DNA of 64,000 nt, from assembly GCF_026210795.1 (NCBI RefSeq), contig NC_089435.1:5208001-5272000 (forward strand). The letters are read 5' to 3'. The stretch is from Rhizophagus irregularis. Lineage: Eukaryota; Glomeromycota; Glomeromycetes; Glomerales; Glomeraceae. How positions within the stretch are numbered: position 1 is the first letter of the stretch; every line of letters starts with the position of its first letter. Below the pieces are notes generated by a model. It was not told the origin of the DNA, ran no database searches, and saw only the letters and a list, made by a program, of their open reading frames with translations. Positions 1-64,000 of this stretch are shown here, piece by piece. The translations under genes were made by a program, and so were the position numbers.

Positions 1-1
1 G

Positions 2-491
2 TCATCAATATCTTCCACCACCTCTACAATATCATCTATCAACACGGTATACACAGGATTAACAAGTTATATTCAATTACCTACTCTTTTCATGCTTCAA
101 ATTCTTTTAAAAATGAATAAAATTTCAAATACAATTTCTTCAGAATTGTTTATTTCAGATGAACAATGGCCCGATGTAGGAAATAAAGTCTAAATCTCGA
201 AATAAACTATTAAAACAATTTGATGAACAGCAATTAATAAAAATAGTAACTTTTTTTGTTTCAGTATTAATTGGAATTGCGTTTCCATACTTGCAAGTTT
301 GGTTTACTAAAGTACTTTCGAGTCTTAGTAGAAAACCAAAACTCAATCAACAATTCCAGCGTCTTCTTTCTACTTTGCAAATAAGTGGACATACAGACGG
401 TCAAGAAAGAAAATTAGAAAAGGTTCGAATAGGACCCCGAAAAATACATATAAAAGTCAGAGATGATCGGCAAAATTTTGCCTTAAAATAA
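2..491 (+). pseudogene. Gene fragment of unknown function with one hydrophobic segment
   Basis: Two open stretches follow each other in different frames. The first (2-193) is Ser/Thr-rich at its start and contains FISDEQWPDVGNKV just before a stop. The second is open from 180 to 491 and contains a hydrophobic run around IVTFFVSVLIGIAFPYLQVW (about 243-305), which could be one membrane helix, followed by a basic tail ending near RKIHIKVRDDRQNFALK. A frameshift or an unrecognised splice near 175-185 would join them. There is no convincing start codon in the window, so the 5' part probably lies upstream. I do not recognise the family. It could be the 3' end of a real gene or a decayed copy; coding status is uncertain. 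Confidence 0.3.
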
Positions 492-1422
492 GCAAATGTT
501 TTTACTAAGATCAATACGCAAAGTTGACTTCTGACTTTATAATTTATATTAGAATAAGCAAAATTTTTTTATGACATTTGTATATTAAAAAAATGAAATC
601 AGGTACTTTTTTGTTAATTTAATTAGTTGTATTTAAAATATACTTCCAGTATAATTGATTTTCAATTGCTAGCATAATGCCAAATTGCATAAATTAATTT
701 GTACTGACATATTTATTTATACTACTATATTTAATTATTTGATAATTCAAGTATTAACACTAAAACAAAAAGATTGTTCATTATTTTTTTATAAATTATA
801 ACAAAAACTTAGAATATTGATAACATTTTAAAGTTAAAGAAAAGTCAATATAATTTATAAAATCATTTCTAAAAGAAGATCCTATTTCTAAAGAAAAAAA
901 ATATTAATACTACTTTCACATATAAAACAAATTCCACCCTGTTCTCAACTTACTAAAAATTTCAGTTTAGTTTTAATCTAAAAACCAAAAAACAATAGAA
1001 ATGTTAATAATACTTCTAAAATAAACAAAATAAAGCTAAAAAATTCTTTACTTACAGTGAGCATTGGAGTTCCAGTCTGAATTCCAAGTTCCTAAGAAAA
1101 AAGTAAAAGGAATATTAGTATGGTAATATTCCCAAAAAAATTGACTATACTTTTCTCTTAACTCATATTTTTCCAAGATATTGGTATCTAAAATAATAAA
1201 TTTTAGATTTAAGAAGTTGCTTTTAAAGAAAAATAATAAAAAAGGAATATTAATAACATTCTAAACCGAATATTTTTTTTTAATAAAATGGCCTGTTGTT
1301 AAAAAAATATAACAGTAAAGGCCAAAAAAAAATTTTTATTGAATAAAACGGTTTGTTACAGACCAAAAAAAAAATATTTTATTTTTTTCTTTCAATAAAA
1401 CGGTCTGTTAAAAGTCAAAAAA
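492..1422. other. AT-rich intergenic DNA, no gene seen
   Basis: There is no open frame of useful length. Near 1260-1410 a degenerate motif (AATAAAAYGGYYTGTTA) repeats three times between A/T runs. Confidence 0.5.
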
Positions 1423-1508
1423 TTGAAAAAAAAATTATCTATTATCAATCAGATTAGCCGTCAATTACGTATTTTCAAAAATTTATGTATTATACTATGC
1501 GTAATGCT

Positions 1509-1733
1509 GCTTATTAGGGAATTCAAAGGCATTATGCTGCTAATTAGTAGAAAATCGCTGGAATTCCAAGGCGTTATGCTGCTAATTAGTAGAAAATCGC
1601 CGGAATTCCAAGGCGTTATGCTGCTAATTAGTAAAAAATCGCTGGAATTCCAAGGCGTTATGCTTCTAATTAGTAGAAAATTGCTGGAATTCCAAGGCGT
1701 TATGCTGCTAATTAGTAGAAGACTGCTGGAATT
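1509..1733 (+). repeat. 42-bp minisatellite, about five units
   Basis: Near-identical 42-bp units contain GGAATTCCAAGGCGTTATGC followed by TGCTAATTAGTAGAAAATCG. The unit length is a multiple of three, so one plus-strand frame stays open through all units and reads as a 14-residue repeat (MLLISRKSLEFQGV). The surrounding frame (1423-1770) opens in A/T-rich sequence and closes after a TATA run, so it is probably not a real gene. Each unit holds a GGAATTCC palindrome. Confidence 0.8.
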
Positions 1734-1953
1734 ATATATATATATATATTTTATTAAAAAATACTGTTAACTACGCAAATTAAAATATATGACATATATA
1801 AAAATGATTGTTATTACGCAAACTATATATATAACCTTTTAAAAAATCTCAAAATCTATGCAAATAAAATTTTATGACTTTTGGAAATTTTACTAATATG
1901 GTTAAGCAAACTTACATGTGACCTTTATATATATTTTTCGGGGTCCTGTTCGA

Positions 1954-3859
1954 ATGAAATCCATAAATCCATGTCAACGTCTTAATAAGAGTGAAAATAT
2001 TTGGAATTTAGGTGTTATAGATAACATAGATTTTAAGGAAGCAACTTTTAGATATGGAAATATATTTGATATGACACGTACCAGTACACATACGACGCTC
2101 AGAATGGTTTTTCAACACCAAATGCCTTTTAATTTGTATGAAAATAAGAATGATGAAAACCAAAATAGTTCTCCACTTGAGTTATTTGGTATGAATCAAA
2201 TGATAAGTAATACTTTGGATATTTTTGATTCTGCTTTAGATAACCTCATCTGAATGTTCAAATTAACTCTGAAGGCGATTGCAATTTATCAGACAAATTT
2301 TGACATGGCCATTGTACATGATGAAATCTTGAATCGTGTTGAACATGGATGTAAAGTAGAACCTCCAAATGTAGTTATTTTAGAACCTGGTGGAGTTCCA
2401 AATTCTGACAAGGGTATTTTTGAATCTTTAGAAATGTACAAAAAAGATTTTGAATTAACATCAGAACAGTATTTAGATGTAGTTGCTGATGAAGCAATAT
2501 TTCGAAGAATAATTAAATTAACAGATCAATGGCCTTACCTGCGTCCTATTCTTAGGCAATGGCATACGTCCAAGGATATGTGCAGTGTTTTGATTATTCT
2601 TTTTTCAAGTTATGGAATTTTTGATCTTGCAAATTCACTTGGAGTTAAATTTTTGGAAAAATTGGAATCTGTTGTTGATTATAGGTCCACTGTTCGTATT
2701 CTTGAATTAATATGGACTGCAGTATCTTTAGCAATACGAATCTACATTAAAAAAAAAATATTAGTAAGCATGAAATTTGGGAAAATGCAAATTTGGCGCT
2801 TCAAATCTGGTACCTTTACTATCAATGGGCCAGAATATTTAAAGCTCATCGTATTGGCATTCGAGTTGGAAATTATGATTTACAAAAAAATGCTTTAGCT
2901 GCATTTGGTGGTTTATTTGCTTCAGCAGCTAAAACTCGGTATGCTAGTTCTGTATGTCATTTTCTTGGTATTTTGGAAAAGTTTTCTAAACTAGAAGATA
3001 AATTGCGTTATGCAGCTTCTATTAAAATAGATAATAATAAAAAACAAAAAGGACATTTTTTTGCATACGACGAAGCTCTGGAGACTTTCAGAGTGAAATT
3101 CATAAAACAAAATATAACAGGAAACGTAGTTAATATGAAAAATTTAAAAATGCAAATAAAATCAGTACAAACGGAACGTGATAGAATTAAAATCTTATTA
3201 TCTGAATACCTTAATGATCCAACAGCATCTACCGAAAATCATGCAATAAATCAAAGATATGATGCAATGTGGAATTTAGTCAAAATTCTCCTCCAAGAAT
3301 TTGACCAAACAAATGAATCATTTTTAAATAGTAATACGTGGAAAAATGTTTACCGATCACAACTAACAGTTGAAGGAGTAATTCAACTTAAGAATTGCTT
3401 CTCTGATGGAATAGTCCGCATGCAAGCAATTTATTATGAAGATGTTCTTAAGACCAGACCAACTCAGCCCGGAAGAAGCAAATTGGGCACATCTAGATTA
3501 AAAATATTGAATTTTCAAAAAGAACTCAAAGAAGCAAAAAGAAATAAAAAACAATGGAACATTCACGAACTATAGAATCACGATCACAGCCTCAAAAAGA
3601 ATCTTCTGATCAACGTGATATTATAATGCAAGAACAACAAGAAAATGAAACAGGTAATAAACGTAAGCGAAAAGCTAAAAGGATTCCTAGTTTAAAAGGA
3701 GAAACTCTTTTAGAACCTTTAATTCTGAGTCAGAGTGAACCTACGAACGAAGAAATGAGAGAAAAATTAAATACCTTATCAGATGAATGGGATTTAAGTC
3801 GAATTAAGCAACACGTCCAATACCGAAGAAAGAAAAGAGCAGTTGAAAATGCCCATTAA
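1954..3859 (+). pseudogene. Decayed DUF6589-like protein gene
   Basis: A protein of about 630 residues can be followed across three breaks. An in-frame TGA lies at 2251-2253, one base is missing in the ten-A run at 2749-2758, and the frame changes again in the A-rich stretch near 3545. Recognisable segments in order are NIWNLGVIDNIDFKEATF, FDMAIVHDEILNRVEHGC, NVVILEPGGVPNSDKGIF, VVADEAIFRRIIKLTDQWP, RQWHTSKDMCSVLIILFSS, YQWARIFKAHRIGIRVGNY and a basic tail rich in KRKRKAKR. From memory this order matches a large fungal repeat-associated family with DUF6589; its biochemical role is not known to me. The N-terminal part is missing, because the open frame begins without a good start. Two of the three breaks are in or beside A runs, so sequencing error is possible for those but not for the TGA. 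Confidence 0.6.
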
Positions 3860-4327
3860 TGCAGTTTAATATAGCTTTATTAACAATCATTATTACAAGT
3901 TATAATAAAGTTTTTGACAAGTTTAATATATATACATGTATATATATAAAATACAATGCCACTTTTCTTGAAAACTGTTGTATTAACAACTTTTGAAGAA
4001 AACATTTCTGGAAACAGCGTAAAATATTACGGATATTTGAATATAAAATTTTTTGTTAGAAGTCGCTAAAGTAAAGAATCTCTCGAAAATATGTCAAAAC
4101 GTACTAATCTTTATAGTGTATATAGATCATGTTATTACAAAGTTTTCACAAATAAAATAATACCTATATTAGGTTGAATAGGTATTTATTTACCAACTGA
4201 GATAATTTTTTTTGTTAGAAGAAGTATAACTTTAATCGTTTACAATACGTCAAAAGAATAGCGATTTACGGTAGTACAAGAATTTTAATTATAATTGGCA
4301 TGTAAGTGTGACATGCACATCGACTGA
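3860..4327. other. Intergenic spacer
   Basis: AT-rich DNA with TATATA runs just downstream of the DUF6589-like pseudogene. No gene or clear repeat was recognised. Confidence 0.4.
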
Positions 4328-4736
4328 TATATATGTTTATTTGTTTTAATAAATTTATTATTTTTTTTATTGGTTTGGCAGGACTGGTGAATATATTAAT
4401 AATATATATAATATTACGAATTAGTAATTGATATGTACAATTTCAAAAAAAAAAATACCCCACTCTTCTAAATTTTATAAATTAAATTTATTTGATAATC
4501 ATTTAAAAGAGCATCTCTCTTCAAAAAATAAAAACAAATCAATAAATTTTACGTTTTTGCGATTAATTTATATATAAAATTTTATTAATTTTTTTCTCAT
4601 TTGGCTGATAACTGTTAAACAATAAAAGAATTTTTATATATGAAACACAAAAAATTATTTTGAATTTGATCGCAATTTTGTTAAAATTCACTATTTACAA
4701 TGATTCGTAAATTGTTCTATTTTTTATTGGTTAGAG

Positions 4737-5504
4737 TCTAAGGTTGCTTGGCTAAACTCATTTTAACTTTTAACAAAAGTCTAAACTTTAATTAGTAATA
4801 GTTTAAACTATGACAAAAGGTTTCGACAATAGCTAAATGTCTAAACTATGTCTAAAATTTCTAATTAATAAAATTTAAAATAAATAATCATTAATACATT
4901 ATTATATATATTTAAATAAATTTTTTATAAATAAATATTATATATTAATTAATAATTATTAATAAATATAGTTAGACTTCTATATAGTAACATTCCATAT
5001 AGTTATATCATATAAAATTTCTTTATATAATCATACCTTTGGGAAAAACTAATTTATATACTTATTATATAAAAAAATCTTTATATAATTACATCATAGT
5101 AAAAGCCTCTATATAGTTACTAATTTTTGCAGAATCGATTAGATAACTATATAAAGATCTGACTGTACTAATAATAATATATAAAAAGTAAAATTATAAA
5201 ACTAATTATTAATTAAACTTACTATATATTTTAATATTTATATATAATGATTTAAATAATTAATATAATGTATATTAAATTTTATAATTGCAAAACTGGT
5301 TAAATTTATATTAAATCATATAATTTATTATAATAAATGGTAAACTTTATTAATTACTATGTAAAAATATGTCTAAACCTTTCACAGTTTTACCAGTTTC
5401 ATCAGTTTCGCAGTTTCGCAAATTTTTAATTTTTTAATAAAATGTTTCAACTAGTTTCGATTTCAACAATTATCTAAACTACTTAGTTTTGCCCAGCAAC
5501 CTTA
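4737..5504. mobile_element. hAT-type MITE with TAAGGTTGCT ends
   Basis: Terminal inverted repeats read CTAAGGTTGCTTGGCTAAAC on the left and, as reverse complement, CTAAGGTTGCTGGGCAAAAC on the right. The flanks are GGTTAGAG and GGTTAGAC. Units 2 and 3 have only one copy of this octamer at the same site (ATTGGTTAGACTGG), so they are natural empty sites. The 8-bp duplication suggests hAT. The left end has two extra bases before TAAGG compared with the copy at 25259. Confidence 0.8.
4971..5165. mobile_element. Nested Tc1/mariner-like MITE
   Basis: It is flanked by TA. The left end is GTTAGACTTCTATATAGTAA; the right end as reverse complement is CAGTCAGATCTTTATATAG. The ends resemble those of the larger element at 16844-17801. 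It lies inside the 4737-5504 MITE. Confidence 0.5.
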
Positions 5505-5639
5505 GGTTAGACTGGAGTTTATTGTCTGATCGGTCACATCAACTAATAAATTCGTGATCAAAAAATGCTGATCAAACAACCCTGACTAATATATAATGAG
5601 TTGGAATTTTATTTCACTCAGGAGTGTATCATTAGATTT

Positions 5640-6730
5640 TTTATAATGTGTATGCATGCTTATGTTTTTGAAATTATACAAATTTTTTATCGTACAAAGA
5701 AAAACTTCAATGTTTATTGTTTCCATGTAGGATACGACTGACATAATTATTACTATTAAGTATGCGAAGGTTTTGTCAGTTCCTGCGAATTCTACTTTAA
5801 TGACTTGTATGAAAAATTGCTAGGTTTTTTTAGTACTATAATGAGTAAGTATCGAAATCATACGAATTTCTATCCATAATAATAAAACTCATGTTCACGT
5901 GTTTATGTTTTATTTCCATATAGGATACAACAATGATATAATTATTAAATATTCGAAGGTTCAAGGTTCCTGCGGATTCTACTTTAATGACTTGTACGAA
6001 AAATTGCTTGGTTTAGTATAATGAGTAAGTGTCGAAATCATGCGGTTTCTATCTATAATAATAACAAGGAAAAAAACTCATGTTTACGCGTATTTATTTA
6101 TTTCCATATAAAGTGATATAATTATTAAATATTTGAAGATTTCTGCGGTTACTGCTTTAATGACTGGTACGCCTAGTTTAGAATAATGAGTAAGTAATCA
6201 AAATTATCCTTATGTTCACGTGCGTGTTTTTATTTCCTCAACTGACATAATTATTACTAAGAAAGTTTCTGCGGTTCTACTTTAATGACTGGTATGAAAA
6301 AATTACCTGGTTTAGAATAATGAGTAAGTAATTGAAATTATGCGAATTTATCCTTATGTTCATGTGCATTTGTTTTTATTTCCTCAACTGACATAATTAT
6401 TACTAAAAAAGTTTCTTTGCCTGGTTTAGAATAATGAGTAATTATGCGAATTTATCCTTATGTTCACGTGCATGTGTTTTTATTTCCTCAACTGACATAA
6501 TTATTACTAAGAAAGTTTCTTTTCCTGGTTTAGAATAATGAGTAATTATACGAATTTATCCTTATGTTCACATGCATATGTTTTTATTTCCTCGACTGAC
6601 ATAATTATTACTAAGAAAGTTTCTGCGGTTCTGCTTAATGACTGGTACGAAAATTTGTATGATGTAATTATTAAGTATTCGAAAGTTTCTGTTAATGACT
6701 GGTACGAAAAATTGCTTGATTTGGGGTTAA
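5640..6730 (+). repeat. Short-period array with splice-like cassettes (unit 1)
   Basis: About eight units of 100-200 bp. The best have a pyrimidine-rich acceptor (ATTTCCATGTAG or TTTCCATATAG), a body holding TAATGACTGGTACGAAAAAT and a donor-like TGAGTAAGTA. One frame through the body reads NDWYEKLLDLG, and at 6595-6735 two such peptides are in frame (DIIITKKVSAV, NDWYENLYDVIIKYSKVS). Later units are shortened and drift. It precedes the multi-exon gene at 6831. Confidence 0.6.
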
Positions 6731-6830
6731 AGAGTTTTTTTTTTCATAAATAAGGGCCAATTTTTTTTCTTCAGAAATATTTCTTTTTTTCTTAAATTGT
6801 AAGAAAGTCCACTTTTTCAAAAGTATCATT

Positions 6831-7923
6831 ATGGAATCAGGAAATAAATTGAGAGAATCCTCTCGTAAGAAAATTGAGGAATTGCTAATTGAAGGAAATC
6901 ATAAGCGCAGTGATAGAAGCCAAAGCCGAAGCAGAAACAACAGCAGTAAAACTAATATCAACACCAGCGAAACCATCAATGACGAAGTTAACGTTCTTAA
7001 AACTAAGAGATGGCTTCCTGCAAATTCAAAAATTGAAGGTATTTGCAAATATTTAAGAAATTAATAAAATTATCTTGTAATTAATTAATATTTATTGTAA
7101 TTATGGTAGATCGATTAACAAAGATTGAAAATAAAATTGATACTTTAAGTAAAGAAATACAAGAGTTTAAATCTGAGTTAAAAACTTTACTTTCTGATAA
7201 AATAAAATTGTCATTAAGCGTTAAAGAATCATTCATAGCGGTAAAAATATCTTTGAAATATTTAATTTTATTATTTATTTACATTCTAATTATTTTGAAT
7301 TTCGACTAATTTTAGGATGTTGTGAAAAATGTTTCCAAATTATTAATAAAAGTATCGATTATTTACCCAACAAAAGATGAATGTTGTGGAGCGGTTGAAG
7401 GATATTTATCACTGAACCATGCGAGTTTTTTCTTTAATTTTACTGAAGACGATTGGATCGTGTTTTACAACGAGAATATACATAAACAAGTAAGTCCTTA
7501 TTCGATAACAAAATGTTTAATAAAATAAAATAAAATATTAAGTATTAACTTTTTTCATAGTTAACAAAACAAGTACAGTTCGTAAGAGGAACATTGTCCT
7601 CGAAATCAAGAGAGGCTATTTTTTCTATATTCGGATCCCGTTTATCACCTATAAACACAAATGCCAGGCCGTCTGAAATAGCAAAATGGAAGAGAAAATC
7701 TGAAGTTAAAGATTGTTTTAAAGGCTTGTTCAAAAAAATGAATTCCAAGGACAAAAATTCTTCGATTGTTTTAGCAAGCGTTATTGGCAAAGTCCTCCAA
7801 AATGGCCATTCTAATGCAGAACTTGCATATGTTCTTGCGATCTGCTCAACAATTTTGAACCCAAATCATGACGAAATAATGTTGAAAAAGAATATCATGA
7901 AACAAAAAGTTAAAAAATTTTTA
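6831..7923 (+). CDS. Five-exon gene of unknown function, copy 1 (best preserved)
   Basis: Four exons join in frame: 6831-7038, 7110-7240, 7316-7489 and 7561-7923, with GT-AG introns of 70-75 bp. The start ATG begins MESGNKLRESSRKKIEELL. Exon 1 is polar and Ser/Asn/Arg-rich. Exon 2 has heptad-like spacing (LTKIENKIDTLSKEIQEF), a likely short coiled coil. Exon 3 contains YPTKDECCGAVEGYL in the other copies' alignment and NFTEDDWIVFYNENIH. Exon 4 contains FGSRLSPINTNARPSEIAKW and ends KQKVKKFL. Copies 2 and 3 have a fifth exon with an acidic tail (EEEESGNETEDDEEDDV). In copy 1 the acceptor AAAG before it has become AAAA and the tail has a TAA, so this copy probably ends shortly after 7923. I do not recognise the family; synonymous-looking differences between copies suggest it was once coding. 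Confidence 0.6.
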
Positions 7924-8136
7924 GTAAGTTTGTAATTTTATAGTAGTATTTAATAAAATATCATTTCATGGCTAATCATATTATCTTTAAAAAAAAAATT
8001 AGCAGTCAAACGGGCATAATTTATTCCGATTTTGAAGATAATAGCTATGAGGAATAAGAAAGTGGAAATGAAACTGAAGATGATGAAGAAGATGATGTAT
8101 AATAAGGTGAATTTTATTATATGCATAAGATAATTA

Positions 8137-9840
8137 TATATATGTTTATTTGTTTTAATAAATTTATTATTTTTTTTTATTGGTTTGGCAGGACTGGTGA
8201 ATTCATATTAATAATATAATATTACGAATTAGTAATTGATATGTACAATTTCAAAAAAAAATACCCCACTCTTCTAAATTTTATAAATTAAATTTATTTG
8301 ATAATCATTTAAAAGAGCATCTCTCCAAAAAAAACAAATCAATAAATTTTACGTTTTTGTGATTAATTTGTATATAAAATTTTATTAATTTGAGTTTTTC
8401 TCATTTGGCTGATAACTGTTAAACAATAAAGAATTTTTATACATGAAACACAAAAAATTATTTATTTTGAATTTGATCGCAATTTTGTTAAAATTCATAG
8501 TTACAATTTAATGTGTAAAATTGTTCTATTTTTTATTGGTTAGACTGGAGTTCATTGTCTGATCGGTTACACCAACTAATAAATTCATGATCAAAAAATG
8601 CTGATCAAACAACCCTGACTAATATATAATGAGTTGGAATTTTATTTCACTCAGGAGTGTATCATTAGATTTTTTATAATGTGTATGCATGCTTATGTTT
8701 TCAAAATTATATAAATTTTTTATCGTACAAAGAAAAACTTTAATGTTTATTGTTTCCATGTAGGATACGACTGACATAATTATTACTACTAAATATGCGA
8801 AGGTTTTGTCAGCTTCTGCGAATCCTACTTTAATGACTTGTACGAAAAATTGCTAGGTTTTTTTAGTACTATAATGAGTAAGTATCGAAATCATGCGAAT
8901 TTCTATCTATAATAATAAAACTCATGTTCACGTATTTATATTTTATTTCCATATAGGATACAACAATGATATAATTATTAAATATTCGAAGGTTCAAGGT
9001 TCCTGCAGATTCTACTTTAATGACTTATACGAAAAATTGCTTGGTTTAGTATAATTAGTAAGTATCGAAATCATGCGGTTTCTATCCATAATAATAACAA
9101 GGAAAAAAACTCATGTTTACGCGTATTTATTTTATTTCCATATAAAGTGATATAATTATAAATATTCGAAAGTTTCTGCGGTTACTGCTTTAATGACTGG
9201 TACGAAAAAATTGCCTAGTTTAGTAAGTAATCGAAATTCGAAATTATCCTTATGTTCACGTGCGTGTTTTTATTTCCTCAACTGACGTAATTATTACTAA
9301 GAAAGTTTCTGCGGTTCTGCTTTAATGACTGGTACGAAAAATTATCTGGTTTAGAATAATGAGTAAGTAATTGAAATTATGCGAATTTATCCTTATGTTC
9401 ATGTGCATTTGTTTTTATTTCCTCAACTGACATAATTATTACTAAGAAAGTTTCTTTGCTTGGTTTAGAATAATGAGTAATTATGCGAATTGTACGAAAA
9501 AATTTCCTGGTTTAGAATAATGAGTAATTATGCGATTTATCCTTATGTTCACGTGCATTTGTTTTTATTTCCATACCGACATAATTATTACTAGAAAGTT
9601 TTAACTATGGTTTAGAATAATGAGTAATTACGCGAATTTATCCTTATGTTTATGTGTATATGTTTTTATTTCTTCAACTGACATAATTATTACTAAGAGA
9701 GTTTCTGTGGTTCTGCTTAATGACTGGTACGAAAATTTGCATGATGTAATTATTAAGTATTCGAAAGTTTCTGTTAATGACTGGTATGAAAAATTGCTTG
9801 ATTTGGGTTTAAAGAGTTTTTTTTTTTTCATAAATAATGG
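8137..9840 (+). repeat. Leader and splice-like array of unit 2
   Basis: Same layout as unit 1 but without the MITE. The array runs from about 8690 to 9830 and ends in a similar in-frame pair of NDWYE-type peptides (9680-9830). Confidence 0.6.
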
Positions 9841-9912
9841 TCAATTTTTTTCCTTCAGAAATATTTTTTTTTCTTAAATTGTAAGAAATCCCACTTTTTC
9901 AAAAGTATCATT

Positions 9913-11183
9913 ATGGAATCAGGAAATAAATTGAGAGAATCCTCTCGTAAGAAAATTGAGGAATTGCTAATCGAAGGGAATCATAAGCGCAGTGATGGAA
10001 GCCAAAACCGAAGCAGAAACAACAGCAGTAAAACCAACATCAACACCAGCGAAACCATTAATGACGAAGTTAACGTTCTTCAAACTAAGAGATAGTTTCC
10101 TGCAAATTCAAAAATTGAAGGTATTCGCAAATATTTAAGAAATTAATAAAATTATCTTGTAATTAATATTTATTGTAATTATGGTAGATCGATTAACAAA
10201 GATTGAAAATAAATTGATACTTTAAGTAAAGAAATACACGAGTTTAAATCTGAGTTAAAAAATTTACTTTCTGATAAAATAAATTTGTCATCAAGCGTTA
10301 AAGAATCATTCATAGCGGTAGGAATATCTTTGAAATATTTAGTTTTATTATTTATTTACATTCTAATTATTTTGAATTTCGACTAATTTTAGGATGTTGT
10401 GAAAAATATTTCAAAATTATTAATAAAAGTATCAATTTATCCAACAAAAGATGAATGTTATGGAGCGGTTGAAGGATATTTAATACTGAACTATGCGAGT
10501 TTTTTCTCTAATTTTACTGAAGACGATTGGATCGCGTATTATAATGAGAATATACATAAACAAGTAAGTCCTTATTCAATAACAAAATGTTTAATAAAAT
10601 AAAATGAAATATTAAGTATTAACTTTCTTTGTAAAGTTAACAAAACAAGTACAGTCCATAAGAGGAACATTGTCCTCGAAATCAATGGAGGCTATTTTTT
10701 CTATATTCAGATTCCGTTTACCACCTATAAACACAAATGCCGGGCCATCTGAAGTAGCAAAATGGAAGAGAAAACCCGAAGTTAAAGATTGTTTTGAAGG
10801 CCTATTCAAAAAAATGAATCCCAAGGACAAAATTCTTCGATTGTTTTAGCAAGCGTTATTGACAGAGTCCTCCAAGGTGGCAATTCTAATGCAGAACTCG
10901 CATATGTTCTTGTGACCTGCTCAACAATTTTGAACCCACATCATGACGAAATAATGTTGAAAAAGAATATCATGAAACAAAAAGTTAAAAAATTTTTAGT
11001 AAGTTTGTAATTTTGTAGTAGTATTTAATAAAATATCATTTCATGGCTAATCAATCATATTATTCTTTAAAGGAAAAAATTAATAATCAAACGGCCATAA
11101 AATATTCCGATTTTGAAGATAATAGCTATGAGGAAGAAGAAGGTGGAAATGAAACTGAAGATGATGAAGAAGATGATGTATAA
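9913..11183 (+). pseudogene. Five-exon gene of unknown function, copy 2 (broken)
   Basis: Exons correspond to 9913-10120, 10188-10317, 10393-10563, 10637-10998 and 11073-11183. Breaks are an in-frame TAG at 10093-10095 replacing the Trp codon of copy 1, a one-base deletion in the A run at about 10213 (exon 2), and another in exon 4 near 10828. The final exon is intact in sequence, with acceptor TTCTTTAAAG and an acidic tail ending in TAA at 11181-11183. This copy defines the ancestral 3' end that copy 1 has lost. Confidence 0.75.
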
Positions 11184-11212
11184 TAAGGTGAATTTATATG
11201 CATAAGATAATT

Positions 11213-12660
11213 ATATATATGTTTATTTGTTTTAATAAATTTATTATTTTTTTTATTGGTTTGGCATGACTGGTGAATATGTTAATAATATAACAAATAT
11301 TACGAATTAGTAATTGATATGTACAATTTCAAAAAAAAAAACGCCTCCACCCTTCTAAATTTTATAAATTACATTTATTTGATAATCATTTAAAAGAGCA
11401 TCTCCTTCAAAAAACAAATCAATAAATTTTACATTTTTGCGATTAATTTGTATATAAAATTTTATTAATTTGAGTTTTCTCATTTGGCTGATAACTGTTA
11501 AACAAATAAAAGAATTTTTATACATGAAACACAAAAAATTATTTTGAATTTGATCGTAATTTTGTTAAAATTCATAGTTACAATTGATTCGTAAATTGTT
11601 CTATTTTTTATTGGTTAGACTGGAGTTCATTGTCTGATTAGTCACACCAACTAATATCAAAAATGCTGATCAAACAACCCTGACTAATATAAAATGAGTG
11701 TGAATTTTATTTCACTCAGGAGTGGTATCATTAGATTTTTTATTCTGTGTATGCATACTTATGTTCAAAATTATACAAATTTTTTATCGTACAAAGAAAA
11801 ACTTTAATGTTTATTGTTTCCATGTAAGATACGACTGACATAATTATTACTACTAAGTATGTAAAGGTTTCTGCAGTTCCTGCGAATTCTACTTTAATGA
11901 CTTGTACGAAAAATTGCTTGGTTTAGTATAATGAGTAAATATCGAAATCATGCGAATTTCTATCCATAATAATAAAACTCATGTTCACGTGTTTATGTTT
12001 TATTTCCATATAGGATACAACAATGATATAATTATTAAATATTCGAAGGTTCAAGGTTCTTGCGGATTCTACTTTAATGACTTGTACGAAAAATTGCTTG
12101 GTTTAGTATAATGAGTAAGTATCGAAATCATGCGGTTTCTATCCATAATAATAACAAGGAAAAAAACTCATGTTTACGCGTATTTATTTTATTTCCATAT
12201 AAAGTGATATAATTATTAAATATTCAAAGTTTCTGCGGTTACTGCTTTAATGACTGGTACGAAAAATTGCCTGGTTTAGAATAATGAGTAAGTAATTGAA
12301 ATTATGCGAATTTTCCTTATATTCACGTGCATTTGTTTTTATTTCCTCAACTGACATAATTATTACTAAGAAAGTTTCTTTGCTTGGTTTAAAATAATGA
12401 GTAATTATGCGAATTGTACGAAAAAATTTCCTGGTTTAGAATAATGAGTAATTATGCGATTTATCCTTATGTTCACGCGCATTTGTTTTTATTTTCTCGA
12501 CTGACATAATTATTACTAAGAAAGTTTCTGCGGTTCTGCTTAATGACTGGTATGAAAATTTGCATGATGTAATTATTGAGTATTCGAAAGTTTCTGTTAA
12601 TGACTGGTACGAAAAATTGCTTGATTTGGGTTTAAAGAGTTTTTTTTTTTCATAAATAAT
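11213..12660 (+). repeat. Leader and splice-like array of unit 3
   Basis: Same layout as the other two units. The array of TGACTGGTACG-type cassettes spans about 11750-12650. Confidence 0.6.
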
Positions 12661-12735
12661 GGTCAATTTTTTTTCTTCAGAAATATTTTTTTTTTCTTAA
12701 ATTGTAAGAAAGTCCACTTTTTCAAAAGTATCATT

Positions 12736-14111
12736 ATGGAATCAGGAAATAAATTGAGAGAGTCCTCTCGTAAGAAAATTGAGGAATTGCTAATCGAAGG
12801 GAATCATAAGCGCAGTGATAGAAGCCAAAGCCGAAGCAGAAACAACAGCAGTAAAACCAACATTAACACCAGCGAAACCATCAATGACGAAGTTAACGTT
12901 CTTTAGACTAAGAGATGGCTTCCTGCAAATTCAAAAATTGAAGGTATTCGCAAATATTTAAGAAATTAATAAAATTATCTTGTAATTAATATTTATTGTA
13001 ATTATGGTAGATCAATTAACAAAGATTGAAAATAAAACTGGGTGGATATAGCTCATGATAATTTGTTTGTATGGTATATAAACTTAATATCAATAAAGCT
13101 TATATAAATCATTAAAAAAAAAAAAAAAAAAAAAGATTGAAAATAAAATCGATACTTTAAGTAAAGAAATACACGAGTTTAAATCTGAATTAAAAAATTT
13201 ACTTTCTGATAAAATAAATTTGTCATCAAGCGCTAAAGAATCATTCATAGTGGTAAGAATATCTTTGAAATATTTAATTTTATTATTTATTTACGTTCTA
13301 ATTATTTTGAATTTCGACTAATTTTAGGATGTTGTGAAAAATGTTTCGAAATTATTAATAAAAGTATCAATTTACCCAACAAAAGATAAATGTTATGGAG
13401 CAGTTGAAGGATATTTAGTACTGAACCATGCAAGTTTTTTCTCTAATTTTACTGAAGACGATTGGATCACGTATTACAACGAGAATATACATAAACAAGT
13501 AAGTCCTTATTCGATAACAAAATGTTTAATAAAATAAAATAAAATATTAGTTATTAACTTTCTTCGTAAAGTTAACAAAACAAGTACAGTCCATAAGAGG
13601 AACATTGTCCTCGAAATCAAAGGAGGCTATTTTTTCTATATTCGGATCCTGTTTACCACCTATAAACACAAATGCTGAGCCGTCTGAAGTAGCAAAATGG
13701 AAGAGAAAACCTGAAGTTAAAGATTGTTTTGAAGGCCTGTTCAAAAAAATGAATCCCAAGGACAAAAATTCTTCGATTGTTTTAGCAAGCGTTATTGACA
13801 GAGCCCTCCAAAATGACCATTCTAATGCAGAACTTGCATATGTTCTTGCGATCTGCTCAACAATTTTAAACCCAAATCATGCCGAAATAATGTTGAAAAA
13901 GAATATCATGAAACAAAAGTTAAAAAATTTTTAGTAAGTTTGTAATTTTGTAGTAGCATTTAATAAAATATCATTTCATGGCTAATCATATTATTCTTTA
14001 AAGAAAAAAATCAACAGTCAAACGGGCATAAATTATTCTGATTTTAAAGATAATAGCTATGAGGAAGAAGAAAGTGGAAATGAAACTGAAGATGAAGATG
14101 ATGATGTATAA
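12736..14111 (+). pseudogene. Five-exon gene of unknown function, copy 3 (broken)
   Basis: Exons correspond to 12736-12943, 13011-13252, 13328-13498, 13572 to about 13933, and 14004-14111. Breaks are a TAG at 12904-12906 in exon 1, a 94-bp poly(A) retro-insertion in exon 2 (13038-13131), and a one-base loss near 13917 that shifts the end of exon 4. The last exon keeps the acceptor CTTTAAAG and an acidic tail ending TAA at 14109-14111. Confidence 0.75.
13021..13148 (+). mobile_element. Short poly(A) retro-insertion with 17-bp target duplication
   Basis: The insert is 13038-13131: about 76 bp of unique sequence, an AATAAA at 13092-13097, and about 18 A residues starting 16 bp later. It is flanked by perfect copies of AAAGATTGAAAATAAAA at 13021-13037 and 13132-13148. 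Copies 1 (7120-7136) and 2 (10198-10213) have this sequence once, so the pre-insertion state is visible. Tail plus long duplication is the mark of target-primed reverse transcription. The unique part begins CTGGGTGGATATAGCTCAT, faintly tRNA-like at its 5' end; it could be a short SINE or a 5'-truncated mRNA or LINE 3' end. Confidence 0.92.
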
Positions 14112-14473
14112 TAAGGTGAATTTTATTGTATGCATAAGATATTTTTTTTTTATTGGTGTGGCAGGACTGGTGAATTTTATGTTTTTGCGATTAATTTGTA
14201 TATAAAATTTATTAATTTGAGTTTTTCTCATTTGGCTGATAACTGTTAAACAAATAAAAGAATTTTTATCCATGAAACACAAAATTATTTTGAATTTGAT
14301 CGCACAAAATTTATCAATTTTGTTAAAATTCATTTTTTTTTCCTCTTTCGCAATATTTGGAAAGTTAAATTTATTTCTATCAAGTCTGATGCCGAGTGCC
14401 GACCATAAGAAATTATAAATTTATGAAAAGTGTTACAAATTAACTTCTAGTTATTTGTTATATTATTTATATA

Positions 14474-14752
14474 CACTGGTAAAAAAATGGTCTATCTTAC
14501 ACATATCCTACACATATCTTACATATATCGGGTACTCAAAATGTAGAAAATCATACACAAATAATACACATATCATATACATATCAGGTACTTATATATA
14601 TAGTATACCTATCAGGTACCTGATATATGTATGATATATATATTAGTACCCGATATGTGTATGATATGTGTATTATTTGTGTATGATTTTCTACATTTTG
14701 AGTACCCAATATGTGTAAGATATGTGTAGGATAAATCATTTTTTTACCAGTG
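14474..14752. mobile_element. Foldback MITE, CACTG ends, 3-bp TSD ATA
   Basis: It begins CACTGGTAAAAAAATGG and ends with the complement CCATTTTTTTACCAGTG (the right arm has AATCATTTTTTTACCAGTG). Both halves are long imperfect inverted copies of ACACATATC/GGGTACT-rich sequence. Flanking trinucleotides are ATA and ATA. CACTG ends with 3-bp duplications fit the CMC/EnSpm (CACTA) superfamily. Confidence 0.85.
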
Positions 14753-14894
14753 ATAGTATATATTATCAACACGTCATGCATATTTCTCTTAATTTTATAT
14801 TTATCATGCAAGAATTTTTTTTTAATAGATCAAAATCTGATTTCAATTTGATTTAATCGAGGTCATAATTCTTTAGGACTCTACCAAAATCATA

Positions 14895-15312
14895 CAGTGC
14901 ATACAACCTAGTCCCAATAAAAGAATTTTTAAGCGGCCAAATTTTTTACATTATGTAATACTTAATCCTGTAATTTTATTGGTCAGATTTATTTAATTTA
15001 AGTTATAATTCTTAATTCTAGTCAAATTTATATAGTTAATAATTAAACGAAAGTAATTTTGGCCAGATTTACATGTAATTCTGGTCAGAATAAAATGGCC
15101 AAATAATTAATTTAATAGTAAAATATTCCAACTTTGAATTGTTACTACTTTATTAAAAAATACTTTATAGGAAATTTAAAAACATAGTTTTATTAAACTT
15201 AATCTGGTTTATCATTGTATGTTTATACTTTATGTTTATCCTTTTTTTTGAATGAATAGTAGTAATTTAAATTTCATCAAATTTAATTGCTAGGACTAAG
15301 TTGTATGCACTG
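14895..15312. mobile_element. Tc1/mariner-like MITE, TA TSD
   Basis: The left end is CAGTGCATACAACCTAGTCC and the right end is GGACTAAGTTGTATGCACTG, both flanked by TA. The 418-bp interior is non-coding. Confidence 0.85.
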
Positions 15313-16609
15313 TATAATTCGACTCACAGATTACGAATTAATTTTATAAATCTAGTAAATTTGATAAATTAACCTATTATGGCATATACATGTATTCATG
15401 TGATCATCTAAAAATAGCTAAACACGAATTAAATAAACAAACTTAATATTCTCTATACGCTCTATTTTGCAAGGACCGCTCATTGTACATTTGCGTAGCA
15501 GAAGACTAAGCAGAAGTATCATGAAAAGTATTTATATATATTCATAGGCTTTATGAATATTTATAATATTAATAAATTATACATGAAAAAGCTTTGCAAC
15601 AGCTGCTGGAAAAATGAACGCGTACTTTCAATATAGTAGAAGTATGGAAGTTATTTATATTTCATAATTTCATTAATATTCGTAGGTTTACGACTATTTC
15701 ATAATATAAATAATTGTTCATGGAAAGTTTTGCGTACAATATAATAATAAAGGTATGGAAAGTATTTATACTCCATAATTTAACTATTTTATACAATATT
15801 AATAATTATAACTGTTGGTCTAACTTTTGAACTTATAAAGTAAAAATAAAATTAACGCGTGCTCTCAATGTAGTAGTGTAGAAGGAATGGAAGGTATTTG
15901 TACTTTGTAATTTCGTTAATGTGTTTACATCTTTTTTATAAAAAATATTAATAATCACGCATAATGAACTGTTGGTTTAACTTTTTGAACTTGTAGAAAT
16001 AAAGTTAACACGTGCTTTCAATGTAATAGTGTAGAAGGAATGAAAGGTATTTGTACTTTATAGTTTCGTTAATATTCGTATGTTTACGTCTTTTTTATAA
16101 AATATTAATAATCACATAAAATGACAACTGTTGGCCTAACTTATTGAACTTGAATATTCGTTGATGCAGAAATGAATTTAACGCTCTCAACGTAGTAGTG
16201 TAGAAGGAATGGAAGGTATGTATTTCACGATTTTGTTAATGTTCGTATGTTTACGTCTTTTTTTATAAAAAATATTAATAATCACGCATATTGAAACTGT
16301 TGGTTTAACTTTTTGAACTTGTAGAAATAAAGTTAACGTGTGCTCTCAACGTAATAGTGTAGAAGAGATGGAAGGTATGTATTCCTTAATTTCGTTAATG
16401 TTCGTAGGTTTATGACTTTTTAATAATAATCACAACTGTTAATCCAACTTTTTGAACTTGTAATTGTTTGTTTGACATAGTAGTGTAGAAGGAATGGAAG
16501 GTATATACTTCATGATTTCGTTAATGTTCGTATGTTTACGTCTTTTTTATAAAAAATATTAATAATCACGCATATTGAAACTGTTGGTTTAACTTTTTGA
16601 ACTTGTAGA

Positions 16610-16785
16610 TATACATGCTGCCCAAATTATTTTGGGATGCCATAATTATAATTTGGAATGTCATAATTTATTCAGTTTATATATAATTTACTATGTAAAA
16701 TGCCAAAATAATTTGGGATGCCATAATTGAATTTGGGATTTTACTTATAATTACGGCAGTCCAAAATAATTTGGGTGGTATGTAT
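16610..16785. mobile_element. MITE with 9-bp target duplication ACTTGTAGA
   Basis: The ends are TATACATGCTGCCCAAATT and, as reverse complement of the right end, ATACATACCACCCAAATT. The flanks are ACTTGTAGA (16601-16609 and 16786-16794). Neighbouring array units show GAACTTGTAGAAATAAAG once, which is the empty site. Nine bases suggest a Mutator-like element (8 would suggest hAT). The insertion hits the acceptor of an array unit. Confidence 0.8.
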
Positions 16786-16843
16786 ACTTGTAGAAATAAA
16801 GTTAACGCGCTTCTTAACGAATAGCCGTAGTGTAGAAGGGATA

Positions 16844-17801
16844 CAAGGTCCCTCTATAGTCACTCCCGTTATAGTCACATTCTACTATATAGTCACACTA
16901 GTTGAATGTTCAAAACACTTTATTATTAAAATCTATCCTATATAGTCACAATCTATCTATAGTCACTATCACACCTATCCTCAAAAATCTTATATTAAAA
17001 AGAACTGTTTATAATCACAGTTATATAATGAATATATTAAATAACTTGGCATCTAATAATCGTACAAAGATGTATCATAGCTTGTTAGAATCGTCTTACT
17101 GAGACGAATCGAATGGTGGTAGTTTTATCCTTTTCCGATCACTAGCTGACGAGTTATTCAACAAAATGTCAAACATCGGGATTATAATATTTCTTGATTT
17201 ACGTTTACTGCGCCATTTAACATTTTACTAGATTTCTCAGTACTTAGTGATTGTAAAAAGACGATTTATAGCTCGTTGGAATCGCCTCATCGAGACGAAT
17301 CGAATGGTGGTAGGCTCATCTCTCTGTGATCAATATTGACGGAGTTACTACTTAAAAACTATTTAATATTTTTTAATTTCGGAAATTGATCTAGTGATTG
17401 GATTTCAATGTATTTTATACCATTAGATTCGTCTCATCAAGACGAATCGAATGGTAGTAAGATCGTCTTTCTAGGATCAATATTGGCAGAGTTACTACAC
17501 AAAAACCATTAATATTTTTTTAATTTCGGAAATTAATCTAGTGATTGGATTTCGACGTATTTTATACCATTAGAACCGTCTCATCAAGACGAATCGAATG
17601 GCGGTAAGATCATCTCTCTACGATTAATATTGGCAAAGTTACGATACAATAAAGTTTTAAGTATAATTCTAGCTAAAATTATGTTAATTTTTGGCCGGAA
17701 TTATGATATACAAATATAAGAAATTTTTTATATAGTCACATCTCTTTATAATCACCAAATATGGACTGTCCCAAATGTGTGACTATAAAGAGAGTTGACT
17801 G
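16844..17801. mobile_element. Pogo-like (Tc1/mariner) non-autonomous element
   Basis: It is flanked by TA. The left end is CAAGGTCCCTCTATAGTCAC; the right end as reverse complement is CAGTCAACTCTCTTTATAG. Sub-terminal TATAGTCAC motifs repeat. The interior has four copies of the GACGAATCGAATGG module (17100-17620), spaced roughly 150 bp. No transposase frame. Confidence 0.8.
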
Positions 17802-18719
17802 TATTCCTTAATTTCGTTAATGTTCATATGTTTACGACTTTTTAATAATAATCACAACTGTTTGGTCCAACTTTTTGAACTTGTAATGTTTGTTTGATGT
17901 AGAGATGAATTTAACGCTCTCAACGTAGTAGTGTAGAAGGAATGGAAGGTATGTACTTCACGATTTCGTTAATGTTCGTATGTTTACGTCTTTTTTATAA
18001 AAAATATTAATAATCTTGCATATTGAAACTGTTGGTTTAACCTTTTGAACTTGTAGAAATAAAGTTAACGCATGCTCCCAATGTAATAGTGTAGAAGAAA
18101 TGGAAGGTATATATTCCTTAATTTCGTTAATGTTCGTAAGTTTACTTTTTTTTTTATAAAAAATATTAATAATCACGCATAATGATAACTGTTGGTCTAA
18201 CTTTTGATCTTGTAATATTCGTTGATGCAGAAATGAATTTAACGCATGCTATCAACGTAGCAGTGTAAAAGGACTGAAGGTATGTACTTCATAATTTCGT
18301 TAATGTTCGTATGACTTTATTACAATTATGTTTATAGGTTAAGTTTTAATAACAATTTGTCTTTACAACACATTTTTTTGATATTAACAAATAATGTTAT
18401 CCAAATGACTTTTATTTTATAATATCAGATATAACAAAATATTAATCACAGATGAAATAGAAGTGAAGTTGAAAAATAAAAAGTCAAAGAACGAAAGTCA
18501 AATAAATGAAGATGAGCGACAAATAAGATTAAAAAAATTCTATTGACGAGATTGAACGCAATATTATGATAGTTTTAAATACAAATTATTTATTGTAGCT
18601 ATATTTTGAATAAAAATACAAAAATTACATAAATTTATAAAATATTACGTGTAAGTTACAGTGAAAAATATTATTTTGTAATTACATATATTAATCACTT
18701 GAATTTGTGAAAAAAGTTC

Positions 18720-19200
18720 GCGAAATAATAATATTTTGGAAAAGTTTCAAAATATTGTACCGTAAACCTGTGAAATTCTGCGATGTAAAATTACGAAATG
18801 TTATACTTTCAGAAAAGTTTCGAAATATTATACCGTAAACCTACGAAATTCTGTGATGTAAAATTACGAAATATTATACCTTCAGAAAAGTTTCGAAATA
18901 TTATACCGTAAACCTACGAAATCCTACGACGTAAAATTACGAAATATTACACTTTCAAAAAGTTTCAAAATATTGCACCTGTAAACCTACGAAAATCCCA
19001 TGACATAAAATTACAAAATATTACACTTTCGAAAAGTTTTGAAATATTGCACCGTAAATCTAAGAAATTCTACGATGTAAAATTTACATACATGGCAATA
19101 TTACACTGTAATTCTACGAAATATTACGCGTAAACTTACGAAATATTGCGTTGAACTTACAAAATATATCTGTTACGTAATTTTTTGAAGGTCATGTAAA
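18720..19200. repeat. Tandem repeat of ~90 bp
   Basis: Four to five units contain ATATTATACCGTAAACCTAC and TTACGAAATATTA. The repeats decay toward 19200. No gene. The stretch 18340-18720 is AT-rich with no recognised feature. Confidence 0.75.
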
Positions 19201-20639
19201 TTTACGGAGTATTTCGCAGGTGTAAATTTTCGTAATATTACGTCGTATTCAATTTGCAGATGAATTTAGTGTAAACGTTATAACAATTTAAAACATTGAT
19301 TTAATAATTTTACATAATTTATTACAATATTATTTATTAACAAATGCACAATTATTATTTAACGATGAGAATCTATATTAATCTATATTCATCAGATATC
19401 CAATGATCCATGGGTAATCCACACCTCTAATTCATTCATGTATCTAATGTCCGATGCCAAAGTAGAAGCTAGTGAAAACCTACAAGAAGGAAGAAAAGAA
19501 ACGTCAGTTAACGTTTCTTAAAAAAAATAATAATTAATTAAGTTTCGCAACACAATGTTGCGAAACTCACTGGTTCATTTTGATTTCCATTATCCAAACG
19601 TCTGGAACCTACAAAAAGTAAAAAAGAAATGTTAGGTAATGTTTCTTTTTAAAAAAAAAGAATAAAAATTAAGTTTCACAACACAATGTTGCGAAACTTA
19701 CCGGTTCGTTTCGATTTCTATTATCCAAACGTCCAGAACTTACAAAAAGTAAAAAAGAAACGTTAGTTAACATTTCTTTTAATAAAAAAAAACAAAAATT
19801 AAGTTTCGCAATGTAACATTGCGAAACTTACCGGTCGTTTCATTCATTCTGACGTCCGGAACTTACAAAAAGTAAAAGAAAAAAACGTTAGTTAACGTTT
19901 CTTAAAAAAAAATAAATAAAAATAAAGTTTCGCAACACAATGTTGCGAAACTCACTGGTTCGTTTCGAACTCCATCATCCAAACGTCCGGTGTTTCTACA
20001 AAAAAAAAAGGAAACTTAAAAACGTTTCCTTACAAAAAAAATTTAAAAAATATTTTTTTTTAAAAAAGTTTCGAAGCGAAAAACGCTTCAAAACTTACCC
20101 TTTTGGTTCCTTACTTCCTGAAGTCGAATACCGAAAACCTACACAAAAGAAAATAAAGGATCGTTAAAACGTTCCTTATAAAAGTAAAAAAAAAAATTTA
20201 AAGTTTTGAAGCGAAATGCTTCAAAACTTACCATCATTTCATTTTCTCGTTTCAGTAAAAGCATCGAAAATCTTACAAAAAAGAAGAAAGGAAACGTTAG
20301 AAACGTTTCTTTACAAAAAAGAATTAAAAAAAAGATTTTTTAAAAAGTTTCGTAATGAAATGAAACTTACTTAACGTTCTGAACACTCTGATCCTACAAA
20401 AAGGCACTGGTCAAAATAGTCCAAATCGGCTAGAAATCGGATGTCCGATTTTAGGCTGAATTTGGTGATAAATATGGCCGATTTATTAATTTAGGCAAAG
20501 TTCTGATTGGCAGGCCGATCGATGCCGATCAGAATGTCTGAATTGTATCTGAATTGCTTAGTATTTTTAATCCGAATTGTTTAAAAAATATTATTCATAA
20601 ATTTACCGAATTGCAGTGAATTTATTCTGAATTATGGTA

Positions 20640-20890
20640 AATTTGTGACAAAAGTTTCTGAATTGTAGTAAAATTTATTCCAAATTGTAGTAAAATTTAT
20701 TCCGATTTGTAGTAAAATTTATTCCAATTTGTAGTAAAATTTATTCTGATTTGTAGTAAAATTTATTCCGAATTGTAGTAAAATTTATTCCGATTTGTAG
20801 TAAAATTTATTCTGATTTGTAGTAAAATTTATTCCGATTTGTAGTAAAAAATTTATTCTGATTTGTATTCTGAATTGTATCGCAAATTAC
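20640..20890. repeat. 22-24-bp tandem repeat
   Basis: About ten units of TTCCGATTTGTAGTAAAATT, with CC/CT and G/A variants. Confidence 0.85.
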
Positions 20891-23469
20891 AGTAAATTTT
20901 ATTCTGAAATTTAAAATATTACATATACATATAAAACAATTTCACCAAAAATCATCCCAACTTTCTAACAAATCCGGTATATGTTAAATTCCTTAATTCC
21001 CATTTGTTTCTACAAATTGGAGATGATTTTCCTACAAAAAAAAAAAGAAAAAACATTAAAATAACGTTTTTTTTTAAGTTTCAAGTTTCAAAAATCAAAA
21101 CGTTACCTGTAGGATGGCAAATCGAAGCCAATTTCCATACAAAAAAATAAATAAAATATAATAAAAAATGTTAAATTAAACATTTTTATTAAGTTTCGTC
21201 AAAAAGTTTCGAAAAATCGAAACTTTACCTGCGGATTCTGGTACAATTTGGAGCTGATTTCCTGCAAAAAAAAATAATAAAAAATAATAAAAAAAACGTT
21301 AAATTAAACGTTTTTTTATTAATTTGCGTCAAAAAGTTTCGACGAAACTTTACCTGCGGGATTCTGGTACAATTTGGAGCCGATTTCCCTGCAAAAAAAA
21401 TAATAAAATCTAATAAAAAAATGTTAATTTAAACGTTTTTTTATTAAGTTTCATAAAGTTTCGAAGTTTCATAAAGTTTCGAAACTTTGAAACTTTACTT
21501 GCGGGATTCCGATATCCAATTTGGAGCTGATTTCCTGCAAAAAAAATTAATAAAAATAATAAAAAAAACGTTAAATTAAACATTTTTTTTATTAATTTGC
21601 GTCAAAAAGTTTCGAAAAATCAAAACTTTACTTGCGGGATTCCGGTATCCAATTTGGAGCTGATTTTCCTGCAAAAATATTAATAAAATATAATAAAAAA
21701 CGTTATATTAAACATTTTTTTTATTAAGTTTCGTAAAGTTTCGAAACTTCGAAACTTTACTTGCGGGATTCCGGTATCCAATTTGGAGCCGATTTCCTGC
21801 AAAAAAAAAATAATAAAAATAATAAAAAAACGTTAATTTAAACGTTTTTTTATTAATTTGCGTCAAAAAGTTTCGAAAATCGAAACTACTTGCAGGATTC
21901 CGATATCCAATTTGGAGCTGATTTCCTGCAAAAAAAATTAATAAAAATAATAAAAAAACGTTAAATTTAAACGTTTTTTTATTAATTTTTTCAAAAAAGT
22001 TTCGAAAAATCGAAACTTTGCATGTGGGACCGGTATCCATATTGGAGCCGATTTCCCTGCAAAAATATTAATAAAATATAATAAAAAACGTTATATTAAA
22101 CATTTTTTATTAATTTTTTTCAAAAAGTTTCGAAAAATCGAAACTTTGCATGTGCAATTTCGGTATCCATATTGGAGCCGATTTCCCTACAAAAATATTA
22201 ATAAAATATAATAAAAAACGTTATATTAAACGTTTTTTATTAATTTTTTTCAAAAAGTTTCGAAAAATCGAAACTTTGCATGTGGGATTCCGGTATCCAT
22301 ATTGGAGCCGATTTCCCTGCAAAAAAAAATAATAAAATATAATAAAAAACGTTATATTAAACGTTTTTTATTAATTTTTTTCAAAAAGTTTCGAAAAATC
22401 GAAACTTTACCTGCGGGATTCTGGTATCCATATTGGAGCCGATTTCCCTGCAAAAAAAAATAATAAAATATAATAAAAAACGTTAAATTAAACGTTTTTT
22501 ATTAATTTTTGTCAAAAAGTTTCGAAAATTCGAAACTTTACGGTATTCCTACAATAATATTAAAAAAAAACGTTAAACGTTTTTTTCAAAGAAGTTTCGA
22601 AAATGCGAAACTTATCTGGAATATCGGCGTCCACGTTGGAGCCGATTTCCTATACAAAAGTAAAAAAAAACGTTTTTAGTAATATTAAAAAACGTTTTTT
22701 AAAGTTTTTGAAACTTTTGTTTCGAAACTTACCTTTGGAAATCAGTATCCAATAGGGAGCCGATTTCCTATATAAAAGTATAAAAAAAATGTTAGAAAAC
22801 GTTTTTTTTTATAAAGTTTCGAAGAAATTCTTCAAAACTTACCTTTGGAATTCGGTATCCAAGTAGGAGACGATTTCCTATATAAAAGTATAAAAAAAAC
22901 GTTAGAAAACGTTTTTTTTTATAAAGTTTCAAAGAAATTCTTCAAAACTTACCTTTGGAATTCGGTATCCAAGTAGGAGCCGATTTTCTATTTAAAAGTA
23001 TAAAAAAAAAATGTTAGAAAACGTTTTTTAAAGTAATAGTTTTGCAAAAAAAAATTAATAAAATCAGAACGTTAACTAATGTTCTGATTGAAAATATTAA
23101 ATGAAAAGTTAAAAAACGTTTTGTAAAAAATAAAAATGTTAAAAATTGGAACATTATTTCCGATAAAAAATTAAAAAAAAATCCCAAAACGTTTAAAACC
23201 GTTTTGTTTAGGAATGAAGTTAGATGAAGATAAAGTTTCGAAACTTTAGTTTAAATAAAGTCTAAATTCGGTAATAGATCAACTAATTGCCAGATTAATT
23301 TTACTGTGGCTGCGGCTTAGTACATCATAAGTTGATTTTGAAAAATCGTTTATTCGAATAACTTCTAAAATTGAGACAATTTTTCCATGCCCAAAAGTTT
23401 TGATTTCGACCAGTGCAATTTGATATAAAAGTGCCATAAATCAGACAATATTAGGCAAATTTTAAGCTG

Positions 23470-24190
23470 TTAATCAAATATGATAATTTTTTGCTAAATT
23501 TTTATTGAATTTTTATTGAATTGTTAATTTTCCATAAATCTGAAGTACATATTTGAATATTGTAAATTTTAGGTTGATTTACAAATTTGTCAGATTTTTT
23601 TTTTGATATCAATCAGCCGTCAATCAAATATAATGATTTTTTAACAAATTTTTGTTGGATTTTTATTGAATTTTTATTGAATTGTCAATTTTCCATAAAT
23701 CTGAAGTACATATTTGAATATTGGGTAAATTTTAGGTTGATTTGCCATTTTGTCAGATTTTTTTTTTTAATTTCAACCAGCATCAATCAGCTGTCAATCA
23801 AATATAATGATTTTTTGCTGAATTTTTATTGAATTTTTATTGAATATTTATTGAATTGTCAATTTTCCATAAATCTGAAGTACATATTTGAATATTGGGC
23901 AAATTTTAGGTTGATTTGCTATTTTGTCCATTTTTTTTTTAATTTCAACCAGCATCAATCAGCCGTCAATCAAATATAATGATTTTTTGCTGAATTTTTA
24001 TTGAATTTTTATTGAATATTTATTGAATTGTCAATTTTCCATAAATCGGAAGTGCATATTTGAATATTGGGCAAATTTTAGGTTGATTTGCCATTTGTCT
24101 ATTTTTTTGATTTCAACTAGCATCAATCAGCCGTCAATCAAATATAATGATTTTTTGCTGAATTTTTATCAAATTGTCTGATTGGCATCA
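23470..24190. repeat. ~195-bp tandem repeat, about four units
   Basis: The units contain CAATCAGCCGTCAATCAAAT and AATTTTCCATAAATCTGAAG. They form the right sub-terminal region of the CACTG-ended element. The stretch 23050-23470 before it is AT-rich and holds an internal GACCAGTG near 23410. Confidence 0.8.
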
Positions 24191-24694
24191 ATCAGATGTG
24201 CCGATTTATAATGTTAGTCAATTTTGGTCTGATTTTTGGCCGATTTTCCATATGTCCGATTTTTTTAATTTCGACCAGTGAGGATAAAGGAAACGTTTTC
24301 TAAACGTTTTCTAATAAAAAATTAAAAAAAAAAATTGAGTTTCGAAGTGAAAGTGTTTCACTTTGAAACTTACCATATCGAAGTAAATGCTTCGAAACTT
24401 CATGGTTTACCGAACTTGAAGACAAACCATACTCCTCTTTGAAGGTTTTCCTTCACCTCGTCTACTAAACATAAGAATTCCACGCATCGACCCAAAAATG
24501 AATAGACCATATCTTGGGACCCTTCTCAACAATGTGAATTTTACGGCAAAACTCATTTTCCAAAATCGAATACGTTAAATATCTACAAAAAAACAAGTAT
24601 AGGAGTCAGTTTCTAAAAGATATTAAAAACACAATTTTTAAAAAGTTTCAAAGCGTTTCGCTTTGAAACTTACCATTATTTTTCTGAAAGACGA

Positions 24695-24890
24695 TTCTGG
24701 GAAGGGAAAAGGGAAGGGGAAGGGAATGAAAGAGAAAGGGGGAAAACGAAATGGGAAGGGAGAACGAAGGAGAAAAGGGAGGGGAACGAAATAGGAAGGG
24801 AGAACGAAAGAGAAAAGGGGGAAAACGAAATGGGAAGGGGAGAACGAAGAGAAAAAGGGAAGAGAACGAAATGGAAATGGGAAAAGGCGA
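24695..24890. repeat. Polypurine tract (CT-rich on minus strand)
   Basis: Almost pure A/G on the plus strand, with degenerate repeats of GGGAAGGGAGAACGAAGGAG. Near its start are four close G runs (GGGAAGGGGAAGGG and a preceding GGGAAGGGAAAAGGG), a possible G-quadruplex. It lies immediately upstream, in the minus-strand sense, of array C, where CT-rich DNA is often a promoter feature in fungi. The antisense open frame here is a composition artefact. Confidence 0.8.
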
Positions 24891-24956
24891 AAGAAATTGA
24901 AAGATCATAAGAAAAAATTAAGCTTTTACTAAAAAAAGCTTAATTTTTTTTCGCTA

Positions 24957-24996
24957 TACCGCAGCAGGCGCAGCTTCAGTTACGCCTGCTGCGGTA
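24957..24996. repeat. GC-rich perfect hairpin
   Basis: Fourteen-base perfect arms (TACCGCAGCAGGCG and its complement) around a 12-base loop, striking in such AT-rich DNA. The nearby AAGCTT and TATCACGTGATA palindromes add secondary structure. Function unknown. Confidence 0.85.
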
Positions 24997-25258
24997 ATTA
25001 TTAGTAATATCACGTGATATACGTGATATATATTTTTATATAAATAGGGGCATTTTCCCTGAAAAAAATTTTTTTTTTTATTATAATTTTTTTGATAGAT
25101 GTATATATATACTTATATATATACATATATATATATCTATCTAATAAATATAAGTAATTTTATGGGGTTTAGGAATATCAGGGTTTTTTTTCTGAAGGAA
25201 AAAAACTATGGTATTCCACCCACATGAAATTACTAAGTTATACCCAGAAGCGTGTGAC

Positions 25259-25502
25259 TAAGGTTGCTTGCCGAAACCTAGGGGTTTAGGCAAGATGGCG
25301 TTTCGCCGAAAAGCGAAATTCTGCCGAAACTATATTAAAGTTATATTAAAAAACTGGCGAAACTTTGGAGAAAGGCGAAACTGCCAAAACTTATTATAAA
25401 TGCCGAAACTGCTGAAACTCTGCCGAAACTATAATAAATCTATAGTAAACTTTTGACGAAACTAATCGTAGGATTTTGAAGAGGTTTAGACAAGCAACCT
25501 TA
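25259..25502. mobile_element. hAT-type MITE, perfect 8-bp TSD CGTGTGAC
   Basis: It begins TAAGGTTGCTTGCCGAAACC and ends GTTTAGACAAGCAACCTTA. CGTGTGAC flanks it on both sides (25251-25258, 25503-25510). The interior is made of short GCCGAAACT-type repeats. It is inserted within the left inverted repeat of the Crypton-like element. Confidence 0.92.
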
Positions 25503-25765
25503 CGTGTGACTTATGATCACTGTATTATCACGTGTATGATTATAAACTTTTTTACTTTTTTTATACTTTTTATACTTTTACTATCACACGTACAAATTAT
25601 TTTATTTTTTTCCCTTAAATATTTTTCTACGTTCTTTAAACAAATAATTTTCTTTTACATACAACTGAAGACTGAAAGGATAAAGATGGTAATTAAAAAG
25701 CATATTTCTATTTTCTTTTTTTTTTGAAATAAATAGATAAACTAATAAAAAAAATTGATATTTTA

Positions 25766-27214
25766 AGGAAACCTTATCAACTAGCTCAAATAATTCTACT
25801 AAAACGAACAAGTTAACAACATATGAACGATTTGTTATTCCTACAAATAAAGATTTACAAGCTATTCAAGCTTATTCTCACGTTGCTAATACAGATGATA
25901 GTACTAAAACTTGGATGAATCTTTTTAATTCCTATAGAGAAGCAGCCAATTTTACTAATTCTCTTGAACTATTGGATGATACTACATTATAAGAACAGCT
26001 TTGTCAATTTTTTTGTGGTGTTAGAAAATCAGGAAAAAAAGAATATGCACCTTCTTCATTACATGTAGGCTTTGCTGCAATTGCTAGAGGATTGTCAGAT
26101 ATTTTTTATCCAAATAGAATTATTAATATTCGATGATAAACACAAATGGAAACGATTACATGAAATTTTTGATGGTCGAATTAAACAAATTCAAGACAAT
26201 CAAGATACATCCCGTAAGAAAACTGATGCACTTGAAATGTGTGAGATTAAAACTATCCTTGATTCACCAAATATACAAACTGATACACCAAAGGGTCTTA
26301 CATACTGTGTTTGGTTTTGGTTAACACTTCTTTGCAATCTGCGTAGTGGTGATCCAAAAAGACTAAAAAATTCCTGGATTGTTCTCAATGAAGATCACAG
26401 TATTGAAGTAAATATACCTCGTGAGAAAAATAATGCAGGAGGTGCCAAAAATCCTTACAATTCTGGTCAGCATAATTATATTCCTCCAGATCTACCAAAT
26501 AATTATTCACCAGTGGCAGATATTCTATTATATCAATCTAAAAGACCAAAAAACTGCAAAACTTCAGAGTTTTTTTTAAAAATAAATACACCACGAGAAA
26601 TATATCATGGTAATTGGTTTTCTGATTTAAAACTTGGCAAAAATTCTCATGATAATATGCTTAAAAATATTGTGGCAGATTGTAAAATTGATGCAAATGG
26701 ACGTAATCTTGTCAATCATTCAATGCGTTCAACTGGAATTTCTTTATGGATGTTACTTGGTATATCTCATGCAGAACAGATGGATATTACAGGACATAGA
26801 ACACTTGCTGGGATTTCTGCATATTCAACTTCAACTGCTCAACAAAGAAAAAAAAATGTTTCACTTCTTATTCCCCAAAAAAGAAATGCGGATGATCTTA
26901 ATGAAGAATGTTTAACTAAAAATTTTTCTAACAAAAAACAAAATCCTTTAAAAGAAAATACATCGGGAAATCAAGGTACCATAATTTTCCATATTTATTT
27001 TTTTACTTTTAATCTGAAAAATTACATATTTTTTTTAGGTTTTATTCCTGCTTCTCAATTATTACGATATGATCAACTTGAAATACAATCTTTAGAACAA
27101 GACCATAAAATAACTCAAGATTCATCAAAATTACCAATAATTAATATTGAAAATATTAATATTCAAAATTGTAATAATATAAAAGTAGAAGTTATTGTTA
27201 AACCATTTGAATAG
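25766..27214 (+). pseudogene. Crypton-type tyrosine recombinase, broken 5' part
   Basis: The catalytic region is open from about 26130 to 27214. Expected tyrosine recombinase residues are visible: Arg in CNLRSGDPKRLK, the HxxR box in NHSMRSTGISLW, the second His/Arg in DITGHRTLAGI, and the nucleophile Tyr in SAYSTST. An intron (26975 to about 27038, GTACC...TTTTTTTAG) probably separates a C-terminal exon starting FIPASQLLRYDQLEI. Upstream, TYERFVIPTNKDLQAIQAYS leads to a TAA at 25990-25992, and the frame changes again near 26125-26135. The order matches the DUF3504/Crypton class of fungal and metazoan recombinases. The catalytic half could still be intact, but the N-terminal half is dead. Confidence 0.75.
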
Positions 27215-27408
27215 TTAAATAAATAGTGTAGTAATGTAATTTTATATATTTGTAATAATGAAAAAATAATTTGAGGAGTATAAAAAAGTTTATTGCTATG
27301 AAAAAAACCGTATAAAAATTTCATGGGAAAAAAAAGCTTATACTTTTAATTAGGGAAATTACAATGTTCTATATCATAAGTCACACTTAGTGCGACAGGG
27401 TATAACTT

Positions 27409-28640
27409 TACGAAAAGCCCCTCCTTTGTAAACAGGTAGAGGCCATAAAGTACCTATAGGGGGAGAGCCATTGCTGCTCCCTCCGCCTGTTTATAGTGAC
27501 AAAAAGAGGGAATCTTCAGTAGTAAGGTTTTGTATAAATTAAACAACACATCGTGTTGATACATTGTTAATATTAACAATGTGAATTTAATGTTAAATAA
27601 TGCGTTAGAATATAAATATTATAAATTTAATAATGTCCGTAATTTTACAAATAAATAAAAATTATCCTAACAATTTTAATGTAATTAAGTGTAATGCTAC
27701 ATTATCCTGTGTAATTGTAGTATTTTTTTGTGTTTTTTAGTGCAATTCCACGTTTTTTAGTGCAATTTTGCGTTTTTAGTGCAATTCTGCGTTTTTTAGT
27801 GCAATTCCACATTTTTTAGTGCAATTCCGCATTTTTTTAGTGCAATTCCGCATTTTTTAGTGCAATTCCGCATTTTCTAGCATAATGTTACATAATACGA
27901 AATTTTCTAAAAAATATGATAATTGTGGTACTTTTTAGCGTAATGCTACATTGTCTAGTGTAATTGTGGTATTTTTTAGTGCAATGCCGCATAATTTAGT
28001 ATAGTGCTACATTTTTTAGTATAATTTAATGTAATGTGGAATTTTCCAAAAAATGTGATAATTGTGATGCTTTTTAGTATAATTTGGTGAAATGCTAAAT
28101 TTTCCAGTGTAATGCCATATTATTGAGCATTTTCAAAAAAAAAATGTAACATTTTAACATTCTGACGAAAGTGAAACATTTGACCAAAAAAACATAAAAT
28201 TTGCTAAAAATATGCAACATTTGACAAAAAATATAGAATTTTCATAAAAAAATGCACCATTTGCTAGGAAATCGAAATATTTGATAAAATTTGATTTTAA
28301 TTGACAATGTTATAACAATTTTATGAAATGTTGTTATAATGATATCACATTGGAGATAAAATGTGGAATTTTCATAAAAATGCACCATTTGCAAGAAAAT
28401 TGAAACATTTAACAAAAAAAAAGCAAAATTTAATTTTAATTGACAATGTTATAACAATTTTATGAAATGTTACAAAATGTTACATTTGAGATATAATGTA
28501 GCATTTTCCCAAATTTTCATAAAATTTGCTAAATCGGACAATGTTGTAATAATGCTATTCCAAAAAATTGCTCAGCGTAATGCAGCATTTTCCACAATTT
28601 CCCACCATTTTCCAGAAAAATGTGGAATTTGCATTTTTTG
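27409..28640. repeat. Short inverted repeat and TGCAATTCCGCATTTT tandem repeats
   Basis: A GC-richer patch at 27410-27510 has AAACAGG...CCTGTTT arms. From about 27735 to 27890 a 20-22-bp unit (TTTTTTAGTGCAATTCCGCA) repeats seven or eight times, followed to 28640 by looser AATGTNRCATTTT-type repeats. No gene was seen. Confidence 0.6.
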
Positions 28641-28644
28641 AATT

Positions 28645-31131
28645 TTGGACAATGGTGCCCCTTCGACCTGTGATCTTTATGAAACGCCGAAAAGCTATGT
28701 AGGAAAAATAGAAGAGGAATCACGTGAACAACAAACAACAACAGTCTCACCCTTAGCTTTGCTGGATGATCATTCAATGGAAATAAAAATTTTAGAGGAA
28801 CCCAAACACCAATCACCAGTGGTACCCTTGTGACATAAACAAAATTTAATGTATAAACTCAGCTGTATATCCCAAGAGGAAAGAAGTGTGTGACATATGC
28901 TGAAATCACAAAAGGTTCTAGTTCTGATAATTTTCAGCTTACATTACCATTCTCTTTAAAAAAATGGAACACTCAAAAGACTTCACCCAAAAGTAGTACA
29001 GTAGCAGCAGAATACCAAGAAACCTAAATTTATACTAGAAAGAATGATTTCGACTGTTATGACTGGATATCTGCCACAAAATAAGACTTGTGTCTGTGAA
29101 ATAGTCATTTATGATATCCCCTCAACCATGTCGCAACTTGATATTCTTATGAACCTAGGGAAATGGGGTCAAGTAATTGCATTCAAAGTTAAGATGTAAA
29201 AGAAGTATTCAACTGTAACTGTGTCTATAGACTTCAACAAGTAAACTTTGCTTAATTGGAATAACAGAGTTTGGACTGCTCCATTTGGAAGACTGCCTGT
29301 ACGATAGTTTTCTGCATCCTGGAATTTGAAGCAACGCAAAGAGCAAAAAAAATTCCAGGCCGTTGTTATGGATGTACCCAAATCTGTTACTAACAATATT
29401 ATTTACAATGCAGCGAATCCAGCCTAATCAATGCTATCACAATTAGATGGTACTTTAGCATTCAAAATTATTTAAGATCATGGACTAGAGCTCCGAACAG
29501 GTCAGCCAAATTCAGGTAATCTGACCTGACCTGACCTGACCTGAAATTCAGGTCAGGTATGAGATTTTTAAAAAAAATTCAGGTCAGGTATGAAGATTGA
29601 CCTGACCTGATTGACCTGTTAACCTGAAACTATTGATTCTACTATATAATAAAAGTGAGTTGCGGTATTGCGATTCACTTTTTTATATAGATTCTATATA
29701 ATAAAAGTGAGTTGCGGTATTGCGATTCACTTTTTTATATAGATTCTATATAATAAAAGTGAGTTGCGGTATTGCGATTCACTTTTTTATATAGATTCTA
29801 TATAATAAAAGTGAGTTGCGATATTGCGATTCACTTTTTTATATAGAATCTATATAATAAAAGTGAGTTGCAATACCGCAACTCACTTTTGTTATACAAA
29901 ATCAATATAAAAAAGTGAATTGCAGTATTGGGATTCACTTTTTTATATGATTTTAATATAAAAATGTTGAATCACAATATTTTGAGAAAAAACGTTGCGA
30001 AAACGTTTTTTCATAATATTATATTAAAAAAATGTTTCGTAACATTTTTTTTTTGATATTTCAATATTAAATAACGTTGCGAAAACATTTTTTTCATAAT
30101 GTTATATTAAAAAAAACGTTTTGCAATATTTTTTTCAATATTTTAATAAAAAACGTTGCAAAAACGTTTTTTTTCATAATATTATATTAAAAAAAAAAAG
30201 GTTTGTACCATTTTTTTTCAATACTTTAATAAAAATAGTCCTGAAATTTTTCAGGTTTCAGGTCAGGTCAGATCAAACAGACAACCTGATATAACCTGAC
30301 TTGACCTTACCTGAAAAAAAATTTCAGGTCAGGTTTATCAATTAACCTGACCTGACCTAACCTATTCAGAGCTCTATCATGGACGAAAGAAGTTGATTGT
30401 ATATTTTGACACTTAGGTTAGTTTGGATAAAACACTCAATACAGAATTCACTTTGAAGAATTTAAAGGTATTTGGACTAGATATTTTTCGTCCACCTTGA
30501 ATCGGCTTAAAAATAAACTACCAAAAAAGACAGATTCTACTCAAAAGTAGAACTAAGAGAAGATTCTGAATGTTATGCAGAATGTGAATAAATCCAATAA
30601 TAGACAGCTTAAGAAAGGGAAGTCTTTTGAAAAAAAAAAGCAATCTACTTCAAATAACAAGGCTTCAATGGTAACGACAAACTTATGATTTTGGCTGAAA
30701 TTCAAACGTTGCTAAGATCATTGACCAACTGACGAGAATACTAGGCCAAATAAGGAAAAATGGGATTATGGAATGCTCGCTATTATATATATAAATATTA
30801 ACCCTTTTTTTTTACCCTGTTTTTTTTTGTTTAAATCCTTTTTTTTTTCTACTGTTTCATAATGGGTCTTGCTGAAATTTCCTTATAGGTGTAAACTGAG
30901 AAGAGGGAATCCCCTCTAAGAACAAATATACACTTAACACAGAAAGTACTCTCATAGCCTAAATTCTACTTGACAGTGTACATGTGGAATCCTTTTCAGG
31001 ATGATGAGTGGTTTAGTTTCTACTGATTATTAGTTTACTCTTTTCATTTTCATTTGTATGATGTATTATGATTATATTATTCTAATAAAGAAACTAAATA
31101 TGTTGCAGTAAAAAAAAAATAATAAATAAAA
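28645..31131 (+). pseudogene. Decayed retroelement ORF1-like gene with poly(A) end
   Basis: Fragments in shifting frames are FQLTLPFSLKKWNTQKTSP, YDIPSTMSQLDILMNLGKWG, YSTVTVSIDFN, LNWNNRVWTAPFGRLPVR, RKEQKKFQAVVMDVPKSVT and, beyond a MITE, GRKKLIVYFDT and ILAEIQTLLRSLTN. At least eight stops or frameshifts are present. I associate this order with an abundant protein family in arbuscular-mycorrhizal genomes, probably ORF1 of a non-LTR retroelement. A 3' tail with AATAAAG near 31083 and an A-rich tract at 31108-31131 supports retroposition. A hAT MITE at 29486-30376 interrupts it. The element sits at the 3' end of the minus-strand gene at 31137-32195. No matching long duplication was found at the 5' side. 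Confidence 0.5.
29486..30376. mobile_element. hAT MITE, perfect 8-bp TSD TCATGGAC
   Basis: The ends are TAGAGCTCCGAACAGGTCAG and, as reverse complement, TAGAGCTCTGAATAGGTTAG. TCATGGAC flanks it at 29478-29485 and 30377-30384. The interior has ACCTGACCTG-rich sub-termini, five ~55-bp units of AAAAGTGAGTTGCGGTATTG, and AACGTTGCGAAAACG repeats. Confidence 0.93.
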
Positions 31132-31136
31132 TGTTT

Positions 31137-32195
31137 TCACATTTTCATTACAACTACTACATAATGGATATACTAACTTAAAATTTTCTTGTAAATTTTG
31201 AAGTACAGTTACAAAATCATTATTCGTAAAGTTCCAAACAGGTTGACTAAATTCAGGTAACCTGACAGGTTGACCTGAATTTTTCAGGTCAGGTTTAATA
31301 ATTGCAATTCAGCATCAGTTCAGATTATAACATCAATATAACCTAAATGACCTGTTAACTTGAAACTATAATTTTATATAATAAGAAGCATACGGTATTA
31401 TAATTTACTTTTTATATTGATCTTATATAATAAAAGTGAATTGTGATATTGGGATTCACTCTTTTTTATATTGATTTTATATAATAAAAATAAGTTGCGA
31501 TATTAAAATTCACTTTTTTATATCGATTTTATATATAAAAAGTGAATTGCGGTATCAGAATTCACTTTTTTTTATATTGAAAAGTTAGTTGTGGTATTGT
31601 GATTCACCTTTTTATACAATTTTAATATAAAAAACTGAATTGCAATATTTTAAAAAAAATGTTTTACACCATTTTTTTTTTGATATTTTAATATAAATCC
31701 TGAAAATTTTCAGGTTTCAGTTCAGATTAGGTCAAACAGATAATCTGATATAACCTAACCTGATCTGACCCATTTGGAACTCTAATTATTCACATCACAC
31801 CAATAGCAGATAGGAATATTTTCTGCTTTTTTTGAGATATAATAAAGCAATTCAATAAGCGAATCACAGGAAATTTGAATTTTAACAAAAACCTTTTGTA
31901 CTAAACTATAATCATCCAAAAAAATTAGGGATCCACAGAAATATGTGTTAATTTGTAGCGTAAATTCTAAATCTTGTTTTTCTTGTTCTGTTAATTTTAA
32001 TTCACTATAAAGGCATTGTATTTTTTCATATGAATTACATTTTATATAATCTTTGATTTTGGTAGAAATAAGGATATTACTTGGTGCTAGCTCAGTTTTA
32101 GAATTTAAATTAATTAAAGAAGAACAGAATTTTTCTGTTGTAAGTTTGCCATATAAATTTGCAAATGTTTCATAATGATCAGAATTATCTATTTA
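31137..32195 (-). pseudogene. Protein of unknown function with Cys pairs, split by a MITE
   Basis: On the minus strand about 134 codons are open from 32195 to 31793, without an ATG (ESSENTIAL markers: DNSDHYETFANLYGKL, LAPSNILISTKIKDYIK, ELKLTEQEKQDLEF, ENIPICYWCDV). The frame stops at the MITE. Beyond the MITE, from 31226, the same frame resumes (DFVTVLQNLQENFKLVYPLC SSCN). If the MITE and one target copy are removed the frame is continuous. CYWC and CSSC are spaced like a C-terminal zinc ribbon; metal binding is an inference. It lacks a start, and its 3' end has been replaced by the neighbouring retroelement tail. I do not know the function. Confidence 0.55.
31227..31784. mobile_element. 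hAT MITE, 8-bp TSD ATTATTCR
   Basis: The ends are TAAAGTTCCAAACAGGTTGA and, as reverse complement, TAGAGTTCCAAATGGGTCAG. The flanks are ATTATTCG (31219-31226) and ATTATTCA (31785-31792). It is a relative of 29486-30376, with the same AAAGTGAATTGCGGTAT interior. Confidence 0.88.
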
Positions 32196-32449
32196 AAAAG
32201 TAATATTTTAATAATATTTTAGTAATATTTTATTGTTGAATATAAATATCACAAAGAATACCTTATGAAGTTATGATAGTATTGGATCAGACAAAAAATA
32301 TAAATTCTGAAAAACATCAATTGGAATTTTGATGGGATAATAAACTTTGCAGGAAGGTTAATTACATTTTTTAATCTAAAAAATTTGAAAATACAGTTAA
32401 ACCTTGATATAGCGAACTCTTGATATAGTAAATTTTTCAGACAACTATA

Positions 32450-32970
32450 CATCAGGAAATTTGTTTAGGCGTAATTTAGTATAATATTTTGGAGGTGATG
32501 TAAAATTTTGAAATATTACACTAAAAACGTAATATTACAAAAGTTTACACTCTTAAATTTGAATAATTATAGTAATTTAATAATATCTCGCTATCTATTG
32601 ATCAAATCAGGATGATCTATAGCTCATCGGAATCAGCTCATCAAGACGAATCAAATGGTAGTAAAATCACATTTTTACAGCTGATAGAATGCTCTATAGT
32701 ATGCAATAAATAAAGTTTTAAATTTATAGAAAGTCATCTATCAAATGTAAAGATATGATTTTACTACCATTCGATTCGTTATAATGAGCTGATTCCAATG
32801 AACTATAGATCGTTTTGATTGGATCAGTAAATAGCGAGATATAAATTACTATAATTATTTAAATTTAAGAGTGTAAACTTTTGTAATATTACGTTTTTAG
32901 TGTAATATTTCAAAATTTTACATCACCTCCAAAATATTACACTAAATTACGCTTAAACAAATTTCCTGAT
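32450..32970. mobile_element. Foldback MITE with CATCAGGAAATTTG ends
   Basis: The two arms are inverted copies of each other for about 240 bp (ATCAGGAAATTTGTTTAGG, GGAGGTGATGTAAAATTTTG). Each arm contains the AAGACGAATC module near the centre. A sister copy is at 55208-55717. Upstream, a TACAGTTAAACCTTGATATAG at about 32392 looks like one end of a pogo-like element cut off by this one. Confidence 0.85.
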
Positions 32971-33754
32971 ATTTGAAGTTCCTTTTTTTTACTTTTTTTA
33001 ACAATCATTATACTAATAATTATTTATTCTTTTATGTTTAAATTCTGGATGCTAGATTATATATTTTAAAGCTACTTGCTTCAAAATTTTTTTCATTTGT
33101 AGGTCTCCATTGTTTATTGGAATTAAACCAATTGGAACAATGTCCAAACTATTAACAACATATAAATTTATAATATAGAATAATTAATGTAATTTAATTG
33201 ATTTGTACATATAATTTGTAATGCTTTTATTAAATAAATTAAAAAGTTGACACTAGTTAACATTTAATAGTAGATAACTGAACTTAAGTTGTTTTGAAAA
33301 ATTTTGAAGATTTATTTTTAAAATTCTACGCAGATTTTTTAACATTTGCAAATCTGCGCAGATTTTAATAAAAATTTTTCTCCAACATATATTAACAGGG
33401 TAGTAGATCTGCACAGAAATTTAGGCCAAAGATCTTTACACTTTTTACCCTAAAAAATTTACTGATGATTTGTAATACTTTTGTGAAATGTGAATATGTA
33501 CAAAAAACTTAGAATTTTTTCTATTTTATTTGTTATTTGTTAAAATCAAACCAACTGAAATAATGTTCTAAACTATTAATAATATATGAATTTGAAGTAA
33601 AAAAGATGACGGAACTTTGATTTTAATGCATTTAATAATTTTTTTTCTTTGATAACCTTCAATATGTAATAGATTTTCATATAATTTTTTTTAATTTTGT
33701 AAATATTATTAAATATGGTTTAATAAAAAGATTTCAGTTTATAAATGAATTAAT
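32971..33754. repeat. Dispersed repeat region
   Basis: An ~170-bp segment (33305-33480; ATTCTACGCAGATTTTTTAA, TTTACTGATG end) recurs beyond the hAT element at 37858-38030. A second short duplication (AACCAATTGGAACAATGTCC-like) is found near 33120 and 33550. No gene. Confidence 0.6.
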
Positions 33755-34474
33755 TAAAACTTTAAATAGTCTGGATTGATTTGGATTAAAAAAACCTGAG
33801 ATCAGACTAAAAAAATCAGTCCAGTCCCAGATTATCTTTTAACATAAACTGGACTAGACCAAAATAAACCAATTATTTTGATCCAGTTTGGTCTAGTTTT
33901 ATAATAAAAAAATATTTGCATTTTTTTTATAATAATATATTAAAAAAAATGTTTTCACAATATTTTTTCATTAAATTAATTAAAAAAATATTGCATGAAT
34001 ATTTTTATAATTAAAATTACTTTGAAAAAATATTTCATAACATTTTTTTATTAAATTATTATAGAAATGTTGTGAAAACATTTTTAATTAAAATTACTTT
34101 AAAAAAAATTTCACAATGTTTTTTGTTAAACCATTTTTTTATAATAATATATTGAAAAAAACGTTTTCACACGTTTTTTTATTAAATTAATTAAAAAAAA
34201 TATTGTGAAAATAGTTTTTTCATTTTTTTCATTAAATTAATTATAAAAACATTGTGTAAATATTTTTTATAATAATATATTAAAAAAAAAACATTTTGCA
34301 CCATTTTTTTTTATTTAATAATTAAACAATTGAACATTTATTGATTAGATTTATAACCTGAAATCGGATCAGATTAGACTGAATATTTTGATTCATATTG
34401 AAACATCAACCCAGACTAGTGGTCCAATCTGGATATCCATTTATCTGTGAACAGATAATTCGTGACCTCCATCA

Positions 34475-34836
34475 CATTGGTCAAAAACTAATATATCGGG
34501 TAGCAGATATATATCAAATATGTACCCGATATGTATAGTATTAATGCAGAAAATTGGGTACCCAATATGTGTAAGATATGTGTAAATATATATATTATAT
34601 ACGTATTATTTACGTATAAATATACGTATCGATACAGATATGTATATGATACGTGCAAAATCGCACCCAATATGTAGCATACGTGTAAATATATATATTA
34701 TATACATATTATTTACATATCATATACATATCGGTACCCGATATGTATATGATATATATATATACATATATCTTACACATATCGGGTACATATCTGATAC
34801 ATATCTGCTACCCGATATATTGGTTTTTGACCAGTG
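34475..34836. mobile_element. Nested foldback MITE of the CACTG family
   Basis: The right end as reverse complement is CACTGGTCAAAAACCAATAT and the left end CATTGGTCAAAAACTAATAT. The interior has repeated ATATCGGGTAC/TACCCGATAT. Flanking trinucleotides TCA and TTA match at two of three bases. It resembles 14474-14752. Confidence 0.75.
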
Positions 34837-35157
34837 TTACAGATATGGATTTCTACCAATAAAAAATCTGGATAAATTTGTGTAGATAAATTCAATTCAC
34901 AGATAATCCAGATTGCAGATTTATCCAGATAATAACATAATAAACAGATAATAACGGATAAAACGGATAAAAAAATTTATTATTATAATTGAAAAGTTGA
35001 AACAATAGTCAGTATGGTTTATTATTTTATTGTTGTTTATTATTTTATTATCCATTATTATATCACAATACGATGTAAAAAATAAAGTTTCAAAAAAATA
35101 AAAGAATGAAAAGATTTAAATACTTTTTGTGTAACTTTGTCATATTAATCGGCATAA

Positions 35158-37530
35158 TTAATATTTTAAAGGAAAAATCCCTCCAACTAAACGCCAATTC
35201 TTCTTACAAAACACCAAATTTTCCAACATATTTGATGCCAACTGTGTTCTTTTTATGGTCATAACATTGCCAGCTTCGCTAAAAAGTCTTTCACTTGGAG
35301 TGGATGTGGCGGGAATGGCCAAATACTTTCTTGCTAATTTTGATAGTACCGGAAATCTTGTTTTATTAGTTTTCCACCATGTTAAAGGACAATCGTCATG
35401 ATGAATCTTAGGTAAAGCTAAATAATTAGCTACTTCATTAACGTGAGTAACATTATCTTGAAATATTCTTGCTAATAATGAATTTAATGAAACTGGTTGT
35501 AATTCAACTTCTTGATTTTCACCAGTTAATATCCTTATATCTTGATATGCATTTCTTAATTGCTCTTGAGATCTAAGGTGCAATGAATTAGACGTAAATC
35601 CAAGTTCTTTAAATCGTGAATCCAATAAAGCAGCCAACATCCCTTGTTCCTGTGGAACTTCCCAATAATGATTCATTGCTTAGTATAATGCTACTTTAAC
35701 ACGCTTATCAAGATTGATGCAATTTTGTGGCATATTAATATTAATTTTTCTACGTATAGGTTGTCCAGAAATAGGTTCATCTTCTGGTGCATCTTTATAG
35801 CCAACATCATCATCAAATGCCATATTTTGACTGGTTAAATCTATAACTTCCACATCTGAATTATCATCTGGTAAAATTTTTTAATTAATTATTGTTAATA
35901 CATTATACATTAAACTAATGGTTGTGTATTTACTCCCGCCTAAATATTCAGTTGCTCTGGCAAAATCTTTCAAAATTATAATTAATTTACTGATTTTTTG
36001 CCATTCATTTTCTGTTAAATTTATTTTTTTTAGTCATTTTTCCATCACGCCGTGTTGAAGCATCAGGATCAATCAACATAGTAGATGCCAGGACATCAAT
36101 AAGATCTTTGATTTTTATTAAACGTTTCCATGCAAGATAGCTAGAATTCCACTGAGTTTCTACATCAGCAATCATTTGGAGGTATTCATCATTATTTTCT
36201 AAATTCTATAATAAAATAATTTTTTGAAGAAAATACATTAATTAATACTAAATAAATTGATTTAATAAAATGGAGTGCATTTTTTTAGCATAATAGAGTA
36301 ATAAATAATCTAATAAATTAGTAATAAATAAAAATTTAATTACCTCATTATTATTAAAATGGTTGGTATTTTTTTGAATCTCCAGTAATTTTTCCGTTTA
36401 TTTAGGTGATGTAAAAAAATTTATTAGTCTTTTAGCTCGTGCAATTAAAACTTCTGCTGGTATTAATCCTTTACCTACAACAAGCTGTAATGTATGAGCT
36501 GTACAGGGGAGTCTTGTAAGTTCATTCATTAATTTTTCAGCTTTTACCATATTGGGTCGTCATTGTAAAGACTTTACCATTTAAATTTCAATTTGAAATA
36601 ATATCACGTAATACTTCATAAATATTATCACCTGTATGAGAATATGGAATGTATTGAACTGCTAAAATTGCTTCGCAGATATTAAAATTGTTATCAATAA
36701 AAGAATACGTAACACCAATATATCCATCTATTTCTACTTCGTGCTGTCCATAAGTCCGTTATGATAGAATAAGAAATAACATCTTTACTAAATTTTTTTG
36801 TTAAAACAACCTTGATTTGATTGTATGACTCAGCTATTAGTTGTTGAATTGTTTTATCACTTGGAATTTGATAGTTTGGATCAAGTTCTGAATAAATTCG
36901 ACAAAACCGTTCATCATTATATACTGGAATGTCATTATCTTTAATCAATATTCCAACAAACTTCCGTCCTGACTATTTTTAATGTAGGATTATTTCAAAT
37001 AATTTCATCATACGGGTTTGTGATAGCTGATTGTTATTTCGTATTTCACTCATCCTTCTTCTATGGCTTTCTTCAGTAATTCTATGTGTAGAAAGATGAA
37101 CAATAAAATTGCCAGTAGAATTATCAGAACCCATAAAATGACTACATGATTCTACACCATTTTTCTGTTGAACTTGAACTAAACACTTTACAATCCTTCT
37201 ATATTGTTCAGTTGGTTCATATTGTTCAAAGTAACTCCATATCCAACTCTATCCTGGTGGTTTAGCATTTGGAATTAAAACTAGTTGGTTAGCTATTTTA
37301 TTTAAATCAGTTTTGTTGAAACTTTATTGCGTTTCTTATTATTCTTGCCAGTTTTATGCTGGTTATTTGTAGAATCCGTGTCTGACTCTGGCTCAATTAA
37401 AGGTCCATTTGGAGCTAAATTTTGCTGATTTAATAGTTCACATACCTTTCGCCTTCGGCCTTTTTGAACCACAAGTTAAGTGGTTTTAAGATTTTCTGGC
37501 TGCGAATATCTGCCAACTCCTCACTAGACA
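35158..37530 (-). pseudogene. hAT transposase (BED finger to dimerisation domain), dead
   Basis: The protein starts near 37530 (MSSEELADIRSQKILKPLN). A BED-type zinc finger can be followed (VKCLVQVQQKNGVESC, then GNFIVHLSTHRI; about 37210-37080). Next come IPVYNDERFCRIYSELDPN and SYSIITDLWTARS (36948-36694), the start of the RNase-H-like region. The longest open part is the C terminus (35676-35158) with the hAT dimerisation motif: LALPKIHHDDCPLTWWKTN, LARKYLAIPATSTPSERLF and AGNVMTIKRTQL. At least six stops or frameshifts separate these pieces, so no active protein is expected. Order and motifs match Ac-like hAT transposases; PSERLFS is the diagnostic segment. Confidence 0.85.
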
Positions 37531-38905
37531 TTATTATAACAAAGACTAGACTATAATAAGCCTTTTTTTAATCACTGACGCGCATTTTTTGATCAACAAA
37601 GTTACACAAAATTAATATATATCTGTATAGATATCCATGGATATTTGTATATCTGTAATCTTTTATCTGTTATTTAAAATTAATATTCAGATATCTGTGT
37701 ACCCGTATGGATATCCAGATTTCATATTCACAGATTAAACCACTAACCCAGACCTGACCAATCTGAATTTTCAGGCCAGATTGCCAGATTAGGACTGGAC
37801 CAATTAGAGCTTTAAAATTAATTAATGCAACATTCAATAATAATTTTTGTTTAATATTTTGAAGATTTATTTTTAAAATTCTGTATAGATTTTTTAATAT
37901 TTGCAGATCTGCGTAGATTTTATTAAAAATTTTTCTCTGATATGCATTGACAGGATAGCAAATCTGCGTAGAAATTTAGACCAGAGATCGTTGCAAATTT
38001 TTACCTTAAAAAATTTACTGATATATCTTTTTATTTCTGTATATTATAGAGGTTTAACAAATTTTAAAAATAAATGAAAAATGGTTAAACTTTATTTTCT
38101 ACAAATTTAATAAGATTTTAATTTAATATATTAATAATAGGCTAATTTATTTAATATTTTAATATTTAAATTTTATTTAATATTTGTATAATTATACAAA
38201 CATTTATGTAATCTGAAATCAATCAATTTGCCAATAAATTTGTCTACCAAATTATATTAAAATACTAAAATTCATACCATCCATAAGTAGTTATTTTAAG
38301 CTCTTCTAATTTAATATATATTTGAATAATAGTAAGGTATGAAATACTAAATTTTGTATATAAAAAGAATGCATAAATATTATCCAAATTTTTTATTACT
38401 AGTTAAATTAGCTAAATAGAATAAAAATAATCTAAGATATAGGAATTAGGATTTAATAAAGTTTGAAAATATCCATTTAATTTCAATAAATCACTCTATT
38501 TACTTTTATATTTTTTGTTCTATTGATTTAATAACAATATATGGTCATAATATGATTTATATGTACTAATTTTTTCCACTAATGTTAAATAAAGGTTTGA
38601 TAAGAAGATTGCTATTTTTAGTATTTTGATTATAATCATGAATTATTATCTTTACAGAAACTTTAAGTTTTCAAATGATATCATATTGATATCATTTTAA
38701 TATTGATTCAATATCAATTTAATATCAATATGATATCAAAATAAAATATTATCATTTTAATATTAAAATAATATCAAAATAGTATCAAAATGATATTAAA
38801 ATGATAATTGAAATAACATCGAAACAATATATTTAAGTTTAACTTAAAGATATCATTTTGATGTCATTTCAGATATTATTTTGATATTAATTTAAGAGTG
38901 AATTT

Positions 38906-39050
38906 ATTTACCGCACCCTGTGTTACAACACATCCTTCCTTTTTTGTAAATTGTTTATGTCGATCTTTAGTTTATACACCGCACCCCTTAAAATGGCAAA
39001 TGATAAACATAAAAATATATATAAATTTGTAACGCAGAGTGCGGTAAATA
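38906..39050. mobile_element. Nested MITE with ATTTACCGCAC ends
   Basis: The ends are ATTTACCGCACCCTGTGTTA and, as reverse complement, ATTTACCGCACTCTGCGTTA. The target duplication is unclear. Confidence 0.65.
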
Positions 39051-39171
39051 CATTATTTCTTAATTTAATATTGATTCAATATTAATATGATATTAATTTA
39101 TTTTGATATCACATCGATATTAAATTGATATTAAATCAATATTGAAATAATGTTAAAATAATACTGTTAAG

Positions 39172-39360
39172 CAGTGGGAAATTCCAGTTTCCAATGAAAA
39201 TTTTACTGGAATCTGGAATCTGAAACATTGGAATTTTGATTCCAAATTGATTCCAATGGTTTCTGGAATCTGGAAATTTGATTTCAATGCTTCCAAAACC
39301 ACTGGAATTAATCTGGAATACATGTTTCCAGATTCCAGATTCCAGAAAATGCCAACACTG
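39172..39360. mobile_element. Nested hAT MITE, perfect 8-bp TSD CTGTTAAG
   Basis: The ends are CAGTGGGAAATTCC and, as reverse complement, CAGTGTTGGCATTTTC. CTGTTAAG flanks it at 39164-39171 and 39361-39368. The interior repeats CTGGAATCTGGAA-like motifs. Confidence 0.92.
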
Positions 39361-39494
39361 CTGTTAAGATAAACTTAATGATATCAATTCTATATTGATT
39401 AAAAATGTTAAGTTTCTGTAAAGATATAGATTTACTTTAATATTGTTCTTTTTTTCAAAAACATTTTAAAATTATTTACAAAATTATTTTATTA

Positions 39495-39975
39495 CACAGG
39501 TCAAAAAGTAAAAAATCAGGCATCAATCAGTCACCAATCGGCATTTTTGCCAAATACCGTTACCAATCAGGCAGTTTGCTAACTTTTGATCCAGTGATCA
39601 GAAAAAGATAAAATATAACTCATTGGAATCGTCTCAACAAGACGAATCTAATGGTAGTAAAATTGCATTTCTAGGATTAATACTTGATGAGAAATTAAGT
39701 AAAATATAAAAATAAAAATGTATCAATTATATTTTATTTAATTTTTTATTAACTATTAATCATAGAGATGCGATTTTACTACCATTAGATTTGTCTTGTT
39801 GAGACGATTCCAATGAGCTATATTTTATCTTTTTCTGATTACTGGATCAAAAGTTAGCAAACTGCCTGATTGGTGACGGTATTTGGCAAAAATGCCAATC
39901 AGTCACCAATCAGTCACCAATCAGCTACCTGATTGGTGACCAATTGGTGACTGATTTTTCACTTTTTGACCTGTA
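39495..39975. mobile_element. Foldback MITE, CACAG ends, 3-bp TSD TTA
   Basis: It begins CACAGGTCAAAAAGTAAAAA and ends TTTTTCACTTTTTGACCTGT, with the last base changed to A. TTA flanks it on both sides. The arms carry the AAGACGAATCTAATGGTAG module and its inverse. Confidence 0.88.
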
Positions 39976-40825
39976 TTAGTTTATTCACAATATTGTATAG
40001 TAATTCTAAAATTTACATTTTTAACATTAACCTACTATTCTAATTTAAACCTCACTTTTAATTTTCGATTCCTAATCTCTTAAGCCTATACAAAATTCTA
40101 AGTTTTAAATGTCTTTACTTAACTCTTCTTTCATATTTTCCATAAAGTAGTTTACATTTAATATTAATAAAAAAAATATATTTATATTCAATATTAGTAA
40201 TAAAACAGAATTTTACATTTAAATATTAATGAAAGGAATAGTTAAAATAAAAATATTTTAAGAGAAAAAGAAAGAAGCTGTAGGAAATACTGATTTACTT
40301 AATAATTGAAAGTTTATTAAAAGTATAATTTATGTAATTATAGTTTATTTTACATTATTACAATAAAAAAATTACACAAATCTTATGACTACTATTATAT
40401 AATTAAATTAATCAAATCACATGACAAATGGGTATAATGATAAATCACATATATGACAAATCATAATTTTTTTAATTATATTTAAAATTAAATAATTGTT
40501 TTAAAAAAAATAAAAATCTTTACATTTTACTAAACAACTAGATAATTGTAATTTTAATAGTGTTATTTTAATACAATCAAAATCCTATTAATAAATCATA
40601 TTATATATATATTAAAAAATAAAAAATAAAAATAATTTATATACAAATCTATATTACCTATTAATTAGATTTATAACTAATATATTTTATTTAATTTAAT
40701 TTATAAAAATAAAAATAAAAGAATAATAAATTAATAAAAAAAATGAAATGAAATTGTTTTTATTTAAGAATTATATGATAATATCTATTATAAAAAAAAA
40801 ATATTAGATTTATATAGTATTAAAA
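39976..40825. other. AT-rich spacer downstream of HBS1
   Basis: No gene was recognised. It includes the 3' untranslated side of the HBS1-like gene, which reads toward it. Confidence 0.5.
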
Positions 40826-43800
40826 TTAATAAATTATAATATTACTTACATTAATAATAATACCAGCAGCAATTGTTTCTCCACCTTTTCTTAACATAAT
40901 TCTTCCTAATTCTTTATTTTCCTTATAAGTTTCAAAAGGAACTGGTCTATTAGTAAGTTTAATTTCAACAGTAGCAGATGATGCTTTAGGAAGACATCTA
41001 TTAATTTTATTAAAATAATAATTAATTTTTAAATTATTGGAAATTAATAAATTATTAAATGTTTTACCTTGGATTTTTCTTTACAATTTCTCCTGTACTT
41101 TTATCTAAAATAGTAACTAATTTGGTTATAATAGCCGGTTCATTAAGACTTTGTCTATGAAGAATAACCTAAATATATAATAAGTTAAATAATAAAATTA
41201 AAGAAAAATTTATACTATCATTTATATATGACTTACAGGAAATCCTTTTGTAATTGGAACTTTAATATCAAATACAACAATTTGTGCTAAAATATATGAT
41301 GTTACAGGAACTGGATGTGATACTGAACACAAAATAGATCCAACTCTATATATAAAAAAGTTAATAATTAATGGAAATTTTTATAACAAATAAATATATT
41401 GCTTACTTAAGTTGGAGAATGTCTAATCCAGATAATGTCATTAAAATAGAATCTCCAGCAGCTGCCCATTTTGAAGATTCATCATTTGCTTCCAAACCTT
41501 TAATTATTAATATTTCATTATATTTTAATATTCAATAATTTCCATTTTTATTTTTTTTAAAAAATAAATTATACCTTTTATTACACCATATTCACCACCA
41601 GGAATAACCAAAACATCATCTCCAATCTGAATAGTTCCTGCTTCTATTTTTCCAGCAACAGTAATACCTCCCATACCACTTATTCCTCCTTTAAAAAAAT
41701 CTGAAACTGAAAGTCGAAATGGTTTATCTAAAAGTCGTATAGGAGGTTCAAACTTATCTATAGATGTATTAAAAGTTATATTATATTAGACGGTCAAAAA
41801 CATAGTTATGTTAAACTGTACAAACCTATTTGTTGAAATAAAGTTGGTCCAGAATACCACTCCAAAATATTTTGAGATCTCTTTAACAAATTTTCTCCTG
41901 TCAATCCACTACAAGGAATATATATTACTTTATCCTTTTTAAATCCAGCTTGATTCAAAAAAGGACTTAACTTGGTTATGATCTCATTAAACCGATCTTG
42001 TGACCAACCTACCTGTGGATCAAAAAAAAAAAAAATTATTTATTTATTTTAAATCAATGTATTCTTATAAACTAATATATACACTTACAACGTCTAATTT
42101 ATTAATTGCTACAACCAATTGTTGTACACCCAAACTTCTAACAAGTAATGCATGTTCTTTTGTTTGACCATTTGCTTCAAATCCAGCTTCAAATTCACCA
42201 GTAGTAGAATCGATTACAAGAATAGCAACATCTGCCTAGTATTTAAAAATGGTAATCCATTTATTAATAAAAAAAAAATAATTTTTTTTTTCTGAAAACA
42301 ATTTCATCTACCTGAGCTGCTCCCGAAATCATATTTGGAATAAAATCTCGATGCCCTGGAGCATCTAATAATGTAAATCTTCTATGTTCAGTTTCAAATT
42401 TGGTGATTGCAATATCCATTGTGATACCTCTAGATTTATAAAGTATTTGAATAAACTAATTGTATATATAATATACTAATTAATATGCTTTGAAAATTTA
42501 TAATTCATGCAAACATCATACCTGGCACGTTCTTCACCCGTTTCATCAAGAATCCACGCATACGCAAAAGATGACTTTCCAATTTTTGAAGAGTCTCTTT
42601 CATATTTTTTCATAGTCTTTTCATTGACTTCACCAAGTAAATACAATAAGTGACCCATTAGTGTACTTTTTCCTGCATCAACATGTCCTTTATATTAATA
42701 CATAGGTATAAATAGTTAGCCTATATAATATCCAATATTAATCACAAAGTACTATGTAAGTTTATACACTTACCAACAACCACTAAATTTAATGCCACTT
42801 TATTATCATTCCGTTTCTTGTATTCTTCAAGAACATTAATACGCTTATGCTTAGGTGATATTTTTGGTGGCAATTTTGTTACTTTTTTAGAAGAGGTATT
42901 TTCAACGTTAAGATTAAGCGCTTCCATATCAAATCTCAGTTGTTTATCAACATTATTATCATATAAAACTTCAGCGCCGTTATCTTCTTCAAGTAAAACA
43001 GTTGTAAGTTGTTTTTCTTTGGATTCTGGCTTTTGTGCTGTTTTTAATATGGGACTTGATGCTGAAGCATTTGATGATGTAGAAGAAACATCTTGTTTGG
43101 CTTTATCTAATCATTAAATAAACAAGATATTAATAATATAAAATGGTTGGAATATGACAAAAAGGATTAAAATACCTTTTAATGTACCAGTATTTCTTTG
43201 ACGTTGTGCCTTCAAAGCAGTATCATCAGGGCTTGGTGTATTAAAAGCAAACCCACTATTGTTTGAGCCTGCTGTGTTAAGTTCAAAAGTAATTAAATCA
43301 TTAGAAGGCACTAGATTATCTTGAAGTTGTTCAAATATGGAAGTAGCGAAAATGGATGGCGGTGCAATATGAGGATTTAATAATAATTGATGTGAATTCT
43401 GAATGAATTCCTTAGATTGAGTAATTTCTGAAATTTGGTCATTCATTATAGTCTGAGACACCTCATTAACTATTTCGCTTGATGAAGATAATGTTGTTGA
43501 ATCATGCAAGCAATTTGTATCAGATGATAAAGTTTTTGATTGTTTGGAAATTATAGGGGTCATTGTTTTTTGCAATGGGGATCTATTATCTAATTTTTTT
43601 GACGCAAGTCTAGTTAAAGAAACACGTCCAGAAGACTGTAAAATAGATTTTTGAGCTAGAGATGATAAAGATGGAGCTTGACTGTTCAACTGCAAGCTAG
43701 AAGAAGTTTGAGATTTGGATGACTCTAATTTTAACGTGGTATTTGTTGCCATGCTAGATAATGATGGCCTAATTGATTGTTTCATATTCAACTGAGCCAG

Positions 43801-45060
43801 AGATGACAGTGATAGTTCAGATGAGCGTATCTCAGGTTTCGAAAATGAAGACTCTCCTACGTTGAGCTGGCTATCAATATTATTATTAATTCTGACTGAG
43901 AAACGTTTATGTTCATTTGTCGTTCTAGTTGAAAACATATCATTAGTGGAATCCAACTGGCTATGCAAACTCGAGAGTTTCGATTGTGTTGATTTGGGCT
44001 TTTCAGAATCTGCACCACCTAGTAACCCGCCATAATGCAAATTTTGTTGCATTTCATGAATTGAATTTTCTGCAAACATTAATTTATTAGGAGTAAGACT
44101 ACACCATTTTACGTCATGTCCCATCCAAATGTCATTGGGGGAAACACAATTTGCAAAAATAGTTCTAGTTTTGTTTTCTAATAAATGGTGACTTTCAGGA
44201 TTTCGCTGATTTGCACCAAAGACCACAGGGCTCGGATATCGTTTCCCATGATCCACATTAGACAATAGATCTGTTGAGTTTGAGAAGATCAAAGCCGAGA
44301 GAAGATTCTCGGTTAATGTGAATGACCAAGAAAATTATTTGCTTGTAATTTCATTAATATTAGTCATTCTTAATAATAGAATAAAATAACCGCCATCCAC
44401 TTCTAAAAAAAAATAAAGTAAAATAAGAGATAAAGACTCGAATCACCTTTCTTTACGGGAATAGTTTTATTAGAACCCAATTTCTTTTGTGATTTTTTAT
44501 TTGCTTTGGATTTATGAACCTCGTCTAAGAACAAAATTAATTCTAATGGTTATTACCGTAGAGATCACGATGGAACTCAAACATAATCTATACCAATACA
44601 AACAACTAACGTACCTAATAAGTACGCTATTGTATCCTCTGTATTATAATAATAATTCCATAAAGCATTTTCGATATCTTTATCAGATATCCCTTCTACT
44701 TGTCCGATAACATTTCTAACAAACATTTTCCCTTTGTCCATTTGTGCTAGGATGTTTATAACAGTATAAATGTTTCGATTCAATCAAAATTCATTTTACT
44801 ATTTGTCAAACCTTTATCTTCCGGAGTCATTTCATAATTTTCTTAGAATATTAAATCAAAATTAATTAATTTATATTTGAAATATCAACCTAGGAAAGAA
44901 ATTTGTAGTTACCATCATCATAATCGTCATAATCATAGTCATAATTCTCTGTTTCTGCAAGTATATCTGAAGGAGAATTAATTAAATTAGCATATAAAGT
45001 CAAAGCATACAATAAATTACCTGCAGCATTCAGGCTTCTAACCACTCTATGTCGAGACAT
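40826..45060 (-). CDS. HBS1: HBS1/SKI7-family translational GTPase, 16 exons
   Basis: This EF1A-like GTPase acts with Dom34/Pelota to rescue stalled ribosomes; SKI7-type products link to the exosome. Exons on the minus strand: 45021-45060, 44913-44966, 44812-44841, 44615-44746, 44447-44524, 43176-44270, 42774-43106, 42522-42687, 42312-42429, 42089-42235, 41826-42012, 41575-41757, 41407-41497, 41237-41345, 41068-41168, 40826-40997. Every junction is GT-AG and keeps frame (3036 nt, about 1011 residues). The start is [13 protein letters not shown]. An HBS1 N-terminal helix motif ([20 protein letters not shown]) lies in exon 4. The GTPase motifs are [12 protein letters not shown] (across exons 7/8), [24 protein letters not shown] and INKLDV. 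EF1A-like beta-barrels follow, with [19 protein letters not shown] near the end. It is longer than yeast Hbs1 because exon 6 (365 codons) encodes a Ser/Leu-rich disordered segment. The last residues follow the end of a conserved motif, so a different 3' splice is possible. Confidence 0.95.
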
Positions 45061-46138
45061 TATTTCTGATCAGCTTATTCGAGAATTATTTCTTTTTAAA
45101 AAAACGATTTTCGTTCCGCGTGACAGGTTACACATCTGTGCACATGATTCGGATGATTATTTTTGGTAATTATACAGTACATTGATATTTATTTATAATA
45201 AACTATTAAGGTATTATATCTTACTTTCTTTTGCTAATAGATTGTTAATATTATAATTGTTGACTTTCTTAAAATAGTTTTGTTTAATTATTTTGATACT
45301 TTACAAATATGATATAATATTATTCCTAATACATTGCATTATGGTCCAAATCTCTCCAAATTCTTAGTGTAGTTTGGCGATTTTTTAGTGCTTTAATATT
45401 ATCATTCATCTTTTCCAATAATTTAAAATTTGGCCAAATATTTTTTTAACCATAGATGACATTTAGCTTAAACTTGATATTATTTCAATGTTTATTAACC
45501 TTTTACAATGCCAGTACCATTTTTAAATAAGTGGAAGTATCACTTTTTTTATCTAACAATAAATGTTTGTTGGTTGTTTTTCAAGAAGAAGAGAGCCCTT
45601 TTTCTCACTATAAGAAATAATATATAATGCCCAATTTTACAATTAATATTTTCAATATTATCACTACTATTATTTTTTAAAATTGCATTAACTAATGTTG
45701 ATAATTCAATATCAAAATATATGTTTAATTCAGTATTTTCTCCTTCATAAAATTTAGGTGTGATGAAAAATATGTGACAAATAGGATTTCATTTTGAAAA
45801 AAAACTGGCAAAGTCTTTCAGATAAATATAAATAGTGAAACTCAGATAGTACACAAGTTTTGCAGGTGTAATTTTTTGTGTCATAGGGGTAACAAATAAG
45901 TTTTTGATACTGAAAAAATTCTGTGTCTCTCAGATAATTATAATAGTATTTTTGAACTCATAGCTGCACATGTGACAATTTAAAAATGATTTATCCCATT
46001 TACCTCAGCATCACTCCAAGATTTTCCATTCCCACGTGACTTGTAATTTTAAGTAAAATTAATTGTTTGAAATTACTAATATTTTCGTAAAAATGAAATT
46101 AATATTTTTGTAAAAAAAATTTTTTTGTATAATAAATC
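45061..46138. other. Upstream region of HBS1, no gene seen
   Basis: The first ~100 bp hold a less AT-rich patch (ACGATTTTCGTTCCGCGTGA), the likely promoter side of the HBS1-like gene. The rest is AT-rich and shows no convincing coding frame. Confidence 0.4.
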
Positions 46139-46585
46139 CACAGGTCGAAAAGTGAAAAATCAGTCACCAATTGGTGACCGATTGGCATTTTCGCCAAATA
46201 CCGTCACCAATCAGACAGTTTACTAACTTTTGATCCAGTGATCAGAAAAAGATGAAATATAGCTCATTGGAATCATCTTAACAAGACGAATCTAATGGTA
46301 GTAAAATCGCATCTCTAGGATTAATAGTTAATAAAAAATTAAATAAAATATAATTGATACATTTTTATTTTTATATTTTACTTAATTTCTCATCAAGTAT
46401 TAATCCTAAAAATGCGATTTTACTACCATTAGATTCGTCTTGTTGAGACGATTCCAATGAGCTATATTTCATCTTTTTCTGATCACTGGATCAAAAGTTA
46501 GTAAACTGCCTGATTGGTGATGGTATTTAGCGAAAATGCCAATCAGTCACCAATTGGTGACTGATTTTTCACTTTTTGACCTGTG
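46139..46585. mobile_element. Foldback MITE, CACAG ends, 3-bp TSD ATC
   Basis: It begins CACAGGTCGAAAAGTGAAAA and ends TTTTTCACTTTTTGACCTGTG. ATC flanks both sides. It is a close relative of 39495-39975, with the same inner AAGACGAATCTAATGG module pair. Confidence 0.92.
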
Positions 46586-47029
46586 ATCTTAACATTTTTA
46601 TTTATATTAGAAATTTTAAATTTTTCTTATTACATAAAAATTTTGTAAATTTACGTGCTAATTTTTTCTCCTTTTTGGATAAATCTTTAATAGTATTTAT
46701 AAGCAAAAATGTAAAATTTTAAGAAAACCATTAAAAAAACAAATTGAAAACCTTTCATATCACACAGAAGTTTGATATATAGTTTTTTTGTTTCTATATC
46801 CCTAAATTTCATAATTACAAATTTCTAATATCATCCAATTCATATAAAACTTTTGCTTCCTGTTAAAATAATCTAAACTAATAAATAAACTACTTTTGCA
46901 TAAGTAAATAACTATGACTGAAATACCATTTACAATTAAGATGCATTAAAAATCTAAACATGGTAGTTAGTTTATTGTTAGTAGTTAAAAAATAAAGTAT
47001 TATAAGAACTATCTTTAAAGGTTCGAACT

Positions 47030-50000
47030 ATTGTTCTTCTTCTTTTGTAAACTATAATTTCAGTCAACATTTTTTCAATTGGTTAAACATTTTTTTCAAC
47101 ACTTTTCACCCATTTAAAATTTCCTTTATCTTGTTGATCTATTAGACCATTAATAAAGAATTACATTAAACTTAATTTAATTAATTATAAATCAATTACC
47201 TTTAAGAATATCAAGTACTTTTTCTGTTGTACTAATAAGTCTTTTATATATCTCTTTACAAACTTGTAAATTTTCATCTTCAGCAACTTCAAAAATTAAT
47301 GCTATTTGTAAATTATGAGTATTAGATCATTCAAAATCAATAATTTGAGAAGATATTGTATTAATAAAAGGATATTGATGATAACGATAAACTATATCAA
47401 AAAATAAAGTATTCACTATTCCTTTTTGTTGCATAAGATATTTACAAATTAAAAAATGGCTAGTAAGAAAAGATAGGTATCCACAAAACCAATTATTAAT
47501 GTTAGTTAAATATAAGTCATTATTAAGAACTCGTAATGAAAGTTCCTTCCATTCCCTTTTGAATGCTTTTTACCAATCAGCTTTCTCTCGTTTTACAACA
47601 AAAATTTGATTAAATTTTTTTCATTATATGGAACCACTTGCTTCATGATAATAAAGACAACTAAATCCAGACACGAGTGAAAGAATTTGTATAGAAAATC
47701 ATGCTTTAGTACTTTTCAGTAAACTTTCACAAACATATTAGTTTTCATAATTGAAAATTTATTACTACATCCTACCCAAAACCATAGAAACCACTGGTCT
47801 ACACTATACCATTCATTTTACAGATAAACTCAAAGCCATGATAATAAATGCTGCTAACAAAAATCATAAATTTCTTTTACAGCTTCTTTCCAAATTTGAT
47901 TTAATAAACGAAACTGTCCATTGGCCATTGAAATAAGTGAATGTTCATGTAAATGTTTATTTATTTTTTTCCAGACTATAGAACATAATTCTTTTGGACA
48001 AAAAATAACTTTCTTCTTAGTTAAATTTATGGGCTAAAATAAAGGATCAATAAAAGAGAATCATAATTTGTGTACTACCTCGCCATTATAGTTAATTTGT
48101 ATTGGTTTTTTATTACTTGATAGTCTTACTTTTACTGCCTTTTCAATATACCAAAGATAGAGTTGTACCTTTATGTTTTTCCAAATAAAATGAATAGCTG
48201 ATATTTGAACAAAATTCTTATCACTTATAAAAAACTCTGATTCTAATTCATCACATTCTTTTAGTTGTACTAGAAAGTCAATTAAGATTCCAGTATGTAT
48301 TCTATTGCCACAATTTCCATTATTCTTCATGAACAAATATGCCAATAAAAATTTCATGCCATCGATTTCGGCTAGGACTCTGATCAGTTCGGTTCAGTAT
48401 GGTTTTTGCCAAAACTAAAACCGAACCGAATTGATCAGTATCGGTATTGTTAATTACCGAAACTGACTGGTAAATACTGAAAACTGAACTGATTTACTGA
48501 TTCATTATCAGTTCAGTTTTTAACGTTTTTGCAACGTTTTTTATTAAAAAAACGTGCAAAAACATTTTTTTTAATTAAATTAACTAATAAAAACGTTTCG
48601 CTAAATTATTGAAAAAAAATGTTGTGAAACATTTTTTTAAATTAAATTAACTAATAAAAAACGTTTTGCAACATTTTCTATTAAATTATTGAAAAAAAAT
48701 GTTGCGAAACATTTTTTTAATCAAATTAATAAATAAAAACATTTCACAACGTTTTTATTAAATTATCAAAAAAAAACATTGCGAAACATTTTTTTTTAAT
48801 TAATTAACTAATAAAAAACTTTTCGTAACGTTTTCTATTAAGTTATTAAAAAAAACGTTGCGAAACGTTTTTTTTAAAAATAAATTAACAAATAAAAATG
48901 TTTCACAACGTTTTTATTAAATCATCAAAAAAAAATGTTGCAAAACATTTTTTTTTAATTAATTAACCAATAAAAAATGTTTCACAACGTTTTCTATTAA
49001 GTTATTGAAAAAAAACGTTGTGAAATGTTTTTTTTTAAAATAAATTAACAAATAAAACCGTTTTGCAACGTTTTTATTAAATTATCAAAAAAAAATATTG
49101 CAAAACATTTTTTTTAATTAATTAACTAATAAAAAACGTTTCGCAACATTTTCTATTAAGTTATGAAAAAAATGTTGCATAACGTTTTTTTTAAATAAAT
49201 TAACAAATAAAAATATTTCGCAACATTTTTATTAATAAATTATCAAAAAAAAATGTTGCAAAACGTTTTTTTTAAAACAAATTAACAAATAAAAATGTTT
49301 CGCAACATTTTTATTAAATTATCAAAAAAAAATATTGCAAAACGTTTTTTTTAATTAATTAACTAATAAAAAACGTTTTGCAACGTTTTCTATTAAGTTA
49401 TGGAAAAAAACGTTGCAAAACGTTTTTTTTAAAATAAATTAACAAATAAAAACGTTTCACAACATTTTTATTAAATTATCAAAAAAAACATTGCGAAACA
49501 TTTTTTTTAAATAAATTAACTAATAAAAACGTTTCGCAACATTTTTATTAAATTGTCAAAAAAAATGTTTCATGACATTTTTTATCAACGTCATGAAACG
49601 TTCAGCAAATCAGTTCAGTAAATTTACCGAAATGATCAGTAAAATTTACCGAAGTGATCAGTAGAAACTGATACCGAAAATATCAGTTCGGTAAATCGGT
49701 TCAGTAAATCGCAAAACCGATACCAAAACTGAAGTTACCAAAACTGATCAGTAAATTTACTGAAAGGTTCAGTTCGGTAAATCAGAATACCGAAACCGTT
49801 CCGATACTGAAACTGATCGGTTCGGTTCGGTAATTACTGAAACCGATCAGAGCCCTAATTTCGGCATGTATTACATATAACTCAATTACTCAAACTTCAA
49901 ATTATTCGTATTATTTAAAAAAGAATAAATATAATTTATCAAATGTATTATAATTAAATTATACAAAAAAAAATACTTACATATAGTATCAACTCCAATT

Positions 50001-50360
50001 TCATGTATTTTGAATTGAGAATTCTTCAATACATTCCATAATTCTGTTAAAAAATCAAGAGAATTTGGACAGTTTTTTTGAAATATAACATGATATGAAC
50101 CTTCTTTAAGCCATTTTTAAGCAGATATAAAAGGATCTTTATCTCGTTTGTATTTATGCTGTCCGATTGCTGTCTACCAATAATGTATTTGTTTTTGATG
50201 AATATTAAGATCTAAACTACATTCAACAAGCTGCTTGTAAATTTCTCGTGAAAGTAAATTAATATTATCTGATATAAAAAGTTTAAGTTCAGGTGAAATA
50301 TTCTTATAGAATGTAAAACATGGTGTATTTCTATATCAGATCTTTATTAAAGCATAGCAG
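47030..50360 (-). pseudogene. MULE-like transposase pseudogene
   Basis: On the minus strand the protein can be followed through FYKNISPELKLFISDNINLL, LLSREIYKQLVECSLDLNI, HKYKRDKDPFISA, CPNSLDFLTELWNVLKNSQ and FKIHEIGVDTI. An intron of about 95 bp follows (donor near 49978), then YVIHAEIDGMKFLLAYLFM after removal of the MITE, ECDELESEFFISDKNFVQI, FIWKNIKVQLYLWYIEKAV, and, past stops, EWYSVDQWFLWF. Degenerate cysteines at about 47460-47500 look like the remains of a SWIM zinc finger. This order matches fungal MULE/MuDR-type transposases. Stops are frequent in both the first and last thirds, and a 1.5-kb hAT MITE splits the DDE region. Confidence 0.65.
48373..49857. mobile_element. hAT MITE, perfect 8-bp TSD ATTTCGGC
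   Basis: The ends are TAGGACTCTGATCAGTTCGG and, as reverse complement, TAGGGCTCTGATCGGTTTCA. ATTTCGGC flanks it at 48365-48372 and 49858-49865. The interior is a long tandem repeat of about 60-120 bp made of AACGTTTCGCAACGTTTT-like palindromes, about a dozen units (48530-49600), with AACTGATCAGTA motifs at both ends. Confidence 0.93.
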
Positions 50361-50979
50361 ACTTTCCAATTTTCAAATAATCACATGACGATTGGTAAAT
50401 GTTATTTTTACTTAAATAACAAATAAAATTTAAGTAAATCATCAAGTTTTCAAGTAATTTTAAATGATGTAACGGTCATAACACTGACATAATTGTTTGT
50501 TATATAGATATAAAAATCGATTCTTCAGGTTATATTTAAACGTATTACAAAAGAATCTGGCTATTGGAAATGGAATCCAGAAGTTATAAATACTTGAAAA
50601 CTTCTTATAAAACAAAAATAAGCATAGTACATTTTCTTTCAAATTGTAATAAGCTGAAGAAACAAAGAAATACATCAGTAAATTTTTTGGGATGTGGATC
50701 CCTAAGGATTCTATAAATTACTATAGAATCTTTAGAGATCCAGTATTTTATGGATTTCTCAAAAATCCTATAACAAATTTTAAGGATTTTTTTGGATTCT
50801 GCAGCTTATAGGATTCATAAGGATTTCCAATAAAAAATCTTTAAGGATTCTATACTAAAAATCAATTTTACTTTTCACGTAAAATGATCTACAAATATGT
50901 GTTACAAAATTATTGATGTCATATGACTTGTTCGATTTCAAAAAAAATGGTTTCTTTTTTTAAAATAAACTTTAACAAT

Positions 50980-51115
50980 ATCTTTTCTTTACCACTCACA
51001 TGTAATTTTCCTTCCTCTTCATATGTTTCCCCTTTTACACGTTCTTTCCTATATATTTTTCTCTTCCCCTTTCACTCTATGTACTTTCTTTTTTTTTCCT
51101 CTTTCCAATGTTAAT
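50980..51115 (+). promoter_or_regulatory. CT-rich stretch upstream of array D
   Basis: The stretch has many CTTTCC and TTCCTC runs on the plus strand, directly before the first cassette. Its position and strand match the CT-rich tract before array C. Promoter function is inferred only. Confidence 0.35.
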
Positions 51116-51189
51116 ATAGAATATTTTTTTGGAAATTAACATTTTTTTTTCGATTTAATTTTCAAAGCTTTTTTTAAAAACTTTCTAAC

Positions 51190-52960
51190 GTTTTTCTATA
51201 TTTTTAGATAGCTTCTTAAGCTCTTTGGTCGATGGCATTTTGGTAGGTATTTTTTTTTATTTTTTCTTTATTTATTTTAATGAACATTACTAATTCATTT
51301 TTTTTTCTTTTTTTAGAATTTTTTTCAATATAGAAATGCAGTATATATATATATATATATATATTGAGTAAAAATTTTTTGTTTTGATGAATATTATTTA
51401 CTAATTGTTTGTCTTCTTTTTTTTAGGTATTTTGTTGAGACTCTTAACATAAACGAAATTGAGTAAGTAAAAAAATTTTTTAATGATTTTTTTATTTTTT
51501 TTTTATTTTAAAATTTATTAATTGGTTTGTTTTATTTTCCTTAGATTTTTTCAACATGAATATTCAATAAGTAAAAATGATTTTATAGTTTTTTTATTTT
51601 AACGAACATTACTAAATATTCATTTTATTTCTTTTTTCTTTAAGCAGTTTCTTAAAATCTCTCTGGGTGTTGATGGGAATGACAGGTATTAAAAAAAATT
51701 TTTTTTTTCTTTTTTCTTAATGAACATTTCTAATTGTTTGTTTTTTTCTTTTTTTTAGGTATTTTTTGAGACTATGGACATGGGAATTTGGTAATTAAAA
51801 ATATATATACATATATAATTTTTTATTTTAACGAATATCATTATTAACTTTTTATTTTCTTTTTTTTTTAGCAGTTTCTTTGAGTCTTTCTAGAAATGAT
51901 GTTGTGAAATACTGGTGAGTAAAAGAAAAATATTTTTATATTCTTTTTAATATTAATAAACATTACTACCAAACTGTATTTTTTTTATTATAATATTATC
52001 GAAACATTACATACTACAGATAAATCTGCAATTTCAGCATAGATCATATGACTTATTGATTTGATTTACCGATTGATAATCTTTTTTTAAAGTTTTTTTT
52101 TAACTGAATTATTTAAAAAAATTTATTTCCTTTTTATAAATCATTTTTTTTTTTAAATCAAATATTTTTTTAAAAAATTATTTTCTGAATTTATTTAAAA
52201 AGAAACTTTTTTTAGCCTGAGTGATTTTTTATCAGTTTTTAAATCAAATAATTTTTTTAAAAAAATATATATTTTTTTTTTCTTTGGACTTAGTTTTTAG
52301 CATAGAATGGTAAGTTGAGGAGTACAGTACATATTTTTTTTATTATAGAAATGTTTAATACTAATGTTCCTTTTCATTTTTTTCTTAAAGACGGCGAACT
52401 TCAGTCTGGAACTTTGGAATGGTAAATTGAGAGGGGGGTTGTGTCTTTTAAACAGTTACTTATTTCTTTTTTCTCTTTTTAGAGGGTTGTTCTTCAGCTT
52501 TTTAGACGTAAAATTTGGCGAGAATAGTTTTTCAGTGAGGTTAAATAATTTTCGTTTTTTATTTTGTTAATGAATTATTTCTAACAGTTCAATTTTTCTT
52601 TTGTAGATGGGCTTGTTTATTTGGATATTAGACATGTGAAAGTTGGTAATGGGGTTACTTTTAATAATAATTTTTTTAACAAAACTTAATTAAAAGAATA
52701 AAACTAATAGCATTTTTAATTCTCTCCTGTAGATATTAACTTTAAACTTGGATATTGCTTGAGATCAGATATTTTGACATGAGATCAGGTACATACTGTT
52801 TATTTAAAGAAATTTCTTTGATTTTGTTTTTATTCAAAGATATTAATGATGCTTTTTTTTATTTTTTTTATAGATATCTGGCTTTGGACTTTAGATATGG
52901 AGTCAATACCAAAATTTGATGCAACTAATGGGAATTGTAATAATAATTTTAAAATTAATA
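51190..52960 (+). repeat. Array D: about 11 mini-exon-like cassettes, plus strand
   Basis: Each cassette has an acceptor (TTTTTTTTAG, CTCTTTTTAG, CTTTTGTAG, CTCTCCTGTAG), a 26-60-bp body, and a donor (GTAAGTAAAA, GTGAGTAAAAG, GTAATGGGG, GTAAATTGAG). Examples: 51208-51242, 51427-51462 and 51545-51570. Bodies share words such as TTGGATATTAGACATG, GAGACTATGGACATGG and GGAACTTTGGAATG. T-rich spacers of roughly 60-110 bp separate them. No protein frame runs through all bodies as read. Confidence 0.7.
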
Positions 52961-53097
52961 AAATTAGACACATTTTAGTATTTAATTATTGAAGCTATTT
53001 TTATTTAATACTTTTGATTAATTAGCTTTAAAAAGAATATATAATAATGCATGGAATATAATAAATAGATGTATTAATAATAATAAATAAAATATAA

Positions 53098-53307
53098 CAC
53101 ACGTCGAATGACCAAAAACAGGCAAAAAAAAATGGCTAGAATTGCATAAACTATTCGCAAATTTATATAAACTATTTACAAATAGTATAGGTTAATTCGC
53201 AAATAGCCAAAAACAGCCAAGAATAGCTAAAAATAGCCAAGAATAACCAAGAATATCTACTGCTTTTCATGCCATTTTTTTGCTGATTTTTAGCATTTCG
53301 ACCTGTG
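53098..53307. mobile_element. MITE, CACAC/CACAG ends, 3-bp TSD TAA
   Basis: The left end is CACACGTCGAATG and the right end as reverse complement CACAGGTCGAAATG. TAA flanks both sides. The interior has AATAGCCAAGAATA repeats. It is nested in the 50673-53528 element. Confidence 0.8.
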
Positions 53308-53528
53308 TAATAAATAAAATTAATAAATTTAATGATATAATAATAGACAAATATAAATAAAAAAATACTTTAAGGATTTCTTATTGGCGAACTTAGGATC
53401 CTTAAGGATTCTATAAAAATTTTATGATAGGGAATCCTCGCTGGTGGGAAAGGTTCCTTAGGAATCTTTACTAATTACAGGATTTTTGGAATCCCTAAGA
53501 ATCTGCGCTCCAAAAAATTTACTGATGT

Positions 53529-54914
53529 ATGAGATCTATTTACAACAATGGAAACAGACATATTCAAAGGTTTGTTTTTACTTAAGCTTTTTAATTTACT
53601 ATATGTTTATTGAAATTTATGATAGAAGAACCCTTTTGAAGAAGCTCTTTTCTTTGTATATTTAACAACTTCTTAAAAAACAAATTTTTTGGGTTTTATA
53701 ATAAATTATTTACATGATTTTTCTTTGTTAGAAACTGATCTATCTATTATTTTATTTTCTTTGAATAGTGAATGACTCTTTTTCATTCCTTTAAATAAAA
53801 TACAAAATCTTAAAAATAACTTATTGGTAAGAAATTTTATGATGTAATATTAGTAATATAGTATTATTTTCTCAGTGTATATATTGGCTAAACAAATAAT
53901 TTTACATTTTAAAAGATTAAATCACTCTAATTTTGGAATCAAAGATCTTTCCAATTGATTCACTACATATAGAAATATTGACAATCAAATTCATAATTAG
54001 GAATAAATGTGTTGAACGCATTTATTCATCAACCAATGATTCAACTAAAGTAATTTTTAATTTGTTGGATAGGTCTTGGACTCTTGGTCTATTCTTTAAA
54101 GTAAATATAAAAATGTCAGTCTAGTTTATATGTAAGTTAAATTATTTGCATTTTTTTTATAAGAATTATGTTTGATTTTAATTTTACACAGATGATATAT
54201 ATTAAAGTTCTTTATTTTACATCCATATTCAGTAAAATTTTGAATACAAGTATATCAAGTTGCTATTTATTAATTTGGAAAGTTTGAGTTATAATTATTA
54301 TGTAGAATTTTAAATTCACCAAATATTTATATCAAAAAAATGTATTGATCACGTTAAATTAATAAGTTGTTATATATAAAAGTTAGTCAATAATAATCTG
54401 ATTTTAATAAAAATTGGTATAATTAAAATTTAATATAGAACATATATATTAATAGAATTTAAGGATATATTAATATGCCATGTTGCATATTGGAATTGTA
54501 TATCACGTGATAAAATCAAAAAAATTCGTGTGATAAAATCGAAAGCCTGCTATGCTCTTTATTAATAATGATTTTTATGCAACTTTTACACAAATACTGA
54601 ATCATCAATTGATTATCACAATGCTTATTAATATCTGAATGTTTTTTTGATTTTTCTTTTAAGCAATCTCTCTGAGAATAATAATATCGATAAGTTATAT
54701 TTTTTCTTTTTTTTCATTAAAAGTATCGTGAAATCTTTATTAAAAAAATAATAAAATTAATAATAAACACCTATAATCAAATATTGTAAATAAATTCAAC
54801 TCACATCCAGGTATATTTGTCCACATCAAATATTATTTTTACAAATACAATTGGCTTATTCCTTTAAATCACCTTCCAGTTTAGTACTTTTTATAGTACA
54901 AGAAAGTTTAAATT
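53529..54914. other. AT-rich region without a recognisable gene
   Basis: A 63-codon open stretch (53933-54124, plus strand) has no recognisable motif and A/T-driven composition. A TATCACGTGATA-type palindrome lies near 54500. Confidence 0.35.
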
Positions 54915-55175
54915 CATGATTTTCTTTGTTCTTACTATTATTCATATTTTCAAATAAATCTGCTATATAGTCATCAAATCCACCATAATGCAATCAACAT
55001 CTGCATTATTTTGCATTATTTTTCACTGATAAACTTTCTTATTTGTAATGCGACATGTATTGCAAGTACAAAAGGATTTTCCATTAACAGTAAATAAGTT
55101 AAGAGGTAAAGTTTTTTTACCTTCTTTACAATACTACTTGTTATTGTCATTTGTCATAAGAATTTTTGAAGTCAT
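54915..55175 (-). pseudogene. Short Cys-rich protein gene, broken
   Basis: The minus-strand ATG at 55175 gives MTSKILMTNDNNK, then an in-frame TAG, YCKEGKKTLPLNLFTVNGKS, FCTCNTCRITNKKVYQ, a TGA, and QNNADVDCIMVDL. The CTCNTC spacing with an earlier Cys suggests a small zinc-binding fold, with one Cys of the first pair replaced by Gly. I associate this with small uncharacterised multi-copy proteins of Rhizophagus. It has three stops, so it is a relic. Confidence 0.45.
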
Positions 55176-55207
55176 TATAGTTCTATAAATATTTTAAATG
55201 AATATTA

Positions 55208-55717
55208 CATCAGGAAATTTGTTTAGGCGTAATTTAGTGTAATATTTCGGAGGTGGTGTAAAATTTCAAAATATTACACTAAAAACGTAATATTACAAAA
55301 GTTTACATTCTTAAATTTGAATAATTATAGTAATTTAAGAATATCTCTCTATTTACTGATTCAATCAAGATGATTTATAGCTCATTGGAATCAGCTCATC
55401 AAGACGAATCGAATGGTAGTAAATCGCATTTCTACAGTTGATAGAACGTTTTGTAGTATGCAATAAAGTTTTAAATTCATCTATCGAACGTAAAGATATG
55501 ATTTTACTACCATTCGATTCGTCTTGATGAGCTGATTCCAATGAGCTATAGATCGTCTTGATTGGATCAGTAGATAGCAAGATATTTTTAAATTACTATA
55601 ATTATTCAAATTTAAAAGTGTAAACTTTTGTAATATTACGTTTTTAGTGTAATATTTCAAAATTTTACACCACCTCCGAAATATTACATTAAATTACACC
55701 TAAACAAATTTCCTGAT
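55208..55717. mobile_element. Foldback MITE with CATCAGGAAATTTG ends, second copy
   Basis: The arms are inverted copies for about 230 bp, and it closely resembles the element at 32450-32970. It has the module AAGACGAATCGAATGGTAG and its inverse near the centre. It abuts the next element. Confidence 0.88.
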
Positions 55718-55721
55718 ATAT

Positions 55722-56898
55722 TAAAGCTCTGAATGGTTTTGGTTTAAACCAGGAACCAATCTGAAACTGACCAAAAATTCAGTTCAGTTTTCAGTTTGGT
55801 TCAGTTCTATTTTATTTTAAGAAAAAGTGTGAAAATCAGAATAACTCAACAACCAGTAATCATATAAAGACGTGCAATAGCTCATTAGAATCGCCTTATC
55901 GAGACGCATTGAATGGTGGTAAGATCATATCTCTAGTCTTGATATATCACGAGATAATCAATGCTAAACAATTTTTAAGAAACTAGTACTAGAATTGTAT
56001 TTATTAATCCTAGAGAAATAATCTTAGCATCATTTGATAAGCCTTAATGAGACGAATCTAATGAGCCTTTTTTCATTTTTTTATGATTACTACATAACGA
56101 GTTAACTTAATTTTTGCATTTTTTTAAATTTTTAAATGTCAAAAAATAAAAATTCCAATCTAAAATATAACCCATCATCTACTGATTGCATTGGAATGAT
56201 CTTTAGCTCATTAGAACCATCTCAATGAGATGAATTGAATGACAGTAAGATCATGTCTCTAGCATCAGTGATCAGTATATCACGAGATAAACTATGCTAA
56301 GCAGTTTTAGAAAATTAGTATTAAAAGTATCTATCGATGCTAAAGACATGATCTTACTGTTATTCAATTCGTCTCATTGAGACGGTCCTAATGAGCTAAA
56401 GATCGTTCCAATGCAATCAGTAGATGATGGGTTATATCTTAGATTGGAATTTTTATTTTTTGACATTCAAAAATTTAAAAAAATGCGAAAATTAAGATAA
56501 CTCATTATGTAGTGAGTATAAAAAAATGAAAAAAAACTCATTAGATTCGTCTCATTAAGACCTATCAAATGATGCCAAGATCATTTCTCTAAGATCAATA
56601 GATACTATTCTAGCACTAGTTTCTTAAAAATTGTTTAGCATTGATTATCTCGTGATATATTGAGGCTAGAGATAAAATCTTACTACCATTCGATGCGTCT
56701 TGATGCGGTGAATCTAATGAGCTATTGCTTGTTTTTATACGATTACTGGTTGCCGAGTTATTCCGATTTTCACATTTTTTTTTTAAAAATTAGATAAAAT
56801 CGAACTGAACTGGACAGTTCTGGTTCAGTTTTCATTCAGTTTTGATTCCTACCTGAACTGAAAAAAAACTGCACTGAATTGACCCATTTTGAGCTTTA
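55722..56898. mobile_element. Large foldback element with hAT-type TAAAGCTC ends
   Basis: The ends are TAAAGCTCTGAATGGTTTTG and, as reverse complement, TAAAGCTCAAAATGGGTCAA. The interior is almost palindromic and holds at least six degenerate copies of the GACGAATCGAATGG module in both orientations. A clean 8-bp target duplication is not visible. Confidence 0.8.
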
Positions 56899-56992
56899 AA
56901 TATTATCAATAATTAATAATATAAAATAAATAAAACTCAATAAAGTAATAATTTATTTAAAGTAATTTTATCGTTATTATATATATTAATAT

Positions 56993-57180
56993 TAAGGTTG
57001 CTTGCCGAAACTAGAGGGTTTCGGCAGAATGGCGTACGCGAAACTGCCAAAACTAGTTTTGCGAAATCATCAAGAAATGCCGAAACTGCGAAACCTATCA
57101 AAATCGCGAAACTGCCGTAACTTGCCGAAACTGTTTCGGCGTTTCGGCAATACTTTCTATATGATTTAATTAGAGTTTCG
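56993..57180. mobile_element. Truncated hAT MITE with TAAGGTTGCTTGCC end
   Basis: The left end is TAAGGTTGCTTGCCGAAAC, as in the copy at 25259. The interior has GCCGAAACTG repeats, but the right inverted end is missing. Confidence 0.7.
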
Positions 57181-57319
57181 GCATTTAAACAATTTATAAG
57201 AATAAAGATTAAAGACAATATGATTTTTTGTATGTAAATATTTATTTTATAATATTTAATATTAAACTAATAAAATACACGATTAAAAATATAATAAAAA
57301 TTAAAATTTAATAATATCT

Positions 57320-57993
57320 TTATCTTCTATGTGGGGACCTGCTTCTACCTCTTCTTCTATCTCTACTTCTGTCCCGTCTTCTATCTCTACTTCTATCTCG
57401 TCTTCTATCTCTACTTCTATCTCATCTTCTATCTCTACTTCTTCGATCTACTTCGATCGGAGACCTAGATCGCGACCTTCTTCTTTCCCTTCGCAATCTA
57501 TATTCATATCGACGTCGATCATGCGCAGCATGCTGCCGTCGATACTCTCGTCTAAACAGATCTAAAATCCAATAAAAATATTAATGAATTGAATGAATTG
57601 CCTAAATAAAATTAATTTAAAATAATAATTAATAATAATTACCGGTTTGTAACCAGAATTCATCGTTCATATCAGCAAAACACGCTCTATCGAAACTATT
57701 TGGGCTTATAATAGGAATGTCGTCATCATTATTATTTATTATCCTACTGAGGTTTTCATAACCTCGTTTGAGGGCATTCCATTTTGTTTGGCATTGCCTG
57801 GGTGTCGCTGCAAATCCCGTTGCAACGAACACCCTATTTGCTATTATTGTCCATGCATTTACATGATGACGGTTTGCAATTCTTTCGAATTGCTGATGTA
57901 AGCTTTCCGCTCCGCGATTAATTGCCTAGCTGCGTTAATCGTCCATTGGAATACTGGTGGTGGCGGTGGGACAAAAGGTACTAATGCTGCCAT
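57320..57993 (-). pseudogene. Myb/SANT-like protein with RS-repeat tail
   Basis: Exon 1 (57993-57643) starts MAALVPFVPPPPPVFQWTI, followed by NAARQLIAER. A frameshift near 57905 leads into HHVNAWTIIANRVFVATGFA, TPRQCQTKWNALKRGYENL and NDEFWLQT. Tryptophan spacing and TPRQCQTKWNAL fit the trihelix/Myb-SANT-like DNA-binding fold. The donor at 57642 and acceptor before 57561 join in phase to exon 2 (57561-57320), which encodes LFRREYRRQHAAHDRRRYEY and then a 24-bp repeat encoding RDRSRDRR units. One repeat has TGA in place of CGA. The C terminus (SPHRR, stop at 57320-57322) is intact. With one frameshift and one stop it is probably inactive; both are single-base changes, so it was functional recently or the assembly is wrong. 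Confidence 0.65.
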
Positions 57994-58662
57994 TTTTTAT
58001 TTTTATGATTTTTTCGTAACTTGAAATTTGAAAATTAAATACAATTTGAAAATTAAAATACAATTTGGTTTTGAATTGCGAAAAAAAAATTCAAATTTCA
58101 TAATATTTATAATAATTTTAAAATTCGTTATAATGTTTAAAACATGAACTGATGAACATAATAACATTCTACATAATTAAAGTATTTGTAACAAAATAAA
58201 CACAGTTTTGATTCTAATGTAATAAATTTAATTAACGCAGTTCTAAATTTTTTTTTGTAACGCAGTTCTTAAAATTTATTGATCTAATGTAATAAATTTA
58301 ATTAACAAAGTCCTTAAAACTTATTGATTCTAATATAATATGCTTATCCTTATTCCTTAATTAAATTGCACTATTTTTAAAATATAATATGCTTATCCTT
58401 ATTCCTTAATTAAATTGCACTATTTTTAAAATATAATATGCTTATCCTTATTCCTTAATTAAATTGCAATGTTTTAAAATATAATATAAAATTACAATTG
58501 CCTGCATTGCCTGCATAATTATATGTTAACTGGACTTTGATCGCGAATATTTTGCCCTGCATAATTACATCATTTATTTCCTAAATAGTATCATTATTTA
58601 AATCACATGATATTAGAATTAATTCTCATTGGATTAACTATTGTAATTATTTCTCATTATTA
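57994..58662. repeat. AT-rich spacer with a 55-bp tandem repeat
   Basis: Three units of TATGCTTATCCTTATTCC followed by TTAATTAAATTGCA (about 58345-58465). No gene seen. Confidence 0.6.
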
Positions 58663-61600
58663 TTATTCCTCATTATCATCATAATTATCGTCATTATTAT
58701 CACCGTCATCCATACCTAATACATCATCTATATCATAATCATAGTCACCTTCTCCGGGTCTCTTGTTATTACCACTATCATCAACTTCATCATCTTCCGC
58801 ATTATTTTCATCTGAATCATCCAATATATCTCTTGGAATATCGCCGATTTCACTAGTAATTGAATCATGCGATAAATTAACAAATTGATCAATCCATAGA
58901 CTTTCGATTACTACACGGCAATTGTCTTCGGGTATTGTTTCACCGCTTGTAGTTAATCTCTGAGTAGAAGCTTGCTCCTCATTATATTCCTCATCGTCAT
59001 CTTCTGCAAAAGCTTCTGCAATACGTATATTGATCTCATCATCACTAAGACGAGTATTCACTGGTCGAATGAAGGGCTACCGGGTAAATTTCATATACCC
59101 GATAGCCCTATTATATGTTTTCGATTTTAACCTGAATGGCAGCTGATCGATCCACCCGATTTGTGACCGGTTCTCGGTGCAGATCAGGTATAAGTCATGT
59201 GACTTTCAGGTTAGAACATAACGGTAAAGTGCTATATGAATATCGGGAGAATTTCAGCAATCCGATATTTCTCCGAACTATTTATAATATTAGATGTATA
59301 TTTGCTACATCGAAACCCGAAACTTATTATTTATTTATTTATATATACTATATATTATTCATTTATTTATTTATTTAACATAATAACATATATATATATT
59401 TATTTTATTATTATATTTTTAAAAATTATATTCGTTAATTTATCCTATTCTATCTATCTACATTATGTTGTTAATGGTTTGGAATATTATTCCAGTTGGT
59501 TCGATTCCAACAAACAACTATTTTTCCCAAAGTTTTTATGCCAACTCTTCCGAACTATTGCCTACTAATACCAAACGAATTAAGCAGAAGATGGATATTA
59601 GATTGTGGTGGATTAGGTTGATTTTGACTTGGTAAAATTGTGAGTGAAATATTATTTCGTTCTCTATAAAAAAAAAGAACGTTTAGTAAACGTTCTTAAC
59701 GAAAAATATTAAAAAAAATAAGTTCTGGTACCTTGTGTCAATTTCATCTTGAGCGAATTACCTACAAGAAAACGAAAAAAGTAACGTTAAAAATGTTACA
59801 AAAAAAAATAGAAAAACCCTTCTATTTACCTTTCGTCCAAAGTCCAGTTCGTAATCTTGTCTGGCGTTCCTACTAAAAAAGAAAGAAACGTTAGTACGTT
59901 TCTTTAAAACAATTAAACACCATACACCGCATTATCCCATATACCTAAGTCCAGGTTCTCCCAAATTCCTAGGAGTCCGGTAATCTAAAAAACAAAAAAA
60001 GAAACGTTAATACGTTTCTTTAACATAATTAAACACCAACGCTATACACTTCCCCATATACTTTACCGGGTTCTTCCAAATTCCTAGGAGTCCGGTAACC
60101 TAAAAAAATGAAAAAAAGAAACGTTAATACGTTTCTTTAATACAATTAATGCCATACACTCCTCCCATATATTTTACCGGATTCTTCCAAGTCCGGTAAC
60201 CTAAGAAAATGAAAAAGAAACGTTAGTACGTTTCTTTAACACAATCAAACGTCATACGCCACCCATATATTATACCGAGACTTCCAAGTTCCTAGGAGTC
60301 CGGTAACCTAAAAAAATTGAAAAAAGAACGTTGATACGTTTCTTTAACAGCCCCCATATATCTAAATCCGATTTATTGAAAAAAAAATATTTAGTTTCGA
60401 CAAAAAAACTTACCGAATTTAAATACCGAGCTCAACAAATCCTACAAAAAAAGAAAAAGAAACGTTAAAACGTTTCTTAATAAAAATAAAGTTTCGTAAC
60501 GATTTTCGTTACGAAACTTACCATTTCGACCTTAGAGTACCGGAGCGGCGGAGCCTACAGATTCTACAAAAAAAATAATAAGAACGTTAGAAACGTTCTT
60601 TGAAAAATAAAAAAAATATTGAAAGTTTGAAACTTACCCTCTCTTAGGCCTTAGCATCCCAGTCCGGTATAAAAGTCGAAGGGAGCCTACAAAATAAATA
60701 AAGAAACATTAGTAACGTTTCTTTAAAAAAAAAATAAAAAAAGAATCGAAGTTTCAAAACGAAACTTCGAAACCTAACCGAAATCCAATATCCAGAGAGT
60801 ATCTACAAAAAGAAGAAACGTTAATATAACGTTTCTTACAAAAAAAAGAATAAAAAAAGATTGTTTCGCAACGTTTAAACTTACCGTTTCGAAACACCGA
60901 GCCGAACACTTGAACCTACAAAAAAAGAGAGAAACGTTAATATAACGTTTCTCAAAGAAAAAAATTTTTTTAAGTTTCGTAACGTAACTAAACGTCGCGA
61001 AACTCACCGTCATTTCGAATTTCACAAGGCCGAAATACTTGAACCTACAAAAAAAAAGAGAGAAACGTTAATATAACGTTTCTTACAAAAAAAATAAATA
61101 AAAAATAAGTTTCGCGTTGTCAAAACTTACCATTCGAAAAGTTGCCATTTGACAAGCCCCCACTAACCTACAAAAAGAGAGAAACGTCAGAATAACGTTT
61201 CTCAAACTCAAAAGAAAAAAAATTCAGTTTAAGCTTGAACGCTGCGAAACTTACCGTTCGTTTCGTTGAAAAATGAAAAAAGATATTTCGAAGTATACTT
61301 GAAGTATATCTTCGAAATGTCGAATTTAATTTCGTCCGTCTAAGGAGCCGCCCAAAAGAAACCGAACCTAAAAAGAAAAAAAACGAAACGTTAATAAACG
61401 TTTCGTTGAAAAAAAACAAAAAAAAATATATTTCGAAGTATACTTCAAGTATACCTTCGAAATGTCGAGTAAGGAGCCGCCCAAAGAAGTCGAACCTAAA
61501 AAAGCAAAAAACGAAGCGTTAATAAACGTTTCGTTGAAAAAAAAAAACCCAAAAAGAAAGACATTTTGAAGTATATATACCTTCAAAATGTCTTATTGAT

Positions 61601-64000
61601 TTCCGTCCGTCCAAGAAGCCAAGAAGCCGCCCAAAGAAGCCGAACCTAAAAAGAAAAAGAAACGAAACGTTAATAAACGTTTCGTTAGTCGAAAAAACAA
61701 AAAAATAATTATTTCGAAGTATACTCGAAGTATACCTTCGAAATATCGAGTTCCGTCTCCAAGGAGCTGCCCAGCCGAACCTAAAAAAGCAAAAAAAACG
61801 AAGCGTTAATAAACGTTTCGCTAGTCGAAAAAATAAAAAAATAAATTATTTCGAAGAAGTATACCTTCGAAATGTCGAATTCCGAACCTATACCTTCGGC
61901 GTTCTGGACCTAAAAAATAAAAAAAGAATATTAGTGCTAACGTTCATTAAAACAAATAAAAAAAAATTTTTTGCTTACTCCGGAAGACTGGAACTAATTT
62001 AGATACCGGTATATGTCTTCGGCTTCCTTAAAGTCTCCAAGAGTCCGGCGTTTCCTTCAAAAGAAAAGAAGTCCGGAGACTACTAAAGTGAAACTTTTTA
62101 ATCCGTTTCTGCATGTTGCAGATTATATTCCGAACGTTGGACGAGCTTGCCAGAAGTTAGAAATTTGATTTCGAGTTAAATATTTGGTTCTTCAAAAGGT
62201 GTGATAAAAATTTATTTATTTAAAGTATTGTAAGAAAAAAGTTAAAAAAAAATTAACTTTAAAGTGTAAAAAAAAAAAGTTTATCAATTAAAAAAAAGAT
62301 CAAAGATTTTTGTGGGAATAGAAATAATTACATGCCGTAAATTATTCCAATGACCTATCAGACTACTGATAGGTATAATAAAATTTTCTGATATTTTAAT
62401 GATATGTCTTTAAAAAATCAGATTTTTTTCATAAAATATTATTAAACATTTCGGATTACCGATACTTGTAAATGTTTAATATTGCCTATCATGCCATATC
62501 GGGTTTCTGATTATTTCCTGATATTTGACCAATACGTTATTACCCGATATTTCATCATTTGACCAGTGATTCTTTTTTTGATCAATTCCATAAAATCCAA
62601 GTTCAGTTTTTGAATTGGATTTCCAATACAAAATTAATTTGCACATGGATTCTAGTTTATCCACATTAAGATTTAAGCGACGTTTATGAAATAGCCATCC
62701 TAAAGTCGAAAATCCACGTTCGCAAGTTGCTGAGTTAGGACATATTGCAAATAGATAACTTGCAATTCTTGGCAGGACATCTGGTTCTGGTTCGGTATTA
62801 ATATATTTCCACCAATTCACGGGATTATCTTTAGCAAAACCGATATCTAGGTCAAATGGCTCTTGCTCATTAATATATTTCTGTATTTGATCACATAAAG
62901 TTTCAGCTTCGTAACGGTCGAAACCTAAATTTTTCCCGATTGAAGCTGCACATTTGATAATTCTCATGAGGGCGCATTTTTTAAGTGGCGCGTTTCTAAA
63001 TCTGGGATCCATAAAAAAACAAGTAATATACTTATCATCATCGAATTCATCAAATCTTTCATTTATTACTTTGATACAATGACTTCGGAATGCAGGATTT
63101 AATGATTTGGGTAACTTTTTTAATGTAGCTGCAAGTCTTGCCAAGCTCAGGAAACAATCTGCAAGTGTAGCTCTTCTCGATTCTAATGAAAGTACCGCTT
63201 TTCTTAGAGGATCCAGAACAAACCCAAGAACTCGTAAATTTGAAAAAAAATTTCTCGATTGAATAATCGGTTTTATTTTATCATTTGTTAGCACTTTATC
63301 GTGATCGCTGGCCATTTCTTCTAGTGCTGATTCCAAATTTATTACTGAATTTACGGATTCACTAGCAGTAGTCCAGCGTGTCTTGCAATATAATTTTAAT
63401 CCTCCTCCACTAATTCCTTTTTCTTTAATTATTTGAGCAAGTTTTGCATTAGCCTGATGAGAACTTCTAAAAAAGGTTGTCAAAATATTAACACGTTTTA
63501 ATAAACGTTCCCCAAACTTCTCCTTGACGATGTCGCATGCAATTAAATTGATAGAATGTGCAACGCATCGCACATTCTCAATCTTTGGATGATTCTCATG
63601 TATAATTTTTCGTGCATTACGAACATTGGCCGCATTATCGGAAACTACAGCACATATTCGATCTTCTCCAATACCTTCTATAACCTTTTCAATTACCGTA
63701 ACTAGATATTCTGCAGTGTGCGAATTTTCAGACAAATCAGAAAGTTGATAAAGATATTCTTTACGCGACGGAGTCATTACAATGAAGTTCCAAATTGAAC
63801 GATGTGTACCAGACGTCCAACCATCAAAGGCTAAATTATAAATTAATATTATATAGTAAGTAAGATTAAATAAAAATGACGTATGATAGCCTATTTAATT
63901 TAACAAACCTAACGTTAAATTCGTTTCCTTTTCAAGCTCAGAATTAACTTTGAAGTTCACTTGAGCTAATTCACGTTCAAGTAGTTGATTTACTAATACT
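58663..64000 (-). CDS. hAT transposase, DUF659-type, split by a CACTG element
   Basis: A cut-and-paste transposase. The minus strand runs off the window: the exon above 63909 continues upstream (LLERELAQVNFKVNSELEKE). An intron (63831-63908) joins in phase to FDGWTSGTHRSIWNFIVMTP, typical of DUF659 and the RNase-H-like fold. Then come VVSDNAANVRNARKIIHENH, CVAHSINLIACDIVKEKFG, KTRWTTASESV and the hAT dimerisation segment CPNSATCERGFSTLGWLFH, RRLNLNVDKLESM. The frame reaches the element border at 62569. After the 3.5-kb element it resumes with no loss from 59058 to 58663 as an acidic tail (RLSDDEINIRIAEAFAEDD, then Asp/Glu/Asn-rich). Apart from the insertion no stop or shift was found, so the gene was intact until recently. 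If the element is not removed from RNA, the protein ends inside it after about 30 extra residues, keeping all catalytic parts. Confidence 0.88.
59059..62568. mobile_element. 3.5-kb CACTG-ended element, 3-bp TSD ATT
   Basis: The left end is CACTGGTCGAATGA; the right end as reverse complement is CACTGGTCAAATGATG. ATT flanks it at 59056-59058 and 62569-62571. The host coding frame is continuous when the element and one ATT are removed, which fixes both borders. It has no transposase; the interior is mainly array E. Subterminal DNA repeats ACCGGGTA/CCCGATAT. Confidence 0.92.
59650..62060 (-). repeat. Array E: minus-strand mini-exon-like cassettes with hairpin spacers
   Basis: About 18 units of 110-140 bp. 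On the minus strand the clearest read TTTTTTGTAG, a 28-49-bp body, then GTAAGTTTCG or GTGAGTTTCG. Bodies at about 60412, 60524, 60635, 60885, 61010 and 61130 include words such as GTTCAAGTATTTCGG and GGACTCCTAGGAATTTGG. Each spacer carries AAACGTTAA...TTAACGTTT-type palindromes. Toward 61250-61900 the units change to a form with TTCGAAGTATACTTCAAGTA inverted repeats and an acceptor that ends TTTTTAG. The whole array is inside the CACTG-ended element and on the same strand as the interrupted transposase gene. Confidence 0.75.

Follow-up and report, generated by a model that had tools for sequence, protein, structure and literature searches.

A 64-kb stretch of the genome of Rhizophagus irregularis DAOM197198, here called the window, contains rows of short exon-like units bounded by splice signals, and the question is what these rows are and what carries them. 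A first-pass annotation had read them as possible micro-exon genes with variable transcripts, or as elements that use splicing to limit harm to their hosts. According to our analysis, they are probably arrays of spliceosomal exon-intron units forming the cargo of non-autonomous DNA transposons and other dispersed repeats, with mainly non-coding spliced RNA as the most likely product.

Chains of predicted introns in the window

Chains of introns were scored over the entire 64 kb, on both strands and in windows of 1500 bases, the score combining donor, branch motif, pyrimidine tract and AG, with introns of 40-140 nt and short exons. Scores above 30 appeared in ten of these 1500-base windows (medians 5.9 and 6.0), each on one strand only and every one overlapping array A, B1, C or D (Table 1). 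In the sense direction A scored 50.2, B1 50.8, C 42.9 and D 83.8, whereas the antisense values were 9.0, 1.5, 5.5 and 3.6 and 40 dinucleotide shuffles gave 16.6 ± 6.8, 6.8 ± 3.6, 7.8 ± 3.7 and 12.0 ± 4.3, respectively; B2, absent from the ten, reached 24.3 against 3.8 antisense and 4.1 ± 1.7 in the shuffles. Strand-specific scores that, for A, B1, C and D, lie well over those of shuffled repeats bear out the original impression of exon-like cassettes with splice signals in one orientation per array. The short bodies and normal-intron-sized spacers were also found again, as predicted exons of about 24-65 nt for the most part and predicted introns with a median of 84 nt (5-95%, 53-121; 192 distinct introns).

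Three of the four arrays first described, namely A, C and D, stood, but the one at 19.4-24.7 kb is in fact two, B1 (19.4-20.4 and 24.3-24.7 kb) being interrupted by the B2-carrying element at 20405-24280. The good GT donor ascribed to every unit does not hold for B2, which in much of its raw sequence has GTAAAG, or GC replacing GT, and of which only three introns passed the strict parser. An alternation of CTTGTAG and GATGCAG attributed to array B really lies in the 15.4-18.3 kb array (A), and the units, described as differing between arrays, have a 3' intron module in common in B1, B2, D and arrays elsewhere. The observation was thus confirmed in part, with array count, B2 donors and motif location corrected. 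All arrays sit in dispersed repeats of the genome; TRF reported no array-scale tandem repeat at array C, and there were no Rfam matches in the window. Satellite DNA would be an unconstrained tandem repeat without strand-specific signals, but these arrays carry strand-specific splice signals and retain GT and AG in diverged copies, and the view that they are more than plain satellite is upheld.

Table 1. Positions of the arrays and elements in the window.
Feature	Positions	Strand	Description
Array A	15440..18320	+	exon-like units of ~46-50 nt; GTATGT-type donors; CTTGTAG / GATGCAG acceptors
Array B1, 3' part in sense order	19383..20370	-	7 predicted introns
Element B2	20405..24280	-	CACTGGTC ends; AGG flanks (20402-20404 and 24281-24283); inserted in B1
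Array B2, within element B2	21000..23040	-	exon-like units of ~36 nt; acceptors TTTTTTTGCAG or TATAG; donors often poor
Array B1, 5' part in sense order	24281..24720	-	2 predicted introns; separated from the rest by element B2
Element C	50673..53527	+	terminal inverted repeats CATCAGTAAATTTTTTGG; flanked by TA
Array C	51081..53025	+	13 predicted introns; exons mostly 24-56 nt
Element D	59059..62568	-	3510 bp; CACTGGTCGAAT...ATTTGACCAGTG ends; flanking ATT at 59056-59058 and 62569-62571
Element D tail past last predicted acceptor	59059..59761	-	AATAAA four times; may hold the terminal exon and poly(A) region
Array D	59762..61978	-	17 predicted introns, arranged in three blocks
Upstream end of element D in sense order	62250..62568	-	candidate promoter

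Arrays as cargo of dispersed elements

Members of the CACTA/CMC superfamily have CACTR termini and a 2-3-bp target duplication, and both features are present in D and B2. Element D, most of which is filled by its array, has CACTGGTC ends and a 3-bp target duplication and occurs at 18 places in the genome; these places, the window included, match its upstream end by at least 89% over its length, 14 of them with at least 99% identity, and the search with this end gave five weak places besides. At the three D/B2-type insertions examined, the target duplications are ATT, TGC and AGG. No transposase was found within D or B2, neither of which wholly contains an ATG frame of more than 110 aa. Element C is TA-flanked, mariner-like and filled by array C: the TA duplication and terminal inverted repeats of Tc1-mariner elements were found both in the window and in a copy on C27, which shares these ends and the TA. 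Array A, the weakest of the arrays, belongs to a larger dispersed repeat with homology extending to about 19265. No convincing exact 13-base inverted repeats were found flanking the diverged arrays L073 and L069.

The anatomy of these elements gives no support for clean removal and so not for the proposal that splicing limits harm to hosts. The first predicted donor lies 590 (D), 1328 (B2) or 408 nt (C) inside the element, and candidate splice sites in the terminal 250 nt are weak to middling, the best terminal donor of C scoring 5, close to the array median of 4.5. With first donors so deep and terminal sites of this quality, clean splicing-out of the element is not predicted.

Stem-loops at the splice sites

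In many introns of the families other than A, the 3' module is a stem-loop whose loop holds the branch-point motif, followed by a pyrimidine tract and AG. The three blocks of array D differ in exons and donors, whereas this module, ending in TAG, is nearly alike in all of them. The exact module was counted 935 times in the genome and its reversed pattern not once. Of 100 matches listed, seven repeated a hairpin already counted, at greater length, and were removed; of the 93 kept, two overlap others on the opposite strand. Among the matches listed, YTAAC stands in the loop of 76 of 80 with a pyrimidine tract versus 3 of 13 without (Fisher P = 3e-8). Hairpins without splice signals make up 13 of the 93 listed, and hairpin satellites also occur in the window. 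Branch points in stem-loops, like the status of the arrays as transposon cargo, were absent from the earlier reading.

For stem and folding counts, introns scoring at least 11 were kept (576, of which 192 distinct; the set excludes L001 and L002 as well as L021-L028, the relatives of array A). Branch-point stems (score of at least 8) were found in 70 of the 192 distinct introns versus 1.6% of 3840 dinucleotide-shuffled sequences, a strong one being missing in 122; C introns had 6 in 29, array A introns 0 in 9, and predicted introns of chaperonin genes of the same genome 0 in 19, this 'native' set coming from a reading-frame search at six of seven chaperonin loci (L083 overlaps L085) and including some doubtful cases. 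Donor stems of at least 6 bp were counted in 50 of 192, compared with 1.5% of letter-shuffled controls and 0 of the 19 chaperonin-gene introns. Stems of 7 bp or more that pair exon with intron and put the donor GT in the loop are not general (4/192 versus 0.7% of shuffles and 1/19 gene introns).

The stems covary: arm-loop-arm sequences come in 64 distinct forms, many of which show paired changes, and in the B1 5' stem both bases are changed in 189 pairs. As a test of sense-strand RNA structure, the comparison of G-U with A-C mismatches gave a mixed answer: the B1 5' stem has 102 G-U (36 at the donor +3 pair) versus 36 A-C, but the 3' stem has 79 A-C versus 39 G-U and 214 others, mostly in two outer pairs. 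Folding was as good or better in the antisense direction (mean z -2.77 versus -2.10 in sense), and C introns were scarcely more folded than shuffles (mean z -0.48). As the stems fold equally well antisense and A-C exceeds G-U in the 3' stem, a DNA-level cause of the palindromes is possible.

Retention of splice dinucleotides

Sites were predicted in the window copy only and then scored in relatives (7 D, 16 B1 and 7 C loci, with B2 left out), using other non-CpG GT/AG pairs as control and site permutation. Splice GT/AG were retained in 310/320 cases versus 961/1085 for other pairs in D (P = 0.0002), 401/448 versus 1118/1518 in B1 (P = 0.0002) and 138/160 versus 452/564 in C (P = 0.03), in agreement with the claim that AG and GT are kept where units diverge. 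A simple Fisher test was not significant for C (P = 0.14) or B2 (P = 0.18); in its dataset B1 had AG at 191/232 and GT at 210/216, the lower AG figure being due in part to the parser having chosen a shifted AG in the window copy. Array A was used in neither test.

The 176 B1 units gathered from 17 loci with a profile of the whole unit, their exons most commonly 31 or 38 nt long, had AG in 168 and GT in 164, with GTAAGT (125) and GTGAGT (38) as donor hexamers. Mean column identity was 0.974 for AG and 0.965 for GT, 0.868 and 0.838 for the intron parts and 0.785 for the exon. Among 14 close D copies, 4/68 splice GT/AG sites were variable versus 64/362 other GT/AG (P = 0.011), a difference much of which is explained by CpG sites, and these copies were set aside as a constraint test; their non-CpG variable sites numbered 82/1018 in introns and 62/627 in exons (triplet test P = 0.12).

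Coding potential

The idea of micro-exon genes giving variable proteins was not borne out. Exon lengths ignore threes (remainders 0/1/2: 187/201/167), no codon-position bias was found in D3-like, B1 38-nt or B1 31-nt exons (11, 29 and 37 distinct; P 0.29-0.96), and a same frame in the 39-nt D3-like exons, promising by eye, failed in the test. A strikingly open frame exists in element D only, with P about 0.01 before correction over several families: the joined exons have one stop in the best frame versus 6-16 in the others in six of the 13 copies tested, that of the window among them. The copy L010 is open over 239 of 244 codons; L010 and L003 gave shuffle P of 0.000-0.002 and exon-order permutation P of 0.011-0.019, and L008 0.002 and 0.079, exon stretches above 110 or 125 nt having been removed for the frame tests. 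The GC content of D exons is 48%, compared with 20-33% in the window. The predicted D chain includes a 113-nt stretch, maybe partly intron, and omits a 184-nt stretch. A free gene finder rewarding coding length kept introns of D copies as exons and was discarded. Nominally long open runs were seen in A (P = 0.02), L077 (0.04), L036 (0.05) and the D relatives L014 (0.01) and L015 (0.03); in stop-count tests they were not borne out for A (P 0.21/0.29), for L077 (0.62/0.95) or, by exon order, for L036 (0.046/0.53). The exons are not convincingly coding.

Discussion

Each unit joins an exon, about 25-60 nt long, to an intron of roughly 50-120 nt. Its donor is GTAAGT, GTGAGT, GTATGT or similar, and the intron ends in a branch-point motif, commonly YTAAC, with a pyrimidine tract and AG behind it. 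Some introns of all families but A present the branch motif on the loop of a stem-loop, and roughly one distinct intron in four has its donor at the base of a second stem. What the analysis shows is this anatomy with its branch motif in the loop, together with strand specificity, mobility, covarying stems and the keeping of splice dinucleotides as copies diverge. In the mechanism that we propose, and infer from the sequence, the element is most likely transcribed in the sense direction of its array and the transcript spliced via many micro-exons into a short, mainly non-coding RNA; selection on spreading lineages would preserve splicing signals more strongly than exon bodies. The element may benefit from a compact spliced product, or it may use the spliceosome for export and stability of its RNA.

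That the arrays are instead protein-coding genes, whose micro-exons would each add a few residues to repeat or variable proteins and most of whose copies would have decayed, is unlikely: the nearly open D frame and the GC content of D exons speak in its favour, but that frame depends on a chain with one doubtful and one omitted stretch and on an uncorrected P, the runs in A, L077 and L036 fail as described, lengths and codon positions ignore triplets, and the exon bodies of B1 are less conserved than its introns. A little less probable again is an origin at the DNA level, with palindromes and T-tracts acting as transposase-binding or replication-linked motifs and splice-site likeness being incidental. 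Subterminal repeat motifs are a known trait of CACTA elements, and hairpins that fold alike on both strands and occur without splice signals would fit; yet the arrays are unidirectional through the element, not inverted at its two ends, loop YTAAC is found mostly where pyrimidine tract and AG follow, splice dinucleotides are retained above identical dinucleotides elsewhere, and elements whose ends differ, those with CACTGGTC and the TA-flanked one, follow the same plan.

It is very improbable that the hairpin introns are mobile themselves and multiplied as introns, in the way of introners, despite their being structured, near-identical and present in many copies; inverted repeats are carried by some introner families (PMC9860276). 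Multiplication here is of whole arrays with exons, inside transposons, and it is the element as a whole, not an intron, that terminal repeats and duplications enclose in D, B2 and C. Six of eight isolated-looking module matches lie in chains of 7-13 predicted introns (scores 20.0-70.4) and the other two, L070 and L074, have three predicted introns each, no lone hairpin intron in a host gene having been shown among these eight.

With the arrays read as spliced transposon cargo, the earlier interpretation keeps its splice-like cassettes, their orientation, the retention of sites and the step beyond satellite; micro-exon genes for variable proteins and the limitation of host harm are not supported. 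More tentatively, they could constitute a kind of transposon cargo present across the genome, with at least two unrelated end types and probably hundreds of arrays, selected for being read by the spliceosome. Such prefabricated cassettes, with loop-borne branch points, would yield spliced micro-exon RNAs that serve the element and offer the host a reservoir of splice-competent exons.

Relation to known systems and significance

Rows of very short exons separated by introns recall the micro-exon genes (MEGs) of Schistosoma, whose exons are typically symmetric and coding, mostly multiples of three, located in host genes and often alternatively spliced in the mRNA, whereas the arrays here are transposon cargo with lengths not in threes and coding at best suggested for one element. 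Introners, or ILEs, of fungi and algae likewise comprise many near-identical introns from mobile DNA but insert as introns in unrelated host genes (PMC4457414, PMC9860276); here exons and introns move jointly within a larger transposon. The internally symmetrical stwintrons of Hypoxylaceae are also proliferated fungal introns with inverted repeats and possible double-stranded RNA; there the repeats are terminal, with a length of 45-55 nt, and genes hold the units as nested introns (PMC8469720), unlike the two short separate stems (donor and branch point) in tandem arrays found here. CACTG termini and 3-bp duplications link D and B2 to the CACTA/CMC elements of R. irregularis, including Plavaka, and TA duplications link C to its Tc1-mariner elements (PMC11075540); the cargo here differs in being an exon-intron-like array, in D and B2 without an ATG frame above 110 aa.

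SP7-like effector genes of the same fungus also combine repeats with an intron, which is reported to be conserved ahead of the first repeat (PMC11333574), whereas our arrays have a predicted intron between all units; on this comparison of gene structure only, they were set aside as the identity of the arrays, as were, on gene structure alone, the AGL surface proteins (PMC8786786). Among the papers listed by a word search of open-licence literature, and in the passages cited here, there was no earlier description of such arrays.

If the arrays are spliced, they would represent a transposon route to making and spreading entire exon-intron series, beyond single introns, and would supply a natural collection of structured introns with which the effect of branch-point stem-loops on splicing could be tested. 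Two-thirds of the transposable elements of R. irregularis are reported as unclassified (PMC11075540), and such arrays may explain part of this fraction. In the gene annotation of R. irregularis, they could be taken for multi-exon genes or conceal them.

Splice-Signal Chains in the Window

Introns of 40-140 nt separated by short exons were linked into chains by a parser whose scorer took in donor hexamer, pyrimidine tract, YAG and branch motif, and was based on a general fungal consensus, untrained on the R. irregularis genome. When the whole 64 kb was scanned on both strands in 1500-base windows, ten windows scored above 30, every one overlapping the reported array regions, on a single strand each, so that the exon-like cassettes with splice signals in one orientation per array, as described in the first-pass annotation, were recovered. 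Array B2 reached 24.3, thus below 30, and has poor donors across much of its length. Against 40 dinucleotide shuffles per array, a comparison which that annotation had proposed, sense scores of all five arrays lay beyond the null, with antisense scores around it or lower (sense/antisense/shuffles: A, 50.2/9.0/16.6+-6.8; B1, 50.8/1.5/6.8+-3.6; B2, 24.3/3.8/4.1+-1.7; C, 42.9/5.5/7.8+-3.7; D, 83.8/3.6/12.0+-4.3).

Splice positions were also predicted in the window copy alone and then read in relatives, with other non-CpG GT/AG pairs as control. Retention exceeded the control in D (0.969 vs 0.886), B1 (0.895 vs 0.736) and C (0.863 vs 0.801), in line with the earlier view that AG and GT are kept despite divergence; by a simple Fisher test the difference was not significant for C (P=0.14) and B2 (P=0.18). 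Of 176 B1 units gathered by a whole-unit profile, 168 had retained AG and 164 GT; 125 carried the donor GTAAGT and 38 GTGAGT, and exon columns formed the least conserved class. For 14 fetched copies of D the splice GT/AG difference (P=0.011) was blurred with CpG sites removed, as expected if single copies drift after insertion. CpG sites in D exons were variable in 46/104 cases vs 62/627 for non-CpG sites, an excess which suggests methylation-linked mutation.

A Shared 3' Intron Module

Array D consists of three blocks with differing exons and donors and a nearly identical 3' intron end, made up in order of GAAACGTT, a short loop with TTAAC or CTAAC, AACGTTTC, pyrimidines and TAG. This pattern has 935 exact matches in the genome searched (146.7 Mb, 32 contigs), and the backwards pattern none. 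Loops were analyzed in 100 listed matches of the 935, minus seven longer readings of the same hairpin; among these, YTAAC was present in 76/80 with a pyrimidine tract vs 3/13 without (Fisher P=3e-8), so that in this sample a branch point in the loop goes mostly with the remaining signals of a 3' splice site after it; the 76 loops comprise 24 different sequences. Tract-bearing modules among the matches listed form 31 clusters on contigs C1 and C2 (reaching 5.06 Mb of the 6.14-Mb C2); a figure of hundreds of arrays across the whole genome is thus extrapolated from these listed matches.

With a score threshold of at least 8, branch-point stems were detected in 70 of 192 distinct array introns, compared with 1.6% of 3840 shuffled introns and 0/19 introns predicted in chaperonin genes. 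By family, they occurred in 20/42 distinct introns of B1, 9/17 of B2, 6/29 of C, 13/38 of D and 22/59 of other arrays, and none were found in the introns of A (0/7). The stems revealed 64 distinct arm-loop-arm sequences, many with paired changes between the arms, such as AACGAACT/AGTTCGTT, ACGAAACA/TGTTTCGT, AAGGATCGTT/AACGATCCTT and GAAACAATT/AATTGTTTC. A second stem, beginning at the donor, was present in 50 of the 192, that of B1 displaying 189 doubly changed pairs. Folding energy gave a mean z of -2.10 for array introns (A, +1.15; C, -0.48) and +0.31 for chaperonin gene introns; on the antisense strand of the array introns it was -2.77, so that folding alone does not identify RNA as the target of selection. 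Satellites of near-palindromic units in the window, some with AACGTT-type hairpins, had low splice-chain scores.

Elements Carrying the Arrays

Coordinates of elements and other features in the window
Feature	Position	Strand	Description
Element D	59059-62568		CACTGGTC ends; ATT duplication
hAT-type transposase-like reading frame	62476-63777	-	DUF659 and Dimer_Tnp_hAT
Open stretch	58660-59056	-	Opposite side of the D insertion from the hAT-type frame
Element B2	20405-24280		Same end octamer as D (CACTGGTC); AGG duplication; inserted in array B1
Element C	50673-53527		Ends unlike D/B2; TA on both sides
Short elements	14474-14752, 34475-34836, 46139-46585		About 280-450 bp
Large repeat	6001-14400		Adjoins array A; internal period about 3 kb, with a 440-base piece repeated at 7395, 10469 and 13404
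Reading frame	26237-27214	+	Weak match, under cut-off, to DUF3504 (PF12012), which occurs in Crypton-like tyrosine recombinase proteins
172-aa frame	35158-35676	-	hAT C-terminal dimerisation region
Near-palindromic satellites	48602-49583, 29642-30235		

Array D makes up the bulk of a transposon-like element that is inserted within, and interrupts, a hAT-type transposase-like frame; a copy on contig C2 is flanked by a TGC duplication. Its upstream end is matched at at least 89% in 18 genome places, window included, with 99-100% identity in 14 of them. A 2801-base array-D query gave 13 matches of at least 93% over nearly full length, whole-array matches being mostly 96-98%. By these comparisons, the array part of D changes faster than the upstream end. 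The units first described as array B are indeed arrayed, but not as a single array, as element B2 interrupts B1. A copy of element C on contig C27 has the same ends and flanking TA. The array plan thus recurs across two unrelated types of element ends, one in D and B2 and the other in C. Array A is a portion of a larger repeat (15 near-full matches of at least 91% to a 961-base query from A, window included). Element ends were looked for and not found in two diverged arrays elsewhere in the genome, L073 and L069. The short elements, whose inverted ends are CACTGGT-like, CACATTGGTC-like or CACAGGTC-like, may be related, smaller versions of the CACTGGTC elements.

Coding Potential

Exon lengths left remainders of 0, 1 and 2 on division by three in 187, 201 and 167 cases, and no codon-position bias was found in the variation of three exon sets tested. 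Nominally long open runs were seen outside D in A (0.02) and two arrays elsewhere, L077 (0.04) and L036 (0.05), and in the D relatives L014 (0.01) and L015 (0.03). None of the 16 chains besides three D copies was outstanding in a stop-count test, the nearest misses being L057 (0.054/0.053) and L036 (0.046/0.53). The exception is D, with a single stop in about 240 codons in 6/13 copies, window included; the open frame of the copies L010 and L003 gave P values of 0.000-0.002 against shuffles and 0.011-0.019 when exon order was permuted. As regards coding across several families, the open frame of D is suggestive, not proof.

Proposed Working and Comparison with Known Systems

Transcription would begin in the element's conserved upstream end, for which the identity of at least 99% in 14 of 18 places is cited, or come in from the host. 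The short, often structured introns, whose signals are observed, would then be removed by the spliceosome, giving a short RNA of joined micro-exons and a tail bearing AATAAA motifs. The proposal that splicing limits harm to the host finds no backing in the element anatomy, which does not predict clean removal from host transcripts; as a first guess, the benefit to the element may be a spliced, exportable RNA.

The suggested micro-exon array agrees with micro-exon genes in layout, but lacks, or does not clearly show, a defining feature of such genes. The same is true of introners, which like the arrays are mobile intron material, but a defining feature of which is lacking or not clearly shown in the arrays. 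Symmetrical stwintrons have inverted repeats in common with the arrays, but their plan differs. Among the entries listed by word searches of open-licence literature, no description of such arrays was found. While transcription is inferred, the pattern is real, strand-specific and constrained, and it stands in an unexpected setting, with the branch point often on a stem-loop.
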